A DNA stretch of 64,000 bases. It comes from Liolophura sinensis. Its lineage: Eukaryota; Mollusca; Polyplacophora; Chitonida; Chitonidae. The translations under genes and the position numbers were made by a program. Under the pieces are notes generated by a model. That model saw only the letters and a program-made list of their open reading frames with translations, did not search any database and was not told where the DNA came from. Below are positions 1 to 64,000 of this stretch, one piece after another; position 1 is the stretch's first letter; each line of letters starts with the position of its first letter. The DNA is taken from NCBI RefSeq assembly GCF_032854445.1, contig NC_088302.1, positions 38,878,191 to 38,942,190 of the forward strand. The letters are read 5' to 3'.

Positions 1-64
1 TGCCTGTGAAGAAGACTCAGGCAAGCTGCATAAGTGATAAACACAGAAAAAAAGAAAAATGTGA

Positions 65-146
65 CGTCGCCGGTAGGATTCGAACCTACGCGGGAAGATC
101 CCAATGGATTTCTAATCCATCGCCTCACCCACTCGGCCACGACGAC
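65..146 (-). tRNA. tRNA-Ser(AGA)
   Basis: Full cloverleaf with two D-loop differences from the consensus (TTAA becomes GTGA in the RNA sense). Stems are intact, so it is probably functional. Confidence 0.93.
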
Positions 147-963
147 CCCATTGTCTCCATCTTTGTCTTAATAATGGATTACCAAATGTGCGAGCCGTGT
201 GACCTTGAAGGTTTGTCTCTATTTACACCTGCGCGAAAGGCAAGACAAGGGGGCAACTGTGTCCAAACTCCGCTAAAGACTGACATAAATGAATGGTGGA
301 AACAGGCATGTATTAGCAAGACGTTTGCACACAAACCCCCATTACAACTTCCCTTTTGCCAGAGGGACGAATGTTATCCTCTGTATTTTAGAGTGTTAAG
401 TGTTTTTCTGCGGCCAGCCTGTCGTTTTTGGCGAAAAGGTGCATACTTGGTATCAAAATGCTGGAAATTGTCTAAGCTTTGGGTAGGTATGAATTTTAAT
501 GATACTAGTTTGAAATTCAGGGCGAGAAGACACAAGGAAACAGGTGTTGATGAGGCTTCGAGTGACGTCAACTTGGCCTTCCTAGGCACCCCTCCCAGCT
601 GCCGGTATACAAAGGTCCAGATTTTGACGGTCAACCCGTCAAGATTTTTATGGCTTCCTTCTCACAGGCTGGGCCAGGTAAGCACCAAAGCTTACTGGCC
701 ACGGAATGTTTGGGACTGAGCTACAACGCTAAAGGTTAAATTTGTCGCTCATGGAAAATTAAATGGGTTCTGTAATTGTTTGCTGGTCGACGTCATCAAG
801 GTGTAAAGATGTCAGAAACTGTCCCACTGGTCTATCAACGAATAATACTAACAAGTAGAAAAGGGAGTAAGTGATAGCGTCTGTGAAGGGAAAACGGGTT
901 GGATTGTCCATGTGATGAACAACTTAAGCATTTCTTAATGACAAAAGAGTCAGGCAAGAAATT

Positions 964-1036
964 GGCCGGTTAGCTCAGTCGGCAGAGCGTCGTGCTAATA
1001 ACGCGAATGTCATGGGTTCGAGCCCCATATCGGCCA
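964..1036 (+). tRNA. tRNA-Ile(AAT), reference copy
   Basis: A 73-nt nuclear tRNA that decodes isoleucine. The 7-bp acceptor stem (GGCCGGT with ATCGGCC) has one G-U pair. The D-arm is GCTC/GAGC, the anticodon loop is CTAATAA giving anticodon AAT (AAU in RNA, inosine at 34 expected), the variable loop has 5 nt, and the T-arm is ATGGG/CCCAT with loop TTCGAGC. The discriminator is A. There is no intron. It converges on the tRNA-Ser at 1199-1280, 162 bp downstream. Other tRNA-Ile entries are described relative to this copy. Confidence 0.97.
971..1024 (+). promoter_or_regulatory. Internal Pol III promoter (A and B boxes) of tRNA-Ile, example unit
   Basis: The A box TAGCTCAGTCGG lies at 971-982 and the B box GGTTCGAGCC at 1015-1024. 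Both fit the type 2 RNA polymerase III promoter consensus bound by TFIIIC. The same arrangement recurs in every intact copy; the 3'-truncated copies have lost the B box or part of it. Confidence 0.9.
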
Positions 1037-1042
1037 TTAACG

Positions 1043-1048
1043 TTTTTT
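1043..1048 (+). terminator. Pol III T-tract terminator after tRNA-Ile, example unit
   Basis: A run of six T residues starts seven bases after the tRNA-Ile 3' end, as expected for RNA polymerase III termination. It is followed by a G homopolymer whose length varies strongly between units. Confidence 0.9.
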
Positions 1049-1180
1049 GATCACTGGGGGGCAAAAAGTTTTCACTACTTTGGCTGTCCATGGGCACAGC
1101 AGCACACCTATGGTGAAGGGTTGGGTGAGCCCAATGCCTGTAAAGAAGACTCAGGCAAGCTGCATAAGTGATAAGCATAG

Positions 1181-1193
1181 AAAAAAAGAAAAA
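1181..1193 (-). terminator. Pol III T-tract terminator after tRNA-Ser, example unit
   Basis: On the minus strand, five T, one C and seven T residues follow the tRNA-Ser 3' end after a gap of five bases. This gives a double terminator. In the units at 18,206 and 19,340 the C is lost and the tract is a single longer T run. Confidence 0.88.
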
Positions 1194-1198
1194 TGTGA

Positions 1199-1280
1199 CG
1201 TCGCCGGTAGGATTCGAACCTACGCGGGAAGATCCCAATGGATTTCTAATCCATCGCCTTAACCACTCGGCCACGACGAC
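1199..1280 (-). tRNA. tRNA-Ser(AGA), reference copy
   Basis: An 82-nt class II tRNA that decodes serine. The acceptor stem GTCGTCG pairs with CGGCGAC, and the discriminator G73 is typical of eukaryotic tRNA-Ser. The anticodon stem ATGGA/TCCAT carries loop TTAGAAA, giving anticodon AGA. The long variable arm TGGGATCTTCCCGC forms a 4-bp stem, which is the main SerRS identity element. The T-arm is GTAGG/CCTAC. There is no intron. An AT-rich TTATTAAG lies about 22-29 bp upstream of the 5' end in most units. Other tRNA-Ser entries are described relative to this copy. Confidence 0.97.
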
Positions 1281-2097
1281 CCCATGGTCTCCATCTTTGT
1301 CTTAATAATGGATTCCCAAATGTGCGAGCCGTGTGACCTTGAAGGTTTGTCTCTATTTACACCTGCGGGAAAGGCAAGACAAGGGGGCAACTGTGTCCAA
1401 ACTCCGCTAAAGACTGACATAAATGAATGGTGGAAACAGGCATGTATTAGCAAGACGTTTGCACACAAACCCCCATTACAACTTCGCTTTTGCCAGAGGG
1501 ACGAATGTTATCCTCTGTATTTTAGAGTGTTAAGTGTTTTTCTGCGGCCAGCCTGTCGTTTTTATCGAAAAGGTGCATACTTGGTATCAAAATGCTGGAA
1601 ATTGTCTAAGCTTTGGGTAGGTATGAGTTTTAATGATACAAGTTTGAAATTCAGGGCGAGAAGACACAAGGAAACAGGTGTTGATGAGGCTTCGAGTGAC
1701 GTCAACTTGGCCTTCCTAGGCACCCCTCCCAGCTGCCGGTATACAAAGGTCCAGATTTTGACGGTCAACCCGTCAAGATTTTTATGGCTTCCTTCTCACA
1801 GGCTGGGCCAGGTAAGCACCAAAGCTTACTGGGCACGGAATGTTTGGGACTGAGCTACAACGCTAAAGGTTAAATTTGTCGCTCATGGAAAATTAAATGG
1901 GTTCTGTAATTGTTTGCTGGTCGACGTCATCAAGGTGTAAAGATGTCAGAAACTGTCCCACTGGTCTATCAACGAATAATACTAACAAGTAGAAAAGGGA
2001 GTAAGTGATAGCGTCTGTGAAGGGAAAACGGGTTGGATTGTCCATGTGATGAACAACTTAAGCATTTCTTAATGACAAAAGAGTCAGGCAAGAAATT

Positions 2098-2170
2098 GGC
2101 CGGTTAGCTCAGTCAGCAGAGCGTCGTGCTAATAACGCGAATGTCATGGGTTCGAGCCCCATATCGGCCA
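2098..2170 (+). tRNA. tRNA-Ile(AAT), D-loop variant
   Basis: Differs by one base: the conserved GG of the D-loop reads AG (GTCAGCA). This may weaken the D-loop/T-loop contact; the stems are intact. Confidence 0.88.
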
Positions 2171-2333
2171 TTAACGTTTTTTTGATCACTGGGGGGCAAA
2201 AAGTTTTCACTACTTTGGCTGTCCTTGGGCACAGCAGCACACCTATGATGAAGGGTTGGGTGAGCCCAATGCCTGTGAAGAAGACTCAGGCAAGCTGCAT
2301 AAGTGATAAACATAGAAAAAAAGAAAAATGTGA

Positions 2334-2415
2334 CGTCGCCGGTAGGATTCGAACCTACGCGGGAAGATCCCAATGGATTTCTAATCCATCGCCTTAACCA
2401 CTCGGCCACGACGAC
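2334..2415 (-). tRNA. tRNA-Ser(AGA)
   Basis: Identical to the reference tRNA-Ser copy. Confidence 0.96.
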
Positions 2416-3231
2416 CCCATGGTCTCCATCTTTGTCTTAATAATGGATTCCCAAATGTGCGAGCCGTGTGACCTTGAAGGTTTGTCTCTATTTACACCTG
2501 CGGGAAAGGCAAGACAAGGGGGCAACTGTGTCCAAACTCCGCTAAAGACTGACATAAATGAATGGTGGAAACAGGCATGTATTAGCAAGACGTTTGCACA
2601 CAAACCCCCATTACAACTTCCCTTTTGCCAGAGGGACGAATGTTATCCTCTGTATTTTAGAGTGTTAAGTGTTTTTCTGCGGCCAGCCTGTCGTTTTTGG
2701 CGAAAAGGTGCATACTTGGTATCAAAATGCTGGAAATTGTCTAAGCTTTGGGTAGGTATGAATTTTAATGATACAAGTTTGAAATTCAGGGCGAGAAGAC
2801 ACAAGGAAACAGGTGGTGATGAGGCTTCGAGTGACGTCAACTTGGCCTTCCTAGGCACCCCTCCCAGCTGCCGGTATACAAAGGTCCAGATTTTGACGGT
2901 CAACCCGTCAAGATTTTTATGGCTTCCTTCTCACAGGCTGGGCCAGGTAAGCACCAAAGCTTACTGGCCACGGAATGTTTGGGACTGAGCTACAACGCTA
3001 AAGGTTAAATTTGTAGCTCATGGAAAATTAAATGGGTTCTGTAATTGTTTGCTGGTCGACGTCATCAAGGTGTAAAGATGTCAGAAACTGTCCACTGGTC
3101 TATCAACGAATAATACTAACAAGTAGAAAAGGGAGTAAGTGATAGCGTCTGTGAAGGGAAAACGGGTTGGATTGTCCATGTGATGAACAACTTAAGCATT
3201 TCTTAATGACAAAAGAGTCAGGCAAGAAATT

Positions 3232-3304
3232 GGCCGGTTAGCTCAGTCGGCAGAGCGTCGTGCTAATAACGCGAATGTCATGGGTTCGAGCCCCATATCT
3301 GCCA
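3232..3304 (+). tRNA. tRNA-Ile(AAT), acceptor-stem variant
   Basis: The 3' acceptor strand reads ATCTGCC instead of ATCGGCC, giving a C-U mismatch at pair 4-69. Confidence 0.85.
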
Positions 3305-3466
3305 TTAACGTTTTTTGATCACTGGGGGGCAAAAAGTTTTCACTACTTTGGCTGTCCATGGGCACAGCAGCACACCTATGATGAAGGGTTGGGTGAGCCC
3401 AATGCCTGTAAAGAAGACTCAGGCAAGCTGCATAAGTGATAAGCATAGAAAAAAAGAAAAATGTGA

Positions 3467-3548
3467 CGTCGCCGGTAGGATTCGAACCTACGCGGGAAGA
3501 TCCCAATGGATTTCTAATCCATCGCCTTAACCACTCGGCCACGACGAC
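3467..3548 (-). tRNA. tRNA-Ser(AGA)
   Basis: Identical to the reference tRNA-Ser copy. Confidence 0.96.
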
Positions 3549-4364
3549 CCCATGGTCTCCATCTTTGTCTCAATAATGGATTCCCAAATGTGCGAGCCGT
3601 GTGACCTTGAAGGTTTGTCTCTATTTACACCTGCGGGAAAGGCAAGACAAGGGGGCAACTGTGTTCAAAAACCGCTAAAGACTGACATAAATGAATGGTG
3701 GAAACAGGCATGTATTAGCAAGACGTTTGCACACAAACCCCCATTACAACTTCCCTTTTGCCAGAGGGACGAATGTTATCCTCTGTATTTTAGAGTGTTA
3801 AGTGTTTTTCTGCGGCCAGCCTGTCGTTTTTGGCGAAAAGGTGCATACTTGGTATCAAAATGCTGGAAATTGTCTAAGCTTTGGGTAGGTATGAATTTTA
3901 ATGATACAAGTTTGAAATTCAGGGCGAGAAGACACAAGGAAACAGGTGGTGATGAGGCTTCGAGTGACGTCAACTTGGCCTTCCTAGGCACCCCTCCCAG
4001 CTGCCGGTATACAAAGGTCCAGATTTTGACGGTCAACCCGTCAAGATTTTTATGGCTTCCTTCTCACAGGCTGGGCCAGGTAAGCACCAAAGCTTACTGG
4101 CCACGGAATGTTTGGGACTGAGCTACAACGCTAAAGGTTAAATTTGTAGCTCATGGAAAATTAAATGGGTTCTGTAATTGTTTGCTGGTCGACGTCATCA
4201 AGGTGTAAAGATGTCAGAAACTGTCCCACTGGTCTATCAACGAATAATACTAACAAGTAGAAAGGGAGTAAGTGATAGCGTCTGTGAAGGGAAAACGGGT
4301 TGGATTGTCCATGTGATGAACAACTTAAGCATTTCTTAATGACAAAAGAGTCAGGCAAGAAATT

Positions 4365-4437
4365 GGCCGGTTAGCTCAGTCGGCAGAGCGTCGTGCTAAT
4401 AACGCGAATGTCATGGGTTCGAGCCCCATATCGGCCA
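4365..4437 (+). tRNA. tRNA-Ile(AAT)
   Basis: Identical to the reference tRNA-Ile copy. Confidence 0.96.
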
Positions 4438-4599
4438 TTAACGTTTTTTGATCACTGGGGGGCAAAAAGTTTTCACTACTTTGGCTGTCCATGGGCACAG
4501 CAGCACACCTATGATGAAGGGTTGGGTGAGCCCAATGCCTGTAAAGAAGACTCAGGCAAGCTGCATAAGTGATAAGCATAGAAAAAAAGAAAAATGTGA

Positions 4600-4681
4600 C
4601 GTCGCCGGTAGGATTCGAACCTACGCGGGAAGATCCCAATGGATTTCTAATCCATCGCCTTAACCACTCGGCCACGACGAC
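4600..4681 (-). tRNA. tRNA-Ser(AGA)
   Basis: Identical to the reference tRNA-Ser copy. Confidence 0.96.
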
Positions 4682-5498
4682 CCCATGGTCTCCATCTTTA
4701 TCTCAATAATGGATTCCCAAATGTGCGAGCCGTGTGACCTTGAAGGTTTGTCTCTATTTACACCTGCGGGAAAGGCAAGACAAGGGGGCAACTGTGTCCA
4801 AAAACCGCTAAAGACTGACATAAATGAATGGTGGAAACAGGCATGTATTAGCAAGACGTTTGCACACAAACCCCCATTACAACTTTCCTTTTGCCAGAGG
4901 GACGAATGTTATCCTCTGTATTTTAGAGTGTTAAGTGTTTTTCTGCGGCCAGCCTGTCGTTTTTATCGAAAAGGTGCATACTTGGTATCAAAATGCTGGA
5001 AATTGTCTAAGCTTTGGGTAGGTATGAGTTTTAATGATACAAGTTTGAAATTCAGGGCGAGAAGACACAAGGAAACAGGTGTTGATGAGGCTTCGAGTGA
5101 CGTCAACTTGGCCTTCCTAGGCACCCCTCCCAGCTGCCGGTATACAAAGGTCCAGATTTTGACGGTCAACCCGTCAAGATTTTTATGGCTTCCTTCTCAC
5201 AGGCTGGGCCAGGTAAGCACCAAAGCTTACTGGCCACGGAATGTTTGGGACTGAGCTACAACGCTAAAGGTTAAATTTGTCGCTCATGGAAAATTAAATG
5301 GGTTCTGTAATTGTTTGCTGGTCGACGTCATCAAGGTGTAAAGATGTCAGAAACTGTCCCACTGGTCTATCAACGAATAATACTAACAAGTAGAAAAGGG
5401 AGTAAGTGATAGCGTCTGTGAAGGGAAAACGGGTTGGATTGTCCATGTGATGAACAACTTAAGCATTTCTTAATGACAAAAGAGTCAGGCAAGAAATT

Positions 5499-5571
5499 GG
5501 CCGGTTAGCTCATTCGGCAGAGCGTCGTGCTAATAACGCGAATGTCATGGGTTCGAGCCCCATATCGGCCA
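5499..5571 (+). tRNA. tRNA-Ile(AAT), D-loop variant
   Basis: One D-loop change (CAGTCGG to CATTCGG), inside the A box. Confidence 0.9.
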
Positions 5572-5733
5572 TTAACGTTTTTTGATCACTGGGGGGCAAA
5601 AAGTTTTCACTACTTTGGCTGTCCATGGGCACAGCAGCACACCTATGATGAAGGGTTGGGTGAGCCCAATGCCTGTGAAGAAGACTCAGGCAAGCTGCAT
5701 AAGTGATAAACATAGAAAAAATGAAAAATGTGA

Positions 5734-5815
5734 CGTCGCCGGTAGGATTCGAACCTACGCGGGAAGATCCCAATGGATTTCTAATCCATCGCCTTAACCA
5801 CTCGGCCACGACGAC
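5734..5815 (-). tRNA. tRNA-Ser(AGA)
   Basis: Gene identical to the reference. The distal half of its double T-tract terminator is changed by one substitution; the proximal TTTTT remains. Confidence 0.96.
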
Positions 5816-6632
5816 CCCATGGTCTCCATCTTTGTCTTAATAATGGATTCCCAAATGTGCGAGCCGTGTGACCTTGAAGGTTTGTCTCTATTTACACCTG
5901 CGGGAAAGGCAAGACAAGGGGGCAACTGTGTCCAAACTCCGCTAAAGACAGACATAAATGAATGGTGGAAACAGGCATGTATTAGCAAGACGTTTGCACA
6001 CAAACCCCCATTACAACTTCCCTTTTGCCAGAGGGACGAATGTTATCCTCTGTATTTTAGAGTGTTAAGTGTTTTTCTGCGGCCAGCCTGTCGTTTTTGG
6101 CGAAAAGGTGCATACTTGGTATCAAAATGCTGGAAATTGTCTAAGCTTTGGGTAGGTATGAGTTTTAATGATACAAGTTTGAAATTCAGGGCGAGAAGAC
6201 ACAAGGAAACAGGTGTTGATGAGGCTTCGAGTGACGTCAACTTGGCCTTCCTAGGCACCCCTCCCAGCTGCCGGTATACAAAGGTCCAGATTTTGACGGT
6301 CAACCCGTCAAGATTTTTATGGCTTCCTTCTCACAGGCTGGGCCAGGTAAGCACCAAAGCTTACTGGCCACGGAATGTTTGGGACTGAGCTACAACGCTA
6401 AAGGTTAAATTTGTCGCTCATGGAAAATTAAATGGGTTCTGTAATTGTTTGCTGGTCGACGTCATCAAGGTGTAAAGATGTCAGAAACTGTCCCACTGGT
6501 CTATCAACGAATAATACTAACAAGTAGAAAAGGGAGTAAGTGATAGCGTCTGTGAAGGGAAAACGGGTTGGATTGTCCATGTGATGAACAACTTAAGCAT
6601 TTCTTAATGACAAAAGAGTCAGGCAAGAAATT

Positions 6633-6705
6633 GGCCGGTTAGCTCAGTCGGCAGAGCGTCGTGCTAATAAAGCGAATGTCATGGGTTCGAGCCCCATATC
6701 GGCCA
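6633..6705 (+). tRNA. tRNA-Ile(AAT), anticodon-stem variant
   Basis: C39 is replaced by A, which opens the closing pair 31-39 next to the anticodon loop. Function is doubtful. Confidence 0.82.
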
Positions 6706-6867
6706 TTAACGTTTTTTGATCACTGGGGGGCAAAAAGTTTTCACTACTTTGGCTGTCCATGGGCACAGCAGCACACCTATGATGAAGGGTTAGGTGAGCC
6801 CAATGCCTGTGAAGAAGACTCAGGCAAGCTGCATAAGTGATAAGCATAGAAAAAAAGAAAAATGTGA

Positions 6868-6949
6868 CGTCGCCGGTAGGATTCGAACCTACGCGGGAAG
6901 ATCCCAATGGATTTCTAATCCATCGCCTTAACCACTCGGCCACGACGAC
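6868..6949 (-). tRNA. tRNA-Ser(AGA)
   Basis: Identical to the reference tRNA-Ser copy. Confidence 0.96.
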
Positions 6950-7765
6950 CCCATGGTCTCCATCTTTGTCTTAATAATGGATTCCCAAATGTGCGAGCCG
7001 TGTGACCTTGAAGGTTTGTCTCTATTTACACCTGCGGGAAAGGCAAGACAAGGGGGCAACTGTGTCCAAACTCCGCTAAAGACTGACATAAATGAATGGT
7101 GGAAACAGGCATGTATTAGCAAGACGTTTGCACACAAACCCCCATTACAACTTCCCTTTTGCCAGAGGGACGAATGTTATCCTCTGTATTTTAGAGTGTT
7201 AAGTGTTTTTCTGCGGCCAGCCTGTCGTTTTTGGCGAAAAGGTGCATACTTGGTATCAAAATGCTGGAAATTGTCTAAGCTTTGGGTAGGTATGAGTTTT
7301 AATGATACAAGTTTGAAATTCAGGGCGAGAAGACACAAGGAAACAGGTGGTGATGAGGCTTCGAGTGACGTCAACTTGGCCTTCCTAGGCACCCCTCCCA
7401 GCTGCCGGTATACAAAGGTCCAGATTTTGACGGTCAACCCGTCAAGATTTTTATGGCTTCCTTCTCACAGGCTGGGCCAGGTAAGCACCAAAGCTTACTG
7501 GCCACGGAATGTTTGGGACTGAGCTACAACGCTAAAGGTTAAATTTGTCGCTCATGGAAAATTAAATGGGTTCTGTAATTGTTTGCTGGTCGACGTCATC
7601 AAGGTGTAAAGATGTCAGAAACTGTCCCACTGGTCTATCAACGAATAATACTAACAAGTAGAAAAGGAGTAAGTGATAGCGTCTGTGAAGGGAAAACGGG
7701 TTGGATTGTCCATGTGATGAACAACTTAAGCATTTCTTAATGACAAAAGAGTTAGGCAAGAAATT

Positions 7766-7838
7766 GGCCGGTTAGCTCAGTCGGCAGAGCGTCGTGCTAA
7801 TAACGCGAATGTCATGGGTTCGAGCCCCATATCGGCCA
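7766..7838 (+). tRNA. tRNA-Ile(AAT)
   Basis: Identical to the reference tRNA-Ile copy. Confidence 0.96.
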
Positions 7839-8000
7839 TTAACGTTTTTTGATCACTGGGGGGCAAAAAGTTTTCACTACTTTGGCTGTCCATGGGCACA
7901 GCAGCACACCTATGATGAAGGGTTGGGTGAGCCCAATGCCTGTGAAGAAGACTCAGGCAAGCTGCATAAGTGATAAACATAGAAAAAAAGAAAAATGTGA

Positions 8001-8082
8001 CGTCGCCGGTAGGATTCGAACCTACGCGGGAAGATCCCAATGGATTTCTAATCCATCGCCTTAACCACTCGGCCACGACGAC
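8001..8082 (-). tRNA. tRNA-Ser(AGA)
   Basis: Identical to the reference tRNA-Ser copy. Confidence 0.96.
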
Positions 8083-8899
8083 CCCATGGTCTCCATCTTT
8101 GTCTTAATAATGGATTCCCAAATGTGCGAGCCGTGTGACCTTGAAGGTTTGTCTCTATTTACACCTGCGGGAAAGGCAAGACAAGGGGGCAACTGTGTCC
8201 AAACTCCGCTAAAGACAGACATAAATGAATGGTGGAAACAGGCATGTATTAGCAAGACGTTTGCACACAAACCCCCATTACAACTTCCCTTTTGCCCGAG
8301 GGACGAATGTTATCCTCTGTATTTTAGAGTGTTAAGTGTTTTTCTGCGGCCAGCCTGTCGTTTTTGGCGAAAAGGTGCATACTTGGTATCAAAATGCTGG
8401 AAATTGTCTAAGCTTTGGGTAGGTATGAGTTTTAATGATACAAGTTTGAAATTCAGGGCGAGAAGACACAAGGAAACAGGTGTTGATGAGGCTTCGAGTG
8501 ACGTCAACTTGGCCTTCCTAGGCACCCCTCCCAGCTGCCGGTATACAAAGGTCCAGATTTTGACGGTCAACCCGTCAAGATTTTTATGGCTTCCTTCTCA
8601 CAGGCTGGGCCAGGTAAGCACCAAAGCTTACTGGCCACGGAATGTTTGGGACTGAGCTACAACGCTAAAGGTTAAATTTGTCGCTCATGGAAAATTAAAT
8701 GGGTTCTGTAATTGTTTGCTGGTCGACGTCATCAAGGTGTAAAGATGTCAGAAACTGTCCCACTGGTCTATCAACGAATAATACTAACAAGTAGAAAAGG
8801 GAGTAAGTGATAGCGTCTGTGAAGGGAAAACGGGTTGGATTGTCCATGTGATGAACAACTTAAGCATTTCTTAATGACAAAAGAGTTAGGCAAGAAATT

Positions 8900-8972
8900 G
8901 GCCGGTTAGCTCAGTCGGCAGAGCGTCGTGCTAATAACGCGAATGTCATGGGTTCGAGCCCCATATCGGCCA
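8900..8972 (+). tRNA. tRNA-Ile(AAT)
   Basis: Identical to the reference tRNA-Ile copy. Confidence 0.96.
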
Positions 8973-9134
8973 TTAACGTTTTTTGATCACTGGGGGGCAA
9001 AAAGTTTTCACTACTTTGGCTGTCCATGGGCACAGCAGCACACCTATGATGAAGGGTTGGGTGAGCACAATGCCTGTGAAGAAGACTCAGGCAAGCTGCA
9101 TAAGTGATAAACATAGAAAAAAAGAAAAATGTGA

Positions 9135-9216
9135 CGTCGCCGGTAGGATTCGAACCTACGCGGGAAGATCCCAATGGATTTCTAATCCATCGCCTCAACC
9201 ACTCGGCCACGACGAC
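9135..9216 (-). tRNA. tRNA-Ser(AGA)
   Basis: One D-loop difference (TTAA to TTGA in the RNA sense), shared with the copy two units on at 11,404. Confidence 0.94.
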
Positions 9217-10033
9217 CCCATTGTCTCCATCTTTGTCTTAATAATGGATTCCCAAATGTGCGAGCCGTGTGACCTTGAAGGTTTGACTCTATTTACACCT
9301 GCGGGAAAGGCAAGACAAGGGGGCAACTGTGTCCAAACTCCGCTAAAGACTGACATAAATGAATGGTGGAAACAGGCATGTATTAGCAAGACGTTTGCAC
9401 ACAAACCCCCATTACAACTTCCCTTTTGCCAGAGGGACGAATGTTATCCTCTGTATTTTAGAGTGTTAAGTGTTTTTCTGCGGCCAGCCTGTCGTTTTTA
9501 TCGAAAAGGTGCATACTTGGTATCAAAATGCTGGAAATTGTCTAAGCTTTGGGTAGGTATGAGTTTTAATGATACAAGTTTGAAATTCAGGGCGAGAAGA
9601 CACAAGGAAACAGGTGGTGATGAGGCTTCGAGTGACGTCAACTTGGCCTTCCTAGGCACCCCTCCCAGCTGCCGGTATACAAAGGTCCAGATTTTGACGG
9701 TCAACCCGTCAAGATTTTTATGGCTTCCTTCTCACAGGCTGGGCCAGGTAAGCACCAAAGCTTACTGGCCACGGAATGTTTGGGACTGTACTACAACGCT
9801 AAAGGTTAAATTTGTCGCTCATGGAAAATTAAATGGGTTCTGTAATTGTTTGCTGGTCGACGTCATCAAGGTGTAAAGATGTCAGAAACTGTCCCACTGG
9901 TCTATCAACGAATAATACTAACAAGTAGAAAAGGGAGTAAGTGATAGCGTCTGTGAAGGGAAAACGGGTTGGATTGTCCATGTGATGAACAACTTAAGCA
10001 TTTCTTAATGACAAAAGAGTTAGGCAAGAAATT

Positions 10034-10106
10034 GGCCGGTTAGCTCAGTCGGCAGAACGTCGTGCTAATAACGCGAATGTCATGGGTTCGAGCCCCATAT
10101 CGGCCA
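10034..10106 (+). tRNA. tRNA-Ile(AAT), D-stem variant
   Basis: The D-stem 3' strand reads GAAC instead of GAGC, giving a C-A mismatch at pair 11-24. The same change recurs two units on at 12,303, so it is inherited by unit duplication. Confidence 0.85.
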
Positions 10107-10268
10107 TTAACGTTTTTTGATCACTGGGGGGCAAAAAGTTTTCACTACTTTGGCTGTCCATGGGCACAGCAGCACACCTATGATGAAGGGTTGGGTGAGC
10201 CCAATGCCTGTGAAGAAGACTCAGGCAAGCTGCATAAGTGATAAACATAGAAAAAAAGAAAAATGTGA

Positions 10269-10350
10269 CGTCGCCGGTAGGATTCGAACCTACGCGGGAA
10301 GATCCCAATGGATTTCTAATCCATCGCCTTAACCACTCGGCCACGACGAC
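10269..10350 (-). tRNA. tRNA-Ser(AGA)
   Basis: Identical to the reference tRNA-Ser copy. Confidence 0.96.
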
Positions 10351-11168
10351 CCCATGGTCTCCATCTTTGTCTTAATAATGGATTCCCAAATGTGCGAGCC
10401 GTGTGACCTTGAAGGTTTGTCTCTATTTACACCTGCGGGAAAGGCAAGACAAGGGGGCAACTGTGTCCAAACTCCGCTAAAGACAGACATAAATGAATGG
10501 TGGAAACAGGCATGTATTAGCAAGACGTTTGCACACAAACCCCCATTACAACTTCCCTTTTGCCAGAGGGACGAATGTTATCCTCTGTATTTTAGAGTGT
10601 TAAGTGTTTTTCTGCGGCCAGCCTGTCGTTTTTGGCGAAAAGGTGCATACTTGGTATCAAAATGCTGGAAATTGTCTAAGCTTTGGGTAGGTATGAGTTT
10701 TAATGATACAAGTTTGAAATTCAGGGCGAGAAGACACAAGGAAACAGGTGTTGATGAGGCTTCGAGTGACGTCAACTTGGCCTTCCTAGGCACCCCTCCC
10801 AGCTGCCGGTATACAAAGGTCCAGATTTTGACGGTCAACCCGTCAAGATTTTTATGGCTTCCTTCTCACAGGCTGGGCCAGGTAAGCACCAAAGCTTACT
10901 GGCCACGGAATGTTTGGGGACTGAGCTACAACGCTAAAGGTTAAATTTGTCGCTCATGGAAAATTAAATGGGTTCTGTAATTGTTTGCTGGTCGACGTCA
11001 TCAAGGTGTAAAGATGTCAGAAACTGTCCCACTGGTCTATCAACGAATAATACTAACAAGTAGAAAAGGGAGTAAGTGATAGCGTCTGTGAAGGGAAAAC
11101 GGGTTGGATTGTCCATGTGATGAACAACTTAAGCATTTCTTAATGACAAAAGAGTTAGGCAAGAAATT

Positions 11169-11241
11169 GGCCGGTTAGCTCAGTCGGCAGAGCGTCGTGC
11201 TAATAACGCGAATGTCATGGGTTCGAGCCCCATATCGGCCA
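11169..11241 (+). tRNA. tRNA-Ile(AAT)
   Basis: Identical to the reference tRNA-Ile copy. Confidence 0.96.
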
Positions 11242-11403
11242 TTAACGTTTTTTGATCACTGGGGGGCAAAAAGTTTTCACTACTTTGGCTGTCCATGGGC
11301 ACAGCAGCACACCTATGATGAAGGGTTGGGTGAGCACAATGCCTGTGAAGAAGACTCAGGCAAGCTGTATAAGTGATAAACATAGAAAAAAAGAAAAATG
11401 TGA

Positions 11404-11485
11404 CGTCGCCGGTAGGATTCGAACCTACGCGGGAAGATCCCAATGGATTTCTAATCCATCGCCTCAACCACTCGGCCACGACGAC
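11404..11485 (-). tRNA. tRNA-Ser(AGA)
   Basis: Same single D-loop difference as the copy at 9135. Confidence 0.94.
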
Positions 11486-12302
11486 CCCATTGTCTCCATC
11501 TTTGTCTTAATAATGGATTCCCAAATGTGCGAGCCGTGTGACCTTGAAGGTTTGTCTCTATTTACACCTGCGGGAAAGGCAAGACAAGGGGGCAACTGTG
11601 TCCAAACTCCGCTAAAGACTGACATAAATGAATGGTGGAAACAGGCATGTATTAGCAAGACGTTTGCACACAAACCCCCATTACAACTTCCCTTTTGCCA
11701 GAGGGACGAATGTTATCCTCTGTATTTTAGAGTGTTAAGTGTTTTTCTGCGGCCAGCCTGTCGTTTTTATCGAAAAGGTGCATACTTGGTATCAAAATGC
11801 TGGAAATTGTCTAAGCTTTGGGTAGGTATGAGTTTTAATGATACAAGTTTGAAATTCAGGGCGAGAAGACACAAGGAAACAGGTGTTGATGAGGCTTCGA
11901 GTGACGTCAACTTGGCCTTCCTAGGCACCCCTCCCAGCTGCCGGTATACAAAGGTCCAGATTTTGACGGTCAACCCGTCAAGATTTTTATGGCTTCCTTC
12001 TCACAGGCTGGGCCAGGTAAGCACCAAAGCTTACTGGCCACGGAATGTTTGGGACTGTACTACAACGCTAAAGGTTAAATTTGTCGCTCATGGAAAATTA
12101 AATGGGTTCTGTAATTGTTTGCTGGTCGACGTCATCAAGGTGTAAAGATGTCAGAAACTGTCCCACTGGTCTATCAACGAATAATACTAACAAGTAGAAA
12201 AGGGAGTAAGTGATAGCGTCTGTGAAGGGAAAACGGGTTGGATTGTCCATGTGATGAACAACTTAAGCATTTCTTAATGACAAAAGAGTTAGGCAAGAAA
12301 TT

Positions 12303-12375
12303 GGCCGGTTAGCTCAGTCGGCAGAACGTCGTGCTAATAACGCGAATGTCATGGGTTCGAGCCCCATATCGGCCA
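12303..12375 (+). tRNA. tRNA-Ile(AAT), D-stem variant
   Basis: Carries the same GAAC D-stem change (C11-A24 mismatch) as the copy at 10,034. Confidence 0.85.
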
Positions 12376-12537
12376 TTAACGTTTTTTGATCACTGGGGGG
12401 CAAAAAGTTTTCACTACTTTGGCTGTCCATGGGCACAGCAGCACACCTATGATGAAGGGTTGGGTGAGCCCAATGCCTGTGAAGAAGACTCAGGCAAGCT
12501 GCATAAGTGATAAACATAGAAAAAAAGAAAAATGTGA

Positions 12538-12619
12538 CGTCGCCGGTAGGATTCGAACCTACGCGGGAAGATCCCAATGGATTTCTAATCCATCGCCTTA
12601 ACCACTCGGCCACGACGAC
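12538..12619 (-). tRNA. tRNA-Ser(AGA)
   Basis: Identical to the reference tRNA-Ser copy. Confidence 0.96.
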
Positions 12620-13426
12620 CCCATGGTCTCCATCTTTGTCTTAATAATGGATTCCCAAATGTGCGAGCCGTGTGACCTTGAAGGTTTGTCTCTATTTACA
12701 CCTGCGGGAAAGGCAAGACAAGGGGGCAACTGTGTCCAAACTCCGCTAAAGACAGACATAAATGAATGGTGGAAACAGGCATGTATTAGCAAGACGTTTG
12801 CACACAAACCCCCATTACAACTTCCCTTTTGCCCGAGGGACGAATGTTATCCTCTGTATTTTAGAGTGTTAAGTGTTTTTCTGCGGCCAGCCTGTCGTTT
12901 TTGGCGAAAAGGTGCATACTTGGTATCAAAATGCTGGAAATTGTCTAAGCTTTGGGTAGGTATGAGTTTTAATGATACAAGTTTGAAATTCAGGGCGAGA
13001 AGACACAAGGAAACAGGTGTTGATGAGGCTTCGAGTGACGTCAACTTGGCCTTCCTAGGCACCCCTCCCAGCTGCCGGTATACAAAGGTCCAGATTTTGA
13101 CGGTCAACCCGTCAAGATTTTTATGGCTTCCTTCTCACAGGCTGGGCCAGGTAAGCACCAAAGCTTACTGGCCACGGAATGTTTGGGACTGAGCTACAAC
13201 GCTAAAGGTTAAATTTGTCGCTCATGGAAAATTAAATGGGTTCTGAAATTGTTTGCTGGTCGACGTCATCATAGTGTAAAGATGTCAGAAACTGTCCCAC
13301 TGGTCTATCAACGAATAAGACTAGCAAGTAGAAAAAAGAGTAAGTAACAGCGCCTGTGAAGGGAAAACGGGTTGGATTGTCCATACTTAAGCATTTCTTA
13401 ATGACGAAAGAGTTAGGCAAGAAATT

Positions 13427-13499
13427 GGCCGGTTAGCTCAGTCGGCAGAGCGTTGTGCTAATAACGCGAATGTCATGGGTTCGAGCCCCATATCGGCCA
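13427..13499 (+). tRNA. tRNA-Ile(AAT)
   Basis: One anticodon-stem change (TCGTG to TTGTG) converts a C-G pair to a U-G wobble; the fold is kept. The spacer upstream is 10 bp shorter than usual. Confidence 0.93.
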
Positions 13500-13661
13500 T
13501 TAACGTTTTTTGATCACTGGGGGGAAAAAAGTTTTCACTACTTTGGCTGTCCATGGGCACAGCAGCACACCTATGATGAAGGGTTGGGTGAGCCCAATGC
13601 CTGTGAAGAAGACTCAGGCAAGCTGCATAAGTGATAAACATAGAAAAAAAGAAAAATGTGA

Positions 13662-13743
13662 CGTCGCCGGTAGGATTCGAACCTACGCGGGAAGATCCCA
13701 ATGGATTTCTAATCCATCGCCTTAACCACTCGGCCACGACGAC
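13662..13743 (-). tRNA. tRNA-Ser(AGA)
   Basis: Identical to the reference tRNA-Ser copy. Confidence 0.96.
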
Positions 13744-14562
13744 CCCATTGTCTCCATCTTTGTCTTAATAATGGATTCCCAAATGTGCGAGCCGTGTGAC
13801 TTTGAAGGTTTGTCTCTATTTACACCTGCAGGAAAGGCAAGACAAGGGGGCAACTGTGTCCAAACTCCGCTAAAGACTGACATAAATGAATGGTGGAAAC
13901 AGGCATGTATTAGCAAGACGTTTGCACACAAACCCCCATTACAACTTCCCTTTTGCCAGAGGGACGAATGTTATCCTCTGTATTTTAGAGTGTTAAGTGT
14001 TTTTCTGCGGCCAGCCTGTCGTTTTTATCGAAAAGGTGCATACTTGGTATCAAAAATGCTGGAAATTGTCTAAGCTTTGGGTAGGTATGAGTTTTAATGA
14101 TACAAGTTTGAAATTCAGGGCGAGAAGACACAAGGAAACAGGTGTTGATGAGGCTTCGAGTGACGTCAACTTGGCCTTCCTAGGCACCCCTCCCAGCTGC
14201 CGGTATACAAAGGTCCAGATTTTGACGGTCAACCCGTCAAGATTTTTATGGCTTCCTTCTCACAGGCTGGGCCAGGTAAGCACCAAAGCTTACTGGCCAC
14301 GGAATGTTTGGGACTGAGCTACAACGCTAAAGGTTAAATTTGTCGCTCATGGAAAATTAAATGGGTTCTGTAATTGTTTGCTGGTCGACGTCCATCAAGG
14401 TGTAAAGATGTCAGAAACTGTCCCACTGGTCTATCAACGAATAATACTAACAAGTAGAAAAGGAGTAAGTGATAGCGTCTGTGAAGGGAAAACGGGTTGG
14501 ATTGTCCATGTGATGAACAACTTAAGCATTTCTTAATGACAAAAGGAGTCAGGCAAGAAATT

Positions 14563-14635
14563 GGCCGGTTAGCTCAGTCGGCAGAGCGTCGTGCTAATAA
14601 CGCGAATGTCATGGGTTCGAGCCCCATATCGGCCA
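14563..14635 (+). tRNA. tRNA-Ile(AAT)
   Basis: Identical to the reference, although its flanks carry several single-base indels (see the indel-cluster finding). Confidence 0.95.
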
Positions 14636-14801
14636 TTAACATTTTTTGATCACTGGGGGGCAAAAAGTTTTCACTACTTTGGCTGTCCCATGGGCACAGC
14701 AGCACACACCTATGATGAAGGGTTGGGTGAGCCCAATGCCTGTGAAGAAGACTCAGGCCAAGCTGCATAAGTGATAAGCATAGAAAAAAAGAAAAATGTG
14801 A

Positions 14802-14884
14802 CGTCGCCGGTAGGATTCGAACCTACGCGGGAAGAATCCCAATGGATTTCTAATCCATCGCCTTAACCACTCGGCCACGACGAC
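14802..14884 (-). tRNA. tRNA-Ser(AGA), 1-nt insertion
   Basis: 83 nt: one extra base in the loop of the variable arm. It lies in the stretch dense with single-base indels, so it may be a sequencing error. Confidence 0.8.
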
Positions 14885-15700
14885 CCCATGGGTCTCCATC
14901 TTTGTCTTAATAATGGATTCCCAAATGTGCGAGCCGTGTGACCTTGAAGGTTTGTCTCTATTTACACCTGCGGGAAAGGCAAGACAAGGGGGCAAACTGT
15001 GTCCAAACTCCGCTAAAGACTGACATAAATGAATGGTGGAAACAGGCATGTATTAGCAAGACGTTTGCACACAAACCCCCATTACAACTTCCCTTTTGCC
15101 AGAGGGACGAATGTTATCCTCTGTATTTTAGAGTGTTAAGTGTTTTTTCTGCGGCCAGCCTGTCGTTTTTTGCGAAAAGGTGCATACTTGGTATCAAATG
15201 CTGGAAATTGTCTAAGCTTTGGGTAGGTATGAGTTTTAACGATACAAGTTTGAAATTCAGGGCGAGAAGACACAAGGAAACAGGTGTTGATGAGGCTTCG
15301 AGTGACGTCAACTTGGCCTTCCTAGGCACCCCTCCCAGCTGCCGGTATACAAAGGTCCAGATTTTGACGGTCAACCCGTCAAGATTTTTATGGCTTCCTT
15401 CTCACAGCTGGGCCAGGTAAGCACCAAAGCTTACTGGCCACGGAATGTTTGGGACTGAGCTACAACGCTAAAGGTTAAATTTGTCGCTCATGGAAAATTA
15501 AATGGGTTCTGTAATTGTTTGCTGGTCGACGTCATCAAGTGTAAAGATGTCAGAAACTGTCCCACTGGTCTATCAACGAATAATACTAACAAGTAGAAAA
15601 GGGAGTAAGTGATAGCGTCTGTGAAGGGAAAACGGGTTGGATTGTCCATGTGATGAACAACTTAAGCATTTCTTAATGACAAAAGAGTCAGGCAGAAATT

Positions 15701-15775
15701 GGCCCGGTTAGCTCAGTCGGCAGAGCGTCGTGCTAATAACGCGAATGTCATGGGTTCGAGCACCCATATCGTCCA
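15701..15775 (+). pseudogene. tRNA-Ile(AAT), damaged or mis-sequenced copy
   Basis: 75 nt: an extra C in the 5' acceptor strand, an extra A in the T-arm and one substitution in the 3' acceptor strand. It would misfold as written. Its position in the indel-rich stretch makes consensus error a real alternative to true decay. Confidence 0.65.
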
Positions 15776-15936
15776 TTAACGTTTTTTGATCACTGGGGGG
15801 CAAAAAGTTTTCACTACTTTGGCTGTCCATGGGCACAGCAGCACACCTATGATGAAGGGTTGGGTGAGCCCAATGCCTGTGAAGAAGACTCAGCAAGCTG
15901 CATAAGTGATAAACATAGAAAAAAAGAAAAATGTGA

Positions 15937-16018
15937 CGTCGCCGGTAGGATTCGAACCTACGCGGGAAGATCCCAATGGATTTCTAATCCATCGCCTTAA
16001 CCACTCGGCCACGACGAC
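15937..16018 (-). tRNA. tRNA-Ser(AGA)
   Basis: Identical to the reference tRNA-Ser copy. Confidence 0.95.
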
Positions 16019-16836
16019 CCCATGGTCTCCATCTTTGTCTTAATAATGGATTCCCAAATGTGCGAGCCGTGTGACCTTGAAGGTTTGTCTCTATTTACAC
16101 CTGCGGGAAAGGCAAGACAAGGGGGCAACTGTGTCCAAACTCCGCTAAAGACTGACATAAATGAATGGTGGAAACAGGCATGTATTAGCAAGACGTTTGC
16201 ACACAAACCCCATTACAACTTCCCTTTTGCCAGAGGGACGAATGTTATCCTCTGTATTTTAGAGTGTTAAGTGTTTTTCCTGCGGCCAGGCCTGTCGTTT
16301 TTGGCGAAAAGGTGCATACTTGGTATCAAAATGCTGGAAATTGTCTTAGCTTTGGGTAGGTATGAGTTTTAATGATACAAGTTTGAAATTCAGGGCGAGA
16401 AGACACAAGGAAACAGGTGTTGATGAGGCTTCGAGTGACGTCAACTTGGCCTTCCTAGGCACCCCCTCCAGCTGCCGGTATACAAAGGTCCAGATTTTGA
16501 CGGTCAACCCGTCAAGATTTTTATGGCTTCCTTCTCACAGGCTGGGCCAGGTAAGCACCAAAGCTTACTGGCCACGGAATGTTTGGGACTGAGCTACAAC
16601 GCTAAAGGTTAAATTTGTCGCTCATGGAAAATTAAATGGGTTCTGTAATTGTTTGCTGGTCGACGTCATCAAGGTGTAAAGATGTCAGAAACTGTCCCAC
16701 TGGTCTATCAACGAATAATACTAACAAGTAGAAAAGGGAGTAAGTGATAGCGTCTGTGAAGGGAAAACGGGTTGGATTGTCCATGTGATGAACAACTTAA
16801 GCATTTCTTAATGACAAAAGAGTTAGGCAAGAAATT

Positions 16837-16909
16837 GGCCGGTTAGCTCAGTCGGCAGAGCGTCGTGCTAATAACGCGAATGTCATGGGTTCGAGCCCCA
16901 TATCGGCCA
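16837..16909 (+). tRNA. tRNA-Ile(AAT)
   Basis: Identical to the reference; the following terminator is lengthened to seven T residues. Confidence 0.96.
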
Positions 16910-17071
16910 TTAACTTTTTTTGATCACTGGGGGGCAAAAAGTTTTCACTACTTTGGCTGTCCATGGGCACAGCAGCAAACCTATGATGAAGGGTTGGGTG
17001 AGCCCAATGCCTGTGAAGAAGACTCAGGCAAGCTGCATAAGTGATAAACATAGAAAAAAAGAAAAATGTGA

Positions 17072-17153
17072 CGTCGCCGGTAGGATTCGAACCTACGCGG
17101 GAAGATCCCAATGGATTTCTAATCCATCGCCTTAACCACTCGGCCACGACGAC
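17072..17153 (-). tRNA. tRNA-Ser(AGA)
   Basis: Identical to the reference tRNA-Ser copy. Confidence 0.96.
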
Positions 17154-17970
17154 CCCATTGTCTCCATCTTTGTCTTAAAAATGGATTCCCAAATGTGCGA
17201 GCCGTGTGACTTTGAAGGTTTGTCTCTATTTACACCTGCAGGAAAGGCAAGACAAGGGGGCAACTGTGTCCAAACTCCGCTAAAGACTGACATAAATGAA
17301 TGGTGGAAACAGGCATGTATAAGCAAGACGTTTGCACACAAACCCCTATTACAACTTCCCTTTTGCCAGAGGGACGAATGTTATCCTCTGTATTTTAGAG
17401 TGTTAAGTGTTTTTCTGCGGCCAGCCTGTCGTTTTTGGCGAAAAGGTGCATACTTGGTATCAAAATGATGGAAATTGTCTAAGCTTTGGGTAGGTATGAG
17501 TTTTAATGATACAAGTTTGAAATTCAGGGCGAGAAGACACAAGGAAACAGGTGTTGATGAGGCTTCGAGTGACGTCAACTTGGCCTTCCTAGGCACCCCT
17601 CCCAGCTGCCGGTATACAAAGGTCCAGATTTTGATGGTCAACCCGTCAAGATTTTTATGGCTTCCTTCTCACAGGCTGGGGCAGGTAAGCACCAAAGCTT
17701 ACTGGCCACGGAATGTTTGGGACTGAGCTACAACGCTAAAGGTTAAATTTGTCGCTCATGGAAAATTAAATGGGTTCTGAAATTGTTTGCTGGTCGACGT
17801 CATCAAGGTGTAAAGATGTCAGAAACTGTCCCACTGGTCTATCAACGAATAAGACTAGCAAGTAGAAAAGGGAGTAAGTAACAGCGCCTGTGAAGGGAAA
17901 ACGGGTTGGATTGTCCATGTGATGAACAACTTAAACAACTCTTATTGACGAAAGAGTTAGGCAAGAAATT

Positions 17971-18043
17971 GGCCGGTTAGCTCAGTCGGCAGAGCGTCGT
18001 GCTAATAACGCGAATGTCATGGGTTCGAGCCCCATATCGGCCA
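17971..18043 (+). tRNA. tRNA-Ile(AAT)
   Basis: Identical to the reference tRNA-Ile copy. This unit and the next are near-identical to each other, which points to a recent duplication. Confidence 0.96.
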
Positions 18044-18205
18044 TTAACGTTTTTTGATCACTGGGGGGGGAAAAAAGTTTTCACTACTTTGGCTGTCCAT
18101 GGGCACAGCAGCACACCTATGATGAAGGGTTGGGTGAGCCCAATGCCTGTGAAGAAGACTCAGGCAAGCTGCATAAGTGATAAGCATAGAAAAAAAAAAA
18201 TGTGA

Positions 18206-18287
18206 CGTCGCCGGTAGGATTCGAACCTACGCGGGAAGATCCCAATGGATTTCTAATCCATCGCCTTAACCACTCGGCCACGACGAC
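18206..18287 (-). tRNA. tRNA-Ser(AGA)
   Basis: Gene identical to the reference; the downstream T-tract is one uninterrupted run. Confidence 0.96.
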
Positions 18288-19104
18288 CCCATTGTCTCCA
18301 TCTTTGTCTTAATAATGGATTCCCAAACGTGCGAGCCGTGTGACCTTGAAGGTTTGTCTCTGTTTACACCTGCAGGAAAGGCAAGACAAGGGGGCAACTG
18401 TGTCCAAACTCCGCTAAAGACTGACATAAATGAATGGTGGAAACAGGCATGTATAAGCAAGACGTTTGCACACAAACCCCTATTACAACTTCCCTTTTGC
18501 CAGAGGGACGAATGTTATCCTCTGTATTTTAGAGTGTTAAGTGTTTTTCTGCGGCCAGCCTGTCGTTTTTGGCGAAAAGGTGCATACTTGGTATCAAAAT
18601 GATGGAAATTGTCTAAGCTTTGGGTAGGTATGAGTTTTAATGATACAAGTTTGAAATTCAGGGCGAGAAGACACAAGGAAACAGGTGTTGATGAGGCTTC
18701 GAGTGACGTCAACTTGGCCTTCCTAGGCACCCCTCCCAGCTGCCGGTATACAAAGGTCCAGATTTTGATGGTCAACCCGTCAAGATTTTTATGGCTTCCT
18801 TCTCACAGGCTGGGCCAGGTAAGCACCAAAGCTTACTGGCCACGGAATGTTTGGGACTGAGCTACAACGCTAAAGGTTAAATTTGTCGCTCATGGAAAAT
18901 TAAATGGGTTCTGAAATTGTTTGCTGGTCGACGTCATCAAGGTGTAAAGATGTCAGAAACTGTCCCACTGGTCTATCAACGAATAAGACTAGCAAGTAGA
19001 AAAGGGAGTAAGTAACAGCGCCTGTGAAGGGAAAACGGGTTGGATTGTCCATGTGATGAACAACTTAAACAACTCTTATTGACGAAAGAGTTAGGCAAGA
19101 AATT

Positions 19105-19177
19105 GGCCGGTTAGCTCAGTCGGCAGAGCGTCGTGCTAATAACGCGAATGTCATGGGTTCGAGCCCCATATCGGCCA
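19105..19177 (+). tRNA. tRNA-Ile(AAT)
   Basis: Identical to the reference tRNA-Ile copy. Confidence 0.96.
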
Positions 19178-19339
19178 TTAACGTTTTTTGATCACTGGGG
19201 GGGGAAAAAAGTTTTCACTACTTTGGCTGTCCATGGGCACAGCAGCACACCTATGATGAAGGGTTGGGTGAGCCCAATGCCTGTGAAGAAGACTCAGGCA
19301 AGCTGCATAAGTGATAAGCATAGAAAAAAAAAAATGTGA

Positions 19340-19421
19340 CGTCGCCGGTAGGATTCGAACCTACGCGGGAAGATCCCAATGGATTTCTAATCCATCGCCT
19401 TAACCACTCGGCCACGACGAC
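19340..19421 (-). tRNA. tRNA-Ser(AGA)
   Basis: Gene identical to the reference; uninterrupted T-tract as in the previous unit. Confidence 0.96.
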
Positions 19422-20238
19422 CCCATTGTCTCCATCTTTGTCTTAATAATGGATTCCCAAACGTGCGAGCCGTGTGACCTTGAAGGTTTGTCTCTATTTA
19501 CACCTGCAGGAAAGGCAAGACAAGGGGGCAACTGTGTCCAAACTCCGCTAAAGACTGACATCAATGAATGGTGGAAACAGGCATGTATTAGCAAGACGTT
19601 TGCACACAAACCCCCATTACAACTTCCCTTTTGCCAGAGGGACGAATGTTATCCTCTGTATTTTAGAGTGTTAAGTGTTTTTCTGCGGCCAGCCTGTCGT
19701 TTTTGGCGAAAAGGTGCATATTTGGTATCAAAATGCTGGAAATTGTCTAAGCTTTGGGTAGGTATGAGTTTTAATGATACAAGTTTGAAATTCAGGGCGA
19801 GAAGACACAAGGAAACAGGTGGTGATGAGGCTTCGAGTGACGTCAACTTGGCCTTCCTAGGCACCCCTCCCAGCTGCCGGTATACAAAGGTCCAGATTTT
19901 GACGGTCAACCCGTCAAGATTTTTATGGCTTCCTTCTCACAGGCTGGGCCAGGTAAGCACCAAAGCTTACTGGCCACGGAATGTTTGGGACTGAGCTACA
20001 ACGCTAAAGGTTAAATTTGTCGCTCATGGAAAATTAAATGGGTTCTGTAATTGTTTGCTGGTCGACGTCATCAAGGTGTAAAGATGTCAGAAACTGTCCC
20101 ACTGGTCTATCAACGAATAATACTAGCAAGTAGAAAAGGGAGTAAGTGATAGCGTCTGTGAAGGGAAAACGGGTTGGATTGTCCATGTGATGAACAACTT
20201 AAGCATTTCTTAATGACAAAAGAGTTAGGCAAGAAATT

Positions 20239-20311
20239 GGCCGGTTAGCTCAGTCGGCAGAGCGTCGTGCTAATAACGCGAATGTCATGGGTTCGAGCCT
20301 CATATCGGCCA
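20239..20311 (+). tRNA. tRNA-Ile(AAT), T-stem variant
   Basis: The T-stem 3' strand reads CTCAT; the C to T change leaves a G-U wobble, so the fold is kept. Confidence 0.92.
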
Positions 20312-20473
20312 TTAACCTTTTTTGATCACTGGGGGGCAAAAAGTTTTCACTACTTTGGCTGTCCATGGGCACAGCAGCACACCTATGATGAAGGGTTGGG
20401 TGAGCCCAATGCCTGTGAAGAAGACTCAGGCAAGCTGCATAAGTGATAAGCATAGGAAAAAAGAAAAATGTGA

Positions 20474-20555
20474 CGTCGCCGGTAGGATTTGAACCTACGC
20501 GGGAAGATCCCAATGGATTTCTAATCCATCGCCTTAACCACTCGGCCAAGACGAC
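20474..20555 (-). tRNA. tRNA-Ser(AGA), acceptor and T-loop variant
   Basis: Two changes in the RNA sense: G7 to T, giving a mismatch with C66 at the base of the acceptor stem, and TTCGAAT to TTCAAAT in the T-loop/B box. Probably impaired. Confidence 0.8.
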
Positions 20556-21372
20556 CCCATGGTCTCCATCTTTGTCTTAATAATGGATTACCAAATGTGC
20601 GAGCCGTGTGACCTTGAAGGTTTGTCTCTATTTACACCTGCGGGAAAGGCAAGACAAGGGGGCAACTGTGTCCAAACTCCGCTAAAGACTGACATAAATG
20701 AATGGTGGAAACAGGCATGTATTAGCAAGACGTTTGCACCAAACCCCCCATTACAACTTCCCTTTTGCCAGAGGGACGAATGTTATCCTCTGTATTTTAG
20801 AGTGTTAAGTGTTTTTCTGCGGCCAGCCTGTCGTTTTTGGCGAAAAGGTGCATACTTGGTATCAAAATGCTGGAAATTGTCTAAGCTTTGGGTAGGTATG
20901 AATTTTAATGATACAAGTTTGAAATTCTGGGCGAGAAGACACAAGGAAACAGGTGGTGATGAGGCTTCAAGTGACGTCAACTTGGCCTTCCTAGGCACCC
21001 CTCCCAGCTGCCGGTATACAAAGGTCCAGATTTTGACGGTCAACCCGTCAAGATTTTTATGGCTTCCTTCTCACAGGCTGGGCCAGGTAAGCACCAAAGC
21101 TTACTGGCCACGGAATGTTTGGGACTGAGCTACAACGCTAAAGGTTAAATTTGTCGCTCATGGAAAATTAAATGGGTTCTGAAATTGTTTGCTGGTCGAC
21201 GTCATCAAGGTGTAAAGATGTCAGAAACTGTCCCACTGGTCTATCAACGAATAAGACTAGCAAGTAGAAAAGGGAGTAAGTAACAGCGCCTGTGAAGGGA
21301 AAACGGGTTGGATTGTCCATGTGATGAACAACTTAAACAACTCTTATTGACGAAAGAGTTAGGCAAGAAATT

Positions 21373-21445
21373 GGCCGGTTAGCTCAGTCGGCAGAGCGTC
21401 GTGCTAATAACGCGAATGTCATGGGTTCGAGCCCCATATCGGCCA
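21373..21445 (+). tRNA. tRNA-Ile(AAT)
   Basis: Identical to the reference tRNA-Ile copy. Confidence 0.96.
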
Positions 21446-21607
21446 TTAACCTTTTTTGATCACTGGGGGGCAAAAAGTTTCCACTACTTTGGCTGTCCAT
21501 GGGCACAGCAGCACACCTATGATGAAGGGTTGGGTGAGCCCAATGCCTGTGAAGAAGACTCAGGCAAGCTGCATAAGTGATAAGCATAGAAAAAAAGAAA
21601 AATGTGA

Positions 21608-21689
21608 CGTCGCCGGTAGGATTCGAACCTACGCGGGAAGATCCCAATGGATTTCTAATCCATCGCCTTAACCACTCGGCCACGACGAC
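21608..21689 (-). tRNA. tRNA-Ser(AGA)
   Basis: Identical to the reference tRNA-Ser copy. Confidence 0.96.
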
Positions 21690-22506
21690 CCCATGGTCTC
21701 CATCTTTGTCTTAATAATGGATTCCCAAATGTGCGAGCCGTGTGACCTTGAAGGTTTGTCTCTATTTACACCTGCGGGAAAGGCAAGACAAGGGGGCAAC
21801 TGTGTCCAAACTCCGCTAAAGACTGACATAAATGAATGGTGGAAACAGGCATGTATTAGCAAGACGTTTGCACCAAACCCCCCATTACAACTTCCCTTTT
21901 GCCAGAGGGACGAATGTTATCCTCTGTATTTTAGAGTGTTAAGTGTTTTTCTGCGGCCAGCCTGTCGTTTTTGGCGAAAAGGTGCATACTTGGTATCAAA
22001 ATGCTGGAAATTGTCTAAGCTTTGGGTAGGTATGAATTTTAATGATACAAGTTTGAAATTCAGGGCGAGAAGACACAAGGAAACAGGTGGTGATGAGGCT
22101 TCGAGTGACGTCAACTTGGCCTTCCTAGGCACCCCTCCCAGCTGCAGGTATACAAAGGTCCAGATTTTGACGGTCAACCCGTCAAGATTTTTATGGCTTC
22201 CTTCTCACAGGCTGGGCCAGGTAAGCACCAAAGCTTACTGGCCACGGAATGTTTGGGACTGAGCTACAACGCTAAAGGTTAAATTTGTCGCTCATGGAAA
22301 ATTAAATGGGTTCTGAAATTGTTTGCTGGTCGACGTCATCAAGGTGTAAAGATGTCAGAAACTGTCCCACTGGTCTATCAACGAATAAGACTAGCAAGTA
22401 GAAAAGGGAGTAAGTAACAGCGCCTGTGAAGGGAAAACGGGTTGGATTGTCCATGTGATGAACAACTTAAACAACTCTTATTGACGAAAGAGTTAGGCAA
22501 GAAATT

Positions 22507-22579
22507 GGCCGGTTAGCTCAGTCGGCAGAGCGTCGTGCTAATAACGCGAATGTCATGGGTTCGAGCCCCATATCGGCCA
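22507..22579 (+). tRNA. tRNA-Ile(AAT)
   Basis: Identical to the reference tRNA-Ile copy. Confidence 0.96.
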
Positions 22580-22741
22580 TTAACGTTTTTTGATCACTGG
22601 GGGGCAAAAAGTTTTCACTACTTTGGCTGTCCATGGGCACAGCAGCACACCTATGATGAAGGGTTGGGTGAGCCCAATGCCTGTGAAGAAGACTCAGGCA
22701 AGCTGCATAAGTGATAAGCATAGAAAAAAAGAAAAATGTGA

Positions 22742-22823
22742 GGTCGCCGGTAGGATTCGAACCTACGCGGGAAGATCCCAATGGATTTCTAATCCATCGC
22801 CTTAACCACTCGGCCACGACGAC
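22742..22823 (-). tRNA. tRNA-Ser(AGA), discriminator variant
   Basis: Body identical to the reference, but the discriminator base is C instead of G73. G73 is a serine identity element in many eukaryotes, so charging may be affected. About 330 bp of the spacer upstream of this gene is deleted. Confidence 0.85.
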
Positions 22824-23310
22824 CCTATTGTAGGTATGAATTTTAATGATACAAGTTTGAAATTTAGGGCGAGAAGACACAAGGAAACAGGTGGTGATGA
22901 GGCTTCGAGTGACGTCAACTTGGCCTTCCTAGGCACCCCTCCCAGCTGCCGGTATACAAAGGTCCAGATTTTGACGGTCAACCCGTCAAGATTTTTATGG
23001 CTTCCTTCTTACAGGCTGGGCCAGGTAAGCACCAAAGCTTACTGGCCACGGAATGTTTGGGACTGAGCTACAACGCTAAAGGTTAAATTTGTCGCTCATG
23101 GAAAATTAAATGGGTTCTGAAATTGTTTGCTGGTCGACGTCATCAAGGTGTAAAGATGTCAGAAACTGTCCCACTGGTCTATCAACGAATAAGACTAGCA
23201 AGTAGAAAAGGGAGTAAGTAACAGCGCCTGTGAAGGGAAAACGGGTTGGATTGTCCATGTGATGAACAACTTAAACAACTCTTATTGACGAAAGAGTTAG
23301 GCAAGAAATT

Positions 23311-23350
23311 GGCCGGTTAGCTCAGTCGGCAGAGCGTCGTGCTAATAACG
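23311..23350 (+). pseudogene. tRNA-Ile 5' half (3'-truncated)
   Basis: Positions 1-40 of the tRNA are present; positions 41-73, including the T-arm and B box, are missing. The deletion ends exactly at the mature 3' end, and the normal terminator sequence follows. It sits about 90 bp before LINE copy 1. Confidence 0.92.
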
Positions 23351-23426
23351 TTAACGTTTTTTGATCACTGGGGGGGAAAAAGTTTTCACTACTTTGGCTG
23401 TCCATGGGCACAGCAGCACACCTATG

Positions 23427-23439
23427 ATGAAGGGTTGGG
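23427..23439 (+). repeat. Target-site duplication of LINE copy 1, left
   Basis: ATGAAGGGTTGGG, repeated at 28,633-28,645 after the poly(A) tail. The first A is ambiguous because it can belong to the tail. Confidence 0.9.
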
Positions 23440-23471
23440 GGAGAGTGTGCTAGACGCCGAAGTGAACGGAC

Positions 23472-23840
23472 GTGTCGGTTATTTTCTGCTGTTTACATAT
23501 TTGTGCAACAACAACGCTTGTTTTTGAGACTGATTTTTTGTTGATCTGGGAGCCCACAGAGCTTGAGTTTGGCCAGTGGTTACTGTTTGGTGAAGGGCGT
23601 GTGCCCCGTTGGATCAGGTGTGTCCAAGCCCGTGTCGTTTTCGCCTGTAAACAGGCCAAGCAGAACTTTGTCTGTGTCAATCTCTACACGAAGCAGCCCG
23701 GCATTTTCTACGGCTGTCCAGAGGGACTTTATTCTTTTTCTGTCAAGTGTGTTAAATATCAAGACAGAGCTAATAAGTTTTCAGAAGAATTATTTAAAGA
23801 AACACTTCTATCTCCGCGTGTCTACAGTGGCTGGGCATAA
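23472..23840 (+). CDS. ORF1 N-terminal frame of the Tx1-like LINE, copy 1
   Basis: A 122-residue open frame preceding and overlapping the main ORF1 frame. From about residue 28 it reads like real protein (LEFGQWLLFGEG, then VNLYTKQPGIFYG). Between copies, the differences CCC/CCA, CGT/CGC and TCT/TCC are silent here but change amino acids in the overlapping 454-codon frame, which supports this frame as the coding one at the N-terminus. It ends at TAA 23,838-23,840. Skipping one base there would continue directly into the main ORF1 frame. Two separate proteins, or an upstream ORF, are alternatives. Start codon uncertain. Confidence 0.6.
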   Translation: MSVIFCCLHICATTTLVFETDFLLIWEPTELEFGQWLLFGEGRVPRWIRCVQARVVFACKQAKQNFVCVNLYTKQPGIFYGCPEGLYSFSVKCVKYQDRANKFSEELFKETLLSPRVYSGWA

Positions 23841-24927
23841 TGCCCTAGTGAGTAAATCCAATGTTGTTATAAATGGAACGACGTGGTCCATTATGCCCGC
23901 GTCGTCAGTTTACCTGAATCTGACGGCCCACTGGGCACCGGATGAAATGTCAGATGACACTATCGAGGCAGCTTTGAAACCCTATGGTGAATGCCTGGGT
24001 GTGACGAAACCCAGATTTTCAGACCCGGAGCTCTCACATGTTCGTACAGGTATTCGGATTTACAGATTTAGGTGTCACAAAGTTCGTTATGTACCAAATT
24101 TTATTAATTTCGGTGGTGACATTGTTATGTTTACCTACCCCGGGCAAACTTATGAATGTCGGAAGTGTGGCCAAAAATCACACAAGGCGGCAGAGTGTAG
24201 AGCACTGTGGTGTTCTAACTGCGACGGTTTCTCCCCCCATGAGAATCCTCATACAGAGAAGGACTGTACAAATCCATGCCGAATGTGTGACTCAGGGCTT
24301 CATACGGTCAGTGACTGTTGTGCGAGAGCAATGTCGTACGCGGCGCGAGTTAAAGGAAACCTACCGACTATGCGCCAGTATAATAAGGAACACGCCGTAA
24401 AACAAGATGACATTGATGTTGACGTCAGCGACGATGATGACCCATTCAACGCACCTGCTATGGAACTGGTTCAAGACAGCGAGGAGAACGAAGACGAAAT
24501 CGACGAGAATGGTGACGACAGCGCCGATGAAGACGTCAGCGACGACAGCGAGTCTGATAAGGAGATGGACGTCCGGGAGAATACTAAGAACACCGAAGAA
24601 GTGGATGTTGGTGATAATGAAACGTCATCAGCTGTCCCAAGGGTGAAGAATGTGGTCGTGGCTGACGTGCACGCTCCCGACGTGCGTTCACCAGTCCCAG
24701 TCGAGGAAAAGCGAGCTAAGTTGGACAATGGCAGTACAGCCGAAGAGGCAGCGTCATCTATCCCGCCCAGTTCCCATCCTACTGATTATGATGGTGTTGA
24801 TGCTGATCAGTCGTCAGACTGTATGACGCCGACCCCATCTCAGGAGGGGGACACCATGCTTCTGGAATACAGGAAAAGAAAATCGCTTGCTTCTCGTGCG
24901 AGGCAGCCAATGAAAAGAGACAAATGA
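23563..24927 (+). CDS. ORF1 (nucleic-acid-binding, CCHC) of the Tx1-like LINE, copy 1
   Basis: 454 codons as an open frame; the biologically used part is probably from about residue 90 onward, since the first 90 residues look like an out-of-frame reading. Residues 100-198 form a conserved domain like that of Tx1-clade ORF1 proteins, ending in TYPGQTYEC. CCHC knuckles follow at C199-C202-H207-C212 and C239-C242-H247-C252, with a variant cysteine/histidine cluster between them (C217, C220, H226, C235). Residues 282-335 are strongly acidic. The C-terminus (436-454) is basic and resembles a nuclear localisation signal. Expected role: binding the element's RNA in the retrotransposition particle. 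The gap to ORF2 is 73 bp. Confidence 0.82.
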   Translation: MSLASGYCLVKGVCPVGSGVSKPVSFSPVNRPSRTLSVSISTRSSPAFSTAVQRDFILFLSSVLNIKTELISFQKNYLKKHFYLRVSTVAGHNALVSKSNVVINGTTWSIMPASSVYLNLTAHWAPDEMSDDTIEAALKPYGECLGVTKPRFSDPELSHVRTGIRIYRFRCHKVRYVPNFINFGGDIVMFTYPGQTYECRKCGQKSHKAAECRALWCSNCDGFSPHENPHTEKDCTNPCRMCDSGLHTVSDCCARAMSYAARVKGNLPTMRQYNKEHAVKQDDIDVDVSDDDDPFNAPAMELVQDSEENEDEIDENGDDSADEDVSDDSESDKEMDVRENTKNTEEVDVGDNETSSAVPRVKNVVVADVHAPDVRSPVPVEEKRAKLDNGSTAEEAASSIPPSSHPTDYDGVDADQSSDCMTPTPSQEGDTMLLEYRKRKSLASRARQPMKRDK

Positions 24928-25000
24928 TTTGTAGCGTAATTAGGACTCTCTTATTTGACCACAATGGGTATGTACGCTCTACCTTTACTTACTTTGTATA

Positions 25001-28000
25001 ATGAGCTTAAATAATATTCGTTTTGGGACTTTAAACATTAATGGTTTACGGGATCCGTCTAAACAAGAACATGTCAAGCAATTTGTTTTCGATAAAGGAA
25101 TTGATGTACTATTCTTACAGGAAACACACTTCGAAAACTATAATGACACTAAATATTTGCAAATCCCAGGCGATGCAAGGTGGGCGTATGGGTCAAATCG
25201 AAGTTGTGGGGTGGGAATAATTATTAGGTATACGGTAGACTGCTTTATACGGAAAATACAGAGGTGCCCTAACGGTCGCTACATAAGCCTTAGGGTTGAG
25301 CTCAACAACACTGCTTTAAACCTTGTTTGTGTATATGCCCCTAATAATCCAAAGGAAAGAAAAGAGTTTATTTCTAATCTAGATAATGTGATGCTGGGCA
25401 GTGAGTTGGTTATTATGGGTGGGGATTTTAATTGTGTTGAGAGCATTGAATTAGATAGAGCTGGCTGTGCCACTAATGTAAGGAATGATGGAGTGGACGA
25501 AATTAATAATTTGAAAAGAGATTTTGGTATTTGTGATATTTTTAGGAAACTGCATCCGGATAAGAATTGTTACACGTGGTCTAGGCGCCAGTGTGCCAGT
25601 AGATTGGATAGATTTTATATCCCTAACGCTGTGTTTAAGTATGTAACCCAGTGTGATGCTGTACATGTGTCTTTTTCTGATCATTCGTGTTTGTTTTTTG
25701 ATATCTCTTTTGAAGATGTCATTTCATGGGGGCCGTTCTACTGGAAGTGTAATACTTCTGTGTTAAATGACACGGAGCTTGTTGATGATATTAAATCCGT
25801 CTTCCATGATATTTTCTCTGTCTGTACAACTGGTCATGCAGATCTAATAGACAGATGGGAGACATTTAAAGGGGAATGTAAAGATAGGATTCGTAGTTAC
25901 TGTAAGGAAAAATCTATGAACAAAAAACGTGATTTGTTGGTACTTGAACAAGAATTAAATGCGTTGAAATCTAGTCCAATCATTAACTGTGAGCGTATTG
26001 ACAATGTGAAAAAGACTCTAAATGCCCTTTATAAGTCGAATCATGCGGGAGCGGTTATCCGTGCTAAAGCTGTTCATTTTTATCAGGGAGAAAAACCAAC
26101 CAAATATTTCATTAGACGAGAAGTTGGTAGGGGCAGAAAGAAGATGATCAAAAGTATTACTTGTCATAGTGATTCTTCAATATCCCATGAATCTCAGGAA
26201 GGCATTGCTAAGTGTATAAGGTCGTATTATATGAAATTGTATACTGAACAAGATACTGACTCCTCCATTCAAGATGAGTTCTTGTCATCGCTTCCGATGT
26301 TAAATGACGATTGTAAAACTGCCTGCGAAGGCCTTTTGACTGAACAGGAGTTGTTTTTTGCAGTAAAAAATATGTCTAAAAACCGTTCCCCGGGATGCGA
26401 CGGTTTGCCAGCAGAGTTTTATGTACAATTTTGGCCACTGTTTTCGGGTGTGTTTACGGATGTAGTTAATCACTGTTTTAACTTGGGTAGATTAAGTAAT
26501 TCACAGCGTTCTGGGTTAATCACACTATTATGTAAGGTCCCCGACAATGCCGAAAGCATAAAAAACTGGAGGCCAATTAGCTTACTAAATGTAGATTATA
26601 AGATTGTTTCTAAAGCTTTGTGCAATCGGTTAAAAAATGTGATCGATACAATTGTACTTCAGAATCAGACATGTGGAATACCAGGCCGAAGTATTTTTGA
26701 CAACCTTCACTTATTACGAAATACATATGATTATGTTGAACAAAAAGATTTAAAAGGATGCTTTCTTAACTTAGACCAGGAGAAAGCCTTTGACAGAGTA
26801 GACTGGTCATTTTTGTTCAAATGTTTAGAGAAATTTAACTTCGGACCCGACTTTTGTAAGTGGGTGCAATTATTATATACTGACATTACAAGTAGTGTTA
26901 TTGTGAACGGGCACATAACAGAAGAATTTAAACTGAGTCGAGGTGTCCGACAGGGTTGTTCTTTGTCACCATTATTGTATGTTTTGTCCTTAGAGCCCTT
27001 TATAGCCGCCATTAGAAACAATGACGAAATTAATGGTGTACGGTTACCCGGCACAAATAAGGAAACAAGAGTGTCGGCATTTGCAGATGATACGACTGCA
27101 ATTTTATCTGAAGAGAGTTCTGTTCCGCATGTAATTAAACTAGCAGAAAGTTATGGAAAAGCCTCAGGAGCAAAACTCAACTTGTTGAAAAGCACGGTTC
27201 TTCCCATTGGTAGCTGGGACGAAACTAACGTGCACAGTGGTGGGCTTAACATCACTACAAATTCAAAGATTTGTGGGGTATTTTTTGGACCAGATCAAAC
27301 AGAACTCAATTCTGAGCGTGTTTTAAGTAAGGTAAAGAAACATGTATCAGCATGGAATGGAAGATATTTGACCCTACGGGGGAGGTCTGTCTTAATTAAT
27401 ACAGTTGCTTTAGCTGTTTTATGGTTTTCTGCACAGTGTACTCTGTTGCCACCTAAATGTGTCAATCAATGTTCCCAAACTGTGTTCAGATTTTTGTGGG
27501 ATAACAAGCCCGAAAGTTTGAAGAGAGTTGTCGTACATAATAAAATAGGGAATGGAGGTCTAAACGTACATAATATAGATTGTAAAATAAAAGCACTTGT
27601 TACTCGGCATGTTTTAAAATTAATTCATGGAACAACAGCGGAATGGAAATACTTTGCCATCTATTGGTTGGGTTTACCCCTAAGACATGTTTGTCGTGAA
27701 TTCTGTCGTTCCAATGTCCCACATTCTGAAAACATTCCACCTTTTTATAGACTGGCCTTGAGCGCCTGGAGAGAATTTACCACAGGTGTACAGCAACCTG
27801 TAACATTGTGTTCAAGCAGGTATATTTATGAATATTTTGTAACAAAAATAGTACATTGTCCAAGAGCAATGGTGTCTATGCCGCATTTGGACTGGGTTAG
27901 AATATGGAAAACTGTTTTTCATCAATTCTTAGATCACAACTTGGTCAACTTCAGTTACAAGTTGGTTCATGACATTTTGCCCGTTAAGGAAAAACTTCTT

Positions 28001-28450
28001 AGGAGAAATGTAGCCACCGATGACTTGTGTGTTTTTTGCTCCCTGTCTGAAACTCGGCAACATCTGTTTGTACAATGTAAAATCGTTCAGGATGTGTTTA
28101 ATGACTTTAACCGGATATTTGTTTTGTTTGCGAACTACCTACCAAATATGGACTCGGAAACATTAATTTACAAGGTATTCAATTCCACCTTTAACCAGGA
28201 AGTTAGAGCTGTGATGGTGTATGTCATATGTGTTCTTCAGTTTAGTATTTGGTGTGCACGCAACGACATAATATTTCAGAAAAAAAACAGGGATTCTGTT
28301 GCTATTGTTAAGGCCGCCAAAGGAATAATTAAAACCCGTATTCATGTTGACTTTTTTCGACTAGACAGGCCATCTTTCGAGAAAATCTGGTGTATAAACA
28401 AAGTCTTCTGTACATTACGGAATGATAAATTAGTGTATTTATTGAAATGA
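25001..28450 (+). CDS. ORF2 (EEP endonuclease + reverse transcriptase) of the Tx1-like LINE, copy 1
   Basis: 1,149 residues, intact. An apurinic-type (EEP) endonuclease occupies about residues 5-235, with N13, E41, GGDFN 140-144 and SDH 226-228. The reverse transcriptase follows: SPGCDG 463-468, NWRPISLLN 522-530, LDQEKAFDRVDW 591-602, GVRQGCSLSPLLY 648-660 and FADD 694-697, the catalytic aspartates. A C-terminal knuckle is C1010-C1013-H1021-C1026. Together these would nick the target and copy the RNA by target-primed reverse transcription. The motif set fits the Tx1/L1 group, in which several families are target specific. The start was chosen at ATG 25,001 because the ATGs just upstream are out of frame in this copy. 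Confidence 0.95.
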   Translation: MSLNNIRFGTLNINGLRDPSKQEHVKQFVFDKGIDVLFLQETHFENYNDTKYLQIPGDARWAYGSNRSCGVGIIIRYTVDCFIRKIQRCPNGRYISLRVELNNTALNLVCVYAPNNPKERKEFISNLDNVMLGSELVIMGGDFNCVESIELDRAGCATNVRNDGVDEINNLKRDFGICDIFRKLHPDKNCYTWSRRQCASRLDRFYIPNAVFKYVTQCDAVHVSFSDHSCLFFDISFEDVISWGPFYWKCNTSVLNDTELVDDIKSVFHDIFSVCTTGHADLIDRWETFKGECKDRIRSYCKEKSMNKKRDLLVLEQELNALKSSPIINCERIDNVKKTLNALYKSNHAGAVIRAKAVHFYQGEKPTKYFIRREVGRGRKKMIKSITCHSDSSISHESQEGIAKCIRSYYMKLYTEQDTDSSIQDEFLSSLPMLNDDCKTACEGLLTEQELFFAVKNMSKNRSPGCDGLPAEFYVQFWPLFSGVFTDVVNHCFNLGRLSNSQRSGLITLLCKVPDNAESIKNWRPISLLNVDYKIVSKALCNRLKNVIDTIVLQNQTCGIPGRSIFDNLHLLRNTYDYVEQKDLKGCFLNLDQEKAFDRVDWSFLFKCLEKFNFGPDFCKWVQLLYTDITSSVIVNGHITEEFKLSRGVRQGCSLSPLLYVLSLEPFIAAIRNNDEINGVRLPGTNKETRVSAFADDTTAILSEESSVPHVIKLAESYGKASGAKLNLLKSTVLPIGSWDETNVHSGGLNITTNSKICGVFFGPDQTELNSERVLSKVKKHVSAWNGRYLTLRGRSVLINTVALAVLWFSAQCTLLPPKCVNQCSQTVFRFLWDNKPESLKRVVVHNKIGNGGLNVHNIDCKIKALVTRHVLKLIHGTTAEWKYFAIYWLGLPLRHVCREFCRSNVPHSENIPPFYRLALSAWREFTTGVQQPVTLCSSRYIYEYFVTKIVHCPRAMVSMPHLDWVRIWKTVFHQFLDHNLVNFSYKLVHDILPVKEKLLRRNVATDDLCVFCSLSETRQHLFVQCKIVQDVFNDFNRIFVLFANYLPNMDSETLIYKVFNSTFNQEVRAVMVYVICVLQFSIWCARNDIIFQKKNRDSVAIVKAAKGIIKTRIHVDFFRLDRPSFEKIWCINKVFCTLRNDKLVYLLK

Positions 28451-28714
28451 GCAGCTAATGTGCAATTGTTCTATTCACAAAGCAGTCATCTTTTCTGTGA
28501 TATTTTATTTTAATTAAGACTGCCTTGTGATTTCAAAAGTTTGTGATAGCCGGGTATTGTGAAATCTTGTGTATTTGATGACAATCTGGGAATAAATTCA
28601 ACAATTTTCAAAAAAAAAAAAAAAAAAAAAAAATGAAGGGTTGGGTGAGTTCAATGCCTGTGAAGAAGGCTGAGGGAAGCCGCTTAACTGATAAGCATAG
28701 AAAAAAAAATGTGA

Positions 28715-28796
28715 CGTCGCCGGAAGGATTCGAACCTACGCGAGAATATCCCAATAGAATTCTAATCCATCACCTTAAACACTCGTCCACGACGAC
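28715..28796 (-). pseudogene. tRNA-Ser(AGA) pseudogene
   Basis: Many substitutions in the anticodon stem, variable arm, D-arm and T-stem; the AGA triplet is still visible but the anticodon stem no longer pairs well. Confidence 0.9.
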
Positions 28797-29252
28797 CCCA
28801 TTTCTTCCATCTTTGTCTTAATGATGGATTTCCAAATGTGTGATCCGTGTGGCCTTGAAAGTTTGTCTCTCTTTACACCTGCAGGAAAGGCAAGACAAGG
28901 AGGCAACTGTGTCCAAACTAAGCTGAAGACTGACATAAATGAATGGTAAAAACAGGCATGTATTAGCAAGAAGTTTGCCAACAGACCCCCATTACAACTT
29001 CCCTTTTGCCAGAGGGACGAATATTATCCTGTGTATTTTAGGGAAAATTAATGGGGTTGTAGAACTGTTTGCTGGTCGAATTCATCGAGGTGTAAAGATG
29101 TCAGAAACTATCCAACTGGTCTATCAACGAATAAGACTAACCAGAAGAAAAGGGAGTAAGTAATAGCGTCTGTGAAGGGAAAACGGATTAGATTCTCCAT
29201 GTGATGAACAACTTAAGCAACTCTTAATGACAAAAGAGCTAGGCAATAAATT

Positions 29253-29306
29253 GGCCGGTTAGCTCAGTCGGCATAGCGGCGTGCTAATAACGCGAATATC
29301 ATGGGT
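29253..29306 (+). pseudogene. tRNA-Ile 5' part (3'-truncated)
   Basis: Follows the tRNA-Ile sequence with three substitutions to about position 53, then jumps to the sequence just beyond the normal 3' end. The T-loop, B box and 3' acceptor strand are missing. Confidence 0.9.
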
Positions 29307-29454
29307 AACGTTTTTAATCACTGGGGGGAAAAGTTTTCTCTGCTTTGGCTGTCCATGAGCACAGCAGCACACCTATGATGAAGGGTTGGGTGATCCCACA
29401 GTCTGTGAAGAAGACTCAGGCAAGCTGCATAAGTGATAACCATAGAAAAAATGA

Positions 29455-29536
29455 TGCCGCCGGTAGGATTCAAACCTACGCGGGAAGATCCCAATGGATT
29501 TCTAATCCATCGCCTTAACGACTCGGCCACGATGAC
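29455..29536 (-). pseudogene. tRNA-Ser(AGA), decayed
   Basis: Changes in the RNA sense: discriminator G to A, acceptor-stem substitutions with one unpaired position, the D-loop GG reading CG, and B box GGTTTGAATCC instead of GGTTCGAATCC. The anticodon region is intact. Probably not functional. Confidence 0.78.
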
Positions 29537-29595
29537 CCCAAGTCCTCCATCTTTGTCTTAATGATGGATTCCCAAATGTGCGATCTGTGTGCCCC

Positions 29596-29936
29596 TGATT
29601 GAGTGAGTGAGTGTTTGGGGTTTAACGTCGTACTCAACAATTTTTCAGTCATATGACGACAAAGGAATCCTTACGGTGCATGTGCGTGTAATGTGATAAG
29701 TCATAGGATAAGTCCTTGTAGCAGGACGGATTTCCATCCGAAGGCAAGTAAGCCGCCCCGCCCGAGCCCTTGTACTGATACGGGTCAACCAGTCGTTGCA
29801 TTATCCATTCTAAACAACAAGCGAGAAAGATACAACATCCTCTTTTAAAGTCTTATTTGTGACTCGATCTAGGATGGATCCTGGATCTACCGGCCCAGAA
29901 GCGGACGCTCTACCAACTGTGCTATGCGGGCCGGTC
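29596..29936 (-). mobile_element. tRNA-headed SINE inserted in the array spacer
   Basis: On the minus strand the tRNA-like head starts near 29,932. It has an A box TAGCACAGTTGG (29,913-29,924) and a B box GATCGAGTC (29,861-29,869). The body contains the stretch around TTGAGTACGACGTTAAA and the tail ends in ACTCA repeats. I recognise the body from memory as part of a SINE group widespread in molluscs, probably the V-SINE-like type. A 7-bp duplication GTGCCCC (29,589-29,595 and 29,937-29,943) probably marks the target site; about ten extra bases follow the right copy. Confidence 0.82.
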
Positions 29937-30703
29937 GTGCCCCACACACCCCTCCCTTAAAAGTTTGTCTCTATTTACACCTGCAGGAAAGGCAAGACAA
30001 AGGGCAACTGTGTCCAAACTCCGGCAAAGACTGACATAAATGAATGGTGGAAACAGGCATGTATTAGGACACAGACCCCCATTACAACTTCCCTTTTGCC
30101 AGAGGGACTAATGTTATCCTCTGTATTTTAGAGTGTTAAGTGTTTTCTTGCGGCCAGCCTGTCGTTTTTGGCTTACAGGTGCATGACTGGTATCAAAATG
30201 CTGGAAATTGTCTAAGCTTTGGGTAGGTATGAGTTTTAATGATACAAGTTTGAAATTCAGGGCGAGAAGACACAAGGAAACAGGTGGTGATGAGGCTTCG
30301 AGTGACGTCAACTTGGCCTTCCTAGGCACCCCTCCCAGCTGCCGGCATAAAAAGGTCCAGATTTTGACGGTCAACCCGTCAAGATTTTTATGGCTTCCTT
30401 CTCACAGGCTGGGCCAGGTAAGCACCAAAGCTTACTGGCCACGGAATGTTTGGGACTGAGCTACAACGCTAAAGGTTAAATTTGTCGCTCATGGAAAATT
30501 AATTGGGTTCTGTAATTGTTTGCTGGTCGACGTCATCAAGGTGTAAAGATGTCAGAAACTGTCCCACTGGTCTATCAACGAATAAGACTAACAAGTAGAA
30601 AAGGGAGTAAGTGATAGCGTCTGTGAAGGGAAAACGGGTTGGATTGTCCATGTGATGAACAACTTAAGCAACACTTAATGACAAAAGAGTTAGGCAAGAA
30701 ATT

Positions 30704-30776
30704 GGCCGGTTAGCTCAGTCGGCAGAGCGTCGTGCTAATAACGCGAATGTCATGGGTTCGAGCCCCATTTCGGCAA
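30704..30776 (+). pseudogene. tRNA-Ile(AAT), acceptor-stem damaged
   Basis: Full length, but the 3' acceptor strand reads TTCGGCA, losing pairs 7-66 and 1-72. D-arm, anticodon arm and T-arm are intact. Confidence 0.8.
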
Positions 30777-30838
30777 TTAACGTTTTTTGATCACTGGGGG
30801 GAAAGTTTTCACGACTTATGCTGTCCATGGGCACAGCA

Positions 30839-30852
30839 GCACACCTATGATG
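30839..30852 (+). repeat. Target-site duplication of LINE copy 2, left
   Basis: GCACACCTATGATG, repeated at 36,120-36,133 directly after the poly(A) tail. Confidence 0.93.
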
Positions 30853-30885
30853 GGGAGAGTGTGCTAGACGCCGAAGTGAACGGAC

Positions 30886-32240
30886 GTGTCGGTTATTCTC
30901 TGCTGTTTACACATTTGTGCAACAACAACGCTTGTTTTTGAAACTGATTTTTTGGTGAACTGGGTGCCCACAGAGCTTGAGTTTGGCCAGTGGTTACTGT
31001 TTGGTGAAGGGCGTGTGCCACGTTGGATCAGGTATGTCCAAGCCCGTGTCGTTCTCGCCTGTAAACAGGCCAAGCAGAACTTTGTCTGTGTCAATCTCTA
31101 CACGAAGCAGCCCGGCATTTTCTACGGCTGTCCAGAGGGACTTTATTCCTTTTCTGTCAAGTGTGTTAAATACTAAGACAGAGCTAATAAGTTTTCAGAA
31201 GCATTATTTAAAGAAACACTTCTATCTCCGCGTGTCTACAGTGGCTGGGCATAATGCCCTAGTGAGTAAATCCAATGTTGTTATAAATGGAACGACGTGG
31301 TCTATTATGCCCGCGTCGTCAGTTTACCTGAATCTGACGGCCCACTGGGCACCGGATGAAATGTCAGATGACACTATCGAGGCAGCTTTGAAACCCTATG
31401 GTGAATGCCTGGGTGTGACGAAACCCAGATTTTCAGACCCGGAGCTCTCACATGTTCGGACAGATATTCGGATTTACAGATTTAGGTGTCACAAAGTTCG
31501 TTATGTACCGACTTTTATTAATTTCTGTGGCGATATTGTTATGTTTACCTACCCCGGGCAAACCTATGAATGTCGGAATTGTGGCCAAAAATCACACAAG
31601 GCGGCAGAGTGTAGGGCACTGTGGTGTTCTAACTGCGACGGTTTCTCCCCCCATGAGAATCCTCATACAGAGAAGGACTGTACAGATCTATGCCGAATGT
31701 GTGACTCAGGGCTTCATACGGTCAGTGACTGTTGTGCGAGAGCAATGTCGTACGCGGCGCGAGTTAAGGGAAACCTACCGACTATGCGCCAGTATAATAA
31801 GGAAGACGCCGTTAAACAAGATGACGTTGATGTTGACGTCAGCGATGATGATGACCCATTCAACGCACGTCCGGGAGATGGACGTCCGGGAGAATACTAA
31901 GAACACCGAAGAAGTGGATGTTGGTGATAATGAAACGTCATCAGCTGTCCCGAGGGTGAAGAATGTGGTCGTGGCTGACGTGCACGCTACCGACGTGCGT
32001 TCACCAGTCCCAGTCGAGGAAAAGCGAGCTAAGTTGGACAATGGCAGTACAGCCGAAGAGGCAGCGTCATCTATCCCGCCCAGTTCCCATCCTACTGATT
32101 ATGATGGTGTTGATGCCGATCAGTCGTCAGACTGTATGACGCCGACCCCATCTCAGGAGGGGGACACCATGCTTCTGGAATACAGGAAAAGAAAATCGCT
32201 TGCTTCTCGTGCGAGGCAGCGAATGAAAAGAGACAAATGA
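30886..32240 (+). pseudogene. ORF1 pseudogene of LINE copy 2
   Basis: The N-terminal frame stops early at 31,174-31,176, where copies 1 and 3 have CAA. The main frame (from 30,977) keeps the TYPGQTYEC and CCHC region (here CRNC) but ends at 31,900 because most of the acidic segment has been deleted. The C-terminal part continues in another frame to 32,240. Confidence 0.88.
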
Positions 32241-32312
32241 GTTGTAGCGTAATTAGGATTCTCTTATTTGACCACAGTGGGTATGTACGCTCTACCTTTA
32301 CTTATTTGTATA

Positions 32313-35300
32313 ATGAGCTTAAATAATATTCGTTTTGGGACTTTAAATATTAATGGTTTACGGGATCCATCTAAACAAGAACATGTCAAGCAATTTGTTT
32401 TCGATAAAGGAATTGATGTACTATTCTTACAGGAAACACACTTCGAAAACTATAATGACTAAATATTTGCAAATCCCGGGCGATGCAAGGTGGGCGTATG
32501 GGTCAAATCGAAGTTGTGGGGTGGGAATAATTATTAGGTATACGGTAGACTGCTTTATACGGAAAATACAGAGGTGCCCTAACGGTCGCTACATAAGCCT
32601 TAGGGTTGAGCTCAACAACACTGCTTTAAACCTTGTTTGTGTATATGCCCCTAATAATCCAAAGGAAAGAAAAGAGTTTATTTCTAATCTAGATAATGTG
32701 ATGCAGAGCAGTGAGTTGGTTATTATGGGTGGGGATTTTAATTGTGTCGAGAGCATTGAATTAGATAGAGCTGGCTGTGCCACTAATGGAAGGAATGATG
32801 GAGTGGACGAAATTAATAATTTGAAAAGAGATTTTGGTATTTGTGATATTTTTAGGAAACTGCATCCGAATAAGAATTGTTACACGTGGTCTAGGCGCCA
32901 GTGTGCCAGTAGATTGGATAGATTTTATATCCCTAACGCTGTGTTTAAGTATGTAACCCAGTGTGATGCTGTACATGTGTCTTTTTCTGATCATTCGTGT
33001 TTGTTTTTTGATATTTCTTTTGATTTTTTTTTCTTTTTTTTGATTGGTGTTTTACGCCGTACTCAAGAATATTTCACTTATACGACGGCGGCCAGCATTA
33101 TGGTGGGTGGAAACCGGGCAGAGCCCGGGGGAAGCCCACGACCATCCGCAGGTTGCTGACAGACCTTCTCACGTACGGCCTGAGAGGAGATATTTCTTTT
33201 GAAGATGTCATTTCATTGGGGCCGTTCTACTGGAAGTGTAATACTTCTGTGTTAAATGACACGGAGCTTGTTGATAATATTAAATCCGTCTTCCATGATA
33301 TTTTCTCTGTCTGTACAACTGGTCATGCAGATCTAATAGACAGATGGGAGACATTTAAAAGGGAATGTAAAGACAGAATTCGGAGTTACTGTAAGGAGAA
33401 ATCTATGAATAATAATGAGATTTGTTGTAACTTGAACAAGAATTAAATGCGTTAAAATCTAGTCCAATCATTAACTGTGAGCGTATTGACAATGTGAAAA
33501 AGACTCTAAATGCCCTTTATAAGTCGAATCATGCGGGAGCGGTTATCCATGCTAAAGTGGTTCATTTTGATCAGGGAGAAAAACCAACCAAATATTTCAT
33601 TAGACGAGAAGTTGGTAGGGGCAGAAAAAAGATGATCAAAAGTATTACTTGTCATAGTGATTCTTCAATATCCCATGAATCTCAGGAAGGTATTGCTAAG
33701 TGTATCAGGTCGTATTATATGAAATTGTATACTGAACAAGATACTGACTCCTCCACTCAAAATGGGTTCTTGTCATGGCTTCCGACGATGTTAAATGACG
33801 ATTGTAAAACTGCCTGCGAAGGCCTTTTGACTGAACAGAAGTTGTTTTTTGCAGTAAAAAGTATGTCTAAAAGCCGTTCGCCGGGATGCGACGGTTTGCC
33901 AGCAGAGTTTTATGTACAATTTTGGCCCCTGTTTTCGGGTGTGTTTACGGATGTAGTTAATTACTGTTTTAACTTGGGTAGATTAAGTAATTCACAGCGT
34001 TCTGGGTTAATCACACTATTATGTAAGGACCCCGACAATGCTGAAAGCATAAAAAACTGGAGGCCAATTAGCTTACTAAATGTAGATTATAAGATTCTAA
34101 GTTTCTAAAGCTTTGTGCAATCGGTTAAAAGATGTGATCGATACAATTGTACTTCAGAATCAGACATGTGGAATACCAGGCCGAAGTATTTTTGACAACC
34201 TTCACTTATTACGAAATACATATGATTTATGTTGAACAAAAAGATTTAAAAGGATGCTTTCTTAACTTAGACCAGGAGAAAGCCTTTGACAGAGTAGACT
34301 GGTCATTTTTGTTCAAATGTTTAGAGAAATTTAACTTCGGACCCGACTTTTGTAAGTGGGTGCAATTATTATATACTGACATTACAAGTAGTGTTATTGT
34401 GAACGGGCACATAACAGAAGAATTTAAACTGAGTCGAGGTGTCCGACAGGGTTGTTCTTTGTCACCATTATTGTATGTTTTGTCCTTAGAGCCCTTTATA
34501 GCCGCCATTAGAAACAATGATGAAATTAATGGTGTACGGTTACCCGGCACAAATAAGGAAACAAGAGTGTCGGCATTTGCAGATGATACGACTGCAATTT
34601 TATCTGAAGAGAGTTCTGTTCCGCATGTAATTAAACTAGCAGAAAGTTATGGAAAAGCCTCAGGAGCAAAACTCAACTTGTTGAAAAGCACGGTTCTTCC
34701 TATTGGTAACTGGGACGAAACTAACGTGCACAGTGGTGGGCTTAACATCACTACAAATTCAAAGATTTGTGGGGTATTTTTTGGACCAGATCAAACAGAA
34801 CTCAATTCTGAGCGTGTTTTAAGTAAGGTAAAGAAACATGTATCAGCATGGAATGGAAGATATTTGACCCTACGGGGGAGGTCTGTCTTAATTAATACAG
34901 TTGCTTTAGCTGTCTTATGGTTTTCTGCACAGTGTACTCTGTTGCCACCTAAATGTGTCAATCAATGTTCCCAAACTGTGTTCAGATTTTTGTGGGATAA
35001 CAAGCCCGAAAGTTTGAAGAGAGTTGTCGTACATAATAAAATAGGAAATGGACGTCTAAACGTACATAATATAGAATGTAAAACAAAAGCACTTGTTACT
35101 CGTCATGTTTTAAAATTAATTCATGGAACAACAGCGGAATGGAAATACTTTGCCATCTATTGGTGGGGTTTACCCTTAAGGCATGTTTGTCGTAAATTCT
35201 GTCGTTCCAATGTTCCACATTCTGAAAACATTCCACCTTTTTATAGACTGGCCTTGAGCGCCTGGAGAGAATTTACCACAGGTGTACAGTAACCTGTAAC

Positions 35301-35947
35301 ATTGTGTTCAAGCAGGTATATTTATGAATATTTTGTAACAAAAATAGTACATTGTCCAAGAGTAATGGTGTCTATACCGCATTTGGACTGGGTTAGAATA
35401 TGGAAAACTGTTTTTCATCAATTCTTAGATCACAATTTGGTCAACTTCACTTACAAGTTGGTTCATGACATTTTGCCCGTTAAGGAAAAACTTCTTAGGA
35501 GAAATGTAGCCACCGATGACTTGTGTGTTTTTTGCTCCCTGTCTGAAACTCGGCAATATCTGTTTGTACAATGTAAAATCGTTCAGGATGTGTTTAATGA
35601 CTTTAAAGGGGATATTTGTTTTGTTTGCGAACTACCTACCAAATATGGACTCGGAAACATTAATTTACAAGGTATTCAATTCCACCTTTAACCAAGAAGT
35701 TAGAGCGGTGATGGTGTATGTCATATGTGTTCTTCAGTTTAGTATTTGGTGCGCACGCAACGACATAATATTTCAGAAAAAGAGCAGGGATGCTGTTGCT
35801 ATTGTTAAGGCTGCCAAAGGAATAATTAAAACCCGTATTCATGTTGACTTTTTTCGACTAGACAGGCCATCTTTCGAGAACATCTGGTGTATAAACAAAG
35901 TCTTCTGTACATTACGGAATGATAAATTAGTGTATTTATTGAAATGA
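32313..35947 (+). pseudogene. ORF2 pseudogene of LINE copy 2
   Basis: Starts at the same ATG as the intact copies. A 2-bp deletion near 32,458 shifts the frame early in the endonuclease. A SINE interrupts it at 33,024-33,188. Further frameshifts lie near 33,420, 34,100, 34,225 and 35,607, and a stop at 35,290. The catalytic FADD and GVRQGCSLSP motifs are still readable in 34,147-35,292. It cannot make a full protein. Confidence 0.92.
33010..33202 (-). mobile_element. 5'-truncated SINE tail nested in LINE copy 2, with target-site duplications
   Basis: The insertion body is 33,024-33,188 and reads on the minus strand, ending in a poly(A)-like tail (a T-rich run at 33,024-33,041 on the plus strand). 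It is flanked by perfect 14-bp duplications GATATTTCTTTTGA at 33,010-33,023 and 33,189-33,202. The tail CTTGAGTACGGCGTAAAAC and the preceding CCCACCATAATGCTGGC are recognised from memory as a repeat very common in bivalve genomes. No tRNA-like head is present, so the copy is truncated. Confidence 0.88.
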
Positions 35948-36216
35948 GCAGCTAATGTGCAATTGTTCTATTCACAAAGCAGTCATCTTTTCTGTGATAT
36001 TTTATTTTAATTAAGACTGCCTTGTGATTTCAAAAGTTTGTGATAGCCGGGGATTGTTAAATCTTGTGTATTTGATGACAATCTGGGAAAAAATTCAACA
36101 ATTTTCAAAAAAAAAAAAAGCACACCTATGATGAAGGGTTGGGTGAGCCCACAGCCTGTGAAGAAGACTGATGCAAGCTGCATAAGTGATAAGCATAGAA
36201 AAAAAGAAAAATGTGA

Positions 36217-36298
36217 CGTCGCCGGTAGGATTCGAACCTACGCGGGAAGATCCCAATGGATTTCTAATCCATCGCCTTAACCACTCGGCCACGACGAC
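36217..36298 (-). tRNA. tRNA-Ser(AGA)
   Basis: Identical to the reference tRNA-Ser copy, only about 84 bp after the right target-site duplication of LINE copy 2. Confidence 0.96.
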
Positions 36299-37115
36299 CC
36301 CATGGTCTCCATCTTTGTTTTAATGATGGATTCCCAAATGTGCGAGCCGTGTGACCTTGAAGGTTTGTCTCTATTTACACCTGCAGGAAAGGCAAGACAA
36401 GGGGGCAACTGTGTCCAAACTCCGCTAAAGACTGACATAAATGAATGGTGGAAACAGGCATGTATTAGCAAGACGTTTGCACACAGACTCCCATTACAAC
36501 TTCCCTTTTGCCAGAGGGACAAATGTTATCCTCTGTATTTTAGAGTGTTAAGTGTTTTTCTGCGGCCAGCCTGTCGTTTTTGGCGAACAGGTGCATACTT
36601 GGTATCAAAATGCTGGAAATTGTCTAAGCTTTGGGTAGGTATGAGTTTTAATGATACAAGTTTGAAATTCAGGGCGAGAAGACACAAGGAAACAGGTGGT
36701 GATGAGGCTTCGAGTGACGTCAACTTGGCCTTCCTAGGCACCCCTCCCAGCTGCCGGTATACAAAGGTCCAGATTTTGACGGTCAACCCGTCAAGATTTT
36801 TATGGCTTCCTTCTCACAGGCTGGGCCAGGTAAGCACCAAAGCTTACTGGCCACGGAATGTTTGGGACTGAGCTACAACGCTAAAGGTTAAATTTGTCGC
36901 TCATGGAAAATTAAATGGGTTCTTTAATTGTTTGCTGGTCGACGTCATCAAGGTGTAAAGATGTCAGAAACTGTCCCACTGGTCTATCAACGAATAAGAC
37001 TAGCAAATAGAAAAGGGAGTAGGTGATAGCGTCTGTGAAGGGAAAACGGGTTGGATTGTCCATGTGATGAACAACTTAAGCAACTCTTATTGAAAAAAGA
37101 GTGAGGCAAGAAATT

Positions 37116-37188
37116 GGCCGGTTAGCTCAGTCGGCAGAGCGTTGTGCTAATAACGCGAATGTCATGGGTTCGAGCCCCATATCGGCCA
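37116..37188 (+). tRNA. tRNA-Ile(AAT)
   Basis: TTGTG in the anticodon stem (U-G wobble), otherwise as the reference. Confidence 0.93.
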
Positions 37189-37358
37189 TTATCGTTTTTT
37201 GATCACTGGGGGGGGGGGGGGGGGGAGGTTTTCACTACTTTGGCTGTCCATGGGCACAGCAGCACACCTATGATGAAGGGTTGGGTGAGCCCAATGCCTG
37301 TGAAGAAGACTGAGGCAAGCTGCATAAGTGATAAGCATAGAAAAAAAGAAAAATGTGA

Positions 37359-37440
37359 CGTCGCCGGTAGGATTCGAACCTACGCGGGAAGATCCCAATG
37401 GATTTCTAATCCATCGCCTTAACCACTCGGCCACGACGAC
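37359..37440 (-). tRNA. tRNA-Ser(AGA)
   Basis: Identical to the reference tRNA-Ser copy. Confidence 0.96.
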
Positions 37441-38213
37441 CCCATGGTCTCCATCTTTGTCTTAATGATGGATTCCCAAATGTGCGAGCCGTGTGACCTT
37501 GAAGGTTTGTCTCTATTTACACCTGCAGGAAAGGCAAGACAAGGGGGCAAATGTGTCCAAACTCCGCTAAAGACTGACATAAATGAATGGTGCAAACAGG
37601 CATGTTTGCCACAGGGACAAATGTTATCCTCTGTATTTTAGAGTGTTAAGTGTTTTTCTGCGGCCAGCCTGTCGTTTTTGGCGTACAGGTGCATACTTGG
37701 TATCAAAATGCTGGAAATTGTCTAAGCTTTGGGTAGGTATGAGTTTTAATGATACAAGTTTGAAATTCAGGGCGAGAAGACACAAGGAAACAGGTGGTGA
37801 TGAGGCTTCGAGTGACGTCAACTTGGTCTTCCTAGGCACCCCTCCCAGCTGCCTGTATACAAAGGTCCAGATTCTGACGGTCAACCGGTCAAAATTTTTA
37901 TGGCTTCCATCTCACATGCTGGGCTAGGTAAGCACCAAAGCTTACTGGCCACGGATTGTTTGGGACTGAGCTACAAAGCTAAAGGTTAAATTTGTCGCTC
38001 ATGGAAAATTAAATGGGTTCTGTAATTGTTTGCTGGTCGACGTCATCAAGGTGTAAAGATGTCAGAAACTGTCCCACTGGTCTATCAACGAATAAGACTA
38101 GCAAATAGAAAAGGGAGTAAGTGATAGCGTCTGTGAAGGGAAAACGGGTTGGATTGTACATGTGATGAACAACTTAAGCAACTCTTATTGACAAAAGAGT
38201 TAGGCAAGAAATT

Positions 38214-38286
38214 GGCCGGTTAGCTCAGTCGGCAGAGCGTCGTGCTAATAACGCGAATGTCATGGGTTCGAGCACCATATCGGCCA
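38214..38286 (+). tRNA. tRNA-Ile(AAT), T-stem variant
   Basis: The T-stem 3' strand reads ACCAT, so the top pair 53-61 is a G-A mismatch. The change is shared with copies at 50,158 and 51,292. Confidence 0.86.
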
Positions 38287-38449
38287 TTACCGTTTTTTGA
38301 TCACTGTGGGGGAAAAAAGTTTTCACTACTTTGGCTGTCCATGGGCACAGCAGCACACCTATGATGAAGGGTTGGGTGAGCCCAATGCCTGTGAAGAAGA
38401 CTGATGCAAGCTGCATAAGTGATAAGCATAGAAAAAAAGAAAAATGTGA

Positions 38450-38531
38450 CGTCGCCGGTAGGATTCGAACCTACGCGGGAAGATCCCAATGGATTTCTAA
38501 TCCATCGCCTTAACCACTCGGCCACGACGAC
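38450..38531 (-). tRNA. tRNA-Ser(AGA)
   Basis: Identical to the reference tRNA-Ser copy. Confidence 0.96.
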
Positions 38532-39349
38532 CCCATGGTCTCCATCTTTGTCTTAATAATGGATTCCCAAATGTGCGAGCCCGTGTGACCTTGAAGGTTT
38601 GTCTCTATTTACACCTGCAGGAAAGGCAAGACAAGGGGGCAAATGTGTCCAAACTCCGCTAAATACTGACATAAATGAATGGTGGAAACAGGCATGTATT
38701 AGCAAGACGTTTGCACACAGACCCCCATTACAACTTCCATTTTGCCACAGGGACTAATGTTATCCTCTGTATTTTAGAGTGTTAAGTGTTTTTCTGCGTC
38801 CAGCCTGTCGTTTTTGGCGTACAGGTGCATACTTGGTATCAAAATGCTGGAAATTGTCTAAGCTTTGGGTAGGTATGAGTTTTAATGATACAAGTTTGAA
38901 ATTCAGGGCGAGAAGACACAAGGAAACAGGTGGTGATGAGGCTCCGAGTGACCTCAACTTGGCCTTCCTAGGCACCCCTCCCAGCTGCCGGTATACAAAG
39001 GTCCAGATTTTGACGGTCAACCCGTCAAGATTTTTATGGCTTCCTTCTCACAGGCTGGGCCAGGTAAGCACCAAAGCTTACTGGCCACGGAATGTTTGGG
39101 ACTGAGCTACAACGCTAAAGGTTATATTTGTCGCTCATGGAAAATTAAATGGGTTCTGTAATTGTTTGCTGGTCGACGTCATCAAGGTGTAAAGATGTCA
39201 GAAACTGTCCCACTGGTCCATCAACGAATAAGACTAGCAAATAGAAAAGGGAGTAAGTGATAGCGTCTGTGAAGGGAAAACGGGTTGGATTGTACATGTG
39301 ATGAACAACTTAAGCAACTCTTATTGACAAAAGAGTTAGGCAAGAAATT

Positions 39350-39422
39350 GGCCGGTTAGCTCAGTCGGCAGAGCGTTGTGCTAATAACGCGAATGTCATG
39401 GGTTCGAGCCCCATATCGGCCA
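39350..39422 (+). tRNA. tRNA-Ile(AAT)
   Basis: TTGTG anticodon-stem wobble variant; fold kept. Confidence 0.93.
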
Positions 39423-39484
39423 TTACCGTTTTTTGATCACTGTGGGGGAAAAAGTTTTCACTACTTTGGCTGTCCATGGGCACA

Positions 39485-39511
39485 GCAGCACACCTATGAT
39501 GAAGGGTTGGG
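39485..39511 (+). other. Unoccupied LINE target window (example unit)
   Basis: In this empty unit the insertion points of LINE copies 3, 2 and 1 correspond to positions just before 39,485, 39,488 and 39,499, all 62-76 bp after the tRNA-Ile 3' end and 86-100 bp from the tRNA-Ser 3' end. On the minus strand, where first-strand synthesis would be primed, the nick contexts are GC/TGTG, GC/TGCTG and AT/CATAG. The same sequence is present and empty in most other units. Confidence 0.8.
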
Positions 39512-39584
39512 TGAGCCCAATGCCTGTGAAGAAGACTGATGCAAGCTGCATAAGTGATAAGCATAGAAAAAAAGAAAAATGTGA

Positions 39585-39666
39585 CGTCGCCGGTAGGATT
39601 CGAACCTACGCGGGAAGATCCCAATGGATTTCTAATCCATCGCCTTAACCACTCGGCCACGACGAC
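39585..39666 (-). tRNA. tRNA-Ser(AGA)
   Basis: Identical to the reference tRNA-Ser copy. Confidence 0.96.
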
Positions 39667-40483
39667 CCCATGGTCTCCATCTTTGTCTTAATGATGGATT
39701 CCCAAATGTGCGAGCCGTGTGACCTTGAAGGTTTGTCTCTATTTACACCTGCAGGAAAGGCAAGACAAGAGGGCAACTGTGTCCAAACTCCGCTAAAGAC
39801 TGACATAAATGAATGGTGGAAACAGGCATGTATTAGCAAGACGTTTGCACACAAACCCCCATTACAACTTCCCTTTTGCCACAAAGACAAATGTTATCCT
39901 CTGTATTTTAGAGTGTTAAGTGTTTTTCTGCGGCCAGCCTGTCGTTTTTGGCGAACAGGTGCATACTTGGTATCAAAATGCTGGAAATTGTCTAAGCTTT
40001 GGGTAGGTATGAGTTTTAACGATACAAGTTTGAAATTCAGGGCGAGAAGACACAAGGAAACAGGTGGTGATGAGGCTTTGAGTGACGTCAACTTGGCCTT
40101 CCTAGGTACCCCTCCCAGCTGCCGGTATACAAAGGTCCAGATTTTGACGGTCAACCCGTCAAGATTTTTATGGCTTCCTTCTCACAGGCTGGGCCAGGTA
40201 AGCACCAAAGCTTACTGGCCACGGAATGTTTGGGACTGAGCTACAACGCTAAAGGTTAAATTTGTCGCTCATGGAAAATTAAATGGGTTCTGTAATTGTT
40301 TGCTGGTCGACGTCATCAAGGTGTAAAGATGTCACAAACTGTCCCACTGGTATATCAACGAATAAGACTAGCAAATAGAAAAGGGAGTAAGTGATAACGT
40401 CTGTGAAGGGAAAACGGGTTGGATTGTCCATGTGATGAACAACTTAAGCAACACTTAATGACGAAAGAGTTAGGCAAGAAATT

Positions 40484-40556
40484 GGCCGGTTAGCTCAGTC
40501 GGCAGAGCGTCGTGCTAATAACGCGAATGTCATGGGTTGGAGCCCCATATCGGCCA
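40484..40556 (+). tRNA. tRNA-Ile(AAT), T-loop variant
   Basis: The T-loop reads TTGGAGC instead of TTCGAGC. This replaces the invariant C56 and weakens the B box, so the copy is probably impaired. Confidence 0.82.
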
Positions 40557-40719
40557 CTATCATTTTTTGATTCATGGGGGGGGGGGGAGTTTTCACTACT
40601 TTGGCTGACCATGGGCACAGCAGCACACCTATGATGAAGGGTTGGGTGAGCCGAATGCCTGTGAAGAACACTGATGCAAGCTGCATAAGTGATAAGCATA
40701 GAAAAAAAGAAAAATGTGA

Positions 40720-40803
40720 CGTCGCCGGTAGGATTCGAACCTACGCGGGAAGAATAAAAAATGGATTTCTAATCCATCGCCTTAACCACTCGGCCACGAC
40801 GAC
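40720..40803 (-). pseudogene. tRNA-Ser(AGA) with destroyed variable arm
   Basis: 84 nt. The variable arm, which should form GGGA/TCCC, reads CATTTTTTATTCTTCCC in the RNA sense and cannot pair. All other arms match the consensus. Because SerRS recognises the variable arm, the RNA is unlikely to be a normal serine acceptor, although transcription signals are intact. The same change is found at 52,663-52,746. Confidence 0.8.
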
Positions 40804-41542
40804 CCCATGGTTTCCATCTTTGTCTTAATGATGGATTCCCAAATGTGCGAGCCTTGTGCCCTTAAAGGTTTGTCTCTATTTACACCTGCAGGAAATGCAA
40901 GACAAGGGGGCAACTGTGTCCAAACTCCGCTAAAGACTGACATAAATGAATGGTGGAAACAGGTATGTATTAGCAAGACGTTTGCACACAAACCCCCATT
41001 ACAACTTCCCTTTTGCCAGAGGGACGAATGTTATCCTCTGTATTTTAGAGTGTTAAGTGTTTTTCTGCGGCCAGCCTGTCGTACAAGTTTGAAATTCAGG
41101 GCGAGAAGACACAAGGAAACAGGTGGTGATGAGGCTTTGAGTGACGTCAACTTGGCCTTCCTAGGTACCCCTCCCAGCTGCCGGTATACAAAGGTCCAGA
41201 TTTTGACGGTCAACCCGTCAAGATTTTTATGGCTTCCTTCTCACAGGCTGGGCCAGGTAAGCACCAAAGCTTACTGGCCACGGAATGTTTGGGACTGAGC
41301 TACAACGCTAAAGGTTAAATTTGTCGCTCATGGAAAATTAAATGGGTTCTGTAATTGTTTGCTGGTCGACGTCATCAAGGTGTAAAGATGTCAGAAACTG
41401 TCCCACTGGTCTATCAACGAATAAGACTAGCAAATAGAAAAGGGAGTAGGTGATAGCGTCTGTGAAGGGAAAACGGGTTGGATTGTCCATGTGATGAACA
41501 ACTTAAGCAACTCTTATTGAAAAAAGAGTGAGGCAAGAAATT

Positions 41543-41615
41543 GGCCGGTTAGCTCAGTCGGCAGAGCGTCGTGCTAATAACGCGAATGTCATGGGTTCGA
41601 GCCCCATATCGGCCA
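41543..41615 (+). tRNA. tRNA-Ile(AAT)
   Basis: Identical to the reference; 73 bp upstream of LINE copy 3. Confidence 0.96.
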
Positions 41616-41677
41616 TTATCGTTTTTTGATCACTGGGGGAAAAAAAGTTTTCACTACTTTGGCTGTCCATGGGCACA

Positions 41678-41688
41678 GCAGCACACCT
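41678..41688 (+). repeat. Target-site duplication of LINE copy 3, left
   Basis: GCAGCACACCT, repeated at 46,891-46,901 after the poly(A) tail. Confidence 0.92.
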
Positions 41689-41721
41689 GGAGGAGTGTGC
41701 TAGACGCCGAAGTGAACGGAC

Positions 41722-42090
41722 GTGTCGGTTATTCTCTGCTGTTTACACATTTGTGCAACAACAACGCTTGTTTTTGAGACTGATTTTTTGGTGATCTGGG
41801 AGCCCACAGAGCTTGAGTTTGGCCAGTGGTTACTGTTTGGTGAAGGGCGTGTGCCCCGCTGGATCAGGTATGTCCAAGCCCGTGTCGTTTTCGCCTGTAA
41901 ACAGGCCAAGCAGAACTTTGTCTGTGTCAATCTCTACACGAAGCAGCCCGGCATTTTCTACGGCTGTCCAGAGGGACTTTATTCCTTTTCTGTCAAGTGT
42001 GTTAAATATCAAGACAGAGCTAATAAGTTTTCAGAAGAATTATTTAAAGAAACACTTCTATCTCCGCGTGTCTACAGTGGCTGGGCATAA
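41722..42090 (+). CDS. ORF1 N-terminal frame of the Tx1-like LINE, copy 3
   Basis: Same 122-codon frame as in copy 1, ending at the same TAA one base out of register with the main ORF1 frame. Presence of an identical arrangement in both intact copies argues that the frame offset is a property of the family, not a recent mutation. Confidence 0.6.
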   Translation: MSVILCCLHICATTTLVFETDFLVIWEPTELEFGQWLLFGEGRVPRWIRYVQARVVFACKQAKQNFVCVNLYTKQPGIFYGCPEGLYSFSVKCVKYQDRANKFSEELFKETLLSPRVYSGWA

Positions 42091-43177
42091 TGCCCTAGTG
42101 AGTAAATCCAATGTTGTTATAAATGGAACGACGTGGTCCATTATGCCCGCGTCGTCAGTTTACCTGAATCTGACGGCCCACTGGGCACCGGATGAAATGT
42201 CAGATGACACTATCGAGGCAGCTTTGAAACCCTATGGTGAATGCCTGGGTGTGACGAAACCCAGATTTTCAGACCCGGAGCTCTCACATGTTCGGACAGG
42301 TATTCGGATTTACAGATTTAGGTGTCACAAAGTTCGTTATGTACCAAATTTTATTAATTTCGGTGGTGACATTGTTATGTTTACCTACCCCGGGCAAACT
42401 TATGAATGTCGGAAGTGTGGCCAAAAATCACACAAGGCGGCAGAGTGTAGAGCACTGTGGTGTTCTAACTGCGACGGTTTCTCCCCCCATGAGAATCCTC
42501 ATACAGAGAAGGACTGTACAAATCCATGCCGAATGTGTGACTCAGGGCTTCATACGGTCAGTGACTGTTGTGCGAGAGCAATGTCGTACGCGGCGCGAGT
42601 TAAGGGAAACCTACCGACTATGCGCCAGTACAATAAGGAAGACGCCTTAAAACAAGATGACATTGATGTTGACGTCAGCGACGATGAAGACCCATTCAAC
42701 GCACCTGCTATGGAACTGGTTCAAGACAGCGAGGAGAACGAAGACGAAATCGACGGGAATGGTGACGACAGCGCCGATGAAGACGTCAGCGACGACAGCG
42801 AGTCTGATAAGGAGATGGACGTCCGGGAGAATACTAAGAACACCGAAGAAGTGGATGTTGGTGATAATGAAACGTCATCAGCTGTCCCAAGGGTGAAGAA
42901 TGTGGTCGTGGCTGACGTGCACGCTCCCGACGTGCGTTCACCAGTCCCAGTCGAGGAAAAGCGAGCTAAGTTGGACAATGGCAGTACAGCCGAAGAGGCA
43001 GCGTCATCTATCCCGCCCAGTTCTCATCCTACTGATTATGATGGTGTTGATGATGATCAGTCGTCAGACTGTATGACGCCGACCCCATCTCAGGAGGGGG
43101 ACACCATGCTTCTGGAATACAGGAAAAGAAAATCGCTTGCTTCTCGTGCGAGGCAGCGAATGAAAAGAGACAAATGA
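41813..43177 (+). CDS. ORF1 (CCHC) of the Tx1-like LINE, copy 3
   Basis: 454 codons, nearly identical to copy 1. It has the same YPGQTYEC/CCHC region, an acidic segment and a basic tail. It differs from copy 1 by a handful of residues, several in the acidic segment. As in copy 1, the first 90 or so codons overlap the N-terminal frame and are probably not the coding register. Confidence 0.82.
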   Translation: MSLASGYCLVKGVCPAGSGMSKPVSFSPVNRPSRTLSVSISTRSSPAFSTAVQRDFIPFLSSVLNIKTELISFQKNYLKKHFYLRVSTVAGHNALVSKSNVVINGTTWSIMPASSVYLNLTAHWAPDEMSDDTIEAALKPYGECLGVTKPRFSDPELSHVRTGIRIYRFRCHKVRYVPNFINFGGDIVMFTYPGQTYECRKCGQKSHKAAECRALWCSNCDGFSPHENPHTEKDCTNPCRMCDSGLHTVSDCCARAMSYAARVKGNLPTMRQYNKEDALKQDDIDVDVSDDEDPFNAPAMELVQDSEENEDEIDGNGDDSADEDVSDDSESDKEMDVRENTKNTEEVDVGDNETSSAVPRVKNVVVADVHAPDVRSPVPVEEKRAKLDNGSTAEEAASSIPPSSHPTDYDGVDDDQSSDCMTPTPSQEGDTMLLEYRKRKSLASRARQRMKRDK

Positions 43178-43249
43178 TTTGTAGCGTAATTAGGACTCTC
43201 TTATTTGACCACAATGGGTATGTACGCTCTACCTTTACTTACTTGTATA

Positions 43250-46200
43250 ATGAGCTTAAATAATATTCGTTTTGGGACTTTAAACATTAATGGTTTACGG
43301 GATCCGTCTAAACAAGAACATGTCAAGCAATTTGTTTTCGATAAAGGAATTGATGTACTATTCTTACAGGAAACACACTTCGAAAACTATAATGACACTA
43401 AAAATTTGCAAATCCCGGGCGATGCAAGGTGGGCGTATGGGTCAAATCGAAGTTGTGGGGTGGGAATAATTATTAGGTATACGGTAGACTGCTTTATACG
43501 GAAAATACAGAGGTGCCCTAACGGTCGCTACATAAGCCTTAGGGTTGAGCTCAACAACACTGCTTTAAACCTTGTTTGTGTATATGCCCCCAATAATCCA
43601 AAGGAAAGAAAAGAGTTTATTTCTAATTTAGATAATGTGATGCAGGGCAGTGAGTTGGTTATTATGGGTGGGGATTTTAATTGTGTTGAGAGCATTGAAT
43701 TAGATAGAGCTGGCTGTGCCACTAATGGAAGGAATGATGGAGTGGACGAAATTAATAATTTGAAAAGAGATTTTGGTATTTGTGATATTTTTAGGAAACT
43801 GCATCCGGATAAGAATTGTTACACGTGGTCTAGGCGCCAGTGTGCCAGTAGATTGGATAGATTTTATATCCCTAACGCTGTGTTTAAGTATGTAACCCAG
43901 TGTGATGCTGTACATGTGTCTTTTTCTGATCATTCGTGTTTGTTTTTTGATATCTCTTTTGAAGATGTCATTTCATGGGGGCCGTTCTACTGGAAGTGTA
44001 ATACTTCTGTGTTAAATGACACGGAGCTTGTTGATGATATTAAATCCGTCTTCCATGATATTTTCTCTGTCTGTACAACTGGTCATGCAGATCTAATAGA
44101 CAGATGGGAGACATTTAAAAGGGAATGTAAAGATAGGATTCGGAGTTACTGTAAGGAAAAATCTATGAACAAAAAACGTGATTTGTTGGTACTTGAACAA
44201 GAATTAAATGCGTTGAAATCTAGTCCAATCATTAACTGTGAGCGTATTGACAATGTGAAAAAGACTCTAAATGCCCTTTATAAGTTGAATCATGCGGGAG
44301 CGGTTATCCGTGCTAAAGCTGTTCATTTTTATCAGGGAGAAAAACCAACCAAATATTTCATTAGACGAGAAGTTGGTAGGGGCAGAAAGAAGATGATCAA
44401 AAGTATTACTTGTCATAGTGATTCTTCAATATCCCATGAATCTCAGGAAGGCATTGCTAAGTGTATAAGGTCGTATTATATGAAATTGTATACTGAACAA
44501 GATACTGACTCCTCCATTCAAGATGAGTTCTTGTCATCGCTTCCGATGTTAAATGACGATTGTAAAACTGCCTGCGAAGGCCTTTTGACTGAACAGGAGT
44601 TGTTTTTTGCAGTAAAAAATATGTCTAAAAACCGTTCGCCGGGATGCGACGGTTTGCCAGCAGAGTTTTATGTACAATTTTGGCCACTGTTTTCGGGTGT
44701 GTTTACGGATGTAGTTAATCACTGTTTTAACTTGGGTAGATTAAGTAATTCACAGCGTTCTGGGTTAATCACACTATTATGTAAGGACCCCGACAATGCC
44801 GAAAGCATAAAAAACTGGAGGCCAATTAGCTTACTAAATGTAGATTATAAGATTGTTTCTAAAGCTTTGTGCAATCGGTTAAAAAATGTGATCGATACAA
44901 TTGTACTTCAGAATCAGACATGTGGAATACCAGGCCGAAGTATTTTTGACAACCTTCATTTATTACGAAATACATATGATTATGTTGAACAAAAAGATTT
45001 AAAAGGATGCTTTCTTAACTTAGACCAGGAGAAAGCCTTTGACAGAGTAGACTGGTCATTTTTGTTCAAATGTTTAGAGAAATTTAACTTCGGACCCGAC
45101 TTTTGTAAGTGGGTGCAATTATTATATACTGACATTACAAGTAGTGTTATTGTGAACGGGCACATAACAGAAGAATTTAAACTGAGTCGAGGTGTCCGAC
45201 AGGGTTGTTCTTTGTCACCATTATTGTATGTTTTGTCCTTAGAGCCCTTTATAGCCGCCATTAGAAACAATAACGAAATTAATGGTGTACGGTTACCCGG
45301 CACAAATAAGGAAACAAGAGTGTCGGCATTTGCAGATGATACGACTGCAATTTTATCTGAAGAGAGTTCTGTTCCGCATGTAATTAAACTAGCAGAAAGT
45401 TATGGAAAAGCCTCAGGAGCAAAACTCAACTTGTTGAAAAGCACGGTTCTTCCCATTGGTAACTGGGACGAAACTAACGTGCACAGTGGTGGGCTTAACA
45501 TCACTACAAATTCAAAGATTTGTGGGGTATTTTTTGGACCAGATCAAACAGAACTCAATTCTGAGCGTGTTTTAAGTAAGGTAAAGAAACATGTATCAGC
45601 ATGGAATGAAAGATATTTGACCCTACGGGGGAGGTCTGTCTTAATTAATACAGTTGCTTTAGCTGTTTTATGGTTTTCTGCACAGTGTACTCTGTTGCCA
45701 CCTAAATGTGTCAATCAGTGTTCCCAAACTGTGTTCAGATTTTTGTGGGATAACAAGCCCGAAAGTTTGAAGAGAGTTGTCGTACATAATAAAATAGGGA
45801 ATGGAGGTCTAAACGTACATAATATAGATTGTAAAATAAAAGCACTTGTTACTCGGCATGTTTTAAAATTAATTCATGGAACAACAGCGGAATGGAAATA
45901 CTTTGCCATCTATTGGTTGGGTTTACCCCTAAGACATGTTTGTCGTGAATTCTGTCGTTCCAATGTCCCACATTCTGAAAACATTCCACCTTTTTATAGA
46001 CTGGCCTTGAGCGCCTGGAGAGAATTTACCACAGGTGTACAGCAACCTGTAACATTGTGTTCAAGCAGGTATATTTATGAATATTTTGTAACAAAAATAG
46101 TACATTGTCCAAGAGCAATGGTGTCTATGCCGCATTTGGACTGGGTTAGAATATGGAAAACTGTTTTTCATCAATTCTTAGATCACAACTTGCTCAACTT

Positions 46201-46699
46201 CAGTTACAAGTTGGTTCATGACATTTTGCCCGTTAAGGAAAAACTTCTTAGGAGAAATGTAGCCACCGATGACTTGTGTGTTTTTTGCTCCCTGTCTGAA
46301 ACTCGGCAACATCTGTTTGTACAATGTAAAATCGTTCAGGATGTGTTTAATGACTTTAACCGGATATTTGTTTTGTTTGCGAACTACCTACCAAATATGG
46401 ACTCGGAAACATTAATTTACAAGGTAATCAATTCCACCTTTAACCAGGAAGTTAGAGCTGTGATGGTGTATGTCATATGTGTTCTTCAGTTTAGTATTTG
46501 GTGTGCACGCAACGACATAATATTTCAGAAAAAAAACAGGGATTCTGTTGCTATTGTTAAGGCCGCCAAAGGAATAATTAAAACCCGTATTCATGCTGAC
46601 TTTTTTCGACTAGACAGGCCATCTTTCGAGAAAATCTGGTGTATAAACAAAGTCTTCTGTACATTACGGAATGATAAATTAGTGTATTTATTGAAATGA
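43250..46699 (+). CDS. ORF2 (EEP endonuclease + reverse transcriptase) of the Tx1-like LINE, copy 3
   Basis: 1,149 residues with all endonuclease, reverse transcriptase and C-terminal CCHC residues seen in copy 1. I can find about 12 amino-acid differences from copy 1, none in a catalytic motif. The start is placed at the ATG equivalent to 25,001; an in-frame ATG 45 bp upstream exists only because of a 1-bp difference in the leader. Likely still competent or very recently active. Confidence 0.95.
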   Translation: MSLNNIRFGTLNINGLRDPSKQEHVKQFVFDKGIDVLFLQETHFENYNDTKNLQIPGDARWAYGSNRSCGVGIIIRYTVDCFIRKIQRCPNGRYISLRVELNNTALNLVCVYAPNNPKERKEFISNLDNVMQGSELVIMGGDFNCVESIELDRAGCATNGRNDGVDEINNLKRDFGICDIFRKLHPDKNCYTWSRRQCASRLDRFYIPNAVFKYVTQCDAVHVSFSDHSCLFFDISFEDVISWGPFYWKCNTSVLNDTELVDDIKSVFHDIFSVCTTGHADLIDRWETFKRECKDRIRSYCKEKSMNKKRDLLVLEQELNALKSSPIINCERIDNVKKTLNALYKLNHAGAVIRAKAVHFYQGEKPTKYFIRREVGRGRKKMIKSITCHSDSSISHESQEGIAKCIRSYYMKLYTEQDTDSSIQDEFLSSLPMLNDDCKTACEGLLTEQELFFAVKNMSKNRSPGCDGLPAEFYVQFWPLFSGVFTDVVNHCFNLGRLSNSQRSGLITLLCKDPDNAESIKNWRPISLLNVDYKIVSKALCNRLKNVIDTIVLQNQTCGIPGRSIFDNLHLLRNTYDYVEQKDLKGCFLNLDQEKAFDRVDWSFLFKCLEKFNFGPDFCKWVQLLYTDITSSVIVNGHITEEFKLSRGVRQGCSLSPLLYVLSLEPFIAAIRNNNEINGVRLPGTNKETRVSAFADDTTAILSEESSVPHVIKLAESYGKASGAKLNLLKSTVLPIGNWDETNVHSGGLNITTNSKICGVFFGPDQTELNSERVLSKVKKHVSAWNERYLTLRGRSVLINTVALAVLWFSAQCTLLPPKCVNQCSQTVFRFLWDNKPESLKRVVVHNKIGNGGLNVHNIDCKIKALVTRHVLKLIHGTTAEWKYFAIYWLGLPLRHVCREFCRSNVPHSENIPPFYRLALSAWREFTTGVQQPVTLCSSRYIYEYFVTKIVHCPRAMVSMPHLDWVRIWKTVFHQFLDHNLLNFSYKLVHDILPVKEKLLRRNVATDDLCVFCSLSETRQHLFVQCKIVQDVFNDFNRIFVLFANYLPNMDSETLIYKVINSTFNQEVRAVMVYVICVLQFSIWCARNDIIFQKKNRDSVAIVKAAKGIIKTRIHADFFRLDRPSFEKIWCINKVFCTLRNDKLVYLLK

Positions 46700-46857
46700 G
46701 CAGCTAATGTGCAACTGTTCTATTCACAAAGCAGTCATCTTTTCTGTGATATTTTATTTTAATTAAGACTGCCTTGTGATTTCAAAAGTATGTAATAGCC
46801 GGGTATTGTGAAATCTTGTGTATTTGATGACAATCTGGAAATAAATTCAACAATTTT

Positions 46858-46891
<34 letters not shown>

Positions 46892-46990
46892 CAGCACACC
46901 TATGATGAAGGGTTGGGTGAGCCCAATGCCTGTGAAGAAGACTGATGCAAGCTGCATAAGTGATAAGCATAGAGAAAAAGAAAAATGTGA

Positions 46991-47072
46991 CGTCGCCGGT
47001 AGGATTCGAACCTACGCGGGAAGATCCCAATGGATTTCTAATCCATCGCCTTAACCACTCGGCCACGACGAC
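46991..47072 (-). tRNA. tRNA-Ser(AGA)
   Basis: Identical to the reference tRNA-Ser copy. Confidence 0.96.
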
Positions 47073-47889
47073 CCCATGGTCTCCATCTTTGTCTTAATAA
47101 TGGATTCCCAAATGTGCGAGCCGTGTGACCTTGAAGGTTTGTCTCTATTTACACCTGCAGGAAAGGCAAGACAAGGGGGCAAATGTGTCCAAACTCCGCT
47201 AAATACTGACATAAATGAATGGTGGAAACAGGCATGTATTAGCAAGACGTTTGCACACAGACCCCCATTACAACTTCCATTTTGCCACAGGGACTAATGT
47301 TATCCTCTGTATTTTAGAGTGTTAAGTGTTTTTCTGCGTCCAGCCTGTCGTTTTTGGCGTACAGGTGCATACTTGGTATCAAAATGCTGGAAATTGTCTA
47401 AGCTTTGGGTAGGTATGAGTTTTAATGATACAAGTTTGAAATTCAGGGCGAGAAGACACAAGGAAACAGGTGGTGATGAGGCTTCGAGTGACGTCAACTT
47501 GGCCTTCCTAGGCACCCCTCCCAGCTGCCGGTATACAAAGGTCCAGATTTTGACGGTCAACCCGTCAAGATTTTTATGGCTTCCTTCTCACAGGCTGGGC
47601 CAGGTAAGCACCAAAGCTTACTGGCCACGGAATGTTTGGGACTGAGCTACAACGCTAAAGGTTATATTTGTCGCTCATGGAAAATTAAATGGGTTCTGTA
47701 ATTGTTTGCTGGTCGACGTCATCAAGGTGTAAAGATGTCAGAAACTGTCCCACTGGTCTATCAACGAATAAGACTAGCAAATAGAAAAGGGAGTAAGTGA
47801 TAGCATCTGTGAAGGGAAAACGGGTTGGATTGTCCATGTGATAAACAACTTAAGCAAAACTTAATGACAAAAGAGTTAGGCAAGAAATT

Positions 47890-47962
47890 GGCCGGTTAGC
47901 TCAGTCGGCAGAGCGTCGTGCTAATAACGCAAATGTCATGGGTTCGAGCCCCATATCGGCCA
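47890..47962 (+). tRNA. tRNA-Ile(AAT), anticodon-stem variant
   Basis: The anticodon-stem 3' strand reads CGCAA; G42 to A leaves a C-A mismatch with C28. Shared with the next copy at 49,024. Confidence 0.85.
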
Positions 47963-48124
47963 TTATCGTTTTTTGATCACTGGGGGAAAAAAAGTTTTCA
48001 CTACTTTGGCTGTCCATGGGCACAGCAGCACACCTATGATGAAGGGTTGGGTGAGCCCAATGCCTGTGAAGAAGACTGATGCAAGCTGCATAAGTGATAA
48101 GCATAGAAAAAAAGAAAAATGTGA

Positions 48125-48206
48125 CGTCGCCGGTAGGATTCGAACCTACGCGGGAAGATCCCAATGGATTTCTAATCCATCGCCTTAACCACTCGGCCAC
48201 GACGAC
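48125..48206 (-). tRNA. tRNA-Ser(AGA)
   Basis: Identical to the reference tRNA-Ser copy. Confidence 0.96.
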
Positions 48207-49023
48207 CCCATGGTCTCCATCTTTGTCTTAATAATGGATTCCCAAATGTGCGAGCCGTGTGACCTTGAAGGTTTGTCTCTATTTACACCTGCAGGAAAGG
48301 CAAGACAAGGGGGCAAATGTGTCCAAACTCCGCTAAATACTGACATAAATGAATGGTAGAAACAGGCATGTATTAGCAAGACGTTTGCACACAGACCCCC
48401 ATTACAACTTCCATTTTGCCACAGGGACTAATGTTATCCTCTGTATTTTAGAGTGTTAAGTGTTTTTCTGCGTCCAGCCTGTCGTTTTTGGCGTACAGGT
48501 GCATACTTGGTATCAAAATGCTGGAAATTGTCTAAGCTTTGGGTAGGTATGAGTTTTAATGATACAAGTTTGAAATTCAGGGCGAGAAGACACAAGGAAA
48601 CAGGTGGTGATGAGGCTTCGAGTGACGTCAACTTGGCCTTCCTAGGCACCCCTCCCAGCTGCCGGTATACAAAGGTCCAGATTTTGACGGTCAACCCGTC
48701 AAGATTTTTATGGCTTCCTTCTCACAGGCTGGGCCAGGTAAGCACCAAAGCTTACTGGCCACGGAATGTTTGGGACTGAGCTACAACGCTAAAGGTTATA
48801 TTTGTCGCTCATGGAAAATTAAATGGGTTCTGTAATTGTTTGCTGGTCGACGTCATCAAGGTGTAAAGATGTCAGAAACTGTCCCACTGGTCTATCAACG
48901 AATAAGACTAGCAAATAGAAAAGGGAGTAAGTGATAGCGTCTGTGAAGGGAAAACGGGTTGGATTGTCCATGTGATAAACAACTTAAGCAAAACTTAATG
49001 ACAAAAGAGTTAGGCAAGAAATT

Positions 49024-49096
49024 GGCCGGTTAGCTCAGTCGGCAGAGCGTCGTGCTAATAACGCAAATGTCATGGGTTCGAGCCCCATATCGGCCA
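49024..49096 (+). tRNA. tRNA-Ile(AAT), anticodon-stem variant
   Basis: Same C28-A42 mismatch as the copy at 47,890; the two units are near-identical and arose by recent duplication. Confidence 0.85.
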
Positions 49097-49258
49097 TTAT
49101 CGTTTTTTGATCACTGGGGGAAAAAAAGTTTTCACTACTTTGGCTGTCCATGGGCACAGCAGCACACCTATGATGAAGGGTTGGGTGAGCCCAATGCCTG
49201 TGAAGAAGACTGATGCAAGCTGCATAAGTGATAAGCATAGAAAAAAAGAAAAATGTGA

Positions 49259-49340
49259 CGTCGCCGGTAGGATTCGAACCTACGCGGGAAGATCCCAATG
49301 GATTTCTAATCCATCGCCTTAACCACTCGGCCACGACGAC
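49259..49340 (-). tRNA. tRNA-Ser(AGA)
   Basis: Identical to the reference tRNA-Ser copy. Confidence 0.96.
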
Positions 49341-50157
49341 CCCATGGTCTCCATCTTTGTCTTAATGATGGATTCCCAAATGTGCGAGCCGTGTGACCTT
49401 GAAGGTTTGTCTCTATTTACACCTGCAGGAAAGGCAAGACAAGAGGGCAACTGTGTCCAAACTCCGCTAAAGACTGACATAAATGAATGGTGGAAACAGG
49501 CATGTATTAGCAAGACGTTTGCACACAAACCCCCATTACAACTTCCCTTTTGCCACAAAGACAAATGTTATCCTCTGTATTTTAGAGTGTTAAGTGTTTT
49601 TCTGCGGCCAGCCTGTCGTTTTTGGCGAACAGGTGCATACTTGGTATCAAAATGCTGGAAATTGTCTAAGCTTTGGGTAGGTATGAGTTTTAACGATACA
49701 AGTTTGAAATTCAGGGCGAGAAGACACAAGGAAACAGGTGGTGATGAGGCTTTGAGTGACGTCAACTTGGCCTTCCTAGGTACCCCTCCCAGCTGCCGGT
49801 ATACAAAGGTCCGGATTTTGACGGTCAACCCGTCAAGATTTTTATGGCTTCCTTCTCACAGGCTGGGCCAGGTAAGCACCAAAGCTTACTGGCCACGGAA
49901 TGTTTGGGACTGAGCTACAACGCTAAAGGTTAAATTTGTCGCTCATGGAAAATTAAATGGGTTCTGTAATTGTTTGCTGGTCGACGTCATCAAGGTGTAA
50001 AGATGTCACAAACTGTCCCACTGGTATATCAATGAATAAGACTAGCAAATAGAAAAGGGAGTAAGTGATAGCGTCTGTGAAGGGAAAACGGGTTGGATTG
50101 TCCATGTGATGAACAACTTAAGCAACACTTAATGACGAAAGAGTTAGGCAAGAAATT

Positions 50158-50230
50158 GGCCGGTTAGCTCAGTCGGCAGAGCGTCGTGCTAATAACGCGA
50201 ATGTCATGGGTTCGAGCACCATATCGGCCA
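50158..50230 (+). tRNA. tRNA-Ile(AAT), T-stem variant
   Basis: ACCAT in the T-stem (G53-A61 mismatch), as at 38,214. Confidence 0.86.
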
Positions 50231-50392
50231 TTACCGTTTTTTGATCACTGTGGGGGAAAAAGTTTTCACTACTTTGGCTGTCCATGGGCACAGCAGCACA
50301 CCTATGATGAAGGGTTGGGTGAGCCCAATGCCTGTGAAGAAGACTGATGCAAGCTCCATAAGTGATAAGCATAGAAAAAAAGAAAAATGTGA

Positions 50393-50474
50393 CGTCGCCG
50401 GTAGGATTCGAACCTACGCGGGAAGATCCCAATGGATTTCTAATCCATCGCCTTAACCACTCGGCCACGACGAC
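50393..50474 (-). tRNA. tRNA-Ser(AGA)
   Basis: Identical to the reference tRNA-Ser copy. Confidence 0.96.
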
Positions 50475-51291
50475 CCCATGGTCTCCATCTTTGTCTTAAT
50501 AATGGATTCCCAAATGTGCGAGCCGTGTGACCTTGAAGGTTTGTCTCTATTTACACCTGCAGGAAAGGCAAGACAAGGGGGCAAATGTGTCCAAACTCCG
50601 CTAAATACTGACATAAATGAATGGTGGAAACAGGCATGTATTAGCAAGACGTTTGCACACAGACCCCCATTACAACTTCCATTTTGCCACAGGGACTAAT
50701 GTTATCCTCTGTATTTTAGAGTGTTAAGTGTTTTTCTGCGGCCAGCCTGTCGTTTTTGGCGAACAGGTGCATACTTGGTATCAAAATGCTGGAAATTGTC
50801 TAAGCTTTGGGTAGGTATGAGTTTTAACGATACAAGTTTGAAATTCAGGGCGAGAAGACACAAGGAAACAGGTGGTGATGAGGCTTTGAGTGACGTCAAC
50901 TTGGCCTTCCTAGGTACCCCTCCCAGCTGCCGGTATACAAAGGTCCAGATTTTGACGGTCAACCCGTCAAGATTTTTATGGCTTCCTTCTCACAGGCTGG
51001 GCCAGGTAAGCACCAAAGCTTACTGGCCACGGAATGTTTGGGACTGAGCTACAACGCTAAAGGTTATATTTGTCGCTCATGGAAAATTAAATGGGTTCTG
51101 TAATTGTTTGCTGGTCGACGTCATCAAGGTGTAAAGATGTCAGAAACTGTCCCACTGGTCTATCAACGAATAAGACTAGCAAATAGAAAAGGGAGTAAGT
51201 GATAGCGTCTGTGAAGGGAAAACGGGTTGGATTGTACATGTGATGAACAACTTAAGCAACTCTTATTGACAAAAGAGTTAGGCAAGAAATT

Positions 51292-51364
51292 GGCCGGTTA
51301 GCTCAGTCGGCAGAGCGTCGTGCTAATAACGCGAATGTCATGGGTTCGAGCACCATATCGGCCA
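51292..51364 (+). tRNA. tRNA-Ile(AAT), T-stem variant
   Basis: ACCAT in the T-stem (G53-A61 mismatch), as in the previous copy. Confidence 0.86.
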
Positions 51365-51526
51365 TTACCGTTTTTTGATCACTGTGGGGGAAAAAGTTTT
51401 CACTACTTTGGCTGTCCATGGGCACAGCAGCACACCTATGATGAAGGGTTGGGTGAGCCCAATGCCTGTGAAGAAGACTGATGCAAGCTGCATAAGTGAT
51501 AAGCATAGAAAAAAAGAAAAATGTGA

Positions 51527-51608
51527 CGTCGCCGGTAGGATTCGAACCTACGCGGGAAGATCCCAATGGATTTCTAATCCATCGCCTTAACCACTCGGCC
51601 ACGACGAC
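51527..51608 (-). tRNA. tRNA-Ser(AGA)
   Basis: Identical to the reference tRNA-Ser copy. Confidence 0.96.
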
Positions 51609-52425
51609 CCCATGGTCTCCATCTTTGTCTTAATGATGGATTCCCAAATGTGCGAGCCGTGTGACCTTGAAGGTTTGTCTCTATTTACACCTGCAGGAAG
51701 AGCAAGACAAGAGGGCAACTGTGTCCAAACTCCGCTAAAGACTGACATAAATGAATGGTGGAAACAGGCATGTATTAGCAAGACGTTTGCACACAAACCC
51801 CCATTACAACTTCCCTTTTGCCACAAAGACAAATGTTATCCTCTGTATTTTAGAGTGTTAAGTGTTTTTCTGCGGCCAGCCTGTCGTTTTTGGCGAACAG
51901 GTGCATACTTGGTATCAAAATGCTGGAAATTGTCTAAGCTTTGGGTAGGTATGAGTTTTAACGATACAAGTTTAAAATTCAGGGCGAGAAGACACAAGGA
52001 AACAGGTGGTGATGAGGCTTTGAGTGACGTCAACTTGGCCTTCCTAGGTACCCCTCCCAGCTGCCGGTATACAAAGGTCCAGATTTTGACGGTCAACCCG
52101 TCAAGATTTTTATGGCTTCCTTCTCACAGGCTGGGCCAGGTAAGCACCAAAGCTTACTGGCCACGGAATGTTTGGGACTGAGCTACAACGCTAAAGGTTA
52201 AATTTGTCGCTCATGGAAAATTAAATGGGTTCTGTAATTGTTTGCTGGTCGACGTCATCAAGGTGTAAAGATGTCACAAACTGTCCCACTGGTATATCAA
52301 CGAATAAGACTAGCAAATAGAAAAGGGAGTAAGTGATAGCGTCTGTGAAGGGAAAACGGGTTGGATTGTCCATGTGATGAACAACTTAAGCAACACTTAA
52401 TGACGAAAGAGTTAGGCAAGAAATT

Positions 52426-52498
52426 GGCCGGTTAGCTCAGTCGGCAGAGCGTCGTGCTAATAACGCGAATGTCATGGGTTCGAGCCCCATATCGGCCA
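52426..52498 (+). tRNA. tRNA-Ile(AAT)
   Basis: Identical to the reference tRNA-Ile copy. Its counterpart at 40,484 carries the T-loop change, so that mutation is younger than the block duplication or was converted away here. Confidence 0.96.
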
Positions 52499-52662
52499 CT
52501 ATCATTTTTTGATTCATGGGGGGGGGGGGGAGTTTTCACTACTTTGTCTGACCATGGGCACAGCAGCACACCTATGATGAAGGGTTGGGTGAGCCCAATG
52601 CCTGTGAAGAACACTGATGCAAGCTGCATAAGTGATAAGCATAGAAAAAAAGAAAAATGTGA

Positions 52663-52746
52663 CGTCGCCGGTAGGATTCGAACCTACGCGGGAAGAATAA
52701 AAAATGGATTTCTAATCCATCGCCTTAACCACTCGGCCACGACGAC
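52663..52746 (-). pseudogene. tRNA-Ser(AGA) with destroyed variable arm, second copy
   Basis: 84 nt, with the same A/T-rich replacement of the variable-arm stem as at 40,720-40,803. The whole unit, including its 78-bp spacer deletion, is a duplicate of that one. Confidence 0.8.
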
Positions 52747-53484
52747 CCCATGGTCTCCATCTTTGTCTTAATGATGGATTCCCAAATGTGCGAGCCGTGT
52801 GCCCTTAAAGGTTTGTCTCTATTTACACCTGCAGGAAATGCAAGACAAGGGGGCAACTGTGTCCAAACTCCGCTAAAGACTGACATAAATGAATGGTGGA
52901 AACAGGCATGTATTAGCAAGACGTTTGCACACAAATCCCCATTACAACTTCCCTTTTGCCAGAGGGACGAATGTTATCCTCTGTATTTTGGAGTGTTAAG
53001 TGTTTTTCTGCGGCCAGCCTGTCGTACAAGTTTGAAATTCAGGGCGAGAAGACACAAGGAAACAGGTGGTGATGAGGCTTTGAGTGACGTCAACTTGGCC
53101 TTCCTAGGTACCCCTCCCAGCTACCGGTATACAAAGGTCCAGATTTTGACGATCAACCCGTCAAGATTTTTATGGCTTCCTTCTCACAGGCTGGGCCAGG
53201 TAAGCACCAAAGCTTACTGGCCACGGAATGTTTGGGACTGAGCTACAACGCTAAAGGTTAAATTTGTCGCTCATGGAAAATTAAATGGGTTCTGTAATTG
53301 TTTGCTGGTCGACGTCATCAAGGTGTAAAGATGTCAGAAACTGTCCCACTGGTCTATCAACGAATAAGACTAGCAAATAGAAAAGGGAGTAAGTGATAGC
53401 GTCTGTGAAGGGAAAACGGGTTGGATTGTCCATGTGATGAACAACTTAAGCAACACTTAATGACAAAAGCGAAAGGAAGAAATT

Positions 53485-53557
53485 GGCCGGTTAGCTCAGT
53501 CGGCAGAGCGTCGTGCTAATAACGCGAATGTCATGGGTTCGAGCCCCATATCGGCCA
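53485..53557 (+). tRNA. tRNA-Ile(AAT)
   Basis: Identical to the reference tRNA-Ile copy. Confidence 0.96.
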
Positions 53558-53726
53558 TTATCATTTTTTGATCACTGAGCGGGGGGGGAGAGGGAGTTTT
53601 CACTACTTTGGCTGTCCATGGGCACAGCAGCACACCTATGATGAAGGGTTGGGTGAGCCCAATGCCTGTGAAGAAGACTGAGGCAAGCTGCATAAGTGAT
53701 AAGCATAGAGAAAAAGAAAAATGTGA

Positions 53727-53808
53727 CGTCGCCGGTAGGATTCGAACCTACGCGGGAAGATCCCAATGGATTTCTAATCCATCGCCTTAACCACTCGGCC
53801 ACGACGAC
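53727..53808 (-). tRNA. tRNA-Ser(AGA)
   Basis: Identical to the reference tRNA-Ser copy. Confidence 0.96.
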
Positions 53809-54626
53809 CCCATTGGCTCCATCTTTGTCTTAATGATGGATTCCCAAATGTGCGAGCCGTGTGACCTTGAAGGTTTGTCTCTATTTAAACCTGCAGGAAA
53901 GGCAAGACAAGGGGGCAACTGTGTCCAAACTCTGCTAAAGACTGACATAAATGAATGGTGGAAACAGGCATGTATTAGCAAGACGTTTGCACACAGACTC
54001 CCATTACAACTTCCCTTTTGCCAGAGGGACAAATGTTATCCTCTGTATTTTAGAGTGTTAAGTGTTTTTCTGCGGCCAGCCTGTCGTTTTTGGCAAACAG
54101 GTGCATACTTGGTATCAAAATAATGAAAACTGTCTAAGCTTTAGGTAGGTATGAGTTTTAATGATACAAATTTTAAAATTCAGGGCGAGAAGACACAAGG
54201 AAACAGGTGGTGATGAGGCTTCGAGTGACGTCAACTTGGCCTTCCTAGGCACCCCTCCCAGCTGCCGGTATACAAAGGTCCAGATTCTGACGGTCAACCG
54301 GTCAAAATTTTTATTGCTTCCTTCTCACAGGCTGGGCCAGGTAAGCACCAAAGCTTACTGGCCAGGGAATATTTGGGACTGAGCTACAAAGCTAAAGGTT
54401 AAATTTGTCGCTCATGGAAAATTAAATGGGTTCTGTAAGTGTTTGCTGGTCGTCGTCATCAAGGTGTAAAGATGTCACAAACTGTCCCACTGGTCTATCA
54501 ACCAATAAAACTAGCAAGTAGAAAAGGTAGTAAGTGATAGCGTCTGTAAAGGGAAAACGGGTTGGATTGTCCATGTGATGAACAACTTAAGCAACTCTTA
54601 ATGACAAAAGAGTCAGGCAAGAAATT

Positions 54627-54699
54627 GGCCGGTTAGCTCAGTCGGCAGAGCGTCGTGCTAATAACGCGAATGTCATGGGTTCGAGCCCCATATCGGCCA
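54627..54699 (+). tRNA. tRNA-Ile(AAT)
   Basis: Identical to the reference, although the surrounding spacer has started to diverge. Confidence 0.96.
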
Positions 54700-54861
54700 T
54701 TAACGTTTTTTGATCACTGGGAGGGAATGAGTTTTCACTACTTTGGCTATCCATGGGCACAGCAGCACACCTATGATGAAGGGTTGGGTGAGACCAATGC
54801 CTGTGAAGAAGACTGAGGCAAGCTGCATAAGTGGTAAGCATAGAAAAAAAGAAAAATGTGA

Positions 54862-54943
54862 CGTCGCCGGTAGGATTCGAACCTACGCGGGAAGATCCCA
54901 ATGGATTTCTAATCCATCGCCTTAACCACTCGGCCACGACGAC
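54862..54943 (-). tRNA. tRNA-Ser(AGA)
   Basis: Identical to the reference; the last intact tRNA-Ser before the degenerate array end. Confidence 0.96.
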
Positions 54944-55757
54944 CCCATGTTCTCCATTTTTGTCTTAATGATGGATTCTCAAATGTGCGAGCCGTGTGGC
55001 CTTGAAGGTTTGTTTCTATTTACACCTGCAGGAAGGGCAAGACAAAGGGCAACTGTGTCCAAACTCCGCTAAAGACTGACATAAATGAATGGTGGAAACA
55101 GGTATGTATTAGCAAGACGTTTGCACACAGACTCCCATTACAACTTCCCTTTTGCCAGAGGGACAAATGTTATCCTCTGTATTTTAGAGTGTTAAGTGTT
55201 TTTCTGCGGCCAGCCTGTCGTTTTTGGCAAACAGGTGCATACTTGGTATGAAAATAATGGAAACTGTCTAAGCTTTAGGTAGGTATGAGTTTTAATGATA
55301 CAAGTTTAAAATTCATGGCGAGAAGACACAAGGAAACAGGTGGTGATGAGGCTTCGAGTGACGTCAACTTGGCCGTCCCAGGCACACCTCCCAGCTGCCG
55401 GTATACAAAGGTCCAGATTTTGACGGTCAACCCGTCAAGATTTTTATGGCTTCCTTCTCACAGGCTGGGCCAGGTAAGCACCAAAGCTTACTGGCCACGG
55501 AATGTTTGGGACTGAGCTACAACGCTAAAGGTTAAATTTGTCGCTCATGGAAAATTAAATGGGTTCTGTAATTGTTTGCTGGTCGACGTCATCAAGGTGT
55601 AAAGATGTCAGAAACTGTCCCACTGGTATATCAACGAATAAGACTAGCAAATAGAAAAGGGAGTAAGTAATAGCGTCTGTAAAGGGAAAACGGGTTGGAT
55701 TGTCCATGTGATGAACAACTTAAGCAACTCTTAATGACAAAAGTCAGGCAAGAAATT

Positions 55758-55816
55758 GGCCGGTTATCTCAGTCGGCAGAGCGTCGTGCTAATAACGCGA
55801 ATGTCATGGGTTCGAG
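55758..55816 (+). pseudogene. tRNA-Ile, 3'-truncated at a deletion junction
   Basis: Reads through the D-arm (one A-box substitution), the anticodon arm and into the T-loop, then joins mid-spacer sequence. The 3' acceptor strand and the following tRNA-Ser are lost. Confidence 0.9.
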
Positions 55817-56341
55817 TTTCGGCAAACAGGTGCATACTTGGTATCAAAATAATGGAAACTGTCTAAGCTTTGGGTAGGTATGAGTTTTAATGATACAAGT
55901 TTAAAATTCAGGGCGAGAAGACACAAGGAAACAGGTGGTGATGAGGCTTCGAGTGACGTTAACTTGGCCTTCCTACGCACCTTTCCCAGCTGGGGTCCAG
56001 ATTTTGACGGTCAACCCGTCAAGACTTTTATGGCTTCCTTCTCACAGGCTGGGCCAGGTAAGCACCAAAGCTTACTGGCCACGGAATGTTTGGGACTGAG
56101 CTACAACGCTAAAGGTTAAATTTGTCGCTCATGGAAAATTAAATGGGTTCTGTAATTGTTTGCTGGTCGACGTCATCAAGGTGTAAAGATGTCAGAAACT
56201 ATCCCACTGGTCTATCAACGAATAAGACTAGCCAGTAGAAAAGGGAGTAAGTAATTGCGTCTGTAAAGGATAAACGGGTTATGAACCATGTGATGAACAA
56301 CTTAAGCAACTCTTAATGACAAAATAGTTTGTCAACTAATT

Positions 56342-56414
56342 GGCCGGTTAGCTCAGTCGGCAGAGCGTTGTGCTAATGACGCGAATGTCATGCGTTCGAA
56401 CCCCATATCGGCCA
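56342..56414 (+). pseudogene. tRNA-Ile(AAT), degenerate
   Basis: Full length with an intact acceptor stem. It has A37 to G next to the anticodon, a C-C mismatch in the T-stem (ATGCG/CCCAT) and a changed T-loop. Doubtful function. Confidence 0.75.
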
Positions 56415-56577
56415 GTAATGTTTTTGATCACTGGGGTCAAAATTTTTTAACTACTTTGGCTGTGTATGAGGTCAGCAGCACACCTATGATGAAGGGTTGG
56501 GTGAGCCCACAGCCTGTGAAGAAGATTGAGGCAAGCTGCATAGGTTAAAGGGATAGAAAAAAAAATGAAAAATGTGA

Positions 56578-56659
56578 CGTCGCCGGTAGGATTCGAACCT
56601 ACGCGGGATATTCACAAAGCATTTCTAATCCATCGCCTTAACCACTCGGCCAAGACGAG
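56578..56659 (-). pseudogene. tRNA-Ser(AGA) pseudogene
   Basis: The variable arm and the 3' anticodon stem are scrambled by substitutions and both ends of the acceptor stem are altered. Confidence 0.88.
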
Positions 56660-57429
56660 CCCATGTCCTCCGTTTTTGTCTTAATGATGGATTCCAAAAT
56701 GGGCGATCCGTGTGCCCTTGAAGGTTTGTCTCTATTTACACCTGCAGGAAAGGCAAGACAAAGGGCAACTGTGTCCAAACTCCGGCAAAGACTGACATAA
56801 ATGAATGGTGGAAACAGGCATGTATTAGGACACAGACCCCCATTACAACTTCCCTTTTGCCAGAGGGACTAATGTTATCCTCTGTATTTTAGAGTGTTAA
56901 GTGTTTTTTTTGCGGCCAGGTGCATGCTTGGTATCAAAATGATGGAAATTGTCTAAACTTTGGGTAGGTATGAGTTTTATTTATAAAAATTTGAAATTCG
57001 GGGCGAGAAGACACAAGGAAACAGGTGGTGATGAGGTTTTGAGTGACTTCCCCTTGGCTATGCTAGGCACCCCTCCCAGCTGCCGGCATAGAAAGGTCGA
57101 GATTTTGACGGTCAACCCGTCAAGATTTTTATGGCTTATTTCTCAAAGGCTGGGTCATGTAAGCACCAAAGTTTACTGGCCACGGAATGTTTGGGACTGA
57201 GCTACAACGCTAAAGGTTAAATTTGTTGCTCATGGAAAATCAATGGGGTTCTGTAATTGTTTGCTGGTCAACGTTTTCAAGGTGTAAAAATGTCAGAAAC
57301 TATCCCACTGATCTATCAACGAATAAGACTAGCCAGTAGAAAAGGAAATAAGTGATAGCGTATGTGAAGGAAAAACGGGTTAGATTGTCGATGTCCTTAA
57401 TCTTAATTTCACAAGTTAGGCACCAAATA

Positions 57430-57455
57430 GGGCGGTGAGCTTAGTCGGCAGAGCG
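57430..57455 (+). pseudogene. tRNA-Ile 5' remnant at the array end
   Basis: About 26 bases matching the acceptor and D-arm with several changes, then unrelated sequence. This marks the right boundary of the array. Confidence 0.75.
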
Positions 57456-58090
57456 GGAAAGGAAATATCACAGTTAGTTGGGCTAAACATTTTACAATAT
57501 GTGCTTCATAGCAAGATACATGTTACGATAACCACTTAGTGAGGCAATTGTAGAACAGGAATACCTTTGTGATCCGTTTTAATAAAGGGGTTTTTGTACA
57601 TCTAACTTTTTTGAAACAAGGAGTTTTGTGGATTTCAATATAATACAGGGCTCTTATCATTTGTGTCCGGAAGTGATTTAAATAGACATTTTGGAGGTAG
57701 AATCTCCCCCTTTAAGCAACGTAAGGCTTCGTGATTTATACATTGTTAATCAACACAACATTCAGACCGTTGATACTTCGCGACAAGCCAAACAAAAGGA
57801 GAAACTCATGCGGGTTATTTTAGGAGAACTGGATGTTCAAACTAAAAAGTGATTCAGTAATGTCACAATTATAGCGTTTACCAAATCTAAGTGAGAAAAC
57901 ACATTCCCCCCAATACTGAAAACACACAGGCTCAGCAGCATACATATTCCTTATAGCCTTGTATAGATTACCTGTCCTTAACAAGTACGACGGAGCATTT
58001 TCTCTTTAACGGTCAGCAAAGGTTGACATTCCGCCGACATTTGTTTCCAACGTTCAGTTTGGTCAGAAATTTGAAAAAAGATGAAAATCC
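57456..58090. other. Flank without recognisable feature
   Basis: Single-copy-looking, AT-rich sequence between the array end and the LINE relic. I see no tRNA-like, SINE-like or open coding structure in it. Confidence 0.5.
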
Positions 58091-58851
58091 TTAATGACCT
58101 TTTTTACTCAGCTTGTGTACATTCTTGCACAATCTCCACAATAGCACTGTTTGGCCATTCCGGGTTACGTAAGCCGCAATAATACAAAAAATCTTTTTAA
58201 ACAAATCGACTTTGATTTTCGAAAATATCTGACGACAGAGGTTTATATAAAACAGGTTGATGTAACAAATGCTGTCGGGAAAAGTTATTACACAATGGCA
58301 CTTGTGCTTGTAACACATACCAAGCTAATATAACCTCAGCATAAAATCCCGACAATGAGTTCAACAAACATTTATTTAGAGATATATAAAACAAGAGCAA
58401 ACATAAATTGAAACCATTCCATATGGGCAAGAAAAACCGGAAAAAAATCTTTCCAAACAGCACTGTACGTTTCATTAAAAAAGCTGTCCACAAACTTGAG
58501 TCTAAATGCTTTTTGTACATGCAATATCGGGTAGTCCCATACCACCACGACTTTTGTCATTTATCATAACTCCGTACGCCACAAGGTGGGGCTTGCCGTC
58601 CCAAAGAAAATCTAACACAACCTTCTTCATTTCTGTAATAAACGTGTGAGGTACGAGCAAAACGGCTACATTATACCATAGTTTTGACATTAATATTGTC
58701 GTTATGATACACACTTTTCCCTGGATGGACAATTTACGTTGTTTCCACATATGAACAATAGATTTAACCTTCTTCAATTTCTGATTCCAGTTGTACTCAT
58801 CAAAAACTTTAGTGTCATGGCCACAATTACTTTAAATGTGCCTTTAGCAAC
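58091..58851 (-). pseudogene. Relic of an L1/Tx1-type LINE ORF2 (C-terminal part)
   Basis: Read on the minus strand, pieces in different frames give the post-RT region typical of L1/Tx1 elements. First comes KVFDEYNWNQKLKKV with WKQRKLSIQGK and VVLDFLWDGKPHLVAYGV (58,502-58,815). FYAEVILAWYVLQ and PLSSDIFENQSRF follow (58,197-58,430), then a short tail. At least two frameshifts separate them. Its upstream end is cut exactly where the CR1/L2-like LINE ends, so it appears to have been the target of that insertion. It is too diverged to be the array LINE. Confidence 0.75.
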
Positions 58852-58945
58852 TTGATTTGATTTGATTTATTCACCAGAAAGAAAGTAGAAAAGGAAGAAC
58901 ATCTCAATACCTCTCTGTACCGAAACCTCTTGTATCCGCATGGTT

Positions 58946-59170
58946 ATATATAAATATATACACACACATACACACATACATATACATACATATACATACA
59001 CACCCGCAAACACACAGGCACACGCATATGTATGTACATGTACGTATATGCATACAAATACATCTTAAATATTATCGTAATGTGCACAGTATAAGTAGGC
59101 CTATATAATAATGGTTTTTCTTAATCAAGGTTAATACAAACAGGTATATACACACACACATAATTACATA
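58946..59170. repeat. AC/AT-rich microsatellite
   Basis: Imperfect ACAC, ACATAT and ATAC repeats at 58,946-59,060 and about 59,150-59,170, within the 3' UTR of the CR1/L2-like LINE; a weaker patch recurs at 59,430-59,480. Confidence 0.85.
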
Positions 59171-59621
59171 TGTACGGATACATCAGTTTGTTAACATAAT
59201 ACAACTTACAGCACTCTGGCGGGAGCAGAAACCCCAAAGGGCTTATTGTATCCCATAACATGTTTAAATTTAATTGACAACAGATGCTAACTGGTTAATA
59301 CACATATGTTGGAATGAAGCACTTGCACATACGTACACGTGTACCTAATTATCCATACACATAGTAGTTACTACTGTAGCACCCACTCCTAAATGTAAGG
59401 ATATACAGACAGTAAAGAGAATTTACATTCGTAAATATGTGTACAAATATGCACACGCACACATGTGCACTTATGTATTAATATTCATATCAATCAAGGC
59501 GACAATATACTATTAAGAGAAAACGTTAAGCAAGCAACTACGTGTCGCAACTGAGTTAATTCAAAACGTATGTACAATTGTGAATGACTTGGTGTAGTAA
59601 TGATTATAGCTATATGCTTCA

Positions 59622-62600
59622 TCAGCTGTATATTTTTCTCAGGAGTAAAGATTTCAAAGACGATTTAAATAATGATAAAGAGGTGATTTCTTTTAAATTG
59701 GAGGGCAGTTTATTCCATTCGATCGGTCCTTTTATTTTACAAGTGTGTAGGGATAGATTGCTTCTATGAAATGGTCGGTGTAAGTTAAAATATGATGTTC
59801 GAGTTGGATAGCAGTGAATATCAGACTGTTTTGTAAAGTAAGTACGGGTGTATAATGGAGTATTGCTAGGATTGTACAAGTATTTGTGAACTAACTGGAG
59901 TGTCTGAAAGGTGTTAACCGCGGTAACAGGTAAGATATTATACTCAGTAAAAATAGGCGCGGTGTGTTCGTATTTATGAGAGGAGGTAATAATGCGTAAT
60001 GCTCGTTTTTGAAGACGGATCAGGGGAAGAAGATGTGTTTCATAAGTATTTCCCCACACAGCATTGCAGTACGTAATATATGGGTTAATAAGTGCATAGT
60101 ACAGGATGAACAGAGTATTTTTCTTTAGGGCATATTTAATATGATTTATCACCCCTAAATTACGGGATATTTTTTTGCAGATATTATTTATGTGGTTTGT
60201 CCACGTTAATCTTTCATTGAAAGTTATACCTAAGAAATTGAAGGTCTTGGTTTTTTCGATATTTACGCCTGCTATAGCCAGGAAAGGAGTAGCATGATTA
60301 TTTATTCTGCGATTGGGAGCGATGTACATAAATTTGGTTTTCTTAATATTAAGAGACAGTTTATTGCAACATAGCCACTCGTAAATTTTTTCAATTTCAC
60401 GATTAAAAGTTTCCAGGAGGTGTGCTGGATCATCATTGCAAAGGACAGCACTAGTATCATCAGCAAACAATATGATATCAAGTAGAGATGAAACATCTTT
60501 AATGTCATTAATGTATATTAAAAAGAGAAGGGGTCCTAGGATTGAGCCCTGAGGAACACCAATATTCATGTATTTAGTAGTTGATCGGCAATCGTTGTAT
60601 AAAAGGCAATGTGATCTGTTTTTCAGATAATCATTAAACCATATATTACTAAGACCTTTGACACCATAATGGTCGAGTTTTTTCAACAATATATTGTGGT
60701 CTACAGTATCAAAAGCCTTTGCAAGGTCTAGAAAAAGAGTGATGCTGTACTTATTTGTTTCTTTAGCAGTTACTAGTTTATCATATAGAGCAATTATTGC
60801 ATGTGTAGTAGAGTGATGCGATCTGAAACCGAACTGTTGACTGTATATAATATCGTTCATTTCGAGGAAGGTCGTCAGACAGTTAACCACCAGTTTTTCG
60901 ATGATTTTGCTGAAACACGGTAAGACAGATATTGGTCGGTAATTTTTAAACTCCTTCATTTCACCCGATTTATACACTGGTGTGAGTTTAGCACTTTTCA
61001 TTTTATCAGGGAATATTCCAGTTTGAAACGATAAGTTTATTATATGGGTCAGCGGTTTCGCTATTGCTGTGGCACAATACTTTACAACTGAAACACGAAT
61101 CTCATCTAGGCAAGGAGAGCTATTCTTCAGTCCCATGATAACATCTACAACTTCTGCTGAGGTACAGGGATCGAGACTGAAATTTGGTACTGATGATGTT
61201 TTGAGAAAAGTTTCAAAATTTTGCCCCATCTGCGGTATCTCCCAAGCAATAACACTTGGGGCTGTGTTAAAGTAACCATTAAAATTGTCTGCTATGCTCT
61301 GAGGATCACTGTCTTCAATATCATTTATATAAAAAGATTTAGGTAGTACATTATTACGTTTCGTCTGTATAAGTTCATTTATTATTTTCCATGTGCCCTT
61401 TATGTTATTGTTGACCAGATTAAATTGATTGTCATAATAAGATTTTCTGGAAATACGAAGTGTGTGATTTAATTTATTTCTATATGTTCTGTATTGCTTA
61501 CTTATCGTGCTGTCATTATGCTTCAGGTGTAGTTTATACAATTTGTTCTTTTCTTTGCATGAATTTAAAATGGCTGAGCTTATCCAAGGTTTTGTTTTTT
61601 TATTGCTATGTTTAAATTTACGAAGTGGAAAGCACCGATCATAAATGGATTTAAATTGCTCTAGAAAAGAGTCATATGCGACATTGGTATCGCTTTCATT
61701 AAACACGTGATTCCATTTATAATTATTCAAACATGCTTTAAAGTTAAGCTTATTATTTTCAGAAAAAAGACGTTTATAGATTGGGATAGGTTTGCTTTTG
61801 TTCATATCATATAATGGCTGACTGCTAAAATGGAAAATGGGAAAATGATCGGTTATATCAGTCAAGAGAATGCCGGAAGTCAATGCACTTTGGTGATGAT
61901 TCGTAAATATGTTGTCGATCAAAGTTGCAGTCCTATCGGTTATTCTTGTGGGCTTTGTAATTTTGGGGAAAAAATGGAACGATTTAAGGTTTTCTAGGAA
62001 ATACTTTGACGGTAGGTGTGTGTCTGCTTTGAATAAATCAATGTTGAAATCACCAAATATTGTACAGAGTTTGTTTTCAGGCTTGATGGTCTCCAAAATT
62101 GAGGACAGTTGATCGTTGAAACAATCAACACTTTTACCTGGTGGCCTATAAAAGATACCTATGATTTGTTTATTTTGTTTTTGAGTAGTTTCTATGAACA
62201 AACTCTCATCATCAACAAGACTGAGATCTTCTCTAATAAAACATTCACCCAGGCTGGTATGGACAAAAAGAACTAGGCCTCCCCCTTTTCTTTTAGAGCG
62301 AGATGAGAATAACGATTTATAATTAGGGATATCATAAAGGTGTTCTGTTCCTGGGTTGAGCCAGCTCTCAGACATTCCTATGATTGAAAAAGGATAATCT
62401 AGACTTATGATGTAGGGCAAAATCTCAGAGTAGTGTTTTTTTAAACTTCTTGCATTTAAGTGTAACACAGAAAATGGTTTGTTTTTGCTATCTAAGAAAG
62501 GTCTTGACAAAGTCTTAAAAGACTCTTCAAGAAAATAATTAGCCTGGTGATCGTGGATCTCTCTCCAGTAATCTTGTTCCTCGGAGGAATCGTCAGTTAT

Positions 62601-62795
62601 ATACTGGGTGCCATCGATTACATTTATATGTATTGGGTTAAAACAAAGATTGTCAAGGTCTAAAACTGCAGAGGTCGATTTTATCACTGGGTTTACAGGA
62701 TTGTTATGCACAGTGGAGTCGGTAAAATTTATGCAATCATAAAAAGGTAACTGTTCAAGAGTCGATGTGCCCTCATCGTTGTTATTATCAGCCAT
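59622..62795 (-). CDS. ORF2 (EEP endonuclease + reverse transcriptase) of the CR1/L2-like LINE
   Basis: 1,057 residues, intact. A roughly 105-residue N-terminal extension of unknown role comes first. The EEP endonuclease follows, with LHLNARSL 111-118, GMSESWL 140-146, FGDFN 247-251 and TDHFP 315-319. Reverse transcriptase motifs are LTPVYKSG 604-611, NYRPISVLP 618-626, FLDLAKAFDTVDH 688-700, GVPQGSILGPLLFLIYIND 746-764 and FADD 777-780. It would nick DNA and copy its own RNA by target-primed reverse transcription. GVPQGSILGP and the C-terminal RLQKRALRII pattern place it in the CR1/L2/Jockey group, distinct from the array LINE; I cannot fix the clade. The ATG at 62,795 is the first in frame. 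Confidence 0.93.
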   Translation of the reverse strand: MADNNNDEGTSTLEQLPFYDCINFTDSTVHNNPVNPVIKSTSAVLDLDNLCFNPIHINVIDGTQYITDDSSEEQDYWREIHDHQANYFLEESFKTLSRPFLDSKNKPFSVLHLNARSLKKHYSEILPYIISLDYPFSIIGMSESWLNPGTEHLYDIPNYKSLFSSRSKRKGGGLVLFVHTSLGECFIREDLSLVDDESLFIETTQKQNKQIIGIFYRPPGKSVDCFNDQLSSILETIKPENKLCTIFGDFNIDLFKADTHLPSKYFLENLKSFHFFPKITKPTRITDRTATLIDNIFTNHHQSALTSGILLTDITDHFPIFHFSSQPLYDMNKSKPIPIYKRLFSENNKLNFKACLNNYKWNHVFNESDTNVAYDSFLEQFKSIYDRCFPLRKFKHSNKKTKPWISSAILNSCKEKNKLYKLHLKHNDSTISKQYRTYRNKLNHTLRISRKSYYDNQFNLVNNNIKGTWKIINELIQTKRNNVLPKSFYINDIEDSDPQSIADNFNGYFNTAPSVIAWEIPQMGQNFETFLKTSSVPNFSLDPCTSAEVVDVIMGLKNSSPCLDEIRVSVVKYCATAIAKPLTHIINLSFQTGIFPDKMKSAKLTPVYKSGEMKEFKNYRPISVLPCFSKIIEKLVVNCLTTFLEMNDIIYSQQFGFRSHHSTTHAIIALYDKLVTAKETNKYSITLFLDLAKAFDTVDHNILLKKLDHYGVKGLSNIWFNDYLKNRSHCLLYNDCRSTTKYMNIGVPQGSILGPLLFLIYINDIKDVSSLLDIILFADDTSAVLCNDDPAHLLETFNREIEKIYEWLCCNKLSLNIKKTKFMYIAPNRRINNHATPFLAIAGVNIEKTKTFNFLGITFNERLTWTNHINNICKKISRNLGVINHIKYALKKNTLFILYYALINPYITYCNAVWGNTYETHLLPLIRLQKRALRIITSSHKYEHTAPIFTEYNILPVTAVNTFQTLQLVHKYLYNPSNTPLYTRTYFTKQSDIHCYPTRTSYFNLHRPFHRSNLSLHTCKIKGPIEWNKLPSNLKEITSLSLFKSSLKSLLLRKIYS

Positions 62796-63685
62796 AATAT
62801 TGCAAGACAGATTTCAATGATACGGCTGATGAGAGGCATACATACTTTAAGGTCCCAATTTGAATATACACAATAATATAACAACAGTAGTGAAATAAAA
62901 AGGTGCAAACATACACACAGTGATCGAAGCGCTTACTGTACATCCTCGCTGATCGATGACTCCTGTAGGCCATGTGCAGGGATAAGATTTTAAGAGGAAT
63001 AAAAAAGGAATGAAACAGGAATAAGTAAACAAAACAAAAATATAATAATTGATTACTGGAGTTTAGATTTTCTAAGACATAAAAGACAGAATTACTACAG
63101 TATGGCAGATGAGACATTCAAGTCTAACATATTTAGAAGTTTGAGATCCAATTTACAGTACTTGTGTTACACACAAACTGACACTCTGATCAAAGGGAGA
63201 TTAACGTATCACATGGTATAATTAAGAGTAATTCAGATGAATACTATCAGAACAGGTTTTCTCATTGTTGGTCAAGTACCAAGATATTGAAATGCAAGAT
63301 CTGTACGTCATGGTCAAGCAGGGTGTACGTGCAAATACATAAAGGCAGTGGCATTTAATATATGATATTTATCTAATTAATTGTAATAGTTGTCACTCAC
63401 AGATGGTCAAAGGGAGATAAATGTAGTGCAACAAGGAAATGCAATACACGCCATGTAAATGATATGAGTTAAGTATCATCATTATTAAGTGCATAAATGT
63501 GGAACTGAGATAAACGTCTGCGTGACACTGTTCAGTAGTGGGTGAAAGGATGTGTTCAATTACCACATGTATAAGGAGCAAAATGATCTGATTTGTTTGT
63601 CAACTGAACTCACTTTGTCCCTGGCACCTGACAGATGACCTAACAATGCACAGCAGCAGATTGAGGGGTGCAGTTTTCAGATGGT
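62796..63685 (-). other. Inter-ORF region of the CR1/L2-like LINE
   Basis: Lies between the ORF1 stop and the ORF2 start. No motif is recognised; short open frames here are AT-rich and unconvincing. Confidence 0.4.
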
Positions 63686-64000
63686 TCAGTCTCTCATTAT
63701 TTTCCATGGACCAAAGCCGTTCATAGGCCTAGTTTCCAGGATAACATCAGTATCAACCACTCTAATTCGTGTCTGTTTATTTTCAGTGGACCTAATTTTG
63801 TAGGCAACGTTAGCCAATCTTCCTCGTTCTCTTTTCAGTTCTGGTGGAAGATCAGTTCTAACTGACATTTTCTTTCCTCGCAAAACGGACGTCGCTTGTA
63901 AAATCTTGTCCCTGTCACTTGTGTGCACCAATCGCATTATGATGGGCTGATGTGGGTTGGTATTACTTGGATGACTTGATTTTGGTAATCGATGAACATT
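63686..64000 (-). CDS. ORF1 C-terminal part of the CR1/L2-like LINE (partial)
   Basis: An open frame on the minus strand that enters from beyond the window edge: 21 codons precede the first internal methionine (63,937), so that methionine is not the start. The visible 104 residues contain HRLPKSS, HQPIIMRLVHTSDRDKIL, a lysine/arginine-rich stretch with LPPELKRERGRL, and end in GFGPWKIMRD. The pattern 'PIIMRLVHTSDRDKIL... LPPELKRER' resembles the C-terminal domain of LINE ORF1 proteins of the Transposase_22 type, which bind the element RNA. The family call is from recollection of the pattern. Confidence 0.72.
   Translation of the reverse strand, partial: NVHRLPKSSHPSNTNPHQPIIMRLVHTSDRDKILQATSVLRGKKMSVRTDLPPELKRERGRLANVAYKIRSTENKQTRIRVVDTDVILETRPMNGFGPWKIMRD

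Follow-up and report, generated by a model that had tools for sequence, protein, structure and literature searches.

A LINE family of the chiton Liolophura sinensis that inserts downstream of Pol III genes

The window analysed here is the whole stretch of 64,000 nucleotides at C8:38878191-38942190 of the 609-Mb genome of the chiton Liolophura sinensis. It contains a tandem tRNA array, in which tRNA-Ile and tRNA-Ser genes converge across a spacer of about 162 bp, and three copies of a LINE all lie in that spacer. ARAGORN called 71 tRNAs in the window, and the features on which the analysis rests are the following.

1..23426, and between and after the insertions to about 57,455: tandem tRNA array of tRNA-Ser(AGA) (minus strand) and tRNA-Ile(AAT) (plus strand), unit about 1,134 bp, from tRNA calls and self-alignment
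23310..23350, plus strand: truncated tRNA-Ile upstream of LINE copy 1, 5' half; the 3' half with the B box is lost
23440..28632, plus strand: LINE copy 1, full length, with poly(A) tail; target-site duplication (TSD) ATGAAGGGTTGGG at 23427-23439 and 28633-28645
23563..24927, plus strand: ORF1 of LINE copy 1, 454 aa
25001..28450, plus strand: ORF2 of LINE copy 1, 1149 aa, with APE endonuclease, RT and zf-RVT
28715-28796 and 36217-36298, minus strand: convergent tRNA-Ser(AGA) genes downstream of LINE copies 1 and 2
30703..30777, plus strand: tRNA-Ile(AAT), 75 bp upstream of LINE copy 2
30853..36119, plus strand: LINE copy 2, frames broken; TSD GCACACCTATGATG at 30839-30852 and 36120-36133
41542..41616, plus strand: tRNA-Ile(AAT), 72 bp upstream of LINE copy 3
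41689..46890, plus strand: LINE copy 3, full length; TSD GCAGCACACCT at 41678-41688 and 46891-46901
41813..43177, plus strand: ORF1 of LINE copy 3, 454 aa, with three zinc knuckles, an acidic region and a basic tail
43205..46699, plus strand: ORF2 of LINE copy 3, 1164 aa, with APE, RT and zf-RVT
46991..47072, minus strand: convergent tRNA-Ser(AGA) downstream of LINE copy 3

Since the tRNA-Ile before LINE copy 1 is only a 5' half, the array unit there is damaged. Both frames are open in two of the three LINE copies; copies 1 and 3 share 99.2% identity, with about 97% between either of them and copy 2. A preliminary description of this DNA had placed three same-strand copies within about 15 bp of one point of the unit, and in unit coordinates their TSDs do start at about 1050, 1039 and 1036 (copies 1, 2 and 3). 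The 13-mer, 14-mer and 11-mer that it gave as duplications are found exactly at all three copies, and the expectation of roughly 2 in 10,000 that it assigned to chance is arithmetically correct ((31/1134 x 0.5)^2 = 1.9e-4). It was also right in treating the insertions as independent: both the TSDs and the poly(A) lengths (24, 13 and 32) differ despite identities of 97-99.2%, so the window's three copies are separate insertions.

That the element is an APE-RT LINE of the L1-like kind, as had been proposed, is borne out by the domains of ORF2 and by RT similarity. Among solved structures, that of human L1 ORF2p comes closest to ORF2 (E 2e-87; R2 scores much worse), and the RT is 37% identical to that of human L1. 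The element carries the features of the L1 group, namely an APE endonuclease, an RT closest to L1, a C-terminal zinc motif, a poly(A) tail and variable TSDs; the tail and the TSDs also give the family's insertions the hallmarks of target-primed reverse transcription. Read by eye from the translation, ORF1 contains the zinc knuckle CX2CX4HX4C twice and a third related motif; family and structure searches with ORF1 returned zinc knuckles only and nothing further, and its predicted structure, at a pLDDT of 35, is uninformative. CCHC zinc knuckles in ORF1, present here, are a feature of the Tx1 clade, and the three knuckles, the L1-group RT and a related family that ends at (GATA)n together make it plausible, on sequence grounds, that the element is Tx1-like. 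The 5' ends are full length, with leading G's variable in number. To judge from identities of up to 99% and many open frames, the copies are young.

Genome-wide, patterns for the element's ends (up to 3 mismatches) matched 77 3' ends and 45 5' ends, and the reversed control matched none; these copy counts are lower bounds (at least 77 and at least 45). Flanks were read for 59 of the 3' ends (including 2 of the 22 from one tandem block on C1) and for all 45 5' ends. The proposal that the Ser/Ile spacer is the target did not survive this search, as most genomic copies lie elsewhere: the Ser/Ile array holds only the window's three, and nearly all of the rest are in other tRNA arrays, a 5S array and 7SL/SRP arrays. 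Finding most copies at unrelated sites had been named as what would speak against specificity; the copies are indeed elsewhere, but rarely at unrelated sites, being almost always at other Pol III genes and in the same relative position, and the genome-wide junction positions uphold the broader claim of non-random targeting. Insertions are carried by 27 separate arrays, and the flanking tRNA genes represent 20 of 20 isotypes. Assembly artefacts, the other explanation considered for the junctions, are unlikely because the same element ends, each with its own TSDs, recur on many contigs.

Several of the arrays deserve description in their own right. At C6:48638000-48675000, 7SL/SRP RNA genes form a tandem array of at least 25 copies with a unit of about 890 bp. 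It is unusual for this gene to be multiplied in such a way; one LINE of the family sits in the array, and at C6:48.12 Mb two further members follow 7SL genes. The tRNA-Val array at C1:65152155-65201721 has 22 near-identical LINE 3' ends at a spacing of about 2.4 kb, and appears to represent a truncated insertion amplified along with the array. LINEs in Met/Gly tRNA arrays at C7:8835-22747 and C23:1456-6919 have 5' flanks that are 98% alike and run in opposite directions, which suggests a duplication or an unplaced haplotype. With copies duplicated along with arrays in C11 Asn, C7/C23 and C1 Val, insertion events are fewer than copies. The spacers of the Ser/Ile, Ala and Gly/Met arrays share a stretch of about 225 bp or longer at 77-87% identity (3' flanks of L001, L009, L012 and L022), perhaps a mobile or conserved array element.

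The position of the insertions relative to Pol III genes, called by covariance models for tRNA, 5S and SRP together with ARAGORN, follows a simple rule. At 38 of the 45 5' junctions a Pol III gene in the same orientation ends 32-274 bp upstream (median about 100 bp), and 32 of the 45 junctions fall within 160 bp of the upstream gene. After 5S genes the distances are 81 and 131 bp; after 7SL genes, in three cases that first looked like exceptions, they are 38, 51 and 134 bp. LINE copy 1 of the window constitutes a 39th case, about 90 bp after the half-deleted tRNA-Ile. A run of four or more T's precedes the insertion in 38 of 38 cases, which places it outside the transcription unit. Orientation is shared with the nearest gene at 42 of 44 junctions and, counted by array, in 25 of 26 (p=8e-7), and 26 of 30 insertions lie in the half of the spacer nearer the upstream gene (KS p=1.4e-5, a somewhat optimistic value as a few duplicated copies are included). 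The paired counts leave out the 10-kb pairings at C10:31077602 and C11:22238126. Several insertions destroy the body of a tRNA gene at the usual distance from the preceding gene, as in the case of a tRNA-Leu hit 131 bp past a 5S gene, which argues that the deciding factor is distance and not the sequence of the spacer. Six junctions are not readily accommodated: in three the nearest gene on the same strand is 475-674 bp away and in a fourth 1,302 bp, a fifth is rearranged, and the sixth is beside a tRNA-like SINE. At L090:1190-1490, a tRNA-derived SINE-like sequence ends about 75 bp upstream of the one LINE copy that has no nearby Pol III gene, in the same orientation; its tail presumably resembles those of animal MetaSINEs. 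The specificity of the family is thus for a position downstream of Pol III genes and not for a DNA site.

How far this rule departs from chance can be gauged in two ways. A B-box-like pattern has 12,968 matches in the genome against 4,534 for a reversed control, and if the excess of about 8,400 is taken as tRNA-like sequences, roughly 0.2% of random insertions would meet the rule of same strand and at most 275 bp downstream. The second comparison uses one control family, that of an unrelated LINE in the window (59622-62795, minus strand; RT 25% identical): a tRNA occurs in the sampled flank of 1 of 12 control copies, and a tRNA or 5S gene within 950 bp of 46 of 59 3' ends of the family (Fisher p=9e-6). 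The control stands at 1 of 12 and not at 0 on account of an intron-tolerant ARAGORN call near one copy, confirmed by Rfam. The control LINE itself, which lies beside the array, encodes an APE-RT protein of 1057 aa that falls outside the L1 group by RT similarity. Its 3' kilobase has about 25 near-full-length matches in the genome, seven of them about 10-15 kb apart on C7.

U6 genes are transcribed by Pol III from an external promoter. The U6 array at C8:16687180-16752830 (at least 48 near-identical copies, unit about 1.0-1.4 kb) contains no member of the family, although too few would be expected there for this to be telling. A relative with 76% RT identity lies about 2 kb from the edge of that array, in the opposite orientation.

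Related LINE families were compared by their RTs. Relatives at 75-81% and 66-67% identity mostly adjoin the same arrays, as judged by position, with the 80% and 67% subfamilies sampled in a few short stretches; one copy of the 67% relative lies about 95 bp after a tRNA-Leu(CAA) gene and another about 40 bp after a 5S gene, both in the gene's orientation. A relative at about 55% was seen once (L106), with no Pol III gene nearby. In the 46% relative, which has an ORF of 1308 aa, the poly(A) tail is followed by (GATA)n in all five copies (L107-L111, at C2:9948513, C8:47684500, C12:201640, C4:91311 and C1:91042700), and this is probably a microsatellite-targeted LINE; several of its copies stand in rows about 6.1 kb apart. 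A small tree, built without reference elements, places the 81, 67, 54 and 46% relatives near the family, with human L1 and the control at a distance from them. The preference for Pol III genes seems to belong to one branch.

The genes for tRNA, 5S and 7SL RNA all use Pol III, and in other animals they use TFIIIB and TFIIIC as well; their promoter layouts differ. With good confidence, we hypothesize that the element is an L1/Tx1-like LINE of the APE type and that the Pol III apparatus guides its integration complex. Such a LINE, young and autonomous, would insert by target-primed reverse transcription shortly downstream of internal-promoter Pol III genes (tRNA, 5S and 7SL), in the gene's own orientation and past its terminator. 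Its ribonucleoprotein may be brought there by contact with Pol III, with TFIIIB or TFIIIC, or with factors bound at the terminator, or else by chromatin that this apparatus leaves behind. The APE endonuclease would then nick the complement of the coding strand at whatever point it reaches, and a short A/T match to the poly(A) tail would serve for priming.

A variant of this explanation, not exclusive of it, is that recruitment depends on the sequence of the tRNA gene itself, for instance on its B box or an external one, as has been suggested for TRE3 of Dictyostelium, whose insertion is tied to internal and external B boxes (PMC5911963). We consider it rather unlikely here: the 4,115 bp between genes and insertions contain one B-box-like match, with 0.27 expected, and the promoter layouts of 7SL and 5S genes differ, yet insertions at both hold their distance from where the gene ends. 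For 7SL genes, of about 300 nt, that distance is kept in three cases, which hint, if mildly, at recruitment by the termination zone (or the polymerase) over B-box spacing.

It is improbable that the pattern arose from loose insertion into open chromatin, with survival only in redundant Pol III arrays and purging elsewhere. Redundant arrays would make insertions harmless, and a position beyond the terminator in every one of the 38 cases agrees with this; but the copies are young, the control LINE occurs elsewhere, and neither the 32-274 bp range nor the orientation is explained by survival in spacers that are often 400-1,300 bp long.

Classical targeting of the Tx1 type, in which the endonuclease would read a DNA sequence in the spacer, is suggested by the clustering of three insertions in the Ser/Ile array and by the related family whose copies end without exception at (GATA)n, but it is largely refuted and very improbable. 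No shared motif was found in 15 distinct, cleanly delimited TSDs (8-29 bp, median 12) beyond A's at the nick, and A's at the poly(A) junction are expected from priming by poly(A) RNA and are partly an artefact of how the sites were aligned. Target windows of 120 bp fall into 23 similarity groups, mostly of a single array each, with links between arrays made mainly by the tRNA or 7SL sequence itself. Between an absent motif, mostly unrelated spacers and targets that cover all tRNA isotypes, 5S and 7SL, the strict DNA-sequence specificity of the Tx1 target-specific families is not found here. Barely credible is the notion that the array copies were mostly amplified from a few founding insertions, for which three Asn-array copies with identical junctions, the regularly spaced Val-array copies and the C7/C23 mirror copies might be adduced, given the distinctness of the 15 TSDs among paired copies and the number of separate arrays; for the window's three copies it is refuted by their differing TSDs.

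Guidance by the Pol III apparatus has precedents outside animals. The L1-clade element TRE3 of Dictyostelium inserts 40-150 bp downstream of tRNA genes in the same orientation, and has, like the chiton family, two ORFs, an ORF2 with APE, RT and zinc finger, an oligo(A) tail and downstream same-orientation insertion (PMC5911963; PMC5006619). The chiton family differs in its animal host, in having 5S and 7SL targets too, in its residence in tRNA arrays, in a window that reaches about 270 bp, in the zinc knuckles of ORF1, and in that no external B box was found, whereas that of TRE3 lies about 100 bp downstream of the gene. In position and orientation the targeting closely matches that of TRE3, a likeness of behaviour that leaves common descent aside. 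TRE5, also of Dictyostelium, inserts about 50 bp upstream in the opposite orientation, hits 5S genes as well, and has an ORF1 protein that binds TFIIIB (PMC5911963); it too is a LINE targeting Pol III genes, 5S included, but insertion here is downstream and in the same orientation. Skipper-2 of dictyostelids and Ty1/Ty3 of yeast likewise integrate at specific positions beside Pol III genes (PMC5911963), but are LTR elements with an integrase, and the Ty elements insert upstream. According to a 2018 review, downstream insertion had been observed in dictyostelids only (PMC5911963). Outside dictyostelids, the open-access papers searched describe as tRNA-specific LINEs the zebrafish element Dewa and members of the NeSL clade. 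Among NeSL-clade elements, NeSL-1_TV, LIN15_SM and LIN25_SM, planarian ones included, target one tRNA gene each (PMC4640811). Those elements have a restriction-like endonuclease and a single tRNA gene as target, whereas the chiton family has APE, many targets and no fixed site.

The zebrafish LINEs Dewa and Mutsu belong to the Tx1 clade. The target of Dewa is a tRNA-Leu spacer, and that of Mutsu is the 5S genes (PMC3706591, citing Kojima & Fujiwara 2004); each has one described target, whereas here one family occupies all isotypes, 5S and 7SL without a shared sequence. Elements that recognise their target sequence directly have been set apart from those led to it by host proteins (PMC3706591), and we infer that the chiton family is of the second sort. 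No earlier report of such an animal LINE was found in the open-access literature, so its novelty is provisional.

Taking these comparisons together, we lean slightly towards the view that one lineage of animal LINEs has evolved on its own an integration that host proteins guide to the termination side of every internal-promoter Pol III gene, through Pol III or terminator factors and not through DNA sequence or the B box, within a clade that has (GATA)n-targeting relatives; the zebrafish tRNA-spacer and 5S LINEs might then be examples of this mechanism that have gone unrecognised. In yeasts and social amoebae, integration guided to Pol III genes by proteins serves as a model of transposon-host coexistence. 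An animal LINE found at tRNA, 5S and 7SL genes alike would make the targeting mechanism testable in animal cells, and it indicates that target choice can shift inside one LINE clade, with Pol III genes in one branch and a microsatellite in another. For safe gene insertion, too, a LINE whose landing sites are harmless may be of interest.
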